The notes beneath the pieces were generated by a model. That model was not told the DNA's origin and ran no database searches. It saw nothing but the letters and a program-made list of their open reading frames with translations. Below are positions 1 to 64,000 of a DNA stretch of 64,000 bases, piece after piece. The stretch's first letter is position 1, and every line of letters starts with the position of its first letter. A program made the position numbers and the translations under genes. The stretch comes from Medakamo hakoo (Eukaryota > Chlorophyta > Trebouxiophyceae > Coccomyxaceae), in NCBI GenBank assembly GCA_026636295.1, contig CP089451.1:682001-746000 (forward strand), written 5' to 3'.

Positions 1-109
1 GGGGGTGTGGGTGGGGTGTGGGGGGCGTCTGTGTTGTTCAGGGCCGGAGCCGTTTTTCTGTCTTTGCTGGTTTTCTTGCCTGTGCTGAGCTGTGTGTGCG
101 TGGGCGCAG

Positions 110-165
110 GGCTGCCCCGGTGGATACACACGACCTGGATTTCTACAACGCCCGCCGCTCTCTAA
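110..165 (+). CDS. possible 3' terminal exon of a gene entering from the left
   Basis: A plausible 3' splice site (GGGCGCAG ending at 109) is followed by a short open stretch. One frame reads to a TAA at 163-165; another (AAPVDTHDLDFYNARRS) stays open into the next gene. No family is recognisable and the frame cannot be chosen. It would be convergent with the rRNA methyltransferase that ends at 213. Weak call. Confidence 0.18.
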
Positions 166-212
166 CAGGTGGGGTCGGGAGGACACACCACCACCACGGG
201 GCTCCCACTCCC

Positions 213-1058
213 TCACAGGGGGCGCTTCCCCGGCACGCCCGCCCGCCGCGGATACTTGTCCGGACTCGGCCGCACCTTCCGCACAATCAGCAGGCTGCGA
301 CCCGGCCCGCCCGGCGTCAGGGGCGGCAGGGCCACCACGTCCTCGACCTCGCCGCCGAGGTCCGCGATGGCGCGCCGCGCGGCGGCGACCTCGTCCCCGG
401 GGTCCGGCCCCTTGGCAGCCAGCCACAGGCCGCCGGGCTTCACGAGGGGCAGGCACAGTTCTGCCAGGACGCGGGCTTCGGCGACGGCGCGCGCGACGGC
501 GGCGTCGTGGGCTTCCCGGTGCGCGCCCGCCCCGGCCGCGCCCACCTCCTCCGCCCGGCCCCACACCGGGCGCGCGTTGGCCAACCCCGCGGCCCTGGCC
601 GCGCCCACCGCGAAATCCGTGCGCTTGCGCAGGGCGTCCAGCAGGGTGACGGTCCAGGCGGGTCGAGCAGCGGCTAAGACGGAGCCCGGGAAGCCCGCGC
701 CCGCGCCGACGTCGATGATGGAAAACGGAGCGGGAGGGCCGGAGGTGGAGGCCGTCGCGGCGAGGCTGTCCAGGCGGGGCAAAAAGTCGAGGGAGTCGTC
801 GATGTGGCGCCCCAGGGCGGCTTGCCTGTCCCGCACTGCCGTCAGATTGAGGTTGGCGTTGGCTTCCAGCACGCGGTCAAGGTATGCCTCGGCGCGCGCC
901 CGGCCGGCGGCGTCGATGAGGGAAGCAGTGGCGGAGGAGGTGGCCGCGCTGGCGGCGAGGCGGCGGTCGGCGGCGCGGCGTGGGCAAGGCGACTCTCGCC
1001 ACACCGCGCGGGCGCCCCTCCCTGCCGTCGCGGCGGCACGGGCGGCGGCAGTGGCCAT
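213..1058 (-). CDS. rsmG: 16S rRNA (guanine-N7) methyltransferase RsmG/GidB, probably plastid
   Basis: Single-exon protein of 281 residues. RsmG uses S-adenosylmethionine to methylate N7 of the conserved G527 in small-subunit rRNA. Family marks seen: NLNLTAVRD at about 69-77, RHIDDSLDFL at 84-93, the glycine-rich SAM loop IIDVGAGAGFPG at 114-125, and the C-terminal ending YPRRAGVPGKRPL, which is the usual end of bacterial RsmG. The first ~45 residues are rich in Ala, Arg and Ser with almost no acidic residues, as expected for an organelle transit peptide; plastid location is inferred. The first ATG is used because the transit region needs it. Only ~110 bp separate its start from the stop of the SCFD2-like gene upstream on the same strand. 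Confidence 0.93.
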   Translation of the reverse strand: MATAAARAAATAGRGARAVWRESPCPRRAADRRLAASAATSSATASLIDAAGRARAEAYLDRVLEANANLNLTAVRDRQAALGRHIDDSLDFLPRLDSLAATASTSGPPAPFSIIDVGAGAGFPGSVLAAARPAWTVTLLDALRKRTDFAVGAARAAGLANARPVWGRAEEVGAAGAGAHREAHDAAVARAVAEARVLAELCLPLVKPGGLWLAAKGPDPGDEVAAARRAIADLGGEVEDVVALPPLTPGGPGRSLLIVRKVRPSPDKYPRRAGVPGKRPL

Positions 1059-1171
1059 TGCGTGTCACAGCGGGGTGGGCAGGGCGCAGTCGGAGAGCCG
1101 GTGTGTCGGAGCGCTCCTCGCCAAATTTGTCGTTGTGACGCCCACTAGAAAAAAAAAAACCTCCTCTCTCA

Positions 1172-3562
1172 TCAACAGCAGAACACCCGCTCGTACACCT
1201 CGCCCGGCGCCAGGAGCTCCGTCCCGCCCACAATCAAGCGGGGGTGTGGCCTCCCTCCGCCACCGACGCCGCTGGCCGCCGCGTCCGCTGCCGCCGCGGC
1301 CACGGCCCGGGCGTCCGCCGGCCCACAGCCGCCGACTAAAAAGAGGATGGCTGTGTCGTGCGCGGTCGGGTCGGGCCCGCGCGGCTGGGAGGACGAGGAC
1401 GGCGCGCTGTCCCCTCCTGCCGCGCCGCGCACGGCGCCGGCCAAGCGACCCAGCCGTCCGGCAATCAGGCCGCGCAAGGACGTCGCACACGGCGTGACGC
1501 CCGGCAAGGGGCGGCGGGCCAAAAGGCGAGCCGCGAGCTCCGCGGCCGGGCGGGGCGGCGGCGCGGGCGGCGCGCCGCCGCCGTCGCCCGACCCGCCCGC
1601 CCGCAACGCCGGCGGCAAGAAGCGGCGGGCAGCAGCCACGGCTTGCAGGGCCTCCATGACCGGCGCGATGGCGTCGTCGACTTCCAGGCGCAGGGCCGCG
1701 GCCTCGAAGGCCTCGCCCTGGGCAGCGCTGGTGCGGCCGGTGGCCAGGCGCCCCAGCAGGCCGTCAGGCACCCAGCCCAGGTCGGCCAGGTCCGCCGGGT
1801 CGGCTGCCAGCAGGGCGTCCGCCAGGGCTGCGCGCACGGGCCGGGCGACCTCGTCCGGCAGGGCGGGACGCGCCGCGGCTCCGCCCGGCGCCTCCGTCCC
1901 GTCGGCCAGGCGCGCCGCGCCGCCGCCACCGCCAGGCCGCCCTGGGGAGGGGCTGGCCGCCCCGCCGCCGTCTGCGTCGGCGATGTCGGCGGCGCGCGCG
2001 GCCGCGCCTGCAGCCAGCAACAGAGCAGCTTTCAGCGCTTGTGCAGGGGACGGGCCCGCACCAGCCGCGCGGGCGAGGGCCGATGCAGCGGCCGCGCCCA
2101 GGGCGTCGAGCCCCGCCTCGGCCGCCCCTTCCAGCTCTGCTTCCGCCGCGCGCGCGCCGTCCCACGCGTCCGACGCCGGTCCGGTGCCGGCAGCGGCGGC
2201 ACCGGCTCCCAGAGCGCGCGCGCGGCGGGACTGCAAGCGCGCGGCGGGGCCGGCAGCGGCCAGAGCCGCGGCCAACGCGCCCAGCTCGGAGGCGGGCGCG
2301 GCGCCCGCCCGCCCGCGCGGCGGGACGGGCACGCCCACCGCCCGCGCGGCTTCACGCAGCCATTTGCGGATGAGCAAGCCCGCATCTCCCGCCCGCCGCG
2401 CCGCCAGGGCGTCACCCCAGGCGCCGCCGTCGTCGGCCGGGCCGGTCAGCGGCGATGCGGCATCGCCCGGCAGCGTCGCGGGCGTCAGCGAGATGGGCGG
2501 GCGGCCGACGCCGCCGCCGTCGCCCACCAGCACCGCACTCCCGCCCCTGTCCAGGCATCCGGCCATGCGGTCTAAGACGTGGTCGCCGTGGGCGGCCGTG
2601 CCGCAGGCGGTCGTGGACGGCCCGCCCGCGGCCGCGCCTCCCGGCCCGCCGCCCGCGCCCGCGGCCGCGACGGTGGCCCGGCCGTCGATGAGGATGAGGG
2701 CGGCCGGCGCCAGGGGCGTGGAGGAGGACGGCGTGGGTTGCAGGGCGACGGCGGCGCCGACGGCAGCGGCGGCCGGGCCCGCGGACAGGGCGAAGGGTTC
2801 GAGGCGCAAGCCCAGCGTGGCCGCGCCCGCGACCAGGGCCGCGGCCGTCGCCTGGGCCGCCGCGCCCGCCGCGTCCTCATCCCCTCCGCCGCCCAGGCCC
2901 CACGCCGCGCGCGTCAGTTCCGCGGGCGCACTCTCCGCCGCCAGGACAAAGGCGCCGCCCGTCCCGCCGAGGACGGGGCAGAAGTCGAGGCCCCGGACCG
3001 TGCCGCAGCCCAGGCGGCCCGACACGAGCGCCAGGCCGGCTGCTTCGGCCACCGCGTCGGCGATGGACCGGGCGTTGCCGGCGCATGGCAGGGCGCACAC
3101 GGCGAAGGCCAGGTCGTCGCCCTCGGCGCCCCAGTGGGCGCGCAGCGTCGCGCCGGCCGACGGGATGGAGGCCGGCGTGGAGAGCAGGAGGGCGATGGTC
3201 GGCCTCGCGCCCGCGTCGCATCGGCCGCCCGCCAACAGCCGGGCCGCCGCGCGCACGACGCCCGCTTCCCGCCTTGCCACCTCGCGCGGCACGTCCTCGT
3301 CAATCAGGCCGACCACATGCACGGCCTGGCTCAGGTCGGCCCTGCTCAGAAACCAGCCGGGCGTCGCACCAATGGCGCGCGCGGCCTCGAGCGCGCCCGC
3401 GTCGGCGTGGACCAGGACGGGCCCGGCCGACGAGGCGGTGGACCGGTTTTGGGCGTGGGCGGAGGACAGGCAGACGGCCAGGGAGGACGCCAGGGCTTGG
3501 CGGGCGGGCGGGCCCAGTGGTGGCGGGAAGGGCGGCGGTGGAGGAGGAGGTGGGACGGACAT
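1172..3562 (-). CDS. Sec1/Munc18-family protein, SCFD2-like
   Basis: Single-exon protein of 796 residues, very rich in Ala and Gly. Sec1-family proteins bind SNARE complexes; SCFD2 is a poorly studied member. Resemblances to SCFD2, in the right order: ALILIDG...TVAAAG (counterpart of the LLVLDRTLDL region), HGDHVLDRM (HGDNLVEKI in animals), WGDALAARRAGDAGLLIRKW, and near the end AILFLVGGCG followed by RLIVGGTELLAPGEV, matching the family's VGG and xTxLL segments. The chosen start begins MSVPPPPPP; an in-frame ATG 34 codons upstream (3664) is possible but adds an atypical basic stretch. Two to three low-complexity Ala/Gly insertions lengthen it relative to animal SCFD2. The family is recognised from scattered motifs, so an alignment would be useful. 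Confidence 0.68.
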   Translation of the reverse strand: MSVPPPPPPPPFPPPLGPPARQALASSLAVCLSSAHAQNRSTASSAGPVLVHADAGALEAARAIGATPGWFLSRADLSQAVHVVGLIDEDVPREVARREAGVVRAAARLLAGGRCDAGARPTIALLLSTPASIPSAGATLRAHWGAEGDDLAFAVCALPCAGNARSIADAVAEAAGLALVSGRLGCGTVRGLDFCPVLGGTGGAFVLAAESAPAELTRAAWGLGGGGDEDAAGAAAQATAAALVAGAATLGLRLEPFALSAGPAAAAVGAAVALQPTPSSSTPLAPAALILIDGRATVAAAGAGGGPGGAAAGGPSTTACGTAAHGDHVLDRMAGCLDRGGSAVLVGDGGGVGRPPISLTPATLPGDAASPLTGPADDGGAWGDALAARRAGDAGLLIRKWLREAARAVGVPVPPRGRAGAAPASELGALAAALAAAGPAARLQSRRARALGAGAAAAGTGPASDAWDGARAAEAELEGAAEAGLDALGAAAASALARAAGAGPSPAQALKAALLLAAGAAARAADIADADGGGAASPSPGRPGGGGGAARLADGTEAPGGAAARPALPDEVARPVRAALADALLAADPADLADLGWVPDGLLGRLATGRTSAAQGEAFEAAALRLEVDDAIAPVMEALQAVAAARRFLPPALRAGGSGDGGGAPPAPPPRPAAELAARLLARRPLPGVTPCATSLRGLIAGRLGRLAGAVRGAAGGDSAPSSSSQPRGPDPTAHDTAILFLVGGCGPADARAVAAAAADAAASGVGGGGRPHPRLIVGGTELLAPGEVYERVFCC

Positions 3563-3687
3563 GATGTATGTGCAGGGGGGCGGTGGTGTGTGCAGGCCGC
3601 GGCGGCCTTGCCTAGTCTGGCAGCCATCTGCCCTCATATACCCCTTTTTATTACTTTTTGACAATCAACGCTGAACTGCGAGACCGT

Positions 3688-3793
3688 GCTGGATTAGCTC
3701 AGAGGTAGAGCACTCGTTTAGTACGAAACGCGACGTCAGTCAAACCGTGAACTCAGAAGCGAGAGGCCCTGGGTTCAATTCCCAGATTCAGCA
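3688..3793 (+). tRNA. tRNA-Thr(AGT) with a 34-nt intron
   Basis: Folded by eye. Acceptor stem GCTGGAT (3688-3694) pairs with ATTCAGC (3786-3792; one G-T), discriminator A at 3793. D arm GCTC/GAGC; anticodon stem CTCGT/GCGAG; anticodon loop TTAGTAA with anticodon AGT at 3720-3722; variable loop AGGCC; T arm CTGGG-TTCAATT-CCCAG. An intron of 34 nt (3724-3757) sits after position 37, the standard nuclear site. Box A (TAGCTCAGAGG) and box B (GGTTCAATTCC) are present. The exon sequence closely resembles plant tRNA-Thr(AGU). CCA is not encoded. Confidence 0.93.
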
Positions 3794-4312
3794 GATCCGA
3801 TTCGTCGGCTCTTTCCATTGCATTTTGCTGCTGCTTTTGGACGGCGGGCGGGGCGGGCGGGCGGGGGAAGGGGCGGGAAGGCGGAGGGAGGGCGTGTGGA
3901 GGAGGGCACGCAGGGTCGACTCGCCCGCGCAGAGCGGGCGTTTTTTTTTCCTTCACCGTCCCACGGCGGCGCGCCTTTTACGCGACGCACCCGCCACCGC
4001 CCACACCAAGCCGTTCAGTGAGGGTGGGTTTGGCGTGGGGCGGCGCGCGTGCGTGCGGGAGGGATGGAGGGCGTGCGGTGAAAGAAGCACAATGGCGGCG
4101 GCGGCGGCGGGCGGCTGGACTTGGGCGGCGGGCGCCGCGGGCGGCGATGCGGCTGCCCATCCACACCGCGGCCGCCACACACCGCGACCCGCGCGACAGG
4201 CCGCCAGGCTTCCATACATGCAAGGCGCGGCGCGAAACGTTGATGGGAGCGCTCCCACATCCGAGAGGCCGTGTGTGTGTGTGGGGGGGTGCAGCACAAA
4301 AAACTAAACTCT
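3794..4312. other. intergenic region between tRNA-Thr and COX11
   Basis: A run of T follows the tRNA within ~40 bp and can end Pol III transcription. The rest is GC-rich low-complexity sequence with a T9 run near 3940. Short open frames exist on both strands but none has a recognisable product. It probably includes the COX11 3' UTR. Confidence 0.5.
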
Positions 4313-5265
4313 CTAACCTCCACTCCCGCCCGGCCCGCCACCACCATACCCCGCCGCCGCCGCCGCCGCCACGGCCGCCCGCGCCTCCTCCCCTTCCTCG
4401 CCCTCCCCCACCAGGAAGAACGTGTACGACAGGGTCAGGCTGTCCACGTTGGCCAGGCGCGGGTCGGTGCCCGCCTCCTCGTCCAGGTAAAAGAGGACGG
4501 GCATGTCGACGCGCTCGCCCGGGCCCAGGCGCTGCTCCTCGAAGCAGAAGCACTGCACCTTGTTGAAGTGCGGGCCCGCCGCCGCGGGCGCGACGTTGTA
4601 CGTCGACACGCCCGTGACGGCGTGCGGCGCGTTGTTGGTGGCGGTGAAGAAGGCGAGGGCGGCCTGGCCCGGGCGCACGCGCACCGCGCGCTGCGCGGGC
4701 GCAAACCGCCAGGGCAGCCCGGACGCGGTGTCGGCGTTAAAAGTGACCGTGAACTCCCGGGCCGGTGCCTGGCTGTGCAGGCCGGCCGCGGCGGCGGCCC
4801 TGCGGGCGCGCAGTTTGTCCTCGACGGCCGCGCCTTGTTGGACGGTGCCGCCAAAGCCCGTGGCCTGGCAAAACATTCTGTGGCGTGTGTGGGCGTGGTG
4901 GTGTGGCCGTGGTGTGGGCGTCGGTCGGGTTTTGGCTGGAGCCGACCGCGCCGCCGCTGCTGGAAAAGAAAAGCACGGCACGGGCCGCACGCCACGCCCC
5001 CCCTCCTGCCTCCCACCACCACTCCCCCTCACCTGTACAGCGGGACAGCGCCGTACGTCGCGCCGACCATGCCCACCACCAGCGCGGCGAGGTACAGGCC
5101 CTGTTCGCCGGCGCGGCCCGCGCCCCGGTGCGGCGCGCGCGGCGGCGGTGGTCGCGGCGGCGCCGTCGAGTAGGACGCCGGTTGCGTCGGTTGCCAAAAC
5201 GCCGTCCCAGCCGCCTGGCGGGCTTGCCCCGACCGGCGGGCGGCCGCGGCCAGGGCGCGCAGCAT
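4313..5265 (-). CDS. COX11: COX11 cytochrome c oxidase copper chaperone
   Basis: Two exons, 5265-5033 and 4877-4313, joined as VPLY-R-MFCQATG (intron 5032-4878, GTGAGG...ACAG), giving 265 residues. COX11 delivers copper to the CuB site of cytochrome oxidase subunit 1 from the mitochondrial inner membrane. Seen: a presequence-like N-terminus, one membrane segment (LYLAALVVGMVGATYGAVPL) at about 56-75, then the signature PLYRMFCQATGFGGT, the copper-binding CFCFEEQ motif, and the ending DSLTLSYTFFLVGE. The C-terminal ~25 residues are a Gly/Ala tail not usual in the family. The start ATG lies 15 nt after the stop of a small ORF on the same strand, which might instead be an upstream part of this gene (see next entry). 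Confidence 0.93.
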
Positions 5266-5280
5266 GTGGACGGCAACCCA

Positions 5281-5591
5281 CTAGTCGCGCCGACCACCAG
5301 CGGCGACGACGGCCGCGCGCGCCGACCCTTTCGCAAAGCCTGGCTGCGGGCGCGCCTGCTGGCCACTCACGGCTCCGCTCTTCAGCACGGGCGCAGCTAC
5401 CAGGCCTAAAGCTCCAAAGGCGGCGGCGCCCAGGGCGAGGACCTGCCGGGATGAGGCGGGGGGCGGGCGTCAATTGCAGCGCGAGCAAGAGCACACAGGA
5501 AAACGACCCCTCTCTTCTCCCCGCCAATCCCACTCACCAGCAGGCGGGCGCGGGCGGCAGAGGCGGCGGACGCGGGTGACGGCGTGGGCAT
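5281..5591 (-). CDS. small 71-residue single-pass protein, or 5' exons of COX11
   Basis: Exon 1 is 5591-5538 and exon 2 is 5442-5281 (intron 5537-5443, GTGAGT...GGCAG, phase 0). The product starts MPTPSPASAASAARARLL, continues with a hydrophobic segment VLALGAAAFGALGLVAAPVL, and ends in a basic tail; stop TAG is 15 nt before the COX11 ATG. No family recognised. A second reading exists: a strong donor (GCC|GTGAGT, near 5350) and the AG of that same stop could remove the tail and join this ORF in frame to COX11 (GA-WVAVH-MLRAL), giving COX11 a longer N-terminus. The putative second intron has a poor pyrimidine tract, so I slightly favour a separate or dicistronic small ORF. Confidence 0.42.
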
Positions 5592-6064
5592 GCACTGCGT
5601 GGGAAGAGAGAGAGAGAGGCAGAGAGAGAGAGAGAAAGAGAGAGGAAAGAGGAAAAAGCAAGAGCAAAAGAGGAAGTGGAGAGCGGTGCCTGACGTGGCG
5701 CGTCTTGATTAGGCGCCCCGCCCACGCCCTCATCCGTCCGCCCACCCCGCCTCGTCTGCCTCGTGTCAGGGAGCCAGCATCTGCGAGGTTCAGTCTTGGG
5801 ATGTCGCACAGCCCGAGTCTGCGTTTTCAGCCTCCATCGTGGCGGTGGGAGAATTGCGTTCCGCAGCGCAAATGCGCTAGGGGTTTTTTCCATCCGCAAC
5901 ACGCACTGTTTTTACACACCATCCGGGCCCGGCACTCCACTCCCACCCTGACCAAACGCATGCAAACAATACGGGCAAGTAAAGGGAGGCGGAGGGCTGG
6001 CGGAAGACGGGAAGACAAGGGCGGGGCGGCGACACGCACGCCCCGCAAGAAAAAAAAAAAACCC
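5592..6064. other. intergenic region with a purine (GA) tract
   Basis: Contains a GA-rich low-complexity run (about 5600-5680), then mixed GC-rich sequence with an A11-12 run just before the miniprotein stop. No coding pattern is visible; it holds the 5' region of the small ORF/COX11 unit and the 3' UTR of the miniprotein gene. Confidence 0.45.
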
Positions 6065-6381
6065 TCATGCCTTCTTCATCCACTGGCCGACTTCGTCCGC
6101 GTACGAGCCCCACGTGAATTTGCCGCCACCGCCGCCCTTTTTGGGCGCGCCAGGGATGCCCATACCTGTGTTTTGAAAGGGCCAGAGGCGGGGAAAGGGT
6201 GAGAAACGCGAGGTATTCTTGGTTCTTGGCCGGCGCGCGCGCGCCCTGGCCAGGAAGAAGCTGCGACGCGCGCCCCGCCGCATGCGAAAAAAAACGCACC
6301 AGACTTGCGGTCCAGGCGCTTGTCTTTCAAGTTTTTGCGTTCGATGTCACGGGGGTGCGTGGGACGGTGGTGCGACGGCAT
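6065..6381 (-). CDS. 60-residue basic miniprotein with SERBP1/Stm1-like motif
   Basis: Exons 6381-6300 and 6165-6065 (intron 6299-6166, GTGCGT...CACAG, phase 1) encode 60 residues: a basic N-terminus with HPRDIERKNLKDKRLDRKSG, then PKKGGGGGKFTWGSYADEV and MKKA at the end. The pattern D-R-x-S-G ... K-K-G-G-x-G-x-x-x-W-G is the core of the hyaluronan/mRNA-binding (HABP4/SERBP1, yeast Stm1) family, whose longer members bind inactive 80S ribosomes or mRNA. Here only that core is present. Role in ribosome or RNA binding is inferred from the motif alone. Correct splicing restores the SG-GIP junction without frameshift, supporting a real gene. Confidence 0.7.
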
Positions 6382-6508
6382 GGTGTGCGGCGAGGGCGTG
6401 GACGGGGGTCGCGGAAGAGGAGAGCTGTTTTTTTTCTTCTTCTAAATGAAGTCGGGGGTCTCCGTTGCCCTCTCTCCGTTTCGGGGCGCTCTCTCTCCTC
6501 ACTGCTGC

Positions 6509-7799
6509 TCACTCTACACCTCCTCCACCCCCCGCCGCCAGCGCCACCACCGCCCGCTCGCACGCCCGGCGCAGGGTCCGCCGCTGCCGCGCGTTCAGGA
6601 GCGGGGACGGACCGCCCTCGCCCGCGGCCGCCGCTGCGACCAGGCCCAGGCCGGCGCACAGGGACGCGACTTGCAGGGCGGCGGGCGGGACGGGGCCGGG
6701 CCGCTGGTGCTGCTGCTGCTGCTGTGGGTGCGAGGCGGACGAGGCCGTGGACGACGACGGCGGCGGCGGCGGCGTGGGCGGCGGCGTGTGGCGCACGGGG
6801 TGCGCCGCGTACGCCGGCGGGCCGTGGAAGCCCGGCGGCGCGTACTGAGGGTGGTGGTGCGCGGGCGGGCCGTGAAAGGGCGGGCCGCGCGGCGCCCACT
6901 GGTGGGCGGCGGGGCGGTGGGAGGCCTGCGCCAGGGCCCACCCCCGCGGCGGCGCGGCGCCGCGCCAGCCGCCGCCGCCGCAGCCGCCAAACACGGACGG
7001 CGGCGGCGATGGCGCCGCCGCGCCGCTGGCCGCCACGGACCCGTAGTCAGCCAGGGCGGCCGCCCAGTCGCCCGACCCCATGGAGGCCTGGTGGCGCGGC
7101 GGCCCGTGGGCGTGGGCGATGTGGTGGAAGTGGTGCGGGTGGTGGTGGTAGGAGGGCGGGGGCGGGTGCGCCGGCGGCGGCGGCGTGTGCGCCTGGTGGT
7201 GGTGGTGGTGGTGCGTGGGCGGCGTGGAAATGGCCGCAAAGGCCGCGCGCGCGGCCACAGCGGCCGCCGCCGATGCCGAGACGGGCGAGCCAGGCTCGAC
7301 GGGCGGCGGCAGCGCGGCCGTCGCGGCGGCGGCCGCGGCAGCAGCTGCGGCGGCCGCGTTGGCGTCCGGTGGCGCAAACGACCGCACGCGGGCGAGGGCG
7401 CTGCCAGACCCAAACGTCCGGCGGAGTGGGGACGAGTTGACGACGCCGGCTTGCGGCGAAAACTCGACTGAGTTGGTTGGTTGGGATGGATGGGATGGGA
7501 TGGATGGATGGTGGGTGGGGCGGTTGTTTTTTTTTTGTGGGGGGAGTTGAGAACGATGACAGGACGGACCACGCACCGCCGTCAAACAGGCGAGCAATGC
7601 CAGACGAGCGCGTCGGCAGCAGGGGTCGGCCTAGGACGAGGCCGCCGCTCCCGCCCCCGGACGGCGTCCGGGGCAGGCGGACGCGGAGCGGCGACGCGGC
7701 CGGGCCGCGCGGCGACGGGTTTGCCAGTGACGGCGGCGGCGGACCCGCGTCCGAGGGAGGAGGCGCGCCGAGCGGCGGGACGGCCTGGACGGTCGCCAT
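6509..7799 (-). CDS. unrecognised Pro/Ala/His-rich protein
   Basis: Exons 7799-7577 and 7467-6509 (intron 7576-7468, GTGCGT...CTCAG, phase 1) give 393 residues. The splice joins IARLFDG to VEFSPQAG. The best non-repetitive part is LFDGVEFSPQAG...SSPLRRTFGSGSALARVRSF (about 70-108), then Ala runs, His-rich stretches (HHHHHH; YHHHPHHFHH), Pro/Gln tracts, and a basic C-terminal helix LLNARQRRTLRRACERAV. Such composition is common in nuclear or RNA-granule proteins, but I recognise no family and propose no function. It is head-to-head with the gene at 8051 (251 bp apart). Confidence 0.6.
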
Positions 7800-8050
7800 G
7801 TCGGCGCGCCGCTCGTCGGTGGGTGGGCGCGGGCGCGGGGCGCAGGGCCCGGCGGGGCCCCTCTCCTTTGTGTCCGGTCGCCGGCGGGCGGAAAAAAGGG
7901 GGTGTGGTCTTCCGAGGGTTGTTTTCGGTGGGCCGGCCGAGGCCGCGCTCGCTCGCCGGCGTGCGCGCACACTATTTTTTTTTCGCGCCGCGCTCTCTGC
8001 CTAGCGCGCGCATACGTCCTGCCCTCCCCTTCACTCGCATCCTTCCCCCC

Positions 8051-8581
8051 ATGCAAGCCTGCCTGTTTGCGGGCTCGCCCAGCCGGGCAAATGGCGCGGC
8101 CGTGCGTTCCGCCGCTCCCGCGCGGCTGGCGCGTCTTAGTCGGCGGCGCGACGACGGCCGCGCGCGGCCAACCCGACCCTCTCCCACCACCACCACCGCC
8201 GCGGCTGGGGGCGACGCGTCCATCTCCTTTGACGCCGCCGTCACCGCCACGGCCGAGCCGTCGACGGCTACTGCGGCCGTCGACGCTGCCGTCTCCGCCT
8301 CGCCGTCCTCTGCTTCCATCCTGACGCAGGCGCCCGACGCCGTCGTCAGCGCGGGCTTTGTCGCGGCGGCGGTCGCTTTGACGATCGTCACGCTCGGCGT
8401 CGGCTACCTGTCCTTCCTGTCGTGGCGGGATGCGCGGGATGAGAAGGCGGCCGCGGAAGCGGAGGCCGCCGCTGAACGGCGGCGCGCGGCGGCCGAAGCG
8501 GCCAGCCCGGGGAAGGGCAAGCCGCCCAAGCGCAAAAAGGAGGTGACGTCGCGTGGTGGCGGGCAAGGGTTTGGCGGGTGA
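8051..8581 (+). CDS. unrecognised single-pass membrane protein, probably plastid
   Basis: Single exon, 176 residues. The first ~60 residues are Ala/Arg/Ser-rich and nearly free of acids, like a plastid transit peptide. A low-complexity Thr/Ala linker follows, then one clear membrane segment (AGFVAAAVALTIVTLGVGYLS at about 100-121) and a charged helical tail (SWRDARDEKAAAEAEAAAE...) ending in a Lys/Arg-rich stretch PPKRKKEV. No family is recognised. Topology would place the coiled, basic tail on one face of the membrane. The ATG follows a C-rich leader and is the first in frame. Confidence 0.6.
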   Translation: MQACLFAGSPSRANGAAVRSAAPARLARLSRRRDDGRARPTRPSPTTTTAAAGGDASISFDAAVTATAEPSTATAAVDAAVSASPSSASILTQAPDAVVSAGFVAAAVALTIVTLGVGYLSFLSWRDARDEKAAAEAEAAAERRRAAAEAASPGKGKPPKRKKEVTSRGGGQGFGG

Positions 8582-8809
8582 TTGGATTGGGGGGAGGGGG
8601 CGACGGCAGGGGGAGAGCGTCGTGTGTGTATGTCAAGCTTCTGCTGCCTTGTTCCGTGTTTGTCATGCCGTGGAACGTTGCGCGTCGCGTTTTTTTGTGT
8701 GGGTGCGCTGCGCGGGTGGTGTGTGCGTGCCCCACGCGCCCCCCACCCGTGCTCCCCAATCCCATGCACCCCCGCACTTACTTTCTCTTCCGTCAAGACT
8801 CTACTGCTC

Positions 8810-11083
8810 TCACTCCGCCCGCCGCTCCCCACCACTGGCCGCCCTCTCGCTGGCCACCCCCACCCCCGTCCCTTCCGGCCCCCACAACACGACTCCACCA
8901 CTCTTGTCCCCGACCGCGACGGGCGTGCCCTGCGGCGACCAGGCCACCGCCTGGATGGCCGGCGGCGGGGCCGCACCGCCCGCCGCGCTCGGCCTCAACT
9001 CCCGCACCAGGCTGCCGGTCGCAACCTCCCACACGAACAAAGCGCCGTCAGCCCCGCCGGCCGCGGCGTGCCGCCCGTCCGGTCCCAGCGCCGCGCCCGC
9101 CCACTGACTCCCGACTCTGAAACCGGGCGCTTTCAGGGCCGGCCGCCCCTCACCCGCCCGCAGCGTCCGTGCGTCGACCGTGCGCAGGCTGCCGTCCCGG
9201 CCGAGGGACAGGGCGGTGCAGCCGTCCAGTGAGAGGGCGAGGGCGATGACGCCGCCGCCGCCGGCGTGCAAGGCGTGCGCGTCCGTCTCCGCGACGACGC
9301 CGCCCGTCCGCAAGTCCCAGAGCCTCAACCCGCCGTCGAAGTGGCCCGTCAGCAGCGCCGACCCGCCGGCCGTGAACGCCAGGGCCTGGCACGTCGACGG
9401 ACACAGCAGCGTCGTCGTGCAAAAGCCCTTGCCCAGGTCCCACGTCTTTATGGTCCGGTCGGCGGCGGCCGACGCGGCGAGGCGTGGGGCGGCAGGCGCC
9501 GTGGCGGCGGCGTTGACGCGGGACGTGTGGCCGGTGAGCGTGTGTGAAACGCGGCCGGAGCCCAGGTCCCACAGGCGGAGGGCCTGGGAGTGAGTGGGAG
9601 AAAGGCGTTGCGTGAGAAAAAAAAGACAGGGCACAACGCAGCACTGAAGAAAAACCACCAAAACCCACACCCCTCACTCACCTGGTCTGCACACCCGCCC
9701 AGCACACACCGCCGGTCGGACGTGAACGCCAGCGCCGTCACAGCCTCCACCGCACCCGGCAGCGACCCGCGCGGCGCGCCCGTCCGCGGCTCCCACAAGC
9801 GCACGGACCCGTCGCCGCCACCAGACGCCAGGCGGGTGCCGGCCCGGTCAAACGCGAGCGCATACGTGCCCGACGCATGGGGCGGCAGCGACAGAATGGG
9901 GACGTCGGGCAGGAGGGACGGCGGCGGCGCGGTCGTGGCCAAGGCCGCGGATGGAGGCGGCGGCGGCGGCTGGGAGGACGGCAGGGGCGGCGGCGGCGGC
10001 GGCGGCGGGATGGGCACGCCCTCGCCCGGTGGCGACCCGGCCGCGGCCGCGGCGCGGGCGGCGGCTGCCGCGACGGCCGACGCCGCCCGCCCGCCCGCGC
10101 CTTTGAGCTTGCCCAGCAGACCGCCTCCAGAACTGCTGCTGGGCCGGGCGGGTGGGGCGGCAGGCCGCGCGGGAGCGGGAGCGGGAGCCGGCGCAGCCGC
10201 GGCTGCGGCGGCCGCCGACACGACCGCCGCTTCCGCGGCCGCACCCCTCGCCGCCGACCGGGCCGCCGCCAGCATGGCTTCGCACTCTGCATTCACCCGG
10301 TTCATCCTCTCAATCTCGTCACCCTTCATTTCGACCAGGCGGCGGGAGAGGGCGGCCACCTCGGCCCGGGCGGCGGCGGCGGCGGACTCGGCCGCGTCGC
10401 GGGCGGCCAGGCGCGCGTCGAGCTCGGCGCGCGCGAGCGCGCCCGCCTCCCTCTCCGCCGCGGCCGCCGCCTCGGCTTCCGCCGCCCTTTTCCGGGCGGA
10501 CGCCGCTTCATCCGCGGCAGCCGCCGCCGCCCGATTCGCGGCTTCATGCTCCGCCCGCACGACGTCCAGCTGGCGCCGGGCGGCGAGCGCTTCTTCCGCC
10601 AGGCGCCCGCGCTCGCGCTGGGCGGTCGCGAGGTCGGCCGCGAGGGCGGCCGCTTTCGCCTCGGCTGCGTCGGCGGCCGCGGCGCGTGCAGCGGCAGCGC
10701 GGCCTTTGTCGGCTTCGCTTCTCAAGGCCGCGACCTCGGACCGTAAAGTCGCGGCCTCCTCCTCCAGCGCGGCGGCGCGGGCCTGGAGATGTGAGTGGAA
10801 AAATGGAGGGGTTGAGAGAGGGGGTGTGGCCAGGAGGGCGGGCGCTGTTTTTTCTCGCCACGCAACCCCGTGCTCATACCTGCAGCTCCCGCCGCCCTGT
10901 AGCCGCCGCCGTGTAGTCCGCGATGAGCGCGTCAAACCCTGATGACACCGCGTTGCGGGAGCGCAGGGACGCGAGCAGGGCCGACGCATGGGTGGATGGT
11001 GTGACCGGTTTTGTTGGCATTGATGCTGGGGAAGGCGTGGGCGAGGGCGCGGCTGCTCGCCCTGCGCACGGGACGTGCGTCAA
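8810..11083 (-). CDS. ATG16: autophagy protein ATG16 (ATG5-binding, coiled coil, WD40)
   Basis: Exons 11083-10880, 10782-9682 and 9583-8810; 692 residues. ATG16 dimerises by a coiled coil, binds ATG12-ATG5 and directs lipidation of ATG8 at the phagophore. Seen: N-terminal ATG5-interaction-like segment (LLASLRSRNAVSSGFDALIADY, shown in part), a long Ala/Glu/Arg coiled coil (about 70-240) with EMKGDEIERMNRVNAECE, matching the family's Lys/Asn/Glu motif, a Pro/Ala-rich linker, then WD40 repeats beginning LPPHASGTYALAFDRAG and running to the end (GDGSVRLWEP, ALRLWDLGSG, ADRTIKTWDLG, GGLRLWDLRTG, GALFVWEVATG, GVVLWGPEG). Introns have canonical GT-AG ends and preserve phase. A second in-frame ATG at 11020 may be the true start. 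Confidence 0.86.
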
Positions 11084-11266
11084 GGTCCGCGTCTCGCAGC
11101 GCGCGCGCGGCTGGGTGCGGGCGGGTGGGTGCGCTGCACGGAAAAAACAAAGCTATGAAGCAATAAAATCAACACTTTTTCGCGCCTATCACCAGCAGTC
11201 CCTCTCTCTCTCTCTCTCCCTCGGCCGCTGCCATCGACACCGCCCGCCGGGTCTCTCTCTCTGCCT

Positions 11267-11776
11267 TCAATGACAGCAGTCGCAGTCCCACGGGCACGCC
11301 GCCGTCCCGCCGCCCGTCAAGTTTCTGTCCAACCCCAGCTCGGCTTCTGTGTATAGGGGCAGGCCGGACACAGGGTCCCGCCGCCGGGCTTGGGCGGGTT
11401 CGGTGCCAAACAGGTCGTCCTTGTTTCCCACGGGTGGCGGCGGGCCGTCTGTGGGCGCCGGCCGGGCGGCGGACCGAGGCGGCGGCGGCTTGGCGGCCAC
11501 GACGACGACGGGCCCGCCTGTGCGGGCGGCTGGAGGGCGTGGAGGTGGAGGTGGTGGGACGGCGGCGCCCGCTTTCCCCTCCCCCGCCTTCGCCGCCTTT
11601 TTCGCCTTCAGGCCGGCAAACAGGTCGTCCATCTCGGCCCGGCCGGAGCGTGGTGGCGGTGGGTGTGCGGGCTTTGCGGGTGTGGCCGCGGCCGTGGCTG
11701 TGGTTGCAGCAGCGGCGGCCGGGGGTGGCGCGCCGCCGTTGTCGCCGTCGCGCGGCCGTTTTTTCTTTTTAGTCAT
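11267..11776 (-). CDS. DUF1764 family protein
   Basis: Single exon, 169 residues. The family is found across eukaryotes and its function is unknown. Marks seen: a basic start MTKKKKRPRDGD, the short motif MDDLFAGLKAKKA in the middle, and the diagnostic C-terminus DPVSGLPLYTEAELGL...CPWDCDCC. The middle is Pro/Ala-rich and longer than in most members. It is head-to-head with the Tudor-like gene, with 231 bp between start codons, so the two probably share a promoter region. Confidence 0.9.
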   Translation of the reverse strand: MTKKKKRPRDGDNGGAPPPAAAAATTATAAATPAKPAHPPPPRSGRAEMDDLFAGLKAKKAAKAGEGKAGAAVPPPPPPRPPAARTGGPVVVVAAKPPPPRSAARPAPTDGPPPPVGNKDDLFGTEPAQARRRDPVSGLPLYTEAELGLDRNLTGGGTAACPWDCDCCH

Positions 11777-12007
11777 GGATTGTGCGCGTGTGGAATAAGA
11801 AGTGGATGATGAGCTGCTCGACTACGTGGCCAGCAGAGTATGAAAAGGGCGGGACGGCTGTGTTTGTGGCCGCCGGAAAAACGGGCGTGCATTGATGAAA
11901 GGTCTGGCCAACGAAAAACACTCGCGCCCGCTGCACCGCCACTCCCTCCTTTCTTCTTTCGGGGCGTTTCGCCTCCCGCTCCCGCTTGTCGCCGCACCGC
12001 CGTCTCC
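11777..12007. promoter_or_regulatory. shared divergent promoter region, DUF1764 / Tudor-like gene
   Basis: 231 bp between two outward-facing start codons. It must hold both 5' leaders and both promoters. No TATA-like element is evident. Confidence 0.45.
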
Positions 12008-12903
12008 ATGCCACCGAAGAAACATCCTTCCGTCCGCGTGGGCGCCCGCATTGAATGTCCCGGTGGGTTTTTGTTGCGCGGGGACGGGGCGTGCGCACTG
12101 CCAAAAAAAAAAACGCATCCCGTCACAACACGTCTTCCGCCCGCCCGCCCGCGCTCTCACACATGCTTGTCACCTCCTACAACCAGGCCGCGTGTTCGGG
12201 CGCCCAGGTGACCCAGCCTACCCGGGCACAATCATTGCCATCCGCGGGAACAAGGTGAGGGAGTGGGGTGGTGTTGGAAGAAAAGAAAAACGGTCGACGT
12301 TCGCTTCCCGCTTGCCAACCCGTCCCCACCAACCCACGCCCTTCTCTCTCTGGCCCTCCACTCCGTCCCTGCCAACCCACGCCCTTCTCTCTCTGGCCCT
12401 CCACTCCACACCAGGTCGACATCCGGTTCGCCGAGGACGGCTCCAAATACTGGTTCCCGGCGTCCGACGTGGCAGGGTGGGTGGTGGCTGGCGGCGGCAG
12501 TGCGGCGGCGTCGCCGACCCGCGGGACGCCCATGACGCGCCCGCCGTCCCGCGGCCGCCCGGCGGGGCGGCCGTCCGCCGGTGCTTCCCAGCCGGCGTCG
12601 CCGTCCCCACTCCCTGGTGGTGGGCGGGCGGGAGCCCCACGCCCCAGGGCCCGGTCCCTGACCCGCTCCGCCGCGACGGCCGCCGCCCCGCCCACAAGGA
12701 GCAGCGCTCGTCCTTTTTCGCGCGCGCGCTCCCGCCCCGCGTTGCCGTCGGCGGGCGCCGTCTTCAACTGGCTGCCCTTTGTGTCGGACAGCGCTGCCCT
12801 GGCTGCCTTGGGCGTGGGGCTTGCCGCCGCTGCGACCGCTGTTTCCTACTGGGTGTTGCGCGTGGCCGCGCCCGGGCCGGACGGCACCATTCCGCTGGCG
12901 TGA
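12008..12903 (+). CDS. Tudor-like domain protein with C-terminal membrane anchor
   Basis: Exons 12008-12062, 12187-12254 and 12415-12903; 203 residues. After a short basic start (MPPKKHPSVRVGARIECPG) comes an SH3-barrel/Tudor-like fold: VRVGARIEC ... PAYPGTIIAIRGNK ... VDIRFAEDGSKYWFPASDV, with strands and aromatic residues placed as in Tudor or chromo-barrel readers (about 8-60). The middle is Arg/Ser/Pro-rich and basic. Near the end is one strong hydrophobic segment (AALAALGVGLAAAATAVSYWVL) with a short tail, as in tail-anchored proteins. The three splice junctions all fall inside the Tudor-like fold and keep the frame. Binding of methylated peptides is a family possibility, not shown. Confidence 0.72.
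12329..12407. repeat. tandem duplication, 43-bp period, inside an intron
   Basis: A 36-bp pyrimidine-rich stretch at 12329-12364 is repeated exactly at 12372-12407, just before the 3' splice site at 12414. It duplicates the polypyrimidine tract of intron 2 of the Tudor-like gene. Confidence 0.85.
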
Positions 12904-13059
12904 CACACTGAAAAAGGAAAAAAAAAGAGGTGAAAGAGGGGGGGACGCCGCCCTTGTCACGCGTGGGTGGGTGGCGCGGGGTGGCAGTGGCATGCAATCG
13001 AACTGAAAGAGTGCGCGCGTAGTCAACACACAACACGGCCCCGCCTCAGTCCCCCCCTC

Positions 13060-15267
13060 TCACTGCGCGCCACGTGGCGGCAGGTTGACGATCTCCGGCT
13101 CGGTCAGCCCCTCCGGCCAGGCGCCCGTCTCAAAGCCGAGCGTGCGGCCGTAGAAGCGGAGCTCGCCCTCGATGGCCGACCGGATGGCGGGCGCGGACCG
13201 GAAGCCGTGGCCCTCGCCCTCAAACAGCACGAGCGCCGTGGGGACGCCGCGGTCCTTCAGCACGCCGTACGCGGCTTCCGCCTGGTTGGGCGGGACCACC
13301 TTGTCGTCCGCGCCCTGGAACAGGGCGAGCGGGGCGACGACCCGGTCCATGGCGTGCAGCGGCGACCGCGCCCGGTAGACGTCCCGGTCGGCCGGGTACG
13401 GGCCGATCAGCGAGTCCAGGTAGCGGGACTCGAACTTGTGCGTGTCCGCCGCCAGCAGCTCGCAGTCGGCGACGCCGTAGTGCGACGCGCCCGCGGCGAA
13501 GACGCCGGGCCGGAAGGCGAGGGCGGCCATGACGGTGAAGCCGCCCGCGCTGCCGCCGGTGATGCAGCAGCGCCCGGGGTCGGCGCGGCCGGAGCCGGCC
13601 AAAAACTTGGCGGCGGCCGCGACGTCCGCGACGTCGACCACGCCCCACGCCCGGTGCAGGCGGGACCGGAACTTGCGGCCAAAGCCGGTGGAGCCGCCGT
13701 AGTTGACGTCGCACACCGCAAAACCGCGGCTCGTCCAGAAGAGCGTGCCCAGGGCAAACGCCGCGGGAGACTGGGCGGTCGGTCCGCCGTGAATGCGCGC
13801 GAGGAGCGGCGGCGCGGTGCCGGACGGCAGCGTGTGGTGAGGAGACGCGGGCGGGTAATAGTTCAGGAAGGCCGTGCGCGGCGGGGAGGACGCGTCATCG
13901 CCGGGCAAGGGCTCCGTCGGATACTCCAGGACTTGGGGGCGGGAGATGAAGCCCGGGTCGAGGTCGACGTCCGCGGCGGTCGCGTGGACGGTCCAGGCCC
14001 CCGCCGCGCCAAACGTGCGCCCGTCCAGCTGGACGGTCGCCAATTCCGCCGGCCGGTCGGGCGAGGAGCCGACCGTCGCCAGGGTCAGGGACGGCCCGTC
14101 GGCATGCGCCGCAAACCGGCCAAAACCGGTGTACGGCGACGGGATGGGCGCCGGCTGCCCCCCGTGGACGGGGACGAGCATGGCCTGCGCGCCGGGCGCG
14201 GCCGGGTCGGCCCACCGCGCCAGGAGCCGGCCGGCCGCGCCGGGGCCGCCGACCCACTGCAGCTGTTTCAGGCCCAGGACCCACTGGGGGCCCGCCCACT
14301 CGCCCACGCCGGGCGTCAGGTGGACCAGGCCAGGCGCCCCGGCGTCGCCCGCGCCGGAAGACGGCAGCGCGCCGGGCGTGTAGTAAACAGACCACCAGTC
14401 GGTCCGGTCGGAGATGAAGGCCAGGCCGGCCGCCGTGCCGCCCTGTCCGGGCACCCAGACCGGCTCCAGCACCGACTCGCCCCTGGCATCGCCGCCGGCC
14501 ACGCGGCGGACGTCGGCCAGGGCGCCGCTCGCGTCCAGGCGGGCGACGAACAAAGCAGTGTCGTCCCACGGCATGGACGGGTGGTCCCACCCCACCCACG
14601 CGATGGCCGACCCGTCGGGCGACAGCCGGGGCGTGGACACGAAATCCGTGCGCGGCGCGCCCGCCGCGTCGGCGGCCTCACAGTGCGTCAGCCGGGTCAC
14701 CGCTCCCGTCTCCGGGTCGACGGCCGCCAGGTAGGACGCCGGCTCGGTCGGCGAGGCGCCGGACCCGTGGTCTTCCACCACGAAGATGGCGCGCCCGGGG
14801 CGGGCCGGGTCGGCCGCGCCGTCGGCGAAACGCAGGCCGCCGTCCGCCGGGGTCAGCGCCCGGGGCGGGGCCAGGGGGGTCGACGACGCGTCCCACCCCG
14901 CCGGCACGGACTGCGTGTAGAGGCGGGAGTCGCCAAAGTTGGAAAAGACGGCCAGGCAGCCGCCGCGGCCGTCGCGCTCGGGGAGGAGGAGGTACGCGCC
15001 GCCGCCGTACTCGTGGACGCGCGTGCGGACGTTGAAGCCGCCGGCGTCCTTGGCGGGCGTGACGTCCGCGGCGGGGCCGCCGCGCGCCACGTCCCGGCGG
15101 ACGAGGACGGAGCGCCCGCCCTCTGCCGGCCGGCCCTCCACCCACCACAGCGCGCCGTCGGGGCCGAAGGCCACCTCGGAGCGTGGCGTGGAGGAGGCGG
15201 TCAGCAGGTCGGAGGTGATGGGCGACGGCCAGGCGACGGGCGTCTCGGTTTTATTGGTGGACGCCAT
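13060..15267 (-). CDS. prolyl-oligopeptidase family serine peptidase (S9C-like)
   Basis: Single exon, 735 residues. An N-terminal beta-propeller-like half (repeated blade motifs, e.g. RLSPDGSAIAWVGWDHPSMPWD, quoted to WD only) is followed by an alpha/beta-hydrolase domain. Catalytic features: nucleophile Ser in ITGGSAGGFTVMAA, Asp in LFQGADDKVVPPNQAE, His in FEGEGHGFR; the oxyanion-region HGGPT is also present. S9C members include acylaminoacyl peptidases and dipeptidyl peptidases; the exact substrate is not predictable. The start MASTNKTETP gives a cytosolic form. It is the second longest gene without introns here. The gene is convergent with the Tudor-like gene. Confidence 0.92.
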   Translation of the reverse strand: MASTNKTETPVAWPSPITSDLLTASSTPRSEVAFGPDGALWWVEGRPAEGGRSVLVRRDVARGGPAADVTPAKDAGGFNVRTRVHEYGGGAYLLLPERDGRGGCLAVFSNFGDSRLYTQSVPAGWDASSTPLAPPRALTPADGGLRFADGAADPARPGRAIFVVEDHGSGASPTEPASYLAAVDPETGAVTRLTHCEAADAAGAPRTDFVSTPRLSPDGSAIAWVGWDHPSMPWDDTALFVARLDASGALADVRRVAGGDARGESVLEPVWVPGQGGTAAGLAFISDRTDWWSVYYTPGALPSSGAGDAGAPGLVHLTPGVGEWAGPQWVLGLKQLQWVGGPGAAGRLLARWADPAAPGAQAMLVPVHGGQPAPIPSPYTGFGRFAAHADGPSLTLATVGSSPDRPAELATVQLDGRTFGAAGAWTVHATAADVDLDPGFISRPQVLEYPTEPLPGDDASSPPRTAFLNYYPPASPHHTLPSGTAPPLLARIHGGPTAQSPAAFALGTLFWTSRGFAVCDVNYGGSTGFGRKFRSRLHRAWGVVDVADVAAAAKFLAGSGRADPGRCCITGGSAGGFTVMAALAFRPGVFAAGASHYGVADCELLAADTHKFESRYLDSLIGPYPADRDVYRARSPLHAMDRVVAPLALFQGADDKVVPPNQAEAAYGVLKDRGVPTALVLFEGEGHGFRSAPAIRSAIEGELRFYGRTLGFETGAWPEGLTEPEIVNLPPRGAQ

Positions 15268-15413
15268 GGGCGTGGTCGTGCGGAGTCGTTGAGGGCGGAG
15301 GAGGGCGGGCCTGGTGGGAGGGGGTGGGAGGGCGTGTGGGTGGGCCTGGCGCGCGCATGCCCCCCGCCTGTTTTTCGACTCTCCGACCACCGCCTCCTTC
15401 TCCCTCTCTCTGC

Positions 15414-15651
15414 TCACCACGCCAGGGCGACCAGGAGAGCAAGCGCCGCGCCAGCGATCGCGGCCGCGCGCTGGCTTCCCATGCAACAACGCAAACAAAG
15501 AAAAGGGGGACCCTCACCACACGCGCTCGTGGACCGGTGGCAAGAGGCGGCGGCGCGGCTGTGACGGCGGGCGCGGCGCGGGCGAGCAGACGGGGGGCCA
15601 GGGCGTGCGGCAGCTGCTGGTGACCAGGCGCCGGCTGGCCGTGGACAGCAT
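15414..15651 (-). CDS. possible small membrane protein, 64 residues
   Basis: Proposed exons 15651-15518 and 15474-15414 with a 43-nt intron (GTGAGG...GGGAAG). The product has an Arg/Ser/Pro-rich, presequence-like N-terminus (MLSTASRRLVTSSCRTPW) and ends in a hydrophobic helix AAAIAGAALALLVALAW followed by a stop. It fills an otherwise empty 500-bp gap between the peptidase and the monooxygenase. The intron is shorter than its neighbours and the acceptor has a weak tract, so the model is tentative. No family recognised; small organelle membrane subunits have this look. Confidence 0.3.
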
Positions 15652-15774
15652 GGTTTGGGGAAAAATGCGTGAATGATTGTCTTGCAACGACGAACAGAAA
15701 AAAAAAAGAGCGCGCGCGCTCGCCCCCCATCCACCTAGCCTGCCCTCTCCCTCCCTCCTCTGCCCTCTCCCTCC

Positions 15775-17529
15775 TCACTGCACCAGCGGCTCCGGTGCCC
15801 GCGCCAAAACCTCCTTGTGCTGTCCGTACCACTCCCTCTCCGTCGCCCGCCCCCCGCTCGCGACGGCTTTGGCCAGGCTCACCGACCCCGTCTGCACGAT
15901 CGACGCTTGCGGGATGCGGAACGCTTCGTACGCCCGCAGCGCGGCGGCGCTCGCGCCGTCCTGCCCAAACGCGCGCGCGAGCGCGACGGCGTCCTCGAGC
16001 GCCTGGCCCGTGCCCTGGCCCAGGAAGGGCGTGGCCAAGTGGGCGGCGTCCCCCACCAGCGTCACGCGGCCTTTCCCCCAGACGGTGCAGGCGTCCGGCT
16101 CGCGGTAGCCCTGCGGGTGTTCTGTGATGCGGTCGGCGGGCGTCGAGCGGATGAGGTCGAGCACGGCGGCCGGGAAGCCGGCGTGGGCTTCGAGGCACCG
16201 CGCCCGCTTGGCCTCGTCCGCGGCCGCCGTCGCGTCCGGGTCCGTGACGCGGTTCGACGCCAGTTCGTCCAGCCGGTCTTCCGGCCAGGGCGCGAAGCAC
16301 TGCCAGGCCAGGACGCCGGTCGGGCTGGACTCGGCGCCCGCTCCGCCGCCGCCGCCGCCGCAGCGCGTCCCGCCCAGTTTCACGACGAGCGTGATGAAGC
16401 GGCCCTTTCCCCACCCCGTCAACAGCTTGTCTCCGTGCGGCCAGTCGGGCGGGACGGGGCACTGGCCCCGCCAGACGGACAGGCCGGAGTAAGTGGGCGG
16501 GCCGTCGCCCAGGAGTTGAGCCCGCACGGCCGACTGGTTGCCGTCGGCGCCGACGAGGACGGCCGCGGTGAGCGGGGGGTGGGGGACCCCCGCCCGGGAG
16601 CGGGTGTGGACGGTGACGCCGGTCGAGCTCTCTTCGTAGGAGTCGAAGGAGTGGTCCAGGCGCAGGACGCCGGGCGGCTGATGGTGTGGGCGTGTGTGTG
16701 TGTGTGGAGGGCGAGCGGGGGGAGGGGCGGGCGTGTGATGCGCGTCGGGCCAGAGGAGAGAGACGTCGCGCCCGCGCCCGTTTCATTCAAGCACGAGGCT
16801 CCGGCCGACCCGAAACTGGCCATGGCCATGGACTTGAATCAACTCCCCCCAAAACACCCCCGCCCCCTGTCAAACTCACCAGCCTCGCCACCGCCTCCTC
16901 CCGGATCTTGTACCAGGGGTAGTGGCCCGTGTTGCGGGACAGGCCCTCCCAAATGCCGGCGGCCGACGGGAAGGCCACGTTGATTTTGGCCGGGTCGTCC
17001 GCGCTGTATTGCACAAACGGCCCGTCGGGCAGCAGGCCGGCCTCGACGGTGGCGCCCAGGCCCGGGTCGATGGCGTGCAGGGCGTTCAGGCCGTTGCCTG
17101 GGTGCGGGGTGCGGGGTGTGAGGTGGTGAGTGAGGGTGGTGGTGGGGCCGCGACGACGCGCGGCCGGGGTGACGGGCCTAGCCCACAACCCAAAAACACG
17201 GGCTCTCCGTGCGGCCACACACACTCACCCAACAGCCCAATCGTAAACCCGACAGGCTTCAGCGACGTGGTACGCTCCAGCAGGGCGACGCGCAGCCCCG
17301 GCGCGGCCCGGCTGATGCCCAGGGCGAGCGCGGCGCCGCACGGTCCTGACCCGACGATGGCCACGTCGACTTCACTGTCGTGCGTCGTGGCCGCGCCGGC
17401 GTTGCCGGCTGCGGAAGGCATTGCTCTGGGGGCGCGGCGGATTGGGCTCTGCCGGGCGCGGGCGGGGGGAGGCGGGCGGGCGGTGGTGAGGCGGCCGGCG
17501 GTTGCGGACGACGTTGTTGGGTGGGGCAT
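15775..17529 (-). CDS. FAD-dependent monooxygenase (aromatic hydroxylase class)
   Basis: Exons 17529-17229, 17097-16880 and 16677-15775; 473 residues. Uses FAD and NAD(P)H to hydroxylate or epoxidise a substrate. Motifs in order: GxGxxG in VDVAIVGSGPCGAALALG (about 54-71), the DG motif AAVLVGADGNQSAVRAQLL in the middle, and the second FAD motif RVTLVGDAAHLATPFLGQG toward the end. These place it with zeaxanthin-epoxidase/salicylate-hydroxylase-like enzymes; the substrate is unknown. From the first ATG the N-terminus is Pro/Arg/Ser/Thr-rich and transit-peptide-like; an ATG at 17421 would give a cytosolic form. A short Gly/Ala insertion lies in the substrate domain. Confidence 0.88.
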
Positions 17530-17597
17530 TGCTTTTTTTTCGCAGGTGTGCGAGGATGGGGATGAGGGTCTGACCTGATGGGGTGTGATTTTTTTTT

Positions 17598-20138
17598 CTA
17601 TTCCGACTCTGACCCCGACGACGCCCGCCTGTGCTCCTTCCGCCGCGACCCCTTCTTCTTGCCCTTCTTCTCCTTCCTGTCCTTCTTCTTCTTCTTGTCG
17701 CCGTCCCCACGCCGCCGCACCCGGCGCAGGGCGGCCTCGATCGCGGCGCGCTCGTCCGGGATGCTGGAGGGCGGGGGCGGAGGCGGCGGGGGTGGGTGGT
17801 GGTGGTGGTGGTGGTCGTGGTGGTGGTGGTGGTGCGGCGGCGGTGAAACAGCCGGCGCCTCCTGCTCTTCAGCCGCGCCGTACACGCTGTCGCCGCCACC
17901 GCCGCCGAAGATGGACGCAAACAGCCCCGCCGGCCGGCCCTGGAACGCGGCGCCCGGCGGCGGCGGCGGCGGCGGCAGGCCGACGCACAGGTCCGCCGCC
18001 AGGCCCGCCAGGAACGCGTCCGCCTCCGCGTCGGCGGCGGCGGGCGGAGGCGGCGGCGGCGCCGCCTCCGAACCCCCACCCGCCGCCAACGTGTCTGGCA
18101 GCAGGGCCGCCGCGTCGGACCGGAAGCGCGGGAAGCCGCCGCCCTCGGCCGGGAGCGGGGCCGGGGCCGGCCGCCCCTTGAACGGGTCGGGCACGCCAAA
18201 ACGCTTGCACAGCAGCGGTTCGGGCCGCCAGGGCGCCGTCGTGCGGACGGGGCGGACCAGGCCCGGCGGGCGGGGCGGGCGGGGTTCGGGCGCGGGCGGC
18301 GCGGGCCGGGCGGCCACGCCGGCCCGCAGCCCGGCGCTGGCGCCGGCGCCGGCGCCGGTGCCGCCGCCCGCCGCGGGCGCGAACGTCGCGGCCAGCGACG
18401 CGGCCAGCCGGGCCCGGTCCGTGTCGGCCAGGTCCGGTCCAGGCCGCGGCGGGGGCGGGCGCGGCGCCGCCGCCGCCCCGGTCAGCAGGACGCCCCGGTC
18501 GTCGGCGGACAGGGGGGCGGCCCGGATCGACGCCGGGTCGGCGGCCGGGCCGCCGGCGGACGCGCCGCCGCCCTCCGCCCGCAGCGCCGCCACCCGGCGC
18601 CGGAAGAACGCGGCGCCCGGCCCGCCCGTCAGGAAAGACAGGGTGTCGTCTCCGCCCGCCGCGCGCCGGGTGGCCAGGGCTTCCAGGGCGGGGCCGCACC
18701 GGGCCACGTACGGGGCCAGGACGTCGAGCGCGCGCGCGGCCGCCGGGTCGGCCGGGCGGCCGTCTGGCAGCTCGCCCGCGCGCGCCGGGCCCGGCCCGCC
18801 GCCCGCCGCCGCCGCCGCCGCGACCGCCGCCGCCTCGGCCCTCGCCGCCGCCATGCGGGCGGCGGCGGTGGCCGCCGCCCGGGCGGCTGCTGGCCTGAAG
18901 CCGGGAGGCACGGCCGGCAGGGGCGGCGGGAAGCCGGGCGGCGTGAGCGGGGCGTCGGCCGCGGGCGCGGGCTCAAAGCCGGGGAGGGCGTCGCCGTCGC
19001 CGACCCACGGCAGGGCGGGCGGCGGGCCCGGCCCGCCGCCCAGGCGGAGTTGTTCAGGGCGGGGCGCCGCCGGCTCGTCGTCCTCGCTTTCGGACGCGGC
19101 GACTTCCCGAAAATGGGCGCCGGGCAGGGCGAGGGCGGACGCACGGGCGGGCGCGGGCGCGCGCGGCGGCGAGCCGCGCCCGCCCGCGAGCAGCGCCGCC
19201 ACCCGCCGCCCGCCGCCGCCGCGCTCTGCCGCCGTCACGTAATCTTCCTCCACGCCCTCAAACTCGTCCTCATCAAACATGCCGACACCAAAGGCCACGC
19301 CACGAGGGCGGCCCTGCGCGGTCGGGACGAGGGCGGCGGCGCCGGCGTCGCCTCCACCGCCGCCTGCGCGCTGTGCGGCCGCGGCCGCCCGAAACTCCGG
19401 CGCGTTGGCAAAGGGGTCGTACCCCACGCCGCGCGTCCGCCCGGCCGGGGGTGGGCCGATGACGACGGGCGCCACGTCGTCGGCCAAGACGCCGGCGACG
19501 CGGCCCCACCGCGAACCTTTTTCCGCCGCCGTGTCTTCTTCTTCCTCACCAGCGCCGCCCCGCCTCCCCAGGCCGCGCCCGGCCTTCCAGCCCAGGCGCG
19601 CCAGGAGCCTTTTCCCGACCGAGTCGGGGGCGGGGGCCAGGGATGCAGCCAAGTGCGCAGCTAGGTCAGGCATGTGGGCGCCGGCAGCGGCGGCGGCGTC
19701 GGCGGCGGCCGCGGCGGCCGCGTCCGGCCCGCCGCCGTACGCTCCAGCGGGGCGGAGCGCGCCAGCCGCGGCCGCCGCCCGTTCGGCCACCTCGTCCTCG
19801 TCCATGAACGCTTCCACGCCCGTGGGGACGGAGGTGTCCGGCGCACGCTCAGTCCGAGAGGACCGGAAGGCTCCTGGCGCCCACCCGGCGGCGGAGCCGG
19901 CCGTGCCGCGGTGGCCCGCCGACCAGCCGCCCGTAAACGCGCCGTGCAAGCGTGCAGGCTGCGCGTGTGTCTTGCCGCCGCCGCCTGCGACGGTCACTTC
20001 GGCTCCGGCCGCCCAGCCCACATCCTCCAGCGGCGTGCCCAGGCTGACGTAGTCCGACTCGTCCGCCGGGTCGAAGGACGGTGGAGGCGGTGGCGGACCG
20101 GACGCATTGGCTGCGCCGCCCCGGCCGCGCCCGCTCAT
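17598..20138 (-). CDS. TGH: G-patch protein TGH/GPATCH1
   Basis: Single exon, 846 residues. TGH (plants)/GPATCH1 (animals) is a nuclear RNA-processing factor linked to spliceosomes and, in plants, microRNA biogenesis. Seen: the N-terminal DUF1604 block with ESDYVSLGTPLEDVGW (about 27-42), GAFTGGWSAG and AGWAPGAFRSSR, then EAFMDEDE; a G-patch VGKRLLARLGWKAGRGLG (about 173-190); VGYDPFANAPEFR and FGVGMFDEDEFEGVEEDY, both typical of the family; a SURP-like helix pair (LDVLAPYVARCGPALEAL); and a Lys/Arg/Ser-rich tail with His runs. Low-complexity Ala/Gly/Pro segments separate these blocks. Confidence 0.93.
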   Translation of the reverse strand: MSGRGRGGAANASGPPPPPPSFDPADESDYVSLGTPLEDVGWAAGAEVTVAGGGGKTHAQPARLHGAFTGGWSAGHRGTAGSAAGWAPGAFRSSRTERAPDTSVPTGVEAFMDEDEVAERAAAAAGALRPAGAYGGGPDAAAAAAADAAAAAGAHMPDLAAHLAASLAPAPDSVGKRLLARLGWKAGRGLGRRGGAGEEEEDTAAEKGSRWGRVAGVLADDVAPVVIGPPPAGRTRGVGYDPFANAPEFRAAAAAQRAGGGGGDAGAAALVPTAQGRPRGVAFGVGMFDEDEFEGVEEDYVTAAERGGGGRRVAALLAGGRGSPPRAPAPARASALALPGAHFREVAASESEDDEPAAPRPEQLRLGGGPGPPPALPWVGDGDALPGFEPAPAADAPLTPPGFPPPLPAVPPGFRPAAARAAATAAARMAAARAEAAAVAAAAAAGGGPGPARAGELPDGRPADPAAARALDVLAPYVARCGPALEALATRRAAGGDDTLSFLTGGPGAAFFRRRVAALRAEGGGASAGGPAADPASIRAAPLSADDRGVLLTGAAAAPRPPPPRPGPDLADTDRARLAASLAATFAPAAGGGTGAGAGASAGLRAGVAARPAPPAPEPRPPRPPGLVRPVRTTAPWRPEPLLCKRFGVPDPFKGRPAPAPLPAEGGGFPRFRSDAAALLPDTLAAGGGSEAAPPPPPPAAADAEADAFLAGLAADLCVGLPPPPPPPGAAFQGRPAGLFASIFGGGGGDSVYGAAEEQEAPAVSPPPHHHHHHDHHHHHHPPPPPPPPPSSIPDERAAIEAALRRVRRRGDGDKKKKKDRKEKKGKKKGSRRKEHRRASSGSESE

Positions 20139-20414
20139 TTTTTTGAGAGAGGCGCGGGGGGTTTCGAGCCACTGCCCACCCGCGAGGGGGCGGGGATGTC
20201 AGGCGATCTGGACGGACCCGGATGTCAAGCAGGAACGGCCGGCCTGAGGCGTGGCGGCGTCATTTGGGGAACGAATGCGGTGACGCACAGCGAAGCAAAC
20301 GAACCCGCCTCTGCTGCCTTATGCATGGATGGCATCCAAAAGCAAGGAGACCGTCGGACGCGCGCACACGCACTCTCACTCATTCTCTACACACTCACAC
20401 AGGAACAGCAGCTC

Positions 20415-21460
20415 TCACGCACCCCGTCCACCGCCGCCACCCCCTCCCCCTCCACCACCCCCCAACGCGTGGAAGAGCGCGTCAAACTCGCGCGAGATGC
20501 GCTGGTAGGCCGCGTCGGACCGCGGCGACAGGGGCGGGGTGGGCCGGCCGGCTGTCAGAGGCTCTAAAGCTGCCTCATCAGAGCCGGTCGCGGCGACGGC
20601 CGCGGCGGCGCGGCGGGCGGCGGCCGCGGCGGCGTCGGCGGGCGAGGTGGTGGAAGGTGGCGGCGGGGCGGCGGCCGCGCCGCCGCCGTCATCCTCGGCT
20701 GGTGGCGGCCCCGGCGGCTGCTTGTCCGCCGCGCCGCGGCCGGCGCCCGCGCTGCGCTCCCGCTTGCGCGACGGTGGCGGTGGGGCGGTGGATGGGCCGG
20801 CACCAGCGGTGCGGCGGCCCGACGGCCCGGGCGTGCCACTGCGACCACCGCCGCCCCCACCACCCTCTTCGTCTTCCTCGTCATCGTCGTCTTCGTCGAT
20901 GGACTCGTCCACGGACGCGCCGGCGGCCGCGGCACCGGCGGCGCGGCCGCCCTGGGCGCCGGCAAAGTGCTGGCGGTAGAGCTGTCGTGTGTGTGGGTGG
21001 GTGTGTGGGATGGACGGCAAAGGGAACGACGGCTTGCGCCCCCACCGCCTCCCCCCCAAACAAAAAGCACACACGCACGTCTTCATTGTTGCGGACTTCG
21101 TGCGGCGCGTGGCATGCGCCCGCGTACCGGGCCAGGACGGCGTCCATGTCCGAGGACGCGTACTGGTACAGGCGCCCCGTCGCGGAAAAGGCGATGAGCG
21201 CGACGTCCGCCCCGCACAGGACGGACAGTTCCATGGCCTTTTTCATCAGCCCGTTTTTCCGTTTGGTGAAGGTAACCTGGGGGCGGTGTGTGCGTGGTTG
21301 GGTGGGCGGGCGGTGTGAGTGCTTTGTGTGTGCGCGTGGATGGATGATGATGCGAGGAGCAAGGTAGGTTCGCGCGCGGGGAGAGGAGATCGGTCGGGTG
21401 ACGGACCTGGCGGTTGCGCTCGTCCGTGATGGGCTCGATGCGAATTTTTTTGCGGCCCAT
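20415..21460 (-). CDS. MADS-box transcription factor, MEF2-like (type II)
   Basis: Exons 21460-21407, 21276-21079 and 20981-20415; 272 residues. The MADS domain (1-57) reads [18 protein letters not shown], then after the first intron [20 protein letters not shown] and [24 protein letters not shown] contact and dimer residues of the family (MGRKKIxI, RQVTFxKRKxGLxKKAxELS) are all present. The segment after it ([22 protein letters not shown]) fits the MEF2 rather than the SRF branch. The first intron splits the MADS box at RQ/VT, a common position. The rest is acidic then Pro/Gly/Ala-rich, without a plant K-domain coiled coil that I can see. A Gly run sits near the C-terminus. Confidence 0.93.
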
Positions 21461-22160
21461 TTTCGTGTTGTCGATCAGCGAACGGGTACGGTAGTCAGGC
21501 TTGCAGGGTTGTGGAAAGGATGCGGGCGCCTGGTGTGTGTGCGTGTGTGGGCGAGGGGCGCGGAGTCAGTGCATGCCGGCGGCCAGCCTCGGTCTGCGGA
21601 GAAAAAACCGGCGCGGCCACCATAGAAAAACGGGGTTGCACGACCGTGGGCGCGTAGCCGCGAGTGCCAGGTCATCCGGCTGTCCGGTCCAGGTGGATGG
21701 CGAGGCGCACGGGCGCCGGCAAGCTCGCTGGGACGCACCCGAAAGCCAGCCACGGCAGCCGTGCGTTCCAACGCAGCGCACCGGTGCGAAGAGCGCGCGA
21801 GGAGCGGGGGTGCGCGCCCTTCCTGAGCTCCCTGCGTTGTGCGGGCTCAGGAGTGAGTGCTCTCGGGATGGGCGGGTGTGTGATGGGCGAGTGGGTGGAG
21901 TGACCGTCCCCGCCGTGTTTTTTTTTCACCGCCGCGCCTTGAAATAGAGCTTTGCCAAAAAAAGACGCTCGAGCTGCTTGCCCTTCACTCTGGCTTGTTT
22001 TCTTACCGAGCGACGACCGCCCCGAACGCGCGCCCACCGCTCCCTGCCACCCGTCCCGGCAGCACAAGCGTGTTCGTGGCCCGGTCCTCCACACAGAATC
22101 TCTTGGCCGCTGGCGCCTGGCTCGTGAGCGGCGGCGCCTTTTTTCTTTTGCCCCCCTCTT
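21461..22160. other. 700-bp gap between MADS gene and coiled-coil gene
   Basis: The two flanking genes point away from each other, so both promoters must lie here. The sequence is mixed, with T8-9 and A7 runs, and no TATA box that I can point to. A 38-codon open stretch on the minus strand (22116-22003) looks exon-like but has no partner exon; see rejected items. Confidence 0.45.
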
Positions 22161-23023
22161 ATGCTGGCGTCAGCCCTCCATTGGAGCCCTGCGGCCGGCC
22201 GGCCGGCCGGCCGCCGCGCCTCCCAGCCCCTCGGCCAGGACCGTGCCATCGCGCTCCATGCGGCAGCAGGACGAGACCCCCGCCTGACGCCCGGTGCCGA
22301 CGCCGAAGGCTCCGCGTCCGCGGCCGTGCGCGCCGCGCTCGCTGGCCCGTCGTCATCGTCCGCGCCCGCCTCCCTCCTGGCCCTCGGCGAGGCCGCCTGC
22401 TTAGCCGGTGCAGCGGGGTTGCAAGCCCTGCCCGTCGCCCGTCGCCTGGTGGAAGGGCCGAGGCCGGTGGAGGCGCGCGGCCGGTCCCTCGTCGGCTCGC
22501 TCGGCGGGCACGGGGCACAACCTCCCCCGCCCGCCTCCCCCACGGCCGTCGACCCGGCCGCCCTAGGGCTGCTGACCCTGGGCGCCGCGCTGGGAGCCGT
22601 CGGCCGGGGCCTGGGCAGGCGGTCGTCGGGTCTGGGAGGAGCGGCCGCTCAGCCGGCGACGCTCGCCGCCCGCGTCGGCCGGCTGGAAGCGGTGGCCGAG
22701 CGCACGGCCGCGGGCGCAGCGGCCGCTGCGGGCGCGGCCGACAAAGCCCGCCTGCGTTCTCGCTTGCTCGCGCGGGATGTCGGGCCGGCTGTGCGCGCGG
22801 CCCAGGCCGAAGCCGCCGCCGCGTCGGACGCCGTCGCGGCCCTGGCCAAAGCGCTGGAAGCCGCGCAGCGCGACGCGGCGGACGGGCGGGCGCTGCTGGT
22901 CGGCCTGCAAGCGGCCGTCGCGAAGCAGTGGGCGGTCGTGGCGCGCCTGGTGCCGGCTGCGAGCGCGCCTGGGAAAGCCGCTCCAGCGTCGACGCCGGCG
23001 AAGAAGCTGGCGTTCCGGCGGCC

Positions 23024-23061
<38 letters not shown>

Positions 23062-23210
23062 CGCAACCCGCACCACCACCAGCGGCCGCGGAGAAGGCGC
23101 CGGCGCCGGCGCCGCCCGCGCCCACACAACCGCCGCCGCCTCCGCCAGCCGTGAATGGGGTAGACACCGACGGCAGCGGCGCGGACGAGGTGCTGTACCG
23201 GTTTGGGTAG
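22161..23210 (+). CDS. unrecognised coiled-coil protein
   Basis: Single exon, 349 residues, Ala-rich. The N-terminal ~60 residues are poor in acids and may be a targeting peptide. Two hydrophobic Ala/Leu/Gly stretches (LLALGEAACLAGAAGLQAL at about 72-90, and AALGLLTLGAALGAVGRGL at about 134-152) could be membrane-associated. A long helix follows with spaced hydrophobic residues (RVGRLEAVAERTAAG; RSRLLARDVGPAVRAAQAE; LAKALEAAQRDAADGRALL), likely a coiled coil (about 165-275), and then a Gly/Pro-rich linker and an ending EVLYRFG. No family recognised. A run of GGCC units (22196-22213) lies in the 5' coding part. Confidence 0.55.
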
Positions 23211-23360
23211 GGAGGCGGGACGGGAGAGGGGAGGGACAGGTCATGTTGTTTGTTGTTGTTGCTGGAGATGGGCAGGGGTTTGCTCTGCCACAACCGCACT
23301 TTGCTAGCCGCGCGCGCCTCCTCCCCCCGCCTCGTCGCCTCTTTCGCGTCCACGCCCACC

Positions 23361-25059
23361 ATGCCCGCCCTCGTCCGCGGCCTGGCGGCCACGCCCGTCG
23401 TCGCGGCCGCGCCCGCCGTGCGGTGAGTGGTTCAATTGCGACGGGCCGCGCTGCAATTGGCGTCCGTTTTGCGCACAGACCGCCGTCGTTCGCGCCGTCG
23501 TGTCTCTTGTCGTCACGGCCGCTCCCTCACGCCCCCCGTCCCCACCCCACCCCCACTCTTCCCCAGCTCGCGTGCCCCGGCCCCGCGCCTGACTGTGTGC
23601 GGCGCTGCGTCGACGGAAGGTGAGGGCGTGGAAGAAAGCGCAAATGCGCGTGGTGTCGATCGACGCGCCTCCTGTCTCCCGACCTCGACCACGCCTCTCA
23701 CCACCCCAAACTCCGTCGCCTCTCCCTCCTCCATCACAGCCACGACCCGCGTCGCCCGCAACCCCAACTTTGCCAAGCTGCAAGCGGGGTACCTGTTCCC
23801 GGAAATCGCCCGCCGCCGCCGGGCGCACGCCGAATCCCGCCCGGACGCGCGCATCATCTCGCTCGGCATCGGCGACACGACGGAGCCCATCCCGCCGACG
23901 ATCGCGAAGGCCATGGCCGACGCTGCCGCTGGGCTGGGGACGCTGGACGGGTACAGCGGGTGCGTGGTTTTTGGATGAGGGATGAGAGTGGAGGCGGTAC
24001 TGCTGGCCTGTCGCCCGTGTTCTCACACCCCCCTCCCCCCTGAAAAAAAAAACGCCTAGGTACGGCGCCGAGCAGGGCCGCCCCGAACTGCGGTCCGCCA
24101 TCTGCGACCGCTTCTACTCGCACACGGGGCGGACGTCCGACGAAATCTTCGTGTCCGACGGCTCCAAGTGCGACATCGGCCGCCTGCAGATGATGTTTGG
24201 GTCCGCCGCGACCGTCGCGCTCCAGGACCCGGCCTACCCCGTCTACGTCGATTCGGGCGTCATCATGGGCCAGACGGGCGGCCACAACGGCACGGGCTTT
24301 GACGGCATCGAGTACATGCTGTGCACGCCGGAGAATGCCTTCTTCCCCGACCTGAAGAAAGCCAAGCGCACCGACCTCATCTTTTTCTGCTCGCCCAACA
24401 ACCCGACGGGCGCGGCGGCCACGCGCGCCCAGCTCACCGACCTCGTCGCCTTCGCCAAGGCCAACGGCTCCATCATCGTCTACGACGCCGCGTACGCCCT
24501 GTACATCGACGACCCGGACTGCCCGCGCACCATCTTCGAGATCCCGGGCGCGGAGGAGTGCGCGGTGGAGACGTGCTCCTTCTCCAAGTACGCCGGCTTC
24601 ACGGGCGTGCGCCTGGGCTGGACGGTCGTGCCGTCCGCCCTGAAGTACGCGGACGGCTCGCCCGTCATCGCCGACTTCAACCGCATCATGACCACCGTCT
24701 TCAACGGCGCGTCGTCCATCGCCCAGGCCGGCGGCCTGGCGGCCCTGTCGGACGCCGGGTACGCGGAGATGCGCGGCCTGGTCGGCTTTTACAAGGAGAA
24801 CGCGGCCATCCTGGCGGCCACCTTCCGGGACATGGGCTTCGCCGTCCACGGCGGCACCAACGCGCCGTACATCTGGGTCGGCTTCCCGGGGCGCGCGTCC
24901 TGGGACGTGTTCGCGGAAATCCTGGACAAGTGCGACATCGTGACGACGCCGGGCAGCGGGTTTGGGCCCGGCGGCGAAGGCTTTGTGCGCGCGTCCGCCT
25001 TTGGGCACCGGGCGGACATTGAGGAAGCCGTGAAACGGTTCCGGGCGGCGTACGGGTGA
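23361..25059 (+). CDS. DapL: LL-diaminopimelate aminotransferase (EC 2.6.1.83)
   Basis: Exons 23361-23422, 23567-23619, 23740-23959 and 24060-25059; 444 residues. It makes LL-diaminopimelate from tetrahydrodipicolinate and glutamate in plastid lysine synthesis, with PLP as cofactor. Class I/II aminotransferase features: [21 protein letters not shown] at the start of the mature part (last residues trimmed), [65 protein letters not shown] and the PLP-lysine motif [15 protein letters not shown]. Exons 1-2 encode an Ala/Pro/Arg-rich transit peptide. The last exon lacks introns. The first three introns carry usual GT-AG ends and phase fits throughout. Confidence 0.96.
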
Positions 25060-25605
25060 TGTGTGAGGGTGGGCGATGTGTGGGGTGTGGGTGGGGTGGG
25101 AGAGAGGGGGTCGTGCAAGAAAAGCCTGTGGGCGTGTCTTGGTGTGTGTGTGTGTGCGGGAGAGGGCGGGCGTGGTCCCCCCCTCCACAGTGGACGGGGC
25201 CGCGTGGACGCCGGCGTCTCCCCTCCAGACCCTTTTTTTCCGTTCGCATTCGCCGCCACATAACGCGTTTCGCCCCCGCCCATTGCGCGGCCTTCCCCCC
25301 TGATCCACGCTCCGCCTCCCCGCTCAGGTGTGTGCCCGGAGCGTGCAGAGTGGTGCCAGCGGCGCGTGGGAGGCGGCGCGTCGGCGCCGTCCCGCCAGAG
25401 GGCGCGGCACCGTTTTGGCCGCCGGCCGAAAACCTAGCCTCAGCCGGACGAGCCGCCCGTCCCACCCTTCTACTACCCTGCTTCCCGCCCTTGCATCGCG
25501 CCTTCGCGCCTTTTGGCCGCCTCCACCCACGCGGCATGGCCCGCTCTTCCGCCACGCACTCACGCGCGCCCTCCTCCCTCCCACACGCTCACCCAAACAG
25601 CAGCC
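25060..25605. other. intergenic region between DapL and the secreted cysteine-rich gene
   Basis: A GT-rich stretch (25065-25160) follows the DapL stop, then GC-rich mixed sequence and a pyrimidine-rich leader before the next ATG. No gene is supported. Confidence 0.45.
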
Positions 25606-26239
25606 ATGCGCCCCGCCGCCCGCCTGTCCCTCGCCGCCCTCCTCGCCTGGGCGGCCGGCACCACCACCCTCGTCGCGGGCGAGGAGTGCGTCGTCCTGGC
25701 CAACAACATGGTCGCCGCCTGCGAGGCCGTGTCCACCAAGCTGTGGGGCCCGACGCTGCCGCCCCTGCGGTACGGCGCGCCCAGCACGAGCTGCGCGGCG
25801 CTCGCGGTGGGCGTGGCCGAGGTGTACGGCGCCGAGCCCGTCATCCCCGCCTGCTGCGAGTCCGTGCGCGCCTTCTCGGCCGGCGGGTGCGTGTGCAACC
25901 AGGACGTCATCGACATGACTGAGGGCATGGGCCGGCTGCCGGCCGGGACGGACGTGCCGCTGTTCATGCAGGTGGGTTGGCCGCCGGAGAGAGGGGGCAG
26001 CGGCTGCCCATGGCTGGCGGGGGCGGTCGCACCACCGCCCACTGTCTCTCCATCCATTCCTCCCTCACGCCCATCCGCCGCCACCCCCCCACCCCCCACA
26101 CACATCCCAGGGCATCATGCACCTGACCCAGGGCTCCAAGTGCGCGTGGACGGCGTACGGCGGGCCCATCCTGGACGCGTGTTCGGGGACGCTGGGCCCG
26201 TGCGAGGGGCCGGCGGTGCCCGAGCCCGCGTCGATTTGA
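25606..26239 (+). CDS. secreted eight-cysteine-motif (lipid-transfer-like) protein
   Basis: Exons 25606-25971 and 26111-26239 (phase 0); 164 residues. A signal peptide (RLSLAALLAWAAGTTTLVAG) is followed by a mature region whose cysteines are ordered C...C...CC...CxC...C...C: AACEAV, TSCAAL, PACCESV, GGCVCNQ, SKCAW, DACSG, plus one extra at each end. This is the order of the plant eight-cysteine motif (non-specific lipid-transfer, 2S albumin, alpha-amylase inhibitor fold). Such proteins are extracellular and bind lipids or act in cell-wall layers; the ligand is unknown here. Overall similarity outside the cysteines is not evident, so the family call rests on spacing and the signal peptide. Confidence 0.72.
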
Positions 26240-26680
26240 AAAGGGGGAGAGAGTTTATTTCGTCCGTTTTCCACGTCCATGTCCATTTGTCCTTGGCGTG
26301 AACACGCCGGCGCGCGCGTCAAGGCCCAGCCTCGACGCGCGCCATCGTGTTCTTTTTTTGTCGCCACGTCTCTTTTTTTCTACTCTGAACCTGGTGGGTT
26401 GGTGCCCGTTGAAGAGGCTTTTGTCCGTTGAAGAGAGAGCTGTGAGAGCCGGGAGAGAAGCCGCGCCGCGTCCGCGCGCGTGTGTGAATCACGGCACTGC
26501 GGCGTGTAAGAAGGGAAAAGAAGCCTCAGTCCGTATGTACATTCTTCCGGGGCCACTACACTCTCACTCAGAGCGACGAGTGCGCGCGAGGTCCGGCGGC
26601 TTGTCCTCGCAGCGCGGCGGGACTGTCCTGCGCGCAGCCACGCCGCGGCCCTCCCTAGCCTGCCACACCGCCCGCTTCCC
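26240..26680. other. upstream region of the kinase array
   Basis: Holds the 3' UTR of the cysteine-rich gene and the promoter of kinase copy 1. From about 26609 the sequence is almost the same as the region from 30812 upstream of copy 2, so the core promoter was duplicated with the gene. T7 runs occur near 26352 and 26371. Confidence 0.5.
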
Positions 26681-26695
26681 ATGATCGCCCCGTGA
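26681..26695 (+). promoter_or_regulatory. 4-codon upstream ORF of kinase copy 1
   Basis: ATG ATC GCC CCG TGA. The last A of its stop is the first base of the main ATG (TGATG). The same arrangement is seen upstream of copies 2 and 3. Confidence 0.6.
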
Positions 26696-29600
26696 TGCAG
26701 CCCCAGCAAAGCGCGTCGCAGCCGAGCGCGGCAGCGCCGAGGTGCGTGTTTTCGCGGCGTTTTTTTTTCTCTCCGAGCACAAATTCGGCCCGCCAGTCGA
26801 CCTAGCCAGGCCGAACCACTCATTTTTTTCGTCCCCCTCCCAACCCCCCTCGACTCCACACCAGGTGGTGGACGGTCTCGGCCCGCGCGTGCCTGGCCGT
26901 CGCGTTCGCTGGGTGGGTGGCCACCGTCGCGGGCTACGCCCAACACCAGGAGCGGTTGGCCCTGACCGCCAAGGCGCCCGTGTCGCTAGATGACCCGGAA
27001 CACCTGTTGGATCGGTAAGTTCTATGTTTTTTTGGTGGTTTTGCGACCAACGTCGCCTCGCCCGTCGCGCGCTTTTCCCCCATCCGCCGATCCCACGCCT
27101 CATGCCCGCTCACTTCACCGCACTCAGAATTTCGTCGTGGGCGCTCTTGCACTCGGCCGAGTATTTCGCCAAGTACAGGGCCGCCCTGGACCCGGGCGCC
27201 GGCTTTCAAAAGTTTTGGTGGCTGGCCGGCCTGGAGGCGTTTGGCCTGGCCGTCGGCGTCGCTGCGACCATCTTTCCGTTTTCGCACGCCCGCATCTTGG
27301 CGTCCGGCATCCTGGCCATGGGCCAGGCAGCCGACCTGCCCGAGTCGGCCGTCGAGATCGTGGCCAACTATTTAGACCTGGGCGTGCCGCTGCCGGCCTA
27401 CCGCGTCGCGCAAGTCGTGGGCGGCGTGGTCGTGCCAGCCGCCAACCTCGCGGCGGCCATGGTCCTCGGCTGGGAGCCCGCCGACGTCGGCCCGGACGTC
27501 ACGGCCGTCGACCCGCCCCCGCCCGAGTCCCGGGGCCTGAACCGCCTCCAAGCCTGGGTGGAGCGGGCGTACCTGGGCGGCATGGACCGGGCGCGCGCGC
27601 CCATCCTGGGCGGCCTGGCGGGCGCGCTGTGGGCGGCCACGGCCGTGGGCTGGGCCGGGTACGGCGTCGGCGTGGCGTCGGGCGCCTGGTGGCGGACGCA
27701 CGTGCCACTGTGCGGCATGGCCCTGGCGGCCCAGGTGATTGCCAACGGCGCGTGCACGCTGTCCCTGCTGCCCGCCGCGGAAGGGCGGGCGTCGGGCACC
27801 GCGCTCGCCGCGGTCTCTGCCGCGTTTGCGATCGGCGTGTGGCGGTGGAACCGGGCCTTCGCGCCCGGCCTGTCCCTGCTGGCCGTCCGCGCTGGCGCGA
27901 CACCGCCGCCGGGCTACACCCTGTTCAACGTCGGCGTCATCCTGTGGCTGCTCGTCGCGGCCGCGTGTTTCACCCCGTTTGGCTGCCGCCGTCCGCAGGC
28001 GGGCGACGCGGCCTTCGTCGCCCGGCCGTACCGCGCCTTCCTCTTCCTGGTGGCCGGCCCGCTCGCCCTGTCCGGCGTCCTGCTCATGACGGTGGCCACC
28101 CTGCTGATGGCCACCCCGGAGAGCGAGCGGTCCATGTGGGCCGACCGCCGCGTCTTCCGCCTGTCGGGGGACAGGTACTGGCTGCTGTACACCGTGCGTT
28201 TTTTGACTTTGGTGCAGGGCTGTCAGCGCGCGCGGCAGGAGCGTGGGAGGCACCGTCCCGGAGGGGGTGGGCAGGCACCAACGGCCGTGCGACGTCGCGG
28301 ACGCCCCTTATTTTTACCCCGGAACAGCGTGCCTCTCCCAGGGCCAGGCGCGTTTCTCACCGCCCGCACCTCCACACACACACACACACAACACTCCCAC
28401 AGGTCTTTGTGTATTACGTCATCCTGTTCAAGCAGTGCCACACGTTTGTGCCCATGTGCGTGCCGTGGTGCGGTGGCGCGCACAGGGGTGGTGGTGGCCT
28501 CGCCCGCCCGGGACCCTTTGCCCTCCCTGCGCCTTCCTCACGCACACACCCGTCCCTCGTTCCTCCCTCCGCCAGGATCATGGCCCGGTCCCGGGAGACT
28601 ATGATTGTACGTGCTCTGTGTGTGTGAGGGGGTGTGGTGGGGTGAGGGGTGGGGGTGGGGGTGGTTCCAGTCCAGCCCAGCCCCCACGCCTGGGGATCCT
28701 CGGCGTTTTGCTCCGCTGCCCATCCACCCATTCCTCCACATCCCACCCCCTTCACCCTCCCGTTCACAACAGTACGGGTCGCTGATCGTCGCGCTGGGCA
28801 CCAACTACATGGCCAACCGGTCGTCGGACGCAATCATGAACGTGGGGCTGTGGCTGGTGCTGGCGGGCTTTTGCGCGGAAGCGTGTGTGACGGCGCTCGC
28901 AACGGACTCGCCGGCCGGCGTGCACACGTGGCCCGGCCGCGCGTGGCGCGCGTGCTCCGACCGGGGCGGACCGGCCGGGTCGACGTCCGCACCCCTCCTG
29001 GTCGCGCGCGCGGCCGACCCGGAGTCTGGCGGCCCGCACACCGTGCAGCTGCTGCTCCCAGACGACGCGGCCCCGGTGGCGGCGGCAGCGCCGTCGCCGT
29101 CAAACAGTACCAGCAGCCCCGACATCGTGCTGGAAAAGCTCATCGGGTCTGGGTCCTTTGCGTCTGTTTTCCGGGGCGCGTACGGCGGCACGCCGGTCGC
29201 CATCAAGGTGTTGGCCTCCGCGTCCCCTGCCGCCCAAGCCGCCGCGCGCAAGGAAGCCGCGCTGGCCATGTCGCTCCGCCACCCGTGCGTCCTGCAAACC
29301 TTCGCCGCGCTCGAGGTCGAGGTTGACGGCCCGGCCCTGCTGCTGGCGTCGTCGTCCACCTCCTCCTCCTCCGGCGGCGGCGGCGGCGGCGGCGGCTCCA
29401 GTGGTGAGCCCGCCCGCCCGTACGCGATGCGTGGGGCGGCGGTGGAGGCCGCCGCGGCGACGGCGGCCCTGGCCGAGTTCACGACCGTGCTGCAGGGTGG
29501 CGGCGGTGACGCGCCGCTAGGCTTCCCTCCTGCTGGCGAGGCCACCGGCGCCACCACCACCACCCCGACGTCGGGGTGCGCCCCGTCGCCCTCCATGCCG

Positions 29601-30625
29601 CCGCCGCCGTGGCCGTCCTGCCGCCAGAGCTGGCTCGTCCTGGAGTTGGCGGACCGGGGCACGCTGGACCGTGCCATCCGCGTCGGCACGTTCCGGCGGG
29701 GTGGGGGCGGCGGCGTGGCGAGGGGCGGGACGGCCGCCTCGCCCCGGGCCGCGTCGCCGGCGACGCCCGGCAAAGGTGGCGGCGATGGCGGCAAGACCAC
29801 TAAGCCCGCTTCCGCCGCCGCCGCGCTGCTGGCCACCCTCCACGACATCGCGTCCGGCCTGGCGTACCTCCACGCCGTCGGCATCGTGCACGGCGACGTC
29901 AAGCCAGCCAACGTGCTGTTGCGGTCCCGTGCCCGCGACCGGGCGGGGCGCCGGTTTTCCGCGTGCCTCAGCGATTTTGGCCTGTCCCGCGTCCTCGCGC
30001 CCGGCCCCGGCGGCGGCGACGGCTGCGGCGGTGGCCCCACAACCACCCCCGCCACCCCCGCGCCCACCCATCTACACACGCATACCTTTGGCACGATCTC
30101 CCACACCGCGCCCGAAATGATGCGGGAGGGGCGGTGAGTTCCGAGTCGTCTTCTTGAGGAAGAGAGGAAGAGGGGGCGCGCGACTGTGTCCCTCTGCCCT
30201 CGCTCACCCCTCCCTCCCATCCCATTCCCTCCCCACCTCAACAACACGCAAGCCTGTCCCGTCCCGCCGACTGCTACGCGCTGGGCATGATTCTGTGGGA
30301 AGTGTGGATGGGAACGCCTCCGTTTCACGGCGTGCCGGCCGCGTCCGTGCTGTACAGCGTGGGCATGAAGGCCGAGCGCCCGAGCCTGGACGGGTTCGGC
30401 GACGCGCCGCCCGGGTATGTGGCCCTGATGACGGCGCTGTGGGCGGACGCCATGCACGACCGGCCGACGGCGGCGCAGGCAGCCCGGTGCCTGAAGTCCA
30501 TGCTCGACGCAGAGCTTGGCGTGTGCGGCGGTGGCGGTGGTGGTGGGGTGGACGGGGTGGCGGCGGCGGCGGCGGAGGGGCCGCACCACCACCAGCAGCG
30601 CCAGCCGTCGGCCGGGTCGTCGTGA
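26695..30625 (+). CDS. polytopic membrane TKL kinase, array copy 1
   Basis: Seven exons: 26695-26741, 26865-27014, 27128-28193, 28403-28455, 28576-28606, 28773-30133, 30253-30625; 1,026 residues. Residues ~1-500 hold about 7-9 hydrophobic segments, e.g. ACLAVAFAGWVATVAGY, VVGGVVVPAANLAAAMVLG, LWAATAVGWAGYGVGVA, LALSGVLLMTVATLLMA and VGLWLVLAGFCAEACVTAL. A kinase domain fills ~565-1000: glycine loop IGSGSFASVF, VAIKVL lysine, catalytic loop IVHGDVKPANVLL (HGD, not HRD), LSDFGLSRVL, APEMM. The mix of motifs fits the TKL group. Low-complexity insertions lie after beta-4 and before the helix ahead of the catalytic loop. It lacks two introns found in copy 2. The loop before segment 8 is the most diverged of the set (MWADRRVFRLSGDRYW). 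Function: presumed membrane sensor kinase; stimulus unknown. Confidence 0.85.
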
Positions 30626-30737
30626 GGGCCTCATTTTATTCTATTGGTTTCTGTCTCCCTGAGGTGTATGGAATTCTGCACGTGTCGTGTGTGTGTGTGT
30701 GTGCGCGTAAAGTAAAGCAAAAAGTAAGCAGTCTCCA

Positions 30738-30779
30738 TTCTCTCTCTCTCTCTCTCTCTCATTTTTTTCTCTCTCTCTG
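30738..30779. repeat. CT microsatellite in the 3' flank of kinase copy 1
   Basis: Two (TC)n runs split by ATTTTTTTC. It lies between copies 1 and 2, immediately before the duplicated promoter block. Confidence 0.85.
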
Positions 30780-30878
30780 CGTGGGGTGCCCGACGCCGCC
30801 CCTTTGCAGCCGCGGCGGGACTGTCCTGCGCGCAGCCACGCCGCGGCCCTCCCTAGCCTACCACACCGCCCGCTTCCC

Positions 30879-30893
30879 ATGATTGCCCTGTGA
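30879..30893 (+). promoter_or_regulatory. 4-codon upstream ORF of kinase copy 2
   Basis: ATG ATT GCC CTG TGA, overlapping the main ATG by one base (TGATG). Confidence 0.6.
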
Positions 30894-33800
30894 TGCAGCC
30901 CCAGCAGAGCGCGTCGCAGCCGAGCGCGGCGGCGCCGAGGTGCGTGTTTTTGCGGCGTTTTTTTTTTCTCTCCGAGCACAAATTCGGCCCGCCAGTCGAC
31001 CTAGCCAGTCCAAACCACTCATTTTTTTCGGCCCCCTCCCAACCCCCCTCGACTCCACACCAGGTGGTGGACGGTCTCGGCCCGCGCTTGCCTGGCCGTC
31101 GCGTTCGCTGGGTGGGTGGCCACCGTCGCGGGCTACGCCCAACACCAGGAGCGGTTGGCCCTGACCGCCAAGGCGCCCGTGTCGCTGGATGACCCGGAAC
31201 ATTTGTTGGACCGGTAAGTTTTATTTTTTTTTGGTCGCACGACCGACCTCGCCTCGCATGTCGCGCACGTTTTTACACCCATCCACCACTCCCACGCCTC
31301 ACGCCCGCTCACTTCACCGCACGCAGAATTTCGTCGTGGGCGCTCTTGCACTCGGCCGAGTATTTCGCCAAGTACAGGGCCGCCCTGGACCCGGGCGCCG
31401 GCTTTCAAAAGTTTTGGTGGCTGGCCGGCCTGGAGGCGTTTGGCCTGGCCGTCGGCGTCGCTGCGACGATCTTTCCGTTTTCGCACGCCCGCATCCTGGC
31501 GTCCGGCATCCTGGCCATGGGCCCTGCGCCCGACCTGCCCGAGTCGGCCGTCGAGATCGTGGCGAATTATTTTCGTTTGGGCGTCACCCTGCCATCCTAC
31601 CGCGTCGCGCAGGTCGTCGGCTCGGCGGTCGTCCCCTTCGCCTCCCTCGCCGCGGCCATGGTCCTCGGCTGGAACCCGGCCAGCCCCGGCCCGGACGTGA
31701 CGGCCGTCACCCCGTCCCCGCCTGAAGCCCGGGGCTGCACCCGTGTCCAAGCCTGGATGGAGCGCTTCTACCTGGGCGCGGTCGACAAGGTCAGACGCCA
31801 GGCCCTGGCGGCCTGCGTAGTGGGCCAGTGGATTTGCACGGCCATCGGCATCGTCGGCTACGGCGTCGGCGTCGCGTCTGGCCAGTGGTGGCACACGCAC
31901 GTGCCCCTGGTCGGCGTTGCGCTCGCGGTGCAAGTGGTTGCTAACACGGCGTCGGCTGTGGCGTTGTTGCCGTGCACCGAAGGGCGCGGGTCGGGAACAT
32001 CGCTCGCGGCGCAAGGGTGAGTTTTTGGGCGTGCGGTGGCGGGCGCAATGGCTCGTCCTTTTCTCTCTCCCGCCCCCTCTAACATTTTGGACGCCCTTTT
32101 TCTCTCACTGCTTTACCTCCGCTCATTCGACGCAGCGCTGCGCTGTCTTTATCGATTTGGCGTCTGAACAGAACGTGGAAGGCTGGGCTGTCACTTGTGG
32201 CAGTGCGCACGGGCGTCACGCCGCCCAAGGGATACGTGCTTTTTAATGCGTCCGCCGTCCTGTGGATTGTGTGAGTTTTTTTTTTTTTGGGGGTGGTTGT
32301 GGTGGTGGTGGGCGTCCTGCCACGGCCACCGCGATTCTCCACACGTCACCCCTCTCCTCCCTTTCCCACAGGTGCGCGACGGGTGTGATGACATTCATGG
32401 GCTTCCGTGCCCCACAAGCGGGTGACGAACAGCTGCGCGCATTACCCTACAGAATCGTGGGCTTCCTTGTGGCAGGCCCGATAGAGTTGGCGGGCGTCTT
32501 GACCCTGACGGCGGCCACGCTCCTGACTCGCAACGCCGAAAAAGAGCGCAGAATGTGGGCGGGCGAGACCGCATTCTCCCAGTCTGGAGACCGCTGGTGG
32601 TTGATGTACACGGTAATAACTCTTGAGCGGAATGGACGGGTGGAAGGGGGGTTCGTCCAAACGGACGAGGGCGGAAAGGAGATGGGGAAAGTTTGCGCGC
32701 AGGCTGGGCGGGGGTGAGCGGTTGGGGGCCGCCCCCGTGCTCCCGTTCCTCTCACTTTCGACGCGCCGCCACCCCCTTCTTCCGACCCTCTGAACACACA
32801 TAGCTCGTTGTCTACTACGTCATTGCACCCGAGCCCTTCCACGGCGGCGTGCCCATGTGCGTGCTTTGGGGGAGAGGGTGCGCGTGACGCGCGCGACGTG
32901 CGACCGCCCAGCTTCACTGTCGCCCTTGCTCACGCGCCCCCACGCTCCAACCACACACAGGGTCTTTGCCCGGTCACGAGAGGCCATGGTGGTAAGTAAG
33001 AGAGCGGGGACGGCGGTGGTGTGCCCCCTTATTCGCCGTCCACCACCCTTCCGCACCCCTCTCGCCTGGAAAAAAATCACTCATTCGCCTTCCCCTTCAC
33101 CTGCTCCGGAAAACACACACACGCACACTCCTACAGTACGGCTCCCTCATCGTCGCCCTTGGCGTGAGCTACATGATCAACAAGTCCACCGACCCGGCCG
33201 TCAACGCCGGGCTGTGGATGATCACCGGCGGCTTTTTGGCAGAGGCGTGCTGCGCCGTCCTTGCGACCGATTCCGACCGCGGCGTGCACCGCTACCCGGC
33301 GCGCGCCGCGGCCGCGCTCGCCCGCCTGTTGCCGGGCACCAGGCCGCGCCGCGACCCCGCCGCCAAACCCCTGCTGATCGCGCGCGCGGCCGACCCGGAA
33401 GCGGGCGGCCCGCACACGGTGCGGTTGTTGCTGCCCAAACCCCCGTCGTTGTCCGGCAGCGGCGGCGACCTTTCTTCCGTCTCGGACGTCGTCCTGGAAA
33501 AGCTGATCGGCGCGGGGTCGTTTGCGTCGGTGTTCCGGGCCCGGTACGCGGGCGCTCCATGCGCCGTCAAGGTTTTGTCCGCCACCTCCCCACACCGCCG
33601 CGCTGCGGCCAAGGCGGAAGCCGAGCTCGCCCTGTCCCTCCGCCATCCGTGCGTCTTACAAACCTTTGCCGTCCTGGACGTGAACGTCCCGGCGTCGACG
33701 CTGGCCGACGCCGCCACGGCCGCCAGCAGCTCCAAATCCGCCAGCCCGGACGGCGGCGGCGGCAGCCGGCCACGCCTGGCGGACGGGACATCCACGGCGC

Positions 33801-34727
33801 TGGCCGAGTTTGCGGCCGTCCTGGGCGCGCCTGGGCGAGAGGTTGGGTTGGCGGCGGACTCGCCGCCTTCGCCGACGGCGGCGGCCGCGCCCCAAACCGT
33901 GGCGCAAACCTGGATTGTCCAGCAATTGATGGACAGGGGCACGCTGGAGCACGCCATTCGGAAAGGCGTGTTCCGGCGACCAGGCCACCACCGCCCTGGC
34001 GACGGCGGTAGTGGTGGTGGTGGCGGTGGGAGTGTTGGTGCGAGTGGGCCGTCGGTCAGACACAAGCCGCAGTCGCCGCCCGCACCGACCAAGCGGGCCG
34101 CGGCCGCAACGGCGCGCCTGCCGCCGCCCCGGCTGGCGGCCCCCAACCCGGTGGCAGCCATGCTGGCCACGCTCCACGACGTCGCGTCCGGCCTGGCGTA
34201 CCTCCACAAGGTCGGCATCGTGCACGGCGACTTGAAGAGCGCCAACATCCTGCTGACCTCCCGGTCTGCCGGCGGCATCCCAGGCGGCCGCCCGCCCTTC
34301 GGAGCCGTCATCGCTGACTTTGGCCTGTCCCGCGCGCTCGCCCCGCCGCCGGGTGTCGCCCTTTGCCCCACCGGCCCAGGCCCAGACACGCACATCTTCA
34401 CCCACACGTTTGGCACGGCGGCCTACACCGCCCCTGAAATCGTGCGGGAGGGGCGGCTGTCTTCGCGGGCGGACTGCTACGCCCTGGGCATCCTCCTGTG
34501 GGAGGTGTGGGTCGGGCACCAGCCGTACCGCAACATGCCCCACGCGGCCTCCATCTTTTACCGCGTCGGCGTCGAATGTCGCAGGCCGTCCCTGGAGGGC
34601 TTTGGCGACGCGCCGCCCGGGTATGTGGCCCTGATGACGGCGCTCTGGGCGGACGCCATGCACGACCGGCCGACGGCGGCCGACGCGGCGCGGTGCCTGG
34701 GCGCGATGCTGGAGGCCGAGGTTGGGC

Positions 34728-34760
<33 letters not shown>

Positions 34761-34834
34761 GGGAAGTGGAGTCGGTGGCGGCGGCGCGGCCGGCCTCGGT
34801 GCCGCCGCCGACAAGCGTCATGGCCGAGGAATGA
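30893..34834 (+). CDS. polytopic membrane TKL kinase, array copy 2
   Basis: Eight exons: 30893-30939, 31064-31213, 31327-32016, 32136-32270, 32372-32612, 32804-32856, 32961-32991, 33137-34834; 1,014 residues. Same layout as copy 1. The loop between membrane segments 7 and 8 reads RRMWAGETAFSQSGDRWW, nearly the array consensus. Kinase features: IGAGSFASVF, CAVKVL, IVHGDLKSANILL, IADFGLSRAL, THTFGTAAYTAPEIV, ADCYALGILLWEVW. The whole kinase half is one exon: the intron that copies 1, 3 and 5 have after the APE motif is absent. Its promoter, exons 1-2 and the start of exon 3 nearly match copy 1, whereas the catalytic loop matches copy 3. A poly-Gly run (~12) near the C-terminus is followed by a short tail ending MAEE. 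Confidence 0.86.
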
Positions 34835-35035
34835 GAGAGAAGGAGAGAGAGTGGAATTTGGAGGACCGTTTAGCAACATAAAACGCGGAGTGCGCGTGGT
34901 GTGTGTATTTTTCTCACGGCGGGCTCGCAACCCCTTTGGCTAGGTTGCAGCTCCGTCCTCCACTCGCCTTTTTTGCGGCCGAAAAACGAAAAACACACGC
35001 CGCCCTCGACCGCCGCCCCGCCTGACACACTCGCC

Positions 35036-35050
35036 ATGTCTTTCACGTGA
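35036..35050 (+). promoter_or_regulatory. 4-codon upstream ORF of kinase copy 3
   Basis: ATG TCT TTC ACG TGA, overlapping the main ATG by one base (TGATG). The codons differ from copies 1 and 2 but the geometry is the same. Confidence 0.6.
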
Positions 35051-38000
35051 TGGCTGAGCCCTCGTTGAAAGCGGCGGCATGGCCGCCGACGGCGGTGCCG
35101 CGGTGCGCCGGCAATTGGGGCGGGGGGCGGAGAGCCGCCCGCATTCCGCGCTCGCTCGCCAACCTCTCGGTTCGTGCCGCCGCCTGACCTCCCCCCCCCC
35201 CCCCCGTCCTTCCCACTCCAGGTGGTGGACGCTCGCCACGCGCGCCTTCCTCGTCTTGGCCTTCGCCGGCTGGGTGTCCATCGTTGCCGGCTATGCCCAG
35301 CACCAGGAACGGCTGAACAACACGGCGCGCGGGGCCGTGTCCTTGGACCACCCGGAACAGCTGTTGGACCGGTAAGTTTTATTTATTTTTTTGGTCGCAC
35401 GACCAAAAAACCTCGCCTCGCACACGTCGCGCGCGTTTTGACGCCCATCCACCACTCCCACGCCTCACCCCCGCTCACTTCACCGCACTCAGGATTTCGT
35501 CGTGGGCGCTCTTGCACTCGGCCGAGTATTTCGCCAAGTACAGGGCCGCCCTGGACCCGGGCGCCGGCTTTCAAAAGTTTTACTGGCTGAACGCGCTGGA
35601 AGCCGCCGGCCTGGTCATCGGCGCGGTCGCCACCCTGCCCGACGACCAGCGCGGCCTGCGCTTCCCCACCGCACGCATCCTGGCGTCCGGCATCCTCGCC
35701 ATGGGCCAGGCGCCCGACCTGCCGGAATCCGCGATCGAACTCCTGGCAAACTACAAAAACCTCGCCGTCCCTCTGCCGTCCTACCGCATCGCCCAAGTCG
35801 TCGGCGCGTCCATCGTGCCCTTTGCCAGCCTGGCGGCCGCCATGGTCCTGGGCTGGAACCCGGTGAGCCCAGGCCCGGACGTGACCGCCGTCGACCCGCC
35901 GCCGCCGGAAGCCCGCGGCTTGAACCGGCTGCAGGCCGCCATGGAGCGGGTGTACCTGGGCACCATCGACCGCATCCGCCGGCCCGCCCTCATAGCCTGC
36001 ATCGTCGCCATGTGGATTTGCACGGCCGTCGGGTGGGCGGGCTACGGCGCGGGCGTCGCGTCGGGGAAATGGTGGCACACGCACATCCCGCTGTGCGCGA
36101 TCGCTTTGGCCACGCAAGTCCTGGCCAACTCCGCGTGCGTCTTTGCCCTGCTGCCGGCCGTGGAAGGGCGCGGCGCCGGGACGGCGCTGGCGGCGACAGG
36201 GTAAGAGTGTTTTTTGGATGGGACGGGGTGGGTGGGTGGGTGGTGGGAGGTGACCCCGACCCCAACCAAACCCTCCGCCCTGTCTCACGTCCACTCCCCC
36301 CGTCGCGCACACCGCCATTTGGACAGGGCTGCGTTGGCGCTCAACATCTGGCGCATCAACAGGTCATGGCAGGGCGGCCTGACCCTCGTGGCCGTGCGCC
36401 TCGGCATCCAGCCCCCGCCGCACTTCGTCCTCTACAACGCCGCCACGATCCTGTGGCTGCTCATGGCCGCGGGCGTCATGACATTCATGGGCTTCAGGCG
36501 CCCGCAGGCCGAGGATGGGGCCCTGGTGGCGCTGCCGTACCGCGTCATCATCTTCACGGTGGCCGGGCCCGTCGCGCTGGCGGGCGTCATTCTGTGCACC
36601 GCCGCCACGCTGGTCTCGACGTCGCAGGAGCAAGAACGGCGCATGTGGTTCGGCGAGACCTATTTTTCTCAGTCCGGCGATCGCTGGTGGTTGATGTACA
36701 CGGTGAGGTTGCGTGGGAGGGCGGGAAATGGCGGCATGGGAGGGCGGGAAACGGCAGCATGGGAGGGCGGGAAACGGCGGCATGGGAGGGCGGGAAACGG
36801 CGGCATGGGAGGGCGGGAAACGGCGGGCGGGACGCGGGCAAACAAGAGAGGAGGGTTGGGAAACACGTTGGGTGCGGTGGGCGGTCGCAAACGTAGCGCT
36901 CCCTGCCCCCTGCCTCACCCCTCCCGCTCCCACCCACCCGCACAGCTTGTCGTCTACTACACGATCGCGCCCAAGCCGTTCCACACCTTTTGCCCGATGT
37001 GCGTGCGTGTGGCGGTGGTTTTGAGGCAGGAAGACGGGTTTGGAACCCACCGCAGCAGGTCTTTTTGTTTTGCATCCTCACGCCCCACCCCCTCTCCAAC
37101 ACTGACAGGGTCCTGGCCCGGTCGCGGGAGACCATGGTGGTGCGTACAGGCTTTTGCTATTGAGTTTTGAACGAGTCTTTTTGTTTGCGTCCGCGCGGAC
37201 GCACGATCCCTCACCCGCATGAAACACGCACATCCACCCACCCACCCACCCACACCACACACCTCCCTCAGTACGGCTCCCTCATCGTCGCGCTCGGCAC
37301 GAACTACATGGTCAACAAGAGCACAAACGGCGCTGTCAACGCCGGGCTGTGGATGATCCTGGCCGGCTTTTTGATCGAGGCGGTCATGAGCGTGCTGGCG
37401 ACGGACTCGCCGGCCGGCGTGCACACCTGGCCGCGCCGGGCCGCGCGCGCGCTCGCCGCGCCCTGCACCTCCCGCCGCCTCGGCCCCGGCCCCAAGCCCC
37501 TGCTGGTCGCGCGCGCCGCCGACCCGGAAGCCGGCGGCCCGCACACCGTCCGCCTGCTCGTCCCCAAGCTCGGCGCCGACGCCGGCCGCCCGCCGGCGCC
37601 GGCACCCGGCGACGTCGTCCTCCACCAGCTCATCGGCACTGGGTCGTTCGCGTCCGTCTTCAAGGCGTCCTACGCGGGCGCGCCCGTCGCCGTGAAAGTC
37701 CTGTCGTCCGCGTCGCCCGCCGCGCAGGCCGCCGCCCGCAAGGAAGCCCAACTCGCCCTGTCCCTCCGCCACCCGTGCGTCCTCCAAACGTTTGCGGTGT
37801 TGGACGTGCAAGTCCCAGCGTCCGCCCTGGCCGACGCCACGTCCAGCGCCGTCGCCTCCACGTCCGCCAGCCCGGGTGCGACGCAGGCGGCCTTGGAAGC
37901 CACGTCCGCCGCGCTGGCCGAGTTTGCGGCCGTCCTCCAAGCCGCGCCCGACGGCGGCCCCGACCTGCTGGAGGGTGGCGGTGGTCGTGGTGGGGGCGAC

Positions 38001-39165
38001 GACCCGGCCCGGTCGCCGCCGCCTTCCGGGTCGGACGCCGTCGCGTCCGCCACCGCTGCCGACACGCCGCCCACACCCACGGTGTCACAGGTCTGGATTG
38101 TCCAGCAATTCATGGACAGGGGCACGCTGGAGCACGCCATCCGGAAAGGCGTGTTCCGGCGACGCGGCGTCCGCCGCGGCAGCCCCGGCGATCGCGGCGG
38201 CGGCGGCAGCGGCGGGAGTGGTGGTGGGAGTGGGAGTGCGCCGTCGGCGGGCACCGACCGGCCGTACGCCGCCCAGGCGGGGCTGTCGCCCTCGCCGACC
38301 GGCAACGTGCTGGCGTTGGCACCGCCGTCGGCAAAGCAGCGTCGCCCGTCCGCGGCCACCAACCCGGTCGCTGCCCTGCTGGCCACGCTCCACGACATCG
38401 CGTCCGGCCTGGCGTACCTCCACAAGGTCGGCATCGTGCACGGCGATTTGAAGAGCGCCAACATTCTGCTGACCTCCCGGTCTGCCGGCGGCATCCCAGG
38501 CGGCCGCCCGCCCTTCGGAGCCGTCATCGCTGACTTTGGCCTGTCCCGCGCGCTCGCCCCGCCGCCGGGTGAGGCGCTGCCGACCGCGGGACCAGGCCCG
38601 GACACGCACATCTTCACCCACACGTTTGGAACTGCGGCCTACACCGCCCCTGAAATCGTGCGCGAAGGTGAGCATTGACGGGTTTGAGTGGCGGACCGCC
38701 TGACATTGTTTTTTTTTTATTCCACCCATCCAAGGCCGTCACGCCGACACCTCCAAAACCACCCCTCCCCCGCAAAAATCAGGCCGCCTCTCCTCCCGGT
38801 CCGACGTCTACGCTCTGGGCCTGCTCATGTGGGAGATGTGGACGGGCGTGGTTCCCTTTGCCGGCATGCCAGCCGCGGCAGTCTTCTTCGCGGTCGGCAT
38901 GGTCGGGCGGCGCCCGTCCTTGGACGAGTTCGGCGACGCGCCGCCGGGGTACACAGACCTGATGGTGCGCCTGTGGTCCGACGCGGCGGGCGAGCGGCCG
39001 ACTGCGGCGGACGCGGCGCAGAGGTTGAAGGCCCTGCTGGACGCGGAGTTGGGCGGCGGCGGCGGTTGCGGAGAGCCGGGGCCGCCGCCTGGAGGAGGAG
39101 AAGCTGGCGCACCAGCCCGTCCGCCCTCGACACCTCGCCCGCCGGCGACCGCCGCGGAGGAGTGA
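35050..39165 (+). CDS. polytopic membrane TKL kinase, array copy 3
   Basis: Eight exons: 35050-35102, 35222-35371, 35493-36200, 36327-36702, 36946-36998, 37109-37139, 37272-38667, 38783-39165; 1,049 residues, the longest copy. Membrane segments include RAFLVLAFAGWVSIVAGYA, VVGASIVPFASLAAAMVLG, IVAMWICTAVGWAGYGAGVA and GLWMILAGFLIEAVMSVLA. Kinase: IGTGSFASVF, VAVKVL, IVHGDLKSANILL, IADFGLSRAL, TAPEIV. The last intron sits 4 nt upstream of the equivalent intron in copies 1 and 5 and in a different phase (1 versus 2). An unspliced alternative start at 35079 stays open through intron 1, but the spliced form matches the other copies. Intron 4 holds a 23-bp minisatellite. Exon 3 begins with ~85 nt identical to copies 1 and 2. 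Confidence 0.86.
36712..36826. repeat. 23-bp minisatellite (5 units) in an intron of kinase copy 3
   Basis: Five units of CATGGGAGGGCGGGAAACGG plus CGG, the first slightly changed; units start at 36712, 36735, 36758, 36781 and 36804. The transcribed strand has repeated GGG runs, so G-quadruplex formation is possible. It begins 10 nt after the 5' splice site. Confidence 0.92.
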
Positions 39166-39399
39166 AAGAGGACGGGCGCAAGTCCAGGGGCGGTATTTTG
39201 TAAGGGCGGCCTCTTCTGTATCATTTTGTGTCGTCTTTGCGCCATGCTGAAGGAGAGGAAGAAAAAAACAACAACAGCGGGTGGTGTTTTTTTTTTCTGC
39301 TTCCACACGCGCGCACCGGAATCGGCTGGCCGTGCCGGCAGGGACACACGCCGCGCTTTTTTTTGGACTCACCCCGCGCCGCACCCTCCCACCCTTCCC

Positions 39400-39414
39400 A
39401 TGCCGCACGCATAG
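39400..39414 (+). promoter_or_regulatory. 4-codon upstream ORF of kinase copy 4
   Basis: ATG CCG CAC GCA TAG, ending four bases before the main ATG at 39419. Confidence 0.55.
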
Positions 39415-39418
39415 AGAC

Positions 39419-42400
39419 ATGAAGGCCGGAGACAGCGGCGTAGTGGAGGAGGCACGGCAGGTGGATGCTCCGCGGTGCGTGGGCGGCGCAATTTGTGTCT
39501 CGGGCCCGCGCGGGTGTTAGGACGCCGCTGGCCAAAGGAACGCGGCGACCGCGGCGGCTGGGGGGGGGGGGCGGGGCCGACCCACCCTCACGCCCCCTGT
39601 CTCGTCTCCCTCTCACGCACCCACCCACCCACACAAACGCCCGCGCAGGGCGTGGACCTTCGCCGCCCGCCTGTTCCTCGCTCTCGCCTTCACCGGCTGG
39701 GTGTCCCTGGTCGCGGGCCAGGCCAACCAGCAGGAGCTGCTGGCCAACACGGCCGCGGCGAATGTGTCGCTGGCCGACCCGGGCCCGCTGCTCGACCGGT
39801 GCGTGCGCGCGCTTTTTTTTCCTTGTTTTTTTTATTCCGCAGGTCACCCCGTGCGCCCGCCCCTCACGTCCGAGACCCCGCCCCCGCGCCACACCACCCA
39901 CCAGCATTGCGTCCTTTGCCCTCTTGCATGATGCGACGTACTTTGCCAAGTACGCGTCCAAGCTCGACCCGCGGGACCCGCGCGCCTTCAACAAGTTCTG
40001 GTGGCTGGCCTCGCTGGAGGCGGCCGGGCTGCTGATCGGCCTGGCGGGCACGCTGTGGGACCGCGGCGCCGGCCGCCCGCGCTACCCGACCGCCCGCATC
40101 CTGGCGTCCGCGATTCTGGCCCTGTCCCAGACGCCCGACGGGCCGGAAGCCGCCGTGGAGGTGCTGAGCAACTATTCCCGCCTCGGCGTCCGGCTGCCCG
40201 CGTACCGCGTGGCCGAAGTCATCGGCTCGGCGGTCGTGCCCCTGGCCAACCTGGGCGCAGCCATGGTCCTGGGCTGGGATCCCGCGCGGCCGTACGGGCC
40301 GGACGTGACGGCGGTCGTCGTCCCGGACGCGCGCACGCGCGGCGTGCCGGCCTGGCAGGCCTGGCTGGAGCGGACGTACCTCGGGACGGTCGACGCGGTG
40401 CGCCGCCCCGCCCTCGTCACCCTGGCCGCCGCGCAGTGGGCGTGCACGGCCGTCGGCTGGGCGGGTTATGGCGTCGGCGTCGCGTCGGGCCAGTGGTGGC
40501 GGACGCACATTCCGTTGTGCGGTGCGTTGTCTTTTTTTGTGCCGTCGCCTTTTTTTCCCTCCCTCCAGCCGTGGTCGTGGCTGCACCGTCCTGTCTCTCA
40601 CACCTCTCCATCCACCGCACCCCAGGCATTGCCCTCGCCGTCCAAGTCCTGGCCAATTTGGCGCTGGCGGCTGCGCTGGACCCGCGGACGCAAGGGCGCG
40701 CGGGCGGGACGGCCCAGGCGGCGCAGGGGTGAGTTGCCTTTTGTTTCGCCTTTGGTGCGCCGACCTTTGGTGCGTTCAACTGGCGCGCCGACCCGCGCGC
40801 TCTGACGCCCTTTTCCTACCCTTTTACATCAACAGCACGAGTTTGCTCCTTGGCATCTGGCGCATCAACCGTTCCTGGGCGGCAGGAGTGACTCTGGTGG
40901 CCGTGCGGACCGGCGTGAAGCCTCCGCCGGGGTACATTTTGTTCAACGCGGGCGTCATCGCCTGGATCGGGTGCGTCGCCTTTGTGATGACCCTCCTGGG
41001 GACTCGCGCCGCCCAGCCGGGCGACGTGGACTTCCGCGGCACGCCCTACCGCGCGGTCGCCTTCTTCATTGGCGGGCCCGTCGGGCTGGCTGGCGTCCTG
41101 CTCCTCACAATTTCGACAATGCTGTCGTCCAACGACGAAAAAGAGCGCAGGATGTGGGCGGGGGAAACCTATTTCTCTCAGTCCGGCGACCGCTGGTGGC
41201 TGATGTACACGGTAAGAAAATGGAGGGGAGGGGATGGGCGGACGGGGGTTTGGCGGCGGGCGGAAGAAAAAAAGGGATGGAAAGGTTTTTGCGTGGGTGG
41301 ACCCGCGCCTGTGCCCCTCACTTTCGACCTACCCGCCCCTCTCTCGACCCTCGCGCACGCTCAGATCGTCGTCTACTATGTCATCGCGGTCAAACCGTTC
41401 TTTGACGGCTCGCCTATGTGAGTGTTTTGTTTTTCTTTCTTGGAGGGTGCGAAACAAGGTCTTGGACTCGCGCGCTGTTTTTTTTTTCCATCCGCCCCAT
41501 GTCGGCCGCGACCCTGCACCACTCGCCATGCCGCCTCACCGCTCCATTGCGTCCGCCCCAAACGCAGGGTCTTCGTCCGCTCGCGCGAAGCGACGATGTA
41601 CGGCAAGCTGACGGTGGCGCTGGGGACAAACTACATGGTGAACAAGAGCACGTCCGTGCCCGTCAACGCCGGGCTGTGGCTCATCTGTGGTGGCTTTGTG
41701 CTGGAGGCGTGCATGGGCGCGCTCGCAAACGATTCGCGCGGCGGGGCGCGGGCGTGGCGCGCGCTGGCCAGCCCCTGCGCGGGTTCGAGGCGGCGCGCGC
41801 CCGCCCGGCCCGGCGGCGTCCGCGGCTTCCCGGGCCTGGCCCTCGTCGCCAGCGCAGCAGGTGCGGGCGACGACCCAGAAGCCGGCGGCAGCGGCGACGC
41901 CCGCCACACCGTGCGCCTGCTTGTCCCGTCGTCGTCGTCGTCGTCCGCGTCCAGCGGCAGCGCCCAGAGCGGGGGTCGGCCGCCGCCCCGCGGCCGGCGC
42001 GCGGACGACGTCGTCCTGGAGCGCCTCATCGGCACGGGCTCCTTTTCCTCCGTCTTCAAAGCCACCTACGCCGGCGCGCCCGTGGCGGTCAAGGTGTTGT
42101 CCGCCGCGTCCCAGGCCGCCCAAGCCGCCGCGCGGGAGGAGGCCCGCCTGGCCCTGTCGCTGCGCCACCCGTGCGTCCTGCAGACCTTCGCCATCCTGGA
42201 AGTGGAAGTGGATGGGCCGACCCTCTTGGCGTCCACGACGACCAGCAGCGGCAGCAACGGACTGGGCACAGGCGCCGCACCGCCGCAGCCGTCCGCCCTG
42301 GCGTCGGCGGCGCTGGCCGAGTTTGCGACCATCCTCCAACCGCCGCGGCCGGGCGTGCGCGGCGGCGGCGGCGGCGGTGACGACGACGGCGGGGCGGCCG

Positions 42401-43459
42401 CCTTGCCCCCGACCGACGGCGGCGGGACGTCGTCGGCCTCGGCCTCGGCCTCCGTCCGCCGCCAGAGCTGGCTCATCCAGGAGTTGTGCGACCGGGGGAC
42501 GCTGGACCGCGCCATCCGCAACGGCGTGTTCAGGCGAGATGGTGGTGGGAGCGAGTACGTGGGCGCGCCCAGCAGGGCGTCGTCCGGCGGCGGGCGCGGC
42601 GGGCGCGGCAGCCAGCCGTCGACCGAGTGGGCGCCAGCCAAGGATGGCGCGGCCTCGGGCGCTGCCGCGCCACCACCCGGCCCCGCCACCGCCACCGCCG
42701 CGCTCCTGGCCACCCTCCACGACGTCGCGTCCGCCTTAGCCTACCTCCACCGCTTCGGCATCATCCACGGCGACTTGAAGCCCGCCAACATTCTGCTGCG
42801 CAGCCGCGCCAAGGACAGGGCGGGGCGGCGCGTGTCCGCGTGCGTCGCCGACTTTGGCCTGTCCCGCATTCTGGGCGTCGGCCCCGCGTCCACGCCCAGC
42901 CACCTGCACACCCACACGTTTGGGACGGTCGCCTACAGCGCGCCCGAGCTGATGAAGGAGGGCAGGCTGGCCCGGGCGGCGGACTGCTACGCCCTGGGCA
43001 TGGTCGCATGGGAGATCTGGGCGGGCGTGCCGCCGCACGCGGGCGTGCCGCCGGCCTCCATCTTTTACACGGTGGGCATTGAGGGGCGTCGACCATCGCT
43101 GGACGGGTTTGAGTCGGCGCCGCCCGGGTGAGTCGTTTTTTTTTGTTCCCTGCACAGGCTGCTGCTGGAGGTGAAGCGGGCGGACGGGGCGGGCACCACG
43201 CCCGCCTGGGGCTCTCTGTCCTTTCTCTCTCGACCACTCACTCACACGACCGCACGCGCGCACCATTCCTCGCACCACACTCACCCCTCTGACCAGGTAC
43301 GTCGACCTGATGACGGCCCTGTGGGCGGACGCGATGCACGAGCGGCCAACGGCAGCGGAAGCGGCGCGGAGGCTGAAGGCTATGCTGGACGCGGAGCTGG
43401 CGAAAGGCAGCAGCAGCCCGCCGCCGTCGCCGCGGCGGCCGGCGACGCCACGGCCGTGA
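39419..43459 (+). CDS. polytopic membrane TKL kinase, array copy 4
   Basis: Eight exons: 39419-39474, 39649-39798, 39905-40521, 40626-40728, 40836-41211, 41365-41417, 41568-43127, 43297-43459; 1,025 residues. Membrane part as in the others (LFLALAFTGWVSLVAGQ, AEVIGSAVVPLANLGAAMVLG, TAVGWAGYGVGVASG); loop RRMWAGETYFSQSGDRWW. Kinase: IGTGSFSSVF, VAVKVL, IIHGDLKPANILL, VADFGLSRIL, SAPELM, ADCYALGMVAWEIWAG. Two introns are unique to this copy: one after HIPLCG in the membrane region and one after SAPPG near the C-terminus; three used by other copies are missing. With copy 5 it forms the more diverged half of the array (NQQELLANTAAANVSLADPG shared in outline). Confidence 0.86.
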
Positions 43460-43674
43460 GAAGGGAAGGAGGAGGACAGCATGTCCGTGTAAAGGAAGAA
43501 GGCAGACAAAAAGGGGCGACGGCGGCTGGAGGGAGGGTGAGCCCATCACATAGGCGTGGGTTGGAGACCGCGCGCAATCATGACGACATATCAGAACCGC
43601 GTTTTCGCCGCGAAAACTTTTTTTTTCCTCGCAAAAGGGGGGCCGCTGCGCCCACACTCCCCCGCACGCCGACC

Positions 43675-43686
43675 ATGCTGTTCTAA
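43675..43686 (+). promoter_or_regulatory. 3-codon upstream ORF of kinase copy 5
   Basis: ATG CTG TTC TAA, ending four bases before the main ATG at 43691, the same gap as in copy 4. Confidence 0.55.
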
Positions 43687-43690
43687 AGCC

Positions 43691-46600
43691 ATGAAGCCCG
43701 GCAAGCCTGGCACCGCGGCGGCGGCGCCACCGCCAGGCGAGGCGCCACGGTACGTGCGCGGAGGCTGCGGGCGCTACCGATTCTCCAACCAAACCTTTGC
43801 CTAGCCACCGCCACGACACGAAGAGAGCGACGCTCTCTTGCCCCTCCCGCTGCCGGCGCCACCGGGACGGCGCGCCTCCCCGCCACCAGCGGCCGCCACC
43901 AGCGAGGCGTGGCCGCGGCCGAGGAAACCCACACCCAAGCACACACGCATGCGTCCCTCCCTTTCTTCTTGGGACCCCACACCACCCGAAAAAAAAAAAA
44001 AAACAGGGCCTGGGTGTTGGCCGCGCGCGCGTGCCTGGCCGCCGCGTTTGCCGGCTGGATCGCCCTCACGGCCGGGTACGCCAACCACCAGGAACTGCTG
44101 GCGAACACGGCGCATGGGAATGTGTCGCTGGCGGACCCTGGGCCGCTGCTGGACCGGTGCGTCTCTTTTATTTTCCGCGCGGCCGACCCAGCCGACCACA
44201 CACGCACACGCCGCGGCCGTGTGTGTGTTTTCCATCCGTCGCCCCCCCCCCCCCCCCTCACGCGCCCACGCCCGCCCCCTCCACACCACACCCAGCATTT
44301 CGAGCTGGAGCCTGCTTCATGACGCCGAGTACTTTGCCCGGTACGCGGCCACGCTGGACCCGCGCAACCCGCGGGCCTTCCAAAAGTTTTGGGTGCTGAG
44401 CGCGGTCGAGGTCGTCGGCCTGGGCGCCGGCCTCGCCGCCACCACGTGGCCGACGCGCTGGCCGCCCGCCCGCCTCCTGGCGTCCGCACTGCTGTGCGTC
44501 GCCCAGGCGGCCGAAGCCCCCGAAGCCGCCGTCGAAACGGTGTACAACTATCGCGCGCGCGGCGTGCGGCTGCCCGCGTACCGGGTTGCCACCATCATCG
44601 GGTCCGCGGTCGTGCCGCTCGCCAACCTGGGCGCCGCCATGGTGCTGGGGTGGGACCCGGTCGGGCCGGGCCCCGACGCGGTGGCGGTCGCCGTCCCGGA
44701 CCCGCGGGACCGGGGCGTGCCGCCCTGGCAGGCCTGGCTGGAGCGGACCTACCTGGGCATGGACCGCGTCCGCCGCCGCGTCCTGTTGTCGCTCGCCTGC
44801 TTTCAGTGGGTGGCCACGGCCGTCGGCTTCACGGGCTACGCCATTGGCGTCGGCTCGGGGACGTGGTGGCGCACGCACGTCCCGCTGTGCGGCACGGCGC
44901 TCTTCGCGCAGGCGGTCGCCAACCTGGCGTTTGCGGCCGCGCTGGACCGGCGGACGCGGGGCCGGGCGACGGGCGTCGCCCAAGCCGCGCAAGGGTGAGC
45001 TGTGTCGATCGACGGGGAATGGGGTGGGGCAGCCTGTGCACTGCGAGGCCGGGGTGGACGGGCCGCAGGGGGGGGGGGGCGCGTCCTCCCTTCCGGGACC
45101 CTCTCCCATCGCGCCCTCAACCTCTCAACCCCACCCCCCGAAAAAAATTGTGCGCATCCACACCAGCTGCGCTTTGGTCATCACTCTGTGGCGTGTGAAC
45201 CGTTCCTGGGCTGCAGGACTCACCATGGTGGCTATTCGTGCCGGCGCTCACCCTCCGCCGGGCTACATTTGCTGGAATGCCGGCGCCATTGCGTTCGTGG
45301 CGTGCGTTTTGGTGTGGCTTCGAGGCGGGGCGCGAGGGAAAAACCTCGCCAGGCTTGACGCAGCAAAAAGCGCCCATGCATCCCCTCTCACGCCCGGTCC
45401 ACTTTCCCCTCAACGCACAGCTCCTCCGGCATGGCCATGCACACGATGGGCACGCGCGCGCCCCAAAAGGGCGACACGGAGTTCAGGGGCACGTTTTACC
45501 GGGCCGCGTCGCTGTTTGTCGCCGCGCCGCTCGCGCTGGCGGGGAACTTGTTGCTCACCATCGCCACCCTGGTGTTTTCGACGGCGGAGTCGGAGCGGCG
45601 GATGTGGGCTGGCGAGCGCGCGTACTCCCAATCGGGCGACAGATGGTGGCTCGTGTACTCTGTGCGTTGAAAGAGTTCTTTTTTGTGGGACGGTGTCGTG
45701 GTCGTCCCTCCGGTGTCGACCCGTCCGCACCCGGCTCTGCGGGCCACTCCCACCCCCCTCACGCCCTTGCCCCACCATCCACCACCTCCCCCCCTCCTCC
45801 TCCCTCGGCCCCAGGTCACGATCTACACCCTGCTGGCCTCCAAGCCCTTCCTGCACGGCTCCCCCCTCGTCTTCGCCCGGTCGCGGGAAGCCATCATCTT
45901 TGGCAATGTCATCTCCGCCCTGGGGTCGACCTATATGGTCGCCACGTCGAACAACAGCGCCGTGAACGCGGCGATCTGGCTGTTGGACTCCGGGCTGTTG
46001 ACGGAGGCGTTCCTGACGGCCGCGGCGCACGACGGGCCGGGCGGGGTGCGGCAGGCCGTGGCGCGCGCGGTGGGTGGCTGGCGACGGCGCGCGCGCGCCG
46101 GTGCGCGCGCCGCCGCCGCCGCCCCGCGCCTGGCCCTCGTCGCGAGCGCGGCGGCGCTCCCCGCCGCCGCCGACCCGGAAGGCGGGCGTGCGGGCGCTGC
46201 GAGTGAAGCCGGCGGAAGGCGCACGGTCCGCCTGCTCCTGCCGCCGCCGCGGCCGTCGTCGACCCGCCTCCTCCAAGGCCGCCCGTCGCCCTCGCCCGCC
46301 GACGACGTGGTGTTGCACCGCCTCATCGGCACGGGCAGCTTCGCCTCCGTCTTCAGGGGCACGTACGGCGGCGGCGCCGTGGCGGTCAAAGTCCTGTGCG
46401 CGGCGTCGCCCGAAACCCAGGCGGCGGCCCGGGAGGAGGCCCGCCTGGCCCTGTCGCTGCGCCACCCGTGCGTCCTGCAAACCTTCGCCGTCCTGGACGT
46501 GGACGTGGACGGCCTGGCCCTGCTGGCCGACTCGGCGGCCGCCACCGCCGCCGCCAGCAGCGACGGCGGCAGCAGCCGCGGCCCTCCCGCACCCCTCCCG

Positions 46601-47732
46601 CCTGCCCCAGCTGCCGGCACGACCGCGGCCCTGGCTGAGTTTGCGGCCGTGCTGGGCGCGACGCGGTCCGGCGGCCGCGGAGAAGGTGGGCACGACCTGT
46701 ACGACCCGCTGGGCGGGGCGCCGTCCCTGTCGCCGTCCCCGTCCGCAGGCTTTTTTGACCGGACGACGTCGGACGAGACGGCCGTGACGGGGCTGTCGTC
46801 GTCGGCCGCGTCTGGCGGCGCACTGTCCGTGCTGCCGCCCCCGCCCGCCCGCCGCCAGACCTGGATTGTGACGGAGCTGGGGTGCGGCACGCTCGATCGC
46901 GCCATTTGCACGGGCGCCTTTGACCGCGGTGCCGGCGTGGCGGCGGTGGCAGCCGCCGGGCGGGGCAAGGCGTCGACGCCCGGGCCGCCGCCGTCACCGC
47001 GCGCTGCGCTGCTGGCCACGCTCCACGACATCGCGTCCGGCCTGGCCTACCTCCACGCCGTCGGCATCGTGCACGGCGACGTCAAGCCGGCCAACGTGCT
47101 GTTGCGGCCCCGCGTCCGCGACCGGGCGGGGCGCCGCTTCTCCGCGTGCCTCAGCGACTTTGGCCTGTCCCGCGTCCTCGCGCCCGGCGCCGGCGGCGGC
47201 CCGCCGTCCGCGCCGCCGCCCACCCACACCTTCACGCACACGTTTGGGACGGCCGTGTACGTCTCTCCCGAAATGATGAAGGAAGGCCGGTGCGTTTGCT
47301 TGGCGGCGTCGTGGAGAAGAAGCAACGGCTGGGCGGACGACGGCGGCGGGGAGGCTGCGCCTCCACTCCACCCTCCCGCCCGCCCTCCCCCCTCCCCTTC
47401 ATCCCCTCCCCCTCTGTCCGCCTCCCGCCCCTCTCAAAAAACACATCAACAGCCTGTCGCGTGCGTCCGACTGCTACGCCCTCGCCATGGTCATGTGGGA
47501 GGGCTGGGCGGGCGTGCCGCCCTACGAACACCTGCCGGCCGCGGCCGTGTTTTGGGCGGTCGGTGTGAATGGGTCGCGGCCCGACCTGGACGGCTTCGGC
47601 GGCGCGCCCGCCGGGTTCGTGGACCTCATGACGGCCTTGTGGGACGACGACCCGTCCGCCCGGCCGACGGCGGCCGAAGCGGCCGGGCGCCTGGCCGCCA
47701 TGCTGGACGCCGAGCTCGGGCAGCGGCGTTGA
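43691..47732 (+). CDS. polytopic membrane TKL kinase, array copy 5
   Basis: Seven exons: 43691-43749, 44007-44156, 44296-44994, 45167-45301, 45421-45661, 45815-47289, 47453-47732; 1,012 residues. Membrane segments include ACLAAAFAGWIALTAGYA, IIGSAVVPLANLGAAMVLG and ATAVGFTGYAIGVGSG. Loop RRMWAGERAYSQSGDRWW. The two small exons found near membrane segment 8 in other copies are fused here with the kinase exon (SPLVFARSREAIIFGN). Kinase: IGTGSFASVF, VAVKVL, IVHGDVKPANVLL, LSDFGLSRVL, SPEMM (APE changed to SPE). Its catalytic loop and following ~100 nt nearly match copy 1, although the membrane half is closest to copy 4. The kinase N-lobe insertion is long and Ser/Gly/Pro-rich. Confidence 0.86.
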
Positions 47733-48069
<337 letters not shown>

Positions 48070-49325
48070 TCATTTCAACAACCGCGCCGCCGCCGCGGCC
48101 GCGTCTTCCGCCTCCCCGCCGTCGTCGTCAAAGCTCAGCATGACCACGCCGCCCTCCCCGACCTCCGCGCCCGCCACGCCGGCGATGCTGGCGAAAAAGG
48201 CGGCCGCGCGCGACGCTTCTTCGTCCGCCTGGCGGGCCTCCACCTCTGCCTCCGCGCGCTCGGCTTCCGCCGTGGCGACGGCCGACGCGGCGCCCGCGGC
48301 AGCGCGCGCGGCGCGCGCCGCCGCCGCCGCCGCCACAGGCTGCGCCTCCTCGTCGGGCGTCTGCAGCGAGGGCGGGTCGGGCCCGGGCGTCGCGTACGGC
48401 GTCACTTCATTCACCTCCTCATCCGTCTCCAGCGGGGCTTCCGAGGGCAGGAGCGTGTGGTCGGCCGACCCGGTGGCGGCGGGCGCGGCCGCGACGGCCG
48501 ACGCGCCGGGCCCGTCCGTGGCGGCCAGCCCGGTCGACCCCGTCGACCCAAAGACGCACAGGACTTCGACCGGGCCGCCGCCCGCGCCGGCGAGCGCGGC
48601 CGCGCTCGGCAGGCGGACCAGGCGGTCCGGGCCCGGCTCCCACTCCGCCGCCCCGTCGCCGTGCACGAGGACGAGCTTGAACGCCACGTCTCCGCCGGCG
48701 GGCAGGGGCAGGTCCGCCGTCCAGGTGTGGCCCGGCGCCCACACGAGGTCGGGCGCGGCGTCGACGTCCCAGGCGCCCAGGGCGGGCGCGTCGCCGACCG
48801 CGCGGATGCCGGAGCCGAACGCGAGCTCGCATTCCGGGACGACGATGCGGACAGGGATTTCGCCGGCGCCTGAGGCGGCGGCAGCGGTGGCGGTGGCGGC
48901 GGCGGGCGCTGCGTGTGGATGGGATGGGCGGGGCGGCGTTGCTGAGGGCGCAGAGATGGATGGAGAGGGAGGGGCAGGCGGGGGGAGCGGTGGAGGGGGC
49001 GCGGCGCGCGAAGAGAGAGGGCTCCTTGGCTTTTGCGGGCCCGGCGTGGGAGGGGGCGATCCAGGCTCATGCGTGTGCGCCGCATGCTCTGGATGGGAGG
49101 CACAGATGCTGGCAGTCCTCACGAGGTGCGTGAAACGCCCGAAAAGCCTGTCCTACCTGGGCGACGGGCGGCAGCGAGCCCAGGGCGCGCAGCCGAATTC
49201 GGCCGCGAGGACGACGCGCGGCGCTGCACGGCGCCGCCGGCCGCCGCGAGGGGCGCCGGCGGCGCCAGGCGGCTGGTTGGGCAGACGCCTGGCGTCCCGC
49301 GCCCGCACAGGGAGGGGGCCTGCAT
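48070..49325 (-). CDS. plastid-type CBM20 starch-binding protein with coiled coil
   Basis: Exons 49325-49157 and 48908-48070 (intron 49156-48909, GTAGGA...CGCAG, phase 1); 335 residues. Exon 1 is a typical transit peptide (MQAPSLCGRGTPGVCPTSRL start, Ser/Arg/Ala-rich, no acids). Residues ~75-170 form a family-20 carbohydrate-binding module: IPVRIVVPECELAFGSGIRA, VGDAPALGAWDVDAAP, W-x-x-GHTWTADLPLPAG, FKLVLVHGDGAAEWEPGPDR, the normal order of its strands with the binding tryptophans. After a linker comes an Ala/Glu/Arg-rich coiled coil (AVATAEAERAEAEVEARQAD). No catalytic domain. It may bind starch granules and recruit a partner, as other CBM-plus-coiled-coil plastid proteins do; this is inference. 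Confidence 0.83.
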
Positions 49326-49530
49326 GGGGCGAGGCGGGCGGGGTGGGGTGGGGTGGGGCGGGGAGGATGGAGGCGGGTGCGCCAAGATTTTTGCTTGTGG
49401 ATAGGGAGGGGGAGGGGTTTTCTGGCCGACGCGGCGCACAGCCGCACGACGCCCACACACACCCCACCCACCCACCCACCCACCCAGCCCACCCCCAACC
49501 CGCCCCGCACCCCGCACCCCCCGCCTCCCA

Positions 49531-50055
49531 ATGTCCACCACCTCCGACGCCGCCGCCGACCTCGCGTCCGTCGGCCTCATCCCCCTCCTCGCCGACAGCG
49601 TCGATGGCGCCGGCGTCGACCTCATCGTTTCCTACGGCGGCCGCGCGCTCACCCGCGGCGAGACGCTGCCCGCCGCGTCCGCCGCCGACCCGCCCTCCAT
49701 TTCCTTCGCCGGCAAGGCCGCGGCCGGCAGCTACACCCTGCTGTGCGTCGACCCGCACGCGCCATCCCCGCAGCGCCCGACCATGGCGAGCTGGCTGCAC
49801 GCCCTGGTCGTGGACGCGCCGTCCGTCGACCCGGCCCGCGGCACGGCCGTCGTGCCGTACGCGCCGCCGTCCCCGCCCAAGGGCAAGCACGCGTACGTGT
49901 GGCTGGCCTACCGCCAGCCACACGGCCCCCTGGCGCCCACCGTGCGGCAGCCCAAGGCCCGGTCGAAGTTCCAGACCAAGGCGTGGGCGCAGGACCACGG
50001 CCTGGGCGCCCCCGCGGCCGCCACGTTTTTCTGGGTCGACGCGGATGAGGAGTGA
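49531..50055 (+). CDS. phosphatidylethanolamine-binding protein (PEBP) family
   Basis: Single exon, 174 residues, the usual family length. PEBPs have an anion-binding pocket; relatives include plant FT/TFL1 and animal RKIP. Motifs: YTLLCVDPHAPSPQRPTMASW (one residue beyond trimmed in meaning; equivalent of DPDxPSxxxP...W), LHALVVD, YAPPSPPKGKHAYVWLAYRQ (equivalent of GPxPPxGxHRY). HAY replaces the common HRY. The C-terminal helix (FQTKAWAQDHGLGAPAAATF) is normal. A role in flowering-like signalling cannot be assumed. Head-to-head with the CBM20 gene, 205 bp between the two start codons. Confidence 0.9.
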   Translation: MSTTSDAAADLASVGLIPLLADSVDGAGVDLIVSYGGRALTRGETLPAASAADPPSISFAGKAAAGSYTLLCVDPHAPSPQRPTMASWLHALVVDAPSVDPARGTAVVPYAPPSPPKGKHAYVWLAYRQPHGPLAPTVRQPKARSKFQTKAWAQDHGLGAPAAATFFWVDADEE

Positions 50056-50176
50056 GTGAGGGAGGGGGAGGGGCGCGCACACAGCAAGAGAGCGGTAGAG
50101 GGGAGAGAGAGAGGGGGGAGAGAGAGAGCGAGTGAGCGAGCGCACAGCCGTTCCCCCGCATTCCATTCCCTTCCTT

Positions 50177-53100
50177 CTACCCTTGCAACAACACCTCCTC
50201 CACCGCCTCCGCCACCCCCGCTTCCACGCTCGCCAGGAGGCGGGCCAGCGCTTCCCGGCCCGCCCCCTTCCACGCGTCAGCGACAGGACCGGTGTTGTGC
50301 GGGTTGGCAAAGGGCCGGGCCACGCGGGCGGCGATGGCGGACGCGTCGGACGACGACCACCCGCCCGACCCGGCCGCGGACGACGCCAGCGCTTCGAGCA
50401 GCGCCGGACACCACACGGCCGCCGCCCACCCCGCGACGGCGTCGCACCGCACGGCCAAAGGCGCCGCGACGGCGCGGGACGTGGCGCTGCCGGCGTCCGG
50501 TTCCAGGCCCGCCGGCCACCAGGCGGGGGGCGGCGCGGCGAGGTCGGCGAGGCCAAGCGCGCCGCGCGCGGCGCGGACGCTGGCCTCGCCCGGCGCGGCC
50601 GCCGCGGCGTGCGCGGCGTGCGCTGGCGCGTCCTCCCCTTCCAAGAGCTGGCAGACGCACGCGGCGGGCAGGGGCCGGCCCATGCGGGCCAGGCAGTCGG
50701 CCAGACGGGCGGTGGAGGTGGGGGAGCCCGCCCCGCGCCCGCCGCTGCCGCCGACGCCCGCGCGGATGAACAACCCGGCCGCGGCCGCCCACCGGCCGGC
50801 CGCCCACTCCAGGTCGGCCAGGCGGGCCAGGGCGGACGGCGCCGCGTCGGCGTCGCCTCCCACGGCGGCCAAGCGGCGCAGGGCGGAGCGCAGCGGCGCG
50901 CGCAGGCGGGCGACCGCGTCGGGCGACGGGGGGCAGGGTGGCTGGCCGGCCGCCGTGCTTTCCTGCCCGGCCACCCAGTGGTCGCGGCGGGACGCGGCGG
51001 CAGCCACGGCGTCCGAGTCCACCCCACCCTCACCAGGGGGCGGCACCAACCCCCACCCGACCAACTCGCCGTCCAGCGTGGACGCGACCCAGGCGGCGGC
51101 GGCCGCGGGCGCGGCGCGCAGCAGAGCGGCCAGACCCAGGGACACAGCCGCGCCGCCGCCGCCGCCGCCGCCGGTGGTGGTGGAGCCGCCACCGGGGAAG
51201 TCCAGGGCGCCCAACAGCGTGGTGGACGTGTGCGTGGAGTGTGCAGAGCCTAGGACGGCAGCACCCGCCGCGATGGCGGCCGGGGTGAGCGCCGGAGGAG
51301 CGCCGTCGCCGGCGCGGGGCGGCGGTGCTTGCGTGGTGGCGCCGCCCGCCTCGCCCGCCAGCGCCGCCAGGCCGTCCCAATCGCCGGCGGCCAGGCAATC
51401 AGACGCGCGGGCCAAGAGGGCGTCTGTGGGAGAGCGCAGGGAGGTGGGCGGCGCGTCGCCGCCGCCGCCGCCGCCGCGTCCCTGGCCGCGCCCAGCCGCA
51501 ACCAGGGCCGCGAGCGCGGGCGGCGCGCCGGGGAGGAGGGTGGACGCGGGCCGGGGCTGCGGCGGCGGCGTGCTGCCGCCTCTCTCCAGCTCGGCGGCGG
51601 CGCGGTCCAAGGCGTCCGCCAGGGCTGGTGCCGCCGCCCCGGTCGCCCGGCGGGCCACCGCCGCGACGCGGGCCCGGGCGGGCGAGCCCGCCGGCACACC
51701 GGCGACTGCCGCACCCACGGCCGCGGCCGCCCCAGCCCAGCCGCCCGGCCCGGCGTCGGCCACGGCACTCAGCGCTTGCAAGGCCGCTCCAGCCGCCGCC
51801 GCCGCGGGTGAAGCCCAGGCGGCCAGGTCGCGGACGGCGCCGGCCGCGACGCCGGGAGGGAGGCGCGGCGCGCCGCCCGCCCCACCGCCGCCACTCGCCG
51901 CGGCAGCCAGGGCGTCCGCCTCCAGGCAGGCGACCAGGGCCGGCGCGTCCCGCAGCGCGCGGGCGGCGGCTGCGCGGGCCGGGGGAGGCTCGGAGGAAGG
52001 CGGGCTCGAGTCGCCGCCGGCCAGCCAGGCGTCGTCGGCGGCGGCGGCGCGCGGCGCGCGCGCACCGCCTCCGCCCTGCGCCCGGTCCAGCGCGTCCGCG
52101 GCCGCCGCCCACCCTTCCAGGGCGCCTCGCACGCCGGTGTCGCCATCTGGGCCGAGCAGAGCCAACCCACGCTGCGCGTGCGCCCGCGCGTCGCCCGCCC
52201 GGCCGCGGGCCAGGGCGTATTCTGCCGCGTCGGCGCACGCGCCGGCCGCGTCAGCGGGCGACGCGTGCGCGGGCGGGGACGCCGCCGTCGCTGCAGCGAT
52301 CAGCCGCTCAAACTCGTCTTCTTCGGCTGGACCGGACCCCAGGAACGCGGCGCCGGACGGGCCGGCGGGCAAGCCCGCGTCCGCGGCGGCCGCGGCGGCC
52401 GCGGCCGCTTCCGCCGCCGCAGCGGCCGCGGCGGCGGCGGTTGACCCGGCGCCCGCGCCCGACGAGAAGTAAGAGCTCCACCCGCCGGGGCGCCCGATCT
52501 CATCTTCCATCTCGTCTGTGGGTGCTGGACCCGAGGCGGAGGCGTGCGTCGCGGGCGCTGCCACAGCCGCGGGCGGGGGGGCGAGCGCCCGGCGCAGCGC
52601 CCACCGCGCGAGCGGGAGCGGGCCGCCGCCCGCCGCTTCGACGGCGGCGAGGACCAGGGCGGCGCCGCGCTCACCGGCAGCCGCGGCAATCGCAGGCCCG
52701 TCCAGGCCGCCCTTGGCCGCCGCCGCCGCCGCCAGGCGCAGCGCCGCCACGCACCGGGCGTTGAGGAGGGCCGGCGGGCTGCCACCACCACTCCCGCCAC
52801 CGCCGCCGCCGCGCCCGCACGCCGCCAAGACGGCGGCCCGGGCCGGCCCCGCCCGGCCGTCGGGCGTGCCTAAAGCGGGCAGCGGCTGCGCGCCAGGGGA
52901 GGAGGACGACGCGGCGGCGGCGGCAGCCACGGACGCGGCCGCGGCGGCCGCGGCTGTCGAGGCCAGGGCCGCCACGAGTTCGGGCGCGGACGGCGGGGGT
53001 GGGGGCGCGCCGGCCGCGGCGGCCGCTTCCCGCCCCGCAAAATGCCGGTCAAGGAGCCCCGGGTCCAGGACGAATTCAAACCAGGTCAGTGGGGCGTTGG

Positions 53101-53209
53101 GGAGGCGGGGCGGGGAGGGCGGCGGGTCAAAGGGCAGGCGGCGGGGTGGTGGCGCGGACGGCGCGGGGGGCCCCGCCACCGCCGCGGCCGCCTCGCCCGG
53201 GGGCGACAT
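50177..53209 (-). CDS. INTS8: Integrator complex subunit 8 (INTS8)-like
   Basis: Single exon, 1,010 residues (human INTS8 is 995). Integrator cleaves nascent RNA at Pol II genes; INTS8 helps recruit PP2A. Matches: near the N-terminus LTWFEFVLDPGLLDRHFAG corresponds to CWFEFLLEESLLEKHL of animals; near the C-terminus LADLEWAAGRWAAAAGLFIRAG and LADCLARMGRPLPAACVCQLLE correspond to the TPR-like ...YSAALHYYLQAG and ...LNCHTQVAILCQFL. Between these are many Ala/Gly low-complexity stretches with TPR-like helices. The start MSPPGEAAAAV is used; the open frame goes upstream as far as 54028 but overlaps the GATA gene's promoter and has no sign of coding there. Confidence 0.75.
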   Translation of the reverse strand: MSPPGEAAAAVAGPPAPSAPPPRRLPFDPPPSPPRLPNAPLTWFEFVLDPGLLDRHFAGREAAAAAGAPPPPPSAPELVAALASTAAAAAAASVAAAAAASSSSPGAQPLPALGTPDGRAGPARAAVLAACGRGGGGGGSGGGSPPALLNARCVAALRLAAAAAAKGGLDGPAIAAAAGERGAALVLAAVEAAGGGPLPLARWALRRALAPPPAAVAAPATHASASGPAPTDEMEDEIGRPGGWSSYFSSGAGAGSTAAAAAAAAAEAAAAAAAAADAGLPAGPSGAAFLGSGPAEEDEFERLIAAATAASPPAHASPADAAGACADAAEYALARGRAGDARAHAQRGLALLGPDGDTGVRGALEGWAAAADALDRAQGGGGARAPRAAAADDAWLAGGDSSPPSSEPPPARAAAARALRDAPALVACLEADALAAAASGGGGAGGAPRLPPGVAAGAVRDLAAWASPAAAAAGAALQALSAVADAGPGGWAGAAAAVGAAVAGVPAGSPARARVAAVARRATGAAAPALADALDRAAAELERGGSTPPPQPRPASTLLPGAPPALAALVAAGRGQGRGGGGGGDAPPTSLRSPTDALLARASDCLAAGDWDGLAALAGEAGGATTQAPPPRAGDGAPPALTPAAIAAGAAVLGSAHSTHTSTTLLGALDFPGGGSTTTGGGGGGGAAVSLGLAALLRAAPAAAAAWVASTLDGELVGWGLVPPPGEGGVDSDAVAAAASRRDHWVAGQESTAAGQPPCPPSPDAVARLRAPLRSALRRLAAVGGDADAAPSALARLADLEWAAGRWAAAAGLFIRAGVGGSGGRGAGSPTSTARLADCLARMGRPLPAACVCQLLEGEDAPAHAAHAAAAAPGEASVRAARGALGLADLAAPPPAWWPAGLEPDAGSATSRAVAAPLAVRCDAVAGWAAAVWCPALLEALASSAAGSGGWSSSDASAIAARVARPFANPHNTGPVADAWKGAGREALARLLASVEAGVAEAVEEVLLQG

Positions 53210-53816
53210 GGGGCGCGGCCTGGCGCTTTCGCTCCGTGCGGCGGGGAGAGGGAGGAGGGGCGCGTCCGGGGTGGATCGACGGGCGGGCGGGCGATTTGGG
53301 CGCGCTCGGGCCCCCAATGCCTCACGGCACTGTGCCTCCCCTCCGCGGGATGGGGGATGTGAGACGACGCCCGAGCCGGGAAAAAACGCGCCGACGTCAG
53401 CGCACACTCGAAAAAAAAAATCACACGCCCTCCTTTCCCGCGATCCACCGCGCCCACCGGCCAGGTACGCCCGCGGTCCGCCCTTCCTCCGCCGCGCGTG
53501 GGCGCGCAGCAGCCCTTTGCCCCGCTCGGGCCATAAACCGTGCCCGTTTGCGGCGGCGCCAGCCCAGCGACCGCGGCCGCATGCGCGTCCGGTGTCGCGC
53601 AAACAGCACGCAGCTCGATGCGCGCCCTGAGAAGCCGCCCGCCCGCGCGCGGTCAAGCCGCCACGCGTCCTCCCTCCGCCCACGCTCACGCGCCACCCAG
53701 GTCGTCCTCTCTCGTACACACCAGGCCCGCCCGTGTCGGAAAGCCCCTGCACCCCGCCCCTTGTCGAAGACACACTCTCGCCTCCGCGTCGAGCCGCGCG
53801 CGCCACCACCTCAACA
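53210..53816. promoter_or_regulatory. divergent promoter region, INTS8 / GATA gene
   Basis: About 600 bp between outward-facing genes. It contains an A9 run near 53410 and GC-rich segments; no clear core element. Nothing else is seen. Confidence 0.4.
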
Positions 53817-54561
53817 ATGATCTCTTCCGTGCACCCCACGATCCCGGGCGACGCGGCCGCCGCCTGCAAACGGTGCGTGGGCGCGGGCCTGACGGGTGGC
53901 GCCCTTCCGAGGGCGGGGGCGTGTCGCGTGGTTGGAGGGCGCCGATCCCGGGCGGTCGCTCGTTTCGGGGGGCCATTCGCCCGCGGCCTCCCGCCCAAAA
54001 AGCCCCATCCCCACCATCCCTCACCCACACACCCTCATTCAAAACCTCCCCCCCCCCTCTCGCTCTCCAACACGCAGCCTGCCCTCCCGCCGCCGCAAGT
54101 CCCCGCCCACCCGGGCCGCCGAAGCCGCCGCGCCCGAGTGGTACGCCGACTTTGCTGCGGCGGGGCCGCCGCCGCCCGCGTCCAAGGGCTGCGAAGTCAT
54201 GCAGGTGCGGCCTTTTTTTTTTCCCCGACCACGGCGCGTCTGGGTGTTTCCCATCCATCCACCCTCACGCCCTTCCTCCCCTCACCCACGACCAGTGCGC
54301 CACGTGCGGCACCTTCGACACGCCCATGTGGCGCCGCGCGCCGTGCGGGTCCCTGATGTGCAACGCGTGCGGCCTGCGCGCCCGCCGGGCGGCGGCGTCG
54401 GCCGCGCGCGGCGAGCTGCTCGCGACGCTCGCGGCGGGCGGCCCCGCCGGCGGCGCCGCGGCCGCCGGCCTGATGACCATGTCCACGCGCGGCGCGTCCC
54501 GCCGGGCGCCCGCCGTCATTGGCGGGACGGTCATCTTGGCGCCCGAGGCGGCGGCGGCCCG

Positions 54562-54594
<33 letters not shown>

Positions 54595-54619
54595 CCTGCC
54601 CGCCATCGCGGCCGCGTGA
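53817..54619 (+). CDS. small GATA-type zinc-finger protein
   Basis: Exons 53817-53872, 54078-54204 and 54296-54619; 168 residues. The GATA finger is intact: CATCGTFDTPMWRRAP then CGSLMCNACGLRARRAAA, i.e. C-x2-C-x17-C-x2-C with the TPxWRR and NACGLR signatures, about residues 62-90. An x17 spacing is typical of many single-finger fungal and animal type factors; most plant class I factors have x18. It has a basic segment (RLPSRRRKSPPT) before the finger and an Ala-rich C-terminus with a short hydrophobic tail. Probably a sequence-specific DNA-binding regulator; targets unknown. The third exon starts exactly at the first zinc-binding Cys. Confidence 0.9.
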
Positions 54620-55137
54620 GGGGAGACAAAAATGGAGGGACTGGGGGCGCGCGCCGCGCTCGGGACACCAACCACGGGCAGAAACCGGAGACACCCCGAC
54701 CATTGTCTGGTGTTCCTCCGCCTCTTTTTTTCTCCCTGGTCGGCCCGTGAGCGCGCGCCACCACGCCCCGTTTTTTTGTTTTTCTTTTGCCTCCCCGCCC
54801 TCAACACACGAACGCCAGCCCCCCCAAAACCTTCCCTCCCCCCCCCATCAAGACTGAACCAACGAAAATTTTGCATCTCCCATCAACACGCGGGCACCGC
54901 GCGCCGGGCTTGCACCCTTCACCGCACGGCACAGTGCGTGCCAGGCACTAGAGACAGGGTGTGTTTCGTCCCGCGCCGCCACCCCCCCTTTTTTCCCGCG
55001 TCCTTTTTTCAACACTGTCCCCCTTCCCCCCGTTTCCCCCTCCCCTGTTTTTCAACAACACTTGTGCAACAACCACATCAACACCCGTGCCACACACGAA
55101 GACACCGCCTCTCTTACACACACAACACTTTTTTTAT
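54620..55137. other. convergent intergenic region GATA / PP2C
   Basis: Pyrimidine-rich with several C7 and T7 runs. It carries the 3' UTRs of both genes; no coding signal or RNA gene is visible. Confidence 0.45.
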
Positions 55138-56823
55138 TCACAGCAGCGACCGCTGCTGGGCCGCCCGCCGCCGCCCATCGCCGCTCCCGCCACCGCTCCC
55201 ACCGCCGCCGCCGCCCGTGCCGCCGGTGTCCCCGCCCGCCTCCGCCACATACGCGACGACGACCGTGATGTCGTCCATCTTCCCGCCTGTGTACGGGTAC
55301 CCCATCGCCTGCGCCGCTTCGGCAAAGGGGGAGAGGACGCGCGGGTCGGCGGCGCGGGTGCGGGCCAGGGCCGCCAGCGCGCGCGCGGCGCCGCCCGGCG
55401 TCTCCCCGCGCGCGGCTGCGGCAGACGCCAGGTCGGCCGCCTCGCCCGGGAAAACGTTGTCCCACAGCCCGTCCGTGCCCGCGACGACGACGTCGCCCGG
55501 GCCCACGCCCACGGCAAACAGCTCGGCGTCGGCGGGCGAGTCGGCCACGGACCCGGGCGCCCCCAACTGGAAGGGGAAGTTGAAGCCGTGCTGTTGCGGC
55601 GGCGACCGAAAGGTCAGGTTGCCGGCCCGGACGACGAGGAAGCCGGAGTCCCCCAGGTTCGCGGCCCGGACGTGGGCGGCCGCGTCGCCTGCCTCGCCAG
55701 GGTTGGTGATGGGCGCCAGGGCCAGGATGCACGCGGTCGCCGAGCCCTGGGCGCGCGTCCGGCTGTGGCCCGTCGTCAGGATGGCGCCCGGGTCGAGGCC
55801 GGCGGACAGGGCTTCGGCGCGCTCCGCGGCCGCCGCGACGGCCGCGCAGTTGGCCATCAGCTCCCGCGCGTACGCGCCCGCGTCAATGCCCAGCTCGCCC
55901 CAGCCGCCCACGCCGTCGGCGACGCCAAAGGACAGGCCGTCGGGCGCGATGTAGTACGCGTCCTCGCCGCCCCGCTCCGCTTTGGCGGGGTGGGGCAGCA
56001 TGGCCGCGCCCGCCTTGAAGGCCAGGGTCAGGGGCGGGGGCGCCGAGCCGGGGCCGGGGCTGCCTTTGGCGGCCGGCTTGGGGCCACCGGTGGACGGGCC
56101 GGGCGTCGCCGGCGCGGACGGCGGCGGACGCGCGGCCGCGGCGGCGTCGGACGGCGAGGAGGAGGACGGCGACGACGACGGACTGCTGATGGCCAGGTAG
56201 TCGCCTTCCACCGCGGCGGCCAAGGATGTCATGGCCGCCGCGGAGCACGTGGCGTCGGGCGCGGGTGCGGGAGGCGGAGCGCTGGACGACCAGAGGGCGT
56301 CGGCCTGTGCGTGGTGGTGGTGGTGGTGGTGGTGGTGGGGCCGCGACGTGAGGGCGCTCGAAAAAAAAAAAAACGGCAAGAAAAGGCGAGAGAGGGCCGC
56401 CCGGGCTGCCGCCCTCCCAGCCCCATTCTCATCAATACTCACTGGAGTCAGCAGCCCCGCCGCCACCCCTAGCCCCGCCAGTGGGCCGGCCGCCCGGGCC
56501 GCCACGGCCAGGGCCTCGGCGTGCGTCAGGGCGCCGGCGGCCATGGAGCCAGGCGCCGCCCGCATGCCGAGCGGCGCGGCCGCGCCCAGGCGGGCCAGCG
56601 CCCGCGCCGCGCCGGCGGACGCAGCGGCGGCCAGGCTCAGTGCTCCAGCAGCTAGCCGCGCAGCCGTCGCGGCCGGCTGCGGCGGATGCAAGGGGTGCGA
56701 CGACGAGTCGGCCGATGCCGCGGCAGCGACGCACCGCGCGCCCGCGGCGGGCGGCGCCCGCGGGCCCGCCGCCACCGCCGCCCGCGGTGAACAGAGAGAA
56801 GACGGCCGGGTGTGGAACACCAT
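55138..56823 (-). CDS. PP2C protein phosphatase, PTC7/PBCP type
   Basis: Exons 56823-56443 and 56304-55138 (phase 0); 515 residues. Mn/Mg-dependent Ser/Thr phosphatase. Seen: KAERGGEDAYYIA and FGVADGVGGWGELGIDAGAY (first metal-binding motif), ANLGDSGFLVVR, VVVAGTDGLWDNVF and the C-terminal metal motif GKMDDITVVVAYV. GWGELGIDAGxYAREL is characteristic of the PTC7 branch that includes the plant photosystem II core phosphatase PBCP and mitochondrial PTC7. The N-terminus (MVFHTRPSSLCSPRAAVAAG) is transit-peptide-like, followed by hydrophobic Ala/Gly stretches. Plastid or mitochondrial location cannot be told apart. The intron's acceptor tract is a run of CCA triplets. Confidence 0.9.
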   Translation of the reverse strand: MVFHTRPSSLCSPRAAVAAGPRAPPAAGARCVAAAASADSSSHPLHPPQPAATAARLAAGALSLAAAASAGAARALARLGAAAPLGMRAAPGSMAAGALTHAEALAVAARAAGPLAGLGVAAGLLTPVSIDENGAGRAAARAALSRLFLPFFFFSSALTSRPHHHHHHHHHAQADALWSSSAPPPAPAPDATCSAAAMTSLAAAVEGDYLAISSPSSSPSSSSPSDAAAAARPPPSAPATPGPSTGGPKPAAKGSPGPGSAPPPLTLAFKAGAAMLPHPAKAERGGEDAYYIAPDGLSFGVADGVGGWGELGIDAGAYARELMANCAAVAAAAERAEALSAGLDPGAILTTGHSRTRAQGSATACILALAPITNPGEAGDAAAHVRAANLGDSGFLVVRAGNLTFRSPPQQHGFNFPFQLGAPGSVADSPADAELFAVGVGPGDVVVAGTDGLWDNVFPGEAADLASAAAARGETPGGAARALAALARTRAADPRVLSPFAEAAQAMGYPYTGGKMDDITVVVAYVAEAGGDTGGTGGGGGGSGGGSGDGRRRAAQQRSLL

Positions 56824-57074
56824 GCGGGCGGCGGTGGACAGCGGCCGAGGGATGGCGGCCAGGGTGGAAGGGTGTGGAGAGAGAGGCGCAGGGAGAGCCG
56901 CCCCTCTGTGTGTGCTGCTCTCGCCAGGGGAACGCGCGTGTGGGGGTGGATGGAGGGAAGGGCGACAGGCGTGACGCCGCGCCACAAAAGTCACGGCCGT
57001 CCGCGAGCCCGCAGGCAGAGAGGCGGCGTGCGTGCCTGTCGAGCCAACAACTAACGAAACAAAAAATCACACAA

Positions 57075-59330
57075 TCACACGACCCCGTCCCCCGCCCGCG
57101 GCGTGTGCAGGCTGGCCTGGCGCACGAGGCCGGAGCGGGCGGCGGAGGGCGACAAGGCCGCGCCCGCGGCGGCGCGCGGCGAAGCCACGGGGCGCAGGTG
57201 CGGCGGTGGTGACGCACTCGCCGGCGCGGCTGCCGCCAGGCCGGCCAGTTCCAGGCCGCGCCCGGCGCTGCCCGTCCGGGCGAGGGGCGGCAGGGCGACA
57301 GACCCAGACCCCGAGCGGCGGGCCGGGCGGCGGGCGGACTTGCCCGCCCGCCCGCCGCCGCCCCCGCCGCCCGCCCGCCCGGCTTCCCCGACCGCTTTGA
57401 TGGCCGCCCTAAAGGCCGGCGGACCCGTCGCCAGGTTCAGCATGACGACGCTGGCCTCCAGGGCGGCGAAGTCCGGGCCGAACGAGTCGGCGAAGCGGTG
57501 GGCGATGGACCGCGCCAGGCCAAGCGCGACGCCGGCCTGCGTAACCATGCCCGCCGCCAGCCAGGGCCGCTGGTTGGCGGGCACGCCGCCGGCCGCTCCG
57601 CCGGCCGCGGTGCCGATCGCGATGCCCGCCAGGCGGGCCGCCCAGACCAGCAGCGCGCCGGCCGCGGTGCGTGGCACGGCCCCCAGGCGCAGGCCCGCGC
57701 CCGCCAGCGCGAAGAAGGCGGCGTTGACGGCGGGCGCCGCGGACGCCAGGGCTGTGGCCAGGGCGGCGGCCGAGCGGGAGGGCGGGTGGGACAGGTGGGC
57801 GGCGGTGGGGCCGGCGTCCGCCTCGGCCACCTTGGACGGTGAGGCGCCGGGCGGGCCGCCACCGCCGCCCCTGCCCACCCGCCTGGACGCGCCGGCCGGC
57901 GAGGGCGACGCGGCCGCCGAGGCGGGAGCGGAAGGCGGCGGGGACGAGACTTCGCCCGCTTCAGCTGCGACGCCGCCGCCCGCCGACGACGCGGCCGACC
58001 CGCCGCCGCCGCCGCCCGGCGTGGACGCCCCGCCCGTCCGCCCGCTCCCGCCCCCCCCGCCCCCGCCGCCGCCCGCCGCCGCGAGGTCCAGGCACGACTG
58101 TTTGGGCGCGCCCATGCCTTTCTTGGCCGCACGCGCGGCCGCGGTCGCGATGCCGCCGCCACCGCCGCCCGGCAACGGCGGCGGAGGCGGCGGCGGGTCC
58201 CAGTTGGCGGCGACGGCGCCGGCGGCCACGCACGCGAGGAGTGGCTCCCCACCGAGCGCCGCGGCGGCCGCGTGCGTCGCGCCGGCCGCCGCGGCGACGC
58301 AGGCGCCTGACACCGCCGGCCAGGCGCGGGCGATGATGCGCGCCCGCTCGGCTCCGGGAGCGCGCCGCCCGTCCGTGGAGCGCGGCCGGCCGGGCGCGGG
58401 AGGCGCGGCGGTGGCGGCGGGCGCAGCAGCGGCTGTCGCTCGCCCGACTGCCGCCGACGCGGCGCCCAACCCCGCCGCCAGCGCCGCACCGGCCACGCCA
58501 CCCACCGCGGCAGCTGTGACGAGGGCTGCCCCAGCCCGGGCCAGCGGGTGCGGGCCCGCGCCCGCCGCGCCCGGGTCGGACGGCAGGGCGCCAGTGGTCG
58601 ACGGCTGCAGCAGCGGCGGCGACGCGCCACCGCCCGCGGACGCGGCTTCGCGCCCCAGGACGACGGCCGCCACCTCCACGGCCACCGAAAACGCGGCGAA
58701 GACCAGGACGTCTTTGGCGACGGTGACGGCCATGACCAGCGAGCAAAAGGGCCCCGACCCGCGCAGTTCGGCCAGGACGGCGACGGCCGACGCGGGGGAG
58801 CGCGCGGCGGCGAGGACGCCCGCCAGCACGGCCGCCGCCCACTTCGTAGCGGCCGACGGCGGCGGTGGGGCGGGGCCGGCTGGAGGCGGTGCCGGCGCGC
58901 CACCGTCTGCGGGCGGCCGGTGGTGCCGGCCGGCGTGGCCGTCGCCCGCCGCGACCGAGGCCAGCACGCCGGGGGCGACCCACACGAGCGCGGCGACGAC
59001 CGCGCCGGCGGAGCAGGCAGCGATGCCGACGGTGGCGGCCAGCACCTGCCTCCCCGTCCGCCGCAGCTCGGCCAGGCGCAGCTCTGCCCCGGCGGCCAAG
59101 GCGATGGCGGCCAGGCAGGCCGTGTCGAGCGGGCGCAGGGCCGCGACCTCCGCCGCGCTGAGGAGCCGGCCGCCCCAGGGGCCCAGGAGCGCGCCGGCGG
59201 CGACGTACCCCGTGACGGCCGGCGCGGACAGGAGGCGGGAGGCGAGGGCGCCCGCGCCAGCGAGGGCGGGCGCGGCCATCAAGGCCTTGAACAGGGCGGC
59301 GGGCAGGGTGGCGCCCGGCATGGTGACCAT
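57075..59330 (-). CDS. CPA2-type cation/proton antiporter
   Basis: Single exon, 751 residues. Exchanges Na+ or K+ for H+ across a membrane. About 12 hydrophobic segments; start APALAGAGALASRLLSAPAV with GYVAAGALLGPWG is the normal N-terminus of Na+/H+ exchanger domain proteins; AAIALAAGAELRLAELRR corresponds to segments 3-4, and FALAGAGLRLGAVPRTAAG, PWLAAGMVTQAGVALGLA and FGPDFAALEASVVMLNLATG to the later ion-path segments. Long hydrophilic Gly/Pro insertions interrupt the middle (about 265-470), and a basic C-terminal tail follows. Family place (CPA2/KEA-like) from pattern only; the ion and the membrane are unknown. Confidence 0.82.
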   Translation of the reverse strand: MVTMPGATLPAALFKALMAAPALAGAGALASRLLSAPAVTGYVAAGALLGPWGGRLLSAAEVAALRPLDTACLAAIALAAGAELRLAELRRTGRQVLAATVGIAACSAGAVVAALVWVAPGVLASVAAGDGHAGRHHRPPADGGAPAPPPAGPAPPPPSAATKWAAAVLAGVLAAARSPASAVAVLAELRGSGPFCSLVMAVTVAKDVLVFAAFSVAVEVAAVVLGREAASAGGGASPPLLQPSTTGALPSDPGAAGAGPHPLARAGAALVTAAAVGGVAGAALAAGLGAASAAVGRATAAAAPAATAAPPAPGRPRSTDGRRAPGAERARIIARAWPAVSGACVAAAAGATHAAAAALGGEPLLACVAAGAVAANWDPPPPPPPLPGGGGGGIATAAARAAKKGMGAPKQSCLDLAAAGGGGGGGGGSGRTGGASTPGGGGGGSAASSAGGGVAAEAGEVSSPPPSAPASAAASPSPAGASRRVGRGGGGGPPGASPSKVAEADAGPTAAHLSHPPSRSAAALATALASAAPAVNAAFFALAGAGLRLGAVPRTAAGALLVWAARLAGIAIGTAAGGAAGGVPANQRPWLAAGMVTQAGVALGLARSIAHRFADSFGPDFAALEASVVMLNLATGPPAFRAAIKAVGEAGRAGGGGGGGRAGKSARRPARRSGSGSVALPPLARTGSAGRGLELAGLAAAAPASASPPPHLRPVASPRAAAGAALSPSAARSGLVRQASLHTPRAGDGVV

Positions 59331-59615
59331 GTCACAGTCGGTGGGTCGGGCGGTGCAGTGCGCCGTCGCCTGCGAATAAACCTTTTTCGCTCAGAGGCAA
59401 TGCGCGCGTTGCCCGGTGCCTGCCTGTGTGCGCAGATATCTCAGGCAGAGGTGGATTGGCGTGGACGGGCCTGGCGGCCCGTCGCCGCGCGTGAGAGTGC
59501 GGGCTGCCGCCTCAACGAAATAAGGAAAGAAAGCAATGTGGGCGTCTGCCTGACCTTGGCCTCCCTAGCGCTACACAAAAGAGCCCGCCCATCATCCACC
59601 CGCCCTCACCCCCTC

Positions 59616-60292
59616 TCACGGCGGCACCACCACAAACGCTCCGTCTGCGTACACGTGCGTGTTGTGGTCCACCACATTCGTGTCCGCCATCTCCAGGTTG
59701 GCGAAATTCATCGACGGCACGCCATCAAAGAGCGGGCCCGCGTGCCACGTCCCCGGGTGCAGCTTGACGAAGACGCCCGGCGGGATCTTGAAGGCGGTGA
59801 TGTCCGCGCGGCGAGGGTGCGCTTGCACGCTGCCGCTCGGCGCCGCCACCGCAAGGTACCAGGGCGCCCAGGCCGCGTCCAGCGCGCCCAGGCACTGCGA
59901 GACGGCCGCGTGGAATGTGATGGCTTTGAAAGCCAGCGGGTGCGGCGTGCGTGCGGGCAGGGTCATGATGTAGAGGCGCGGCGGGGAGGCGCAGTCGGAT
60001 CCGGGGACGGGTAAGGCCAGAGCGGCGTCGGCGGGGCCGAAGGGCACGCCGTCGTCGGTCGGGGTGATGACCTTTTTTTTTTTTTTGATGGGGGAACAAG
60101 GTTTGAGGATGGATGGGGATGGAGGAGGTACGACCCACCACCGCCCCTCGCCCCCTTCCTCCCCCTCTTTCTCACCTGGCCAAAGGGCGCAAACGCCTCG
60201 GGCGTCAGGTCAATCGCGCGCAAAGGTGTGAGGTCGGACCCGGACGTGGAAGGCGGTGGAGCGGCGCCCACGCCGGCGCCGGAGGAGGCCAT
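59616..60292 (-). CDS. ureidoglycolate lyase (AllA family)
   Basis: Exons 60292-60176 and 60071-59616 (phase 0); 190 residues. The enzyme splits ureidoglycolate to glyoxylate and urea in purine degradation. Features: N-terminal LTPLRAIDLTPEAFAPFGQV (start of the family domain), AITFHAAVSQCLGAL, WYLAVAAPS, ITAFKIPPGVFVKLHPGTWH (last residues trimmed) and AGPLF, including the catalytic-site WH. The acceptor of intron 1 follows an A14 run on the sense strand, which is unusual because a pyrimidine tract is expected. Divergent from psaO, sharing the 297-bp spacer. Confidence 0.86.
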
Positions 60293-60589
60293 GGTCGTGG
60301 TCGCGGCCGGGCGGGGGCGGCGGAGTGGTGTGCGGCGAGAGGCGCGCGATTCTGGCGATGTCCGGCCGACGCTGGGACGAAGCTGGTGCACTGGCCGGGT
60401 CAGCGACGACGGTGTCGAGCAGCAGGGACAGGCCGTGGATCGTGTGGGCGCGGCGGTGACCGGAAGCATTGCTTGCGCTGTTCGGCGGTGTAGTGCTCCA
60501 CGAGCAAGTGGACCCCACTCCTCACTCTGCTCTTCTCTTCCAGCCTCTCTCCCCTTCTTCGTTTCGCTCGCGACAAAACCTTTCCCACG
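60293..60589. promoter_or_regulatory. divergent promoter region, ureidoglycolate lyase / psaO
   Basis: 297 bp between the two start codons. Purine-poor near the psaO side. It must supply a light-responsive and a nitrogen-related gene; no known motif is visible. Confidence 0.45.
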
Positions 60590-61609
60590 ATGCAGGCTGT
60601 CCGTGCGCCCATGTCGACCCGCCGTCCGGGTGCGTAAACAAAGGGGGCGGGAATGGGGGAATGGGTGGCGGCGTCCCGCGCGCGCGCGGGACGAAAAGTC
60701 AAGAGGCGCAGGTTTGGTAGGAAGCGCGGGTTCTTTCGTGCCGCTCCCTGCGCCGCGCGAAAGCATGGCACCTGGGCGTGTTCCCGCGCGCCCGCCCGCC
60801 GGGAGTCCCGCACCCTGCTCCCCACCCGCAAGCTTGGGCCTTGAGAGACAGACCATCCGCCGAATCGCGCATTGGCCGGACGGAGGCCCGCCCGGCTGCC
60901 GCGCCCTCGTCGCAGTCCACCTCACCCTCTCTCCTCCCTCACCCTTTCCAAACACAAACAGCCCTGGCCGCCCGCCCGCGTGCCGTCCGCTCGTCTCGCG
61001 CCCGCACCGTCTCCGTGGCTGCGTGAGTTTGTTGAGTGCGGGGAGAGGGGATGGGAGAAGATGGGCACGCGTGCGCGCCGCGCAAACAAAAACGGCTCGG
61101 CGCGGGCGGCGGCGGCGAAAAAAAAAACGGGCGACCCCCCGCACCACCCTCTCACCCATCCATCTCCGAAACACACGCCCACACCACAGCGCGTCCGGCG
61201 GCTACAAATGGCTCAACGTGGAGCCCCTGGCCGTCGCCCTGGGCACGCTGGGCTGGATCGTGCCCGCGTCCTCGCCCTCGCCGGTGAGTTGGCGGGCGAC
61301 GGCGTTTCCCTTTTTTTCGCAGCGGGGCTGGCCAACCCCTCTCTCCTCTCCAGGCGCGCGCGCACCCTCCCCCCCCTCTCACGCGACCTCCACCCCCACC
61401 CCCACCCATGGCACACACAGTCCTACGGCGGCGGCTCCCTGTTCGGCGCCTTCACCTCCACCATCGGCCAGGAGCTGGCCAAGTTCCCGCAGGGCCCGTC
61501 CATCGACTCGCCCTTCTGGCTGCAGCTCTTCGTCTTCCACATCGGCCTGTTTGTGTGCATGACGCTCGCCCAGATCGGGATCCAGGGCCGCAAGCAGGGC
61601 TACTTCTGA
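60590..61609 (+). CDS. psaO: photosystem I subunit O (PsaO)
   Basis: Exons 60590-60629, 60962-61022, 61190-61283 and 61421-61609; 127 residues. PsaO is a two-helix thylakoid protein beside PsaA, needed for docking of LHCII to PSI during state transitions. The precursor has an Arg/Ser/Ala transit peptide (MQAVRAPMSTRRPG...). The mature part reads GYKWLNVEPLAVALGTLGWIVPAS, then SYGGGSLFGAFTSTIGQELA and KFPQGPSIDSPFWLQLFVFH, ending IGLFVCMTLAQIGIQGRKQGYF in pieces. Both membrane helices and the family ending (GQIGxxGRxxxYF) match plant PsaO. All introns are GT-AG. Confidence 0.96.
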
Positions 61610-61964
61610 AAGGAAGGATGCGAGGGGGGTGTGTGAGGTGGGGCGGGGCAGTGTGAGGTGGGTCGGAGAGCGCGCGCAGGGCGAGAGTGTGTGAAAAAAG
61701 GCAAACAAACCACCCCTGTGCCCCCCCTCCTCCGTTTCGAGATGCTTTTTGCATCTCGAGCATCTCGAGCATCTCGAGCATCTCGAGCAAACAAACTGCG
61801 GTCGGGAACATGGTTTTACAAAAGGAAGAATGAAAAACACGCGCACACACGTCTTGTCACACGCGGGCCACACGACAACAACACGCAAAAAGAGGAGGGG
61901 AGGCGGGAATGGAGAAAACAAGGGGGGGGTTCGTGTGTTTTTCGGTTGAGGCTGGGGCTTGTCG
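61610..61964. other. convergent spacer between psaO and the right-edge gene
   Basis: 3' UTRs of both genes; contains the hairpin and 9-bp repeats listed separately. Confidence 0.5.
61737..61787. repeat. 9-bp hairpin followed by four 9-bp repeats
   Basis: TCGAGATGC (61737-61745), a T5 loop, and GCATCTCGA (61751-61759) form a perfect 9-bp stem. CATCTCGAG is then repeated four times in a row (61752-61787), each containing the palindrome CTCGAG. It lies in the tail-to-tail spacer and could act at RNA level on 3'-end formation. Confidence 0.8.
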
Positions 61965-64000
61965 TCACTGAAAGAGCGGGACGGGCGGCGGGCCCGGACC
62001 CGGCTCGGCGGCTGAGCTGCCGCCGTCCGCCGTGATCGCCAGCACCGACCCGGCCGCGCACAGGGCGGCGACGAGCGTGCCGGCTTGTTTGCCCGAGGCT
62101 GAGGAGGCGGGCGGGCCGGTGGACGGCCGCGGCCGCGGCGGCGGGGCCGGACGGTGGTGCGGGCGCCCGCCGCCGTTGGAAGACGCACGCGCCGCCGCAG
62201 CAACGGCCGCGCTGAACACGTTGCCGCCCACGCCCACGGACGCAAAGGGTGGTGGCGGGCAGGGCGCGCCGTTGGCTCCGACCACGCCCACCGCGCCCGG
62301 CGGCAGGCGCGGCCGGCCGGCGCCGCCTGGCGACCCGCCCAGCGCGTCCAGCAGGCCTGAGAGGGCGGACAAGGACGAGGAGGGCGAGCCACTGCCGCCT
62401 CCATGCCGGTGCAGGCCGGTGGGCGGGCGGCGGCGGCCGGCGTGGGCGTTGACGCCGCCACCCACGACGCCGCCTGCCCGGTTCCCGCGGCCGGGCCCGG
62501 CGTGCGCCAAGCCGCCGCGCGGGCGGCGGCGCCCGCCCCCACCTCCCACCTGGGCAGCCGCCAGCAGCGCGGCCGACCGGGGTGAGGGCGGCAAGCCCAC
62601 GGGCGGCGCGCCCGCGGGCGAGGGCGGCCCGGGCGCGCGCGGGCGCGGGCGCGGCGGCGGGACTGCGCCCGCGCCTGCGGGCACGTACGGCGCCGGCCGG
62701 GGCGGCGGGCGCGACCCGGCCGCAGCTTCATCGTCCGAGTCGACGTCGGACAGGGCGCCCAGCCCTTTGCCGCCAGCTTTCTTGGTGGGGCCGGGCGGGC
62801 GGCGGCGGGCGGGGGACGCGCCACCGGGCGGGGCGGCCGCCGCCGCGGCCGCCCCGGCACCGGGCCGGCCGATGGACGGCGGGCCACTGGAGGGCGCCGG
62901 CTGCCCGCCATCCCCGCCGCTGACGTCCGCACCGGCGTTGGCGTCATCGTCAAAGCCGGGCCGGGCCGGGCGGGCGGGCTTGCGGGCGTGGCGCCGTGGC
63001 GGCGGGCGGGGCAGCTCGTCGTCGACGGCCATGGCAGGCACCGCGGTGGCGGTGGTGGTGGCGGTCGCTGGCGGAGCTTCCGCCGGAGGCGGGGCGGCGA
63101 CCGCCTCGGCCGGCGCGGGCGCCGGGTCATCGGCTGGTGCCGCCAGCTCGGCCGGCGCGGCAGCCGCAAGCGGCGCCGGCTCCGCTTTCACGTCGGACGC
63201 GTCCTCCCCGCGCTCGCTGCCGCTCCCACCGCCCTCGGCCGCGGCCCGCACGCGGCCCAGCTTCTCCGCGACGGACCGGCGGGCAGGGGCAGGAAGCGGC
63301 GCGGACGGTTTGGCCTCGTCGGCAGCCGCCGGTTTGGCAGCAGCTGTGTCCGGCTTGGCGGCGGCCGTGCGCGGGCGGGGCGGCTTGGCGGCCGAGGGCG
63401 CGGCGGCGGCGGAGGCTGGAGCCGGCCCGCCGCCCTCCTCCCCGCCGCCGCCCGCCGGCGCACTCCCGCGCGTCGCCTCACTCATCAGCGACGCGCCCAG
63501 GCCCGAGCCGGGCGGCACGGACCAGTTCTTCGGCTCCCACGCGCCGTCGCCCAGGTATTTCCAGTCCCGGCCCTTGTACGAGCCGGTCCACAGCCGATTG
63601 GACGTGCGGTCGAGCCAGACGGGCACGGGCAAGTCCCGGACGCCGGCGAACTCCAGCAGCACGCGCGCCGCACCGCCGTCCTGGACGACGCGGGCGCGGT
63701 ACCAGCGCCCGCGGTGGCAGACCATGGGCAGGCGCGGGATGGAGCGGGGCTTGGCGGGCGTGGCTGTGGCCGTGGCCGTGGCCGTGGTGGGAGCGGACGG
63801 CCCAGCCGCAGCGGGCGCCTCGGCCGCCGCGTCATCCACACCGCCGCCGCCAGGAGAGCGCGCGCGTGTTCCCGGCGCGGGCGGCGGGCCCTGGGCGGGC
63901 GTGGGCAGCTGGGGCGTGGATGCGGCGGGTGGCGGCGGGGGTGCCGCGGCCTCGCTGCCGCGCGTGCGCTTGGCCGACGGGCGTCCCGGCGAGGCGGACC
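61965..64000 (-). CDS. Tudor/chromo-barrel-like protein, 5' end beyond the window
   Basis: The frame is open from its stop at 61965 to the right edge, about 677 residues visible; the start lies outside. Residues near 90-160 of the visible part hold the only ordered domain: LPMVCHRGRWYRARVVQDGGAR (last residues trimmed), VLLEFAGVRDLPVPVWLDRTSN, then RLWTGSYKGRDWKYLGDGAW with a following EPK. The W-Y-x-A-x-V, L-L-x-F, W-L-D pattern fits Tudor or chromo-barrel readers of histone marks, and the WxGSYKGRDWKYLGDGAWxPK block is an unusual adjacent element. The remainder is Ala/Pro/Gly-rich with basic RRR patches and Asp/Glu clusters; a PSAKRTRGSE near the edge resembles a nuclear signal. Confidence 0.6.
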   Translation of the reverse strand, partial: SASPGRPSAKRTRGSEAAAPPPPPAASTPQLPTPAQGPPPAPGTRARSPGGGGVDDAAAEAPAAAGPSAPTTATATATATPAKPRSIPRLPMVCHRGRWYRARVVQDGGAARVLLEFAGVRDLPVPVWLDRTSNRLWTGSYKGRDWKYLGDGAWEPKNWSVPPGSGLGASLMSEATRGSAPAGGGGEEGGGPAPASAAAAPSAAKPPRPRTAAAKPDTAAAKPAAADEAKPSAPLPAPARRSVAEKLGRVRAAAEGGGSGSERGEDASDVKAEPAPLAAAAPAELAAPADDPAPAPAEAVAAPPPAEAPPATATTTATAVPAMAVDDELPRPPPRRHARKPARPARPGFDDDANAGADVSGGDGGQPAPSSGPPSIGRPGAGAAAAAAAPPGGASPARRRPPGPTKKAGGKGLGALSDVDSDDEAAAGSRPPPRPAPYVPAGAGAVPPPRPRPRAPGPPSPAGAPPVGLPPSPRSAALLAAAQVGGGGGRRRPRGGLAHAGPGRGNRAGGVVGGGVNAHAGRRRPPTGLHRHGGGSGSPSSSLSALSGLLDALGGSPGGAGRPRLPPGAVGVVGANGAPCPPPPFASVGVGGNVFSAAVAAAARASSNGGGRPHHRPAPPPRPRPSTGPPASSASGKQAGTLVAALCAAGSVLAITADGGSSAAEPGPGPPPVPLFQ

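Follow-up and report, generated by a model that had tools for sequence, protein, structure and literature searches.

Plant receptor kinases, as usually described, combine one membrane helix with an ectodomain, and CTR1 is itself soluble and docks on a polytopic receptor that is a separate protein. In bacteria, the SLC5/STAC histidine kinases (CbrA transceptor) carry a many-helix module, the SLC5 transporter domain, fused to a histidine kinase. Fusions of multi-transmembrane regions with TKL kinases have been published from oomycetes, amoebozoans and choanoflagellates (PMC3019232, PMC5784254, PMC12716839). A 2018 paper gave no evidence of GPCR-TKLs beyond oomycetes and amoebozoans (PMC5784254), and a 2025 survey adds choanoflagellate GPCR-TKLs and sponge GPCR-TKs, with none reported from green algae in its available part (PMC12716839). 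In the survey's view, membrane-TKL fusions arose repeatedly, and no GPCR-TKL has been functionally characterised to its authors' knowledge (PMC12716839). Our literature search found no published multi-pass TKL fusion in green algae.

In this study, a 64,000-nucleotide stretch of DNA (the window) from the green alga Medakamo hakoo was analyzed. Like the GPCR-TKLs (GPCR-bigrams, GPCR-TKL/K), the proteins of a gene array in this window have a polytopic domain with a TKL kinase C-terminal to it, and there are several such genes in the genome, as in oomycetes. However, GPCR-TKLs possess a GPCR-like 7TM domain, whereas the array proteins display 8-12 hydrophobic segments and match no 7TM family. Their kinase domain is closest to the CTR1/Raf-like and MLK-type plant TKLs, but in contrast to CTR1 they carry membrane protein and kinase on one chain, HGD instead of HRD, and long kinase inserts. 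Single-helix receptor-like kinases, including apparent single-TM TKLs at C8:811-815k and C2:294k of the same genome (by hydropathy or eye), are likewise membrane-bound TKL-type kinases; they have one helix and an ectodomain, whereas the array proteins have many helices and no sizeable ectodomain. CbrA is a works-like analogue, though neither of its two domains was recognised here. The original prediction of an undescribed receptor-kinase type is therefore narrowed: the membrane module seems new, as does its presence in green algal DNA, while multi-pass TKL fusions were already published elsewhere.

Gene organization of the array

Five complete genes, U1 to U5, fill exactly the predicted interval 26695-47732 on the + strand and encode proteins of 1012-1049 aa. 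Their models were built by comparative splicing among the five copies, followed by a joint check.

26695-30625, + strand: gene U1, 7 exons (26695-26741, 26865-27014, 27128-28193, 28403-28455, 28576-28606, 28773-30133, 30253-30622) and TGA; 1026 aa
30893-34834, + strand: gene U2, 8 exons (30893-30939, 31064-31213, 31327-32016, 32136-32270, 32372-32612, 32804-32856, 32961-32991, 33137-34831) and TGA; 1014 aa
35050-39165, + strand: gene U3, 8 exons (35050-35102, 35222-35371, 35493-36200, 36327-36702, 36946-36998, 37109-37139, 37272-38667, 38783-39162) and TGA; 1049 aa; exon 1 tentative, picked from two candidates for the PR|W junction
39419-43459, + strand: gene U4, 8 exons (39419-39474, 39649-39798, 39905-40521, 40626-40728, 40836-41211, 41365-41417, 41568-43127, 43297-43456) and TGA; 1025 aa; exon 1 tentative
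43691-47732, + strand: gene U5, 7 exons (43691-43749, 44007-44156, 44296-44994, 45167-45301, 45421-45661, 45815-47289, 47453-47729) and TGA; 1012 aa; exon 1 tentative, the other in-frame ATG being at 43580

All 33 introns are of the GT-AG type, with lengths from 101 to 257 nt. Common introns lie at the same residue positions, and some are missing from some copies. The spliced coding sequences contain no internal stops and end with TGA in all five genes; the alternative frames of each contain 12-22 and 4-8 stops. The distances between successive gene starts are 4198, 4157, 4369 and 4272 bp, in agreement with the proposal of five intact tandem genes on one strand, 4.2-4.4 kb apart, and expansion by tandem duplication is borne out as well.

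Fusion of membrane region and kinase

Direct evidence of the fusion comes from an exon of U1 in which a single open frame runs from the hydrophobic segments (most of a weaker one, then the final strong one) through the linker into the kinase, to beyond its APE region. In five of the five copies, one exon spans the final hydrophobic segment and the kinase to beyond APE.

28773-30133, + strand: fusion exon of U1
33137-34831, + strand: counterpart in U2
37272-38667, + strand: counterpart in U3
41568-43127, + strand: counterpart in U4
45815-47289, + strand: counterpart in U5

Two relatives on another contig, C7, bring the recognised family in this genome to seven members. In the first (member a, C7:660265-663681) the membrane part continues into the kinase within a single uninterrupted frame of 1139 codons, and the second (member b), once spliced, has the identical order of parts. 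By the joining exon and the single frame of C7 member a, the fusion predicted between polytopic region and TKL kinase is firm, and the array genes encode five paralogous integral-membrane protein kinases.

Kinase domain

29121-30622, + strand: TKL kinase of U1, with Gly loop LIGSGSFASVF, VAIK, ARKEA, HGDVKPAN and DFGLS; Pfam PF07714 and PF00069

Both Pfam domains score above the cut-off in all five window copies, within the fusion exons. All seven members have the G-loop, the VAIK-type Lys, the alpha-C Glu, HGDxKxxN and DFG, and in U1 long low-complexity inserts precede the catalytic loop. An APE pattern search matched five of eight proteins, U1-U3 excluded; TAPE is nonetheless visible in these three. 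The PDB comparison, performed with U2 from among the seven members and with two inserts removed, gave CTR1 in the two top rows (best 3ppz, 5.5e-24), then MLK4 (4.2e-22), the Src-Abl ancestor tyrosine kinase at rank 4, and next B-Raf (1.4e-19) and MAP3K9. On these sequence matches the domain is classified as a TKL kinase (CTR1/Raf/MLK-like). Kinase activity is not to be assumed from the motifs alone, because HGD replaces HRD (non-RD kinases).

Membrane region

26865-28913, + strand: coding span of the U1 membrane region (exons 2-5 and the start of exon 6), from hydropathy and alignment; the equivalents in U2-U5 follow their exon lists

The region is polytopic as predicted, and its length is nearer 485 residues than the 450 first given. 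Instead of the predicted 7-9 hydrophobic segments, 10, 9, 8, 8 and 10 were measured in U1 to U5 (Kyte-Doolittle at least 1.25; one of the ten in U5 falls outside the membrane region). The two C7 relatives have 12 apiece. These helix numbers are hydropathy-based and shift with the cut-off from 8 to 12. These segments take the place of the single helix and extracellular domain of plant RLK/Pelle receptor kinases, and no loop in the alignment of the window copies exceeds 58 residues. Pairwise identity of the membrane regions is 51-71% (10 pairs of U1-U5, 479-496 aligned positions). Across the seven members 79 columns are invariant; the invariant polar positions include E86, H247, Q258, N297, R298 and D404, and a motif WWxTHxPL is conserved.

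The prediction that the region is of an unrecognised type was upheld in Pfam, NCBIfam, PDB, prokaryotic genomes and viral contigs, where no named family was found. In Pfam, full-length U2 and the membrane parts of U4 and U5 gave FAXC_N as the best membrane match (E 0.13), and the seven members gave no accepted one, the best being TraX (E 0.072) under the cut-off. Up to E 10, Pfam listed none of its 7TM families for the seven members, in a listing that is incomplete since HMMER filters discard most matches above 0.1. NCBIfam gave no membrane-region match for the seven members, and neither an SLC5 transporter domain nor a histidine kinase was matched in Pfam or NCBIfam. Profile searches of PDB returned zero matches with five rows and a single chance match (E 4.9) with seven rows; no GPCR was matched. 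Pattern searches found no relatives among 345 stretches of prokaryotic genome contigs and 39 stretches of viral contigs, using two short peptide patterns which distant relatives may escape. The membrane module thus looks new by sequence, with no recognisable 7TM.

AlphaFold models of U1 exon 3 (355 aa, 9 alignment rows) and of the last exon of U2 including the kinase (565 aa, 5 alignment rows) reached mean pLDDT of 45.7 and 33.6. The low values reflect shallow alignments and are silent on the membrane fold, because the U2 model, with its known kinase fold, failed too.

Evolution of the family

In a tree of 17 chosen kinases, those of the seven members form one clade with support of 100/99, and the grouping of U1 with U4 is weak (81/84); the C2 row fills 45% of the columns of this tree, and one row is long-branched. 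The protein rows used for the two C7 genes and the C5 gene start at an arbitrary residue. The dN/dS values of the 10 pairs of U1-U5 are below 1 in both parts, at 0.28-0.59 for the membrane region and 0.38-0.54 for the kinase; these are simple Nei-Gojobori estimates which include the conversion tracts, and the genome is GC-rich. Three pairs of tracts are much alike and were probably generated by gene conversion.

26609-27746 and 30806-31945, + strand: like tract of U1 and U2, 87.2% identity (1149 columns) overall and 96-98% in coding windows one to four
34136-34446 and 38352-38662, + strand: like tract of U2 and U3 at the catalytic loop, 93.6% identity
29815-30017 and 46997-47200, + strand: like tract of U1 and U5 at the catalytic loop, 94.1% identity

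Proposed function

By inspection, related TKLs in the same genome bear other front ends, and the front end is therefore plausibly the input module. That the membrane domain itself would be the sensor, instead of an outside-facing domain, is a reasonable inference. We consider it fairly probable that these five paralogues, each joining a multi-helix membrane part with no sizeable ectodomain to a TKL kinase, sense through the membrane bundle and switch the kinase by it. In the proposed layout, a short N-terminal tail would be followed by about 10-12 transmembrane helices without a sizeable ectodomain, a linker and the C-terminal TKL kinase. The ligand of the bundle may be small or lipophilic, or an ion; alternatively, the bundle may transport a nutrient as a carrier does. 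Its change of shape would directly switch the cytosolic kinase, making a transceptor in one polypeptide. Duplication and gene conversion might then let the membrane parts diverge and keep the catalytic core alike in some pairs. A more specific version is tentative and holds well under an even chance. In it, a previously unrecognised green-algal domain family of about 12 helices would act together with the TKL as a transceptor kinase in one chain. These proteins would then be the first class of polytopic receptor kinases in the green lineage, and their tandem arrays would have diversified through duplication and gene conversion. If true, a many-helix module directly driving a CTR1/Raf-like kinase would be a second receptor-kinase build in the green lineage, parallel to the fusions of membrane regions with TKLs in oomycetes, amoebozoans and choanoflagellates. 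A tiny-genome alga with seven recognised copies, and possibly an eighth, would then be a convenient test system.

It is unlikely, though worth weighing, that the membrane part itself works as a transporter, a channel or an enzyme in the membrane, with the kinase regulating this part or its neighbours, for which TRPM7 is a precedent. In size, the length and the pattern of 12 segments in the C7 pair are like those of carriers, and the conserved polar residues lie within or close to helices; however, no transporter, channel or enzyme family was matched in Pfam, NCBIfam or PDB. The half-to-half repeat seen in many carriers was not detected either: hhalign of the two halves at five cut points gave probabilities of 0.05-0.16%, against 0.13% for the reversed control. 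A 7TM GPCR domain with a C-terminal TKL, as in oomycetes, amoebozoans and choanoflagellates, would account for the identical order of parts, but is distinctly improbable in view of the 8-12 segments instead of seven and of the Pfam and PDB searches, the former limited by the filters above 0.1. By sequence the array proteins lack a seven-helix GPCR domain, and a distant 7TM core is conceivable. A membrane part that only tethers the kinase, without sensing, would fit with no ligand being known, yet it is very improbable, as some 485 residues, 79 invariant columns in seven members and the dN/dS of 0.28-0.59 exceed the needs of an anchor. That adjoining membrane-protein and kinase genes were read as one, or a repeat mis-assembled, has a negligible chance despite the close spacing of the genes, given the single frame of C7 member a, the joining exon common to all five copies, membrane parts too divergent at 51-71% identity for an assembly repeat, and the 246.8x coverage of the published M. 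hakoo assembly.

Neighbouring and related genes

A secreted Cys-rich neighbour at 25606-25977 was considered as a linked ligand, which was not supported; its relatives are on C14, C10, C8:343k and weakly C5, and none is beside the C7 pair.

A gene at C5:918516-922058 is a possible eighth member. In the 17-kinase tree its kinase branches as sister to those of the seven (89/88, branch not starred), with 50% identity over query positions 94-276, and the protein has seven hydrophobic segments and no match to the alpha-C pattern used. The gene was not found by the A4 profile among 995 ORFs from the window and L060-L069. By hhalign it reached a probability of 8.4% (E 0.004, score 30.0), against 1.12% (score 22.5) for the highest-probability shuffle among up to 30 and 0.07% for the reversed sequence.

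Gene models of the array

A self-comparison over 24 kb displays a five-fold tandem repeat, from which five plus-strand kinase genes, U1 to U5, were modelled. Coding frames were set by translated comparisons between the copies, and splice sites were taken as GT/AG pairs preserving both the frame and the conserved peptide.

26695-30625, + strand: U1, comparative gene model
30893-34834, + strand: U2, comparative gene model
35050-39165, + strand: U3, comparative gene model, first exon tentative
39419-43459, + strand: U4, comparative gene model, first exon tentative
43691-47732, + strand: U5, comparative gene model, first exon tentative

All 33 of the 33 introns in the final models are GT-AG, internal stops are absent (0), and every model ends in TGA. 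Introns are common to several copies at identical residues, and some are missing from some copies. At the DNA level U1 and U2 have nearly the same first exon; the tentative first exons of U3-U5 were picked because ...PR stands at their junction. The array is a real, intact gene family, and its start-to-start spacing of 4157-4369 bp bears out the original prediction of five intact same-strand genes 4.2-4.4 kb apart.

Fusion of the membrane region to the kinase

In all five copies a single exon encodes the last strong hydrophobic segment together with the linker and the kinase to a point beyond the APE region. A genome search with the U3 membrane region as query revealed, beyond U1-U5, two tandem genes on another contig (C7:660322-668135, the C7 pair), both with 32% identity to U3 in the membrane alignment. 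The first of them is one open frame of 1139 codons from the membrane region through the kinase end; the model of the second requires three short introns. A weak match on contig C1 (E 0.035) was also returned, and a profile screen of that locus gave no match. Because of the exon shared in five of five copies and the single frame in the C7 gene, the question of whether membrane and kinase parts form one protein, as had been predicted, is settled short of transcripts.

The membrane region

Each copy consists of a short tail, about 485 residues with many hydrophobic segments, a linker and the kinase. Ahead of the kinase, Kyte-Doolittle hydropathy (19 residues, >= 1.25) gives 10, 9, 8, 8 and 10 segments in U1 to U5, the last one of U5 falling outside the membrane region; both genes of the C7 pair have 12. 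The average over the seven-row alignment has 8 strong segments (1.5 or more) and 3 weaker ones, which we read as about 10-12 putative helices; an even number would place both protein ends on one membrane side. The predicted polytopic nature stands, and the predicted figures of ~450 residues and 7-9 segments give way to ~485 residues and 8-12 Kyte-Doolittle segments. The seven members share 79 invariant columns here, among them those of WWxTHxPL and several polar ones within or close to helices. No repeat relation was detected between the two halves of the region.

The region had been called unrecognised, and this is upheld: for the seven members, no significant family was found in Pfam and none in NCBIfam, and the region has no real match in PDB. 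Relatives were not found in the prokaryotic genomes or viral contigs searched. All these collections are poor in green algae, so absence from them does not show that only this alga has the region. No usable model came from AlphaFold, and since the exon with the kinase failed as well, the limit was apparently the depth of the alignments.

The kinase domain

PF07714 and PF00069 exceed the Pfam cut-off in all five copies of the window, and the G-loop, VAIK-type Lys, alpha-C Glu, HGDxKxxN and DFG were found in 7/7 members. The closest solved structures to the U2 kinase, among the best 60 of 2140 matches, are CTR1 (5.5e-24) and MLK4, followed by a Src-Abl ancestor tyrosine kinase and, after it, B-Raf. 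TKL, the class originally proposed, is the best reading of these sequences. HGD replaces HRD in the array kinases, which are therefore non-RD; HGD or HAD is also found in other TKLs of the same genome, so this trait marks the TKL group and not the array.

Judged by eye, related TKLs of the same genome seem to have single-TM ectodomains or front ends of other kinds, some of which we take to be GAF-like and ACT-like. A second stretch on the window's contig (C8:801500-821300) has four PF07714 matches, which lie on the - strand; two reading frames there resemble membrane-bound TKLs with few hydrophobic peaks, and one is CDK-like by eye. TKL kinases with varied front ends, one of them GAF-like by eye, also occur at C9:586000-595500.

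Evolution of the family

Over the 10 pairs of copies, dN/dS is below 1 both in the membrane part (0.28-0.59, with dS 0.59-1.00) and in the kinase (0.38-0.54, with dS 0.61-0.89), these being simple estimates with conversion tracts included. In their first four coding windows U1 and U2 share 96-98% identity, which drops to 41-84% farther on, and around the catalytic loop the high identities lie between U2 and U3 (91-97%) and between U1 and U5 (91-95%). Gene conversion is the simplest reading of such patchy identity. Tandem duplication, as proposed, and tracts common to copies are both shown.

A kinase tree of 17 kinases that we chose from the loci retrieved was built on 423 of 845 columns. In it the seven members form one clade (100/99), as do the C7 pair (100/99) and the array (100/99). 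Among these 17 kinases the sister of the seven members (89/88) belongs to a gene that has 7 hydrophobic segments.

C5:918516-922058: TKL kinase whose multi-segment membrane region is either different or highly diverged (kinase tree and hydropathy)

The membrane part of this gene was missed by the membrane profile, and its hhalign match is weak.

Comparison with published membrane kinases

Phytophthora infestans encodes 99 kinases for which between one and nine membrane segments are predicted, and all of them are TKL (PMC3019232). Van den Hoogen and others identified 17 GPCR-TKLs in P. infestans and report no evidence of such proteins beyond oomycetes and amoebozoans (PMC5784254). A 2025 choanoflagellate survey describes GPCR-TKL/Ks in choanoflagellates and GPCR-TKs in choanoflagellates and sponges, with Chlorella variabilis and Coccomyxa among its Viridiplantae proteomes; its authors judge GPCR-kinase fusions likely of repeated origin and are aware of none functionally characterised (PMC12716839). 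For Ostreococcus tauri, 13 TKLs and no RLKs are reported (PMC4143559). Among the titles and abstract openings listed in literature searches on green algae, none describes polytopic TKLs in that group. The membrane-TKL architecture is already known in kind, and the original claim of an undescribed receptor-kinase type is partly supported: what seems new in this variant is the unrecognised module.

We propose that the helix bundle would act as sensor and the kinase as reporter of the signal. Since there is no sizeable ectodomain, the candidate input sites are the membrane bundle, loops or linker; ligand binding, transport and membrane sensing are candidate input modes of the bundle. CbrA of Pseudomonas is the best works-like analogue.

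Genome setting and neighbours

The window (C8:682001-746000) has a GC content of 66-82% in 2-kb windows and belongs to a genome of 15,638,232 bases in 16 contigs. Medakamo hakoo is a trebouxiophyte green alga, described with 16 nuclear contigs, 15.8 Mb in total and 72.7% GC in a paper whose main text lacks the word 'kinase' (PMC9871001). Pfam matches were obtained in 4 of the 20 flanking reading frames tested, all ordinary neighbours.

9451-11079, - strand: ATG16/WD40
13063-15513, - strand: prolyl oligopeptidase family (S9)
17601-20198, - strand: DUF1604/G-patch/Surp
23986-25056, + strand: class I/II aminotransferase

Immediately 5' of the array lies a putative secreted Cys-rich protein (25606-25977, + strand), with a signal-peptide-like start judged by eye and no Pfam match at E 0.001. 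Its relatives are found on C14, C10, at C8:343k and weakly on C5, unconnected with the C7 kinase pair. Just 3' of U5, at 47894-48001, lies a short tandem repeat with a period of 6 bases, seen as self-matches at offsets that are multiples of 6.
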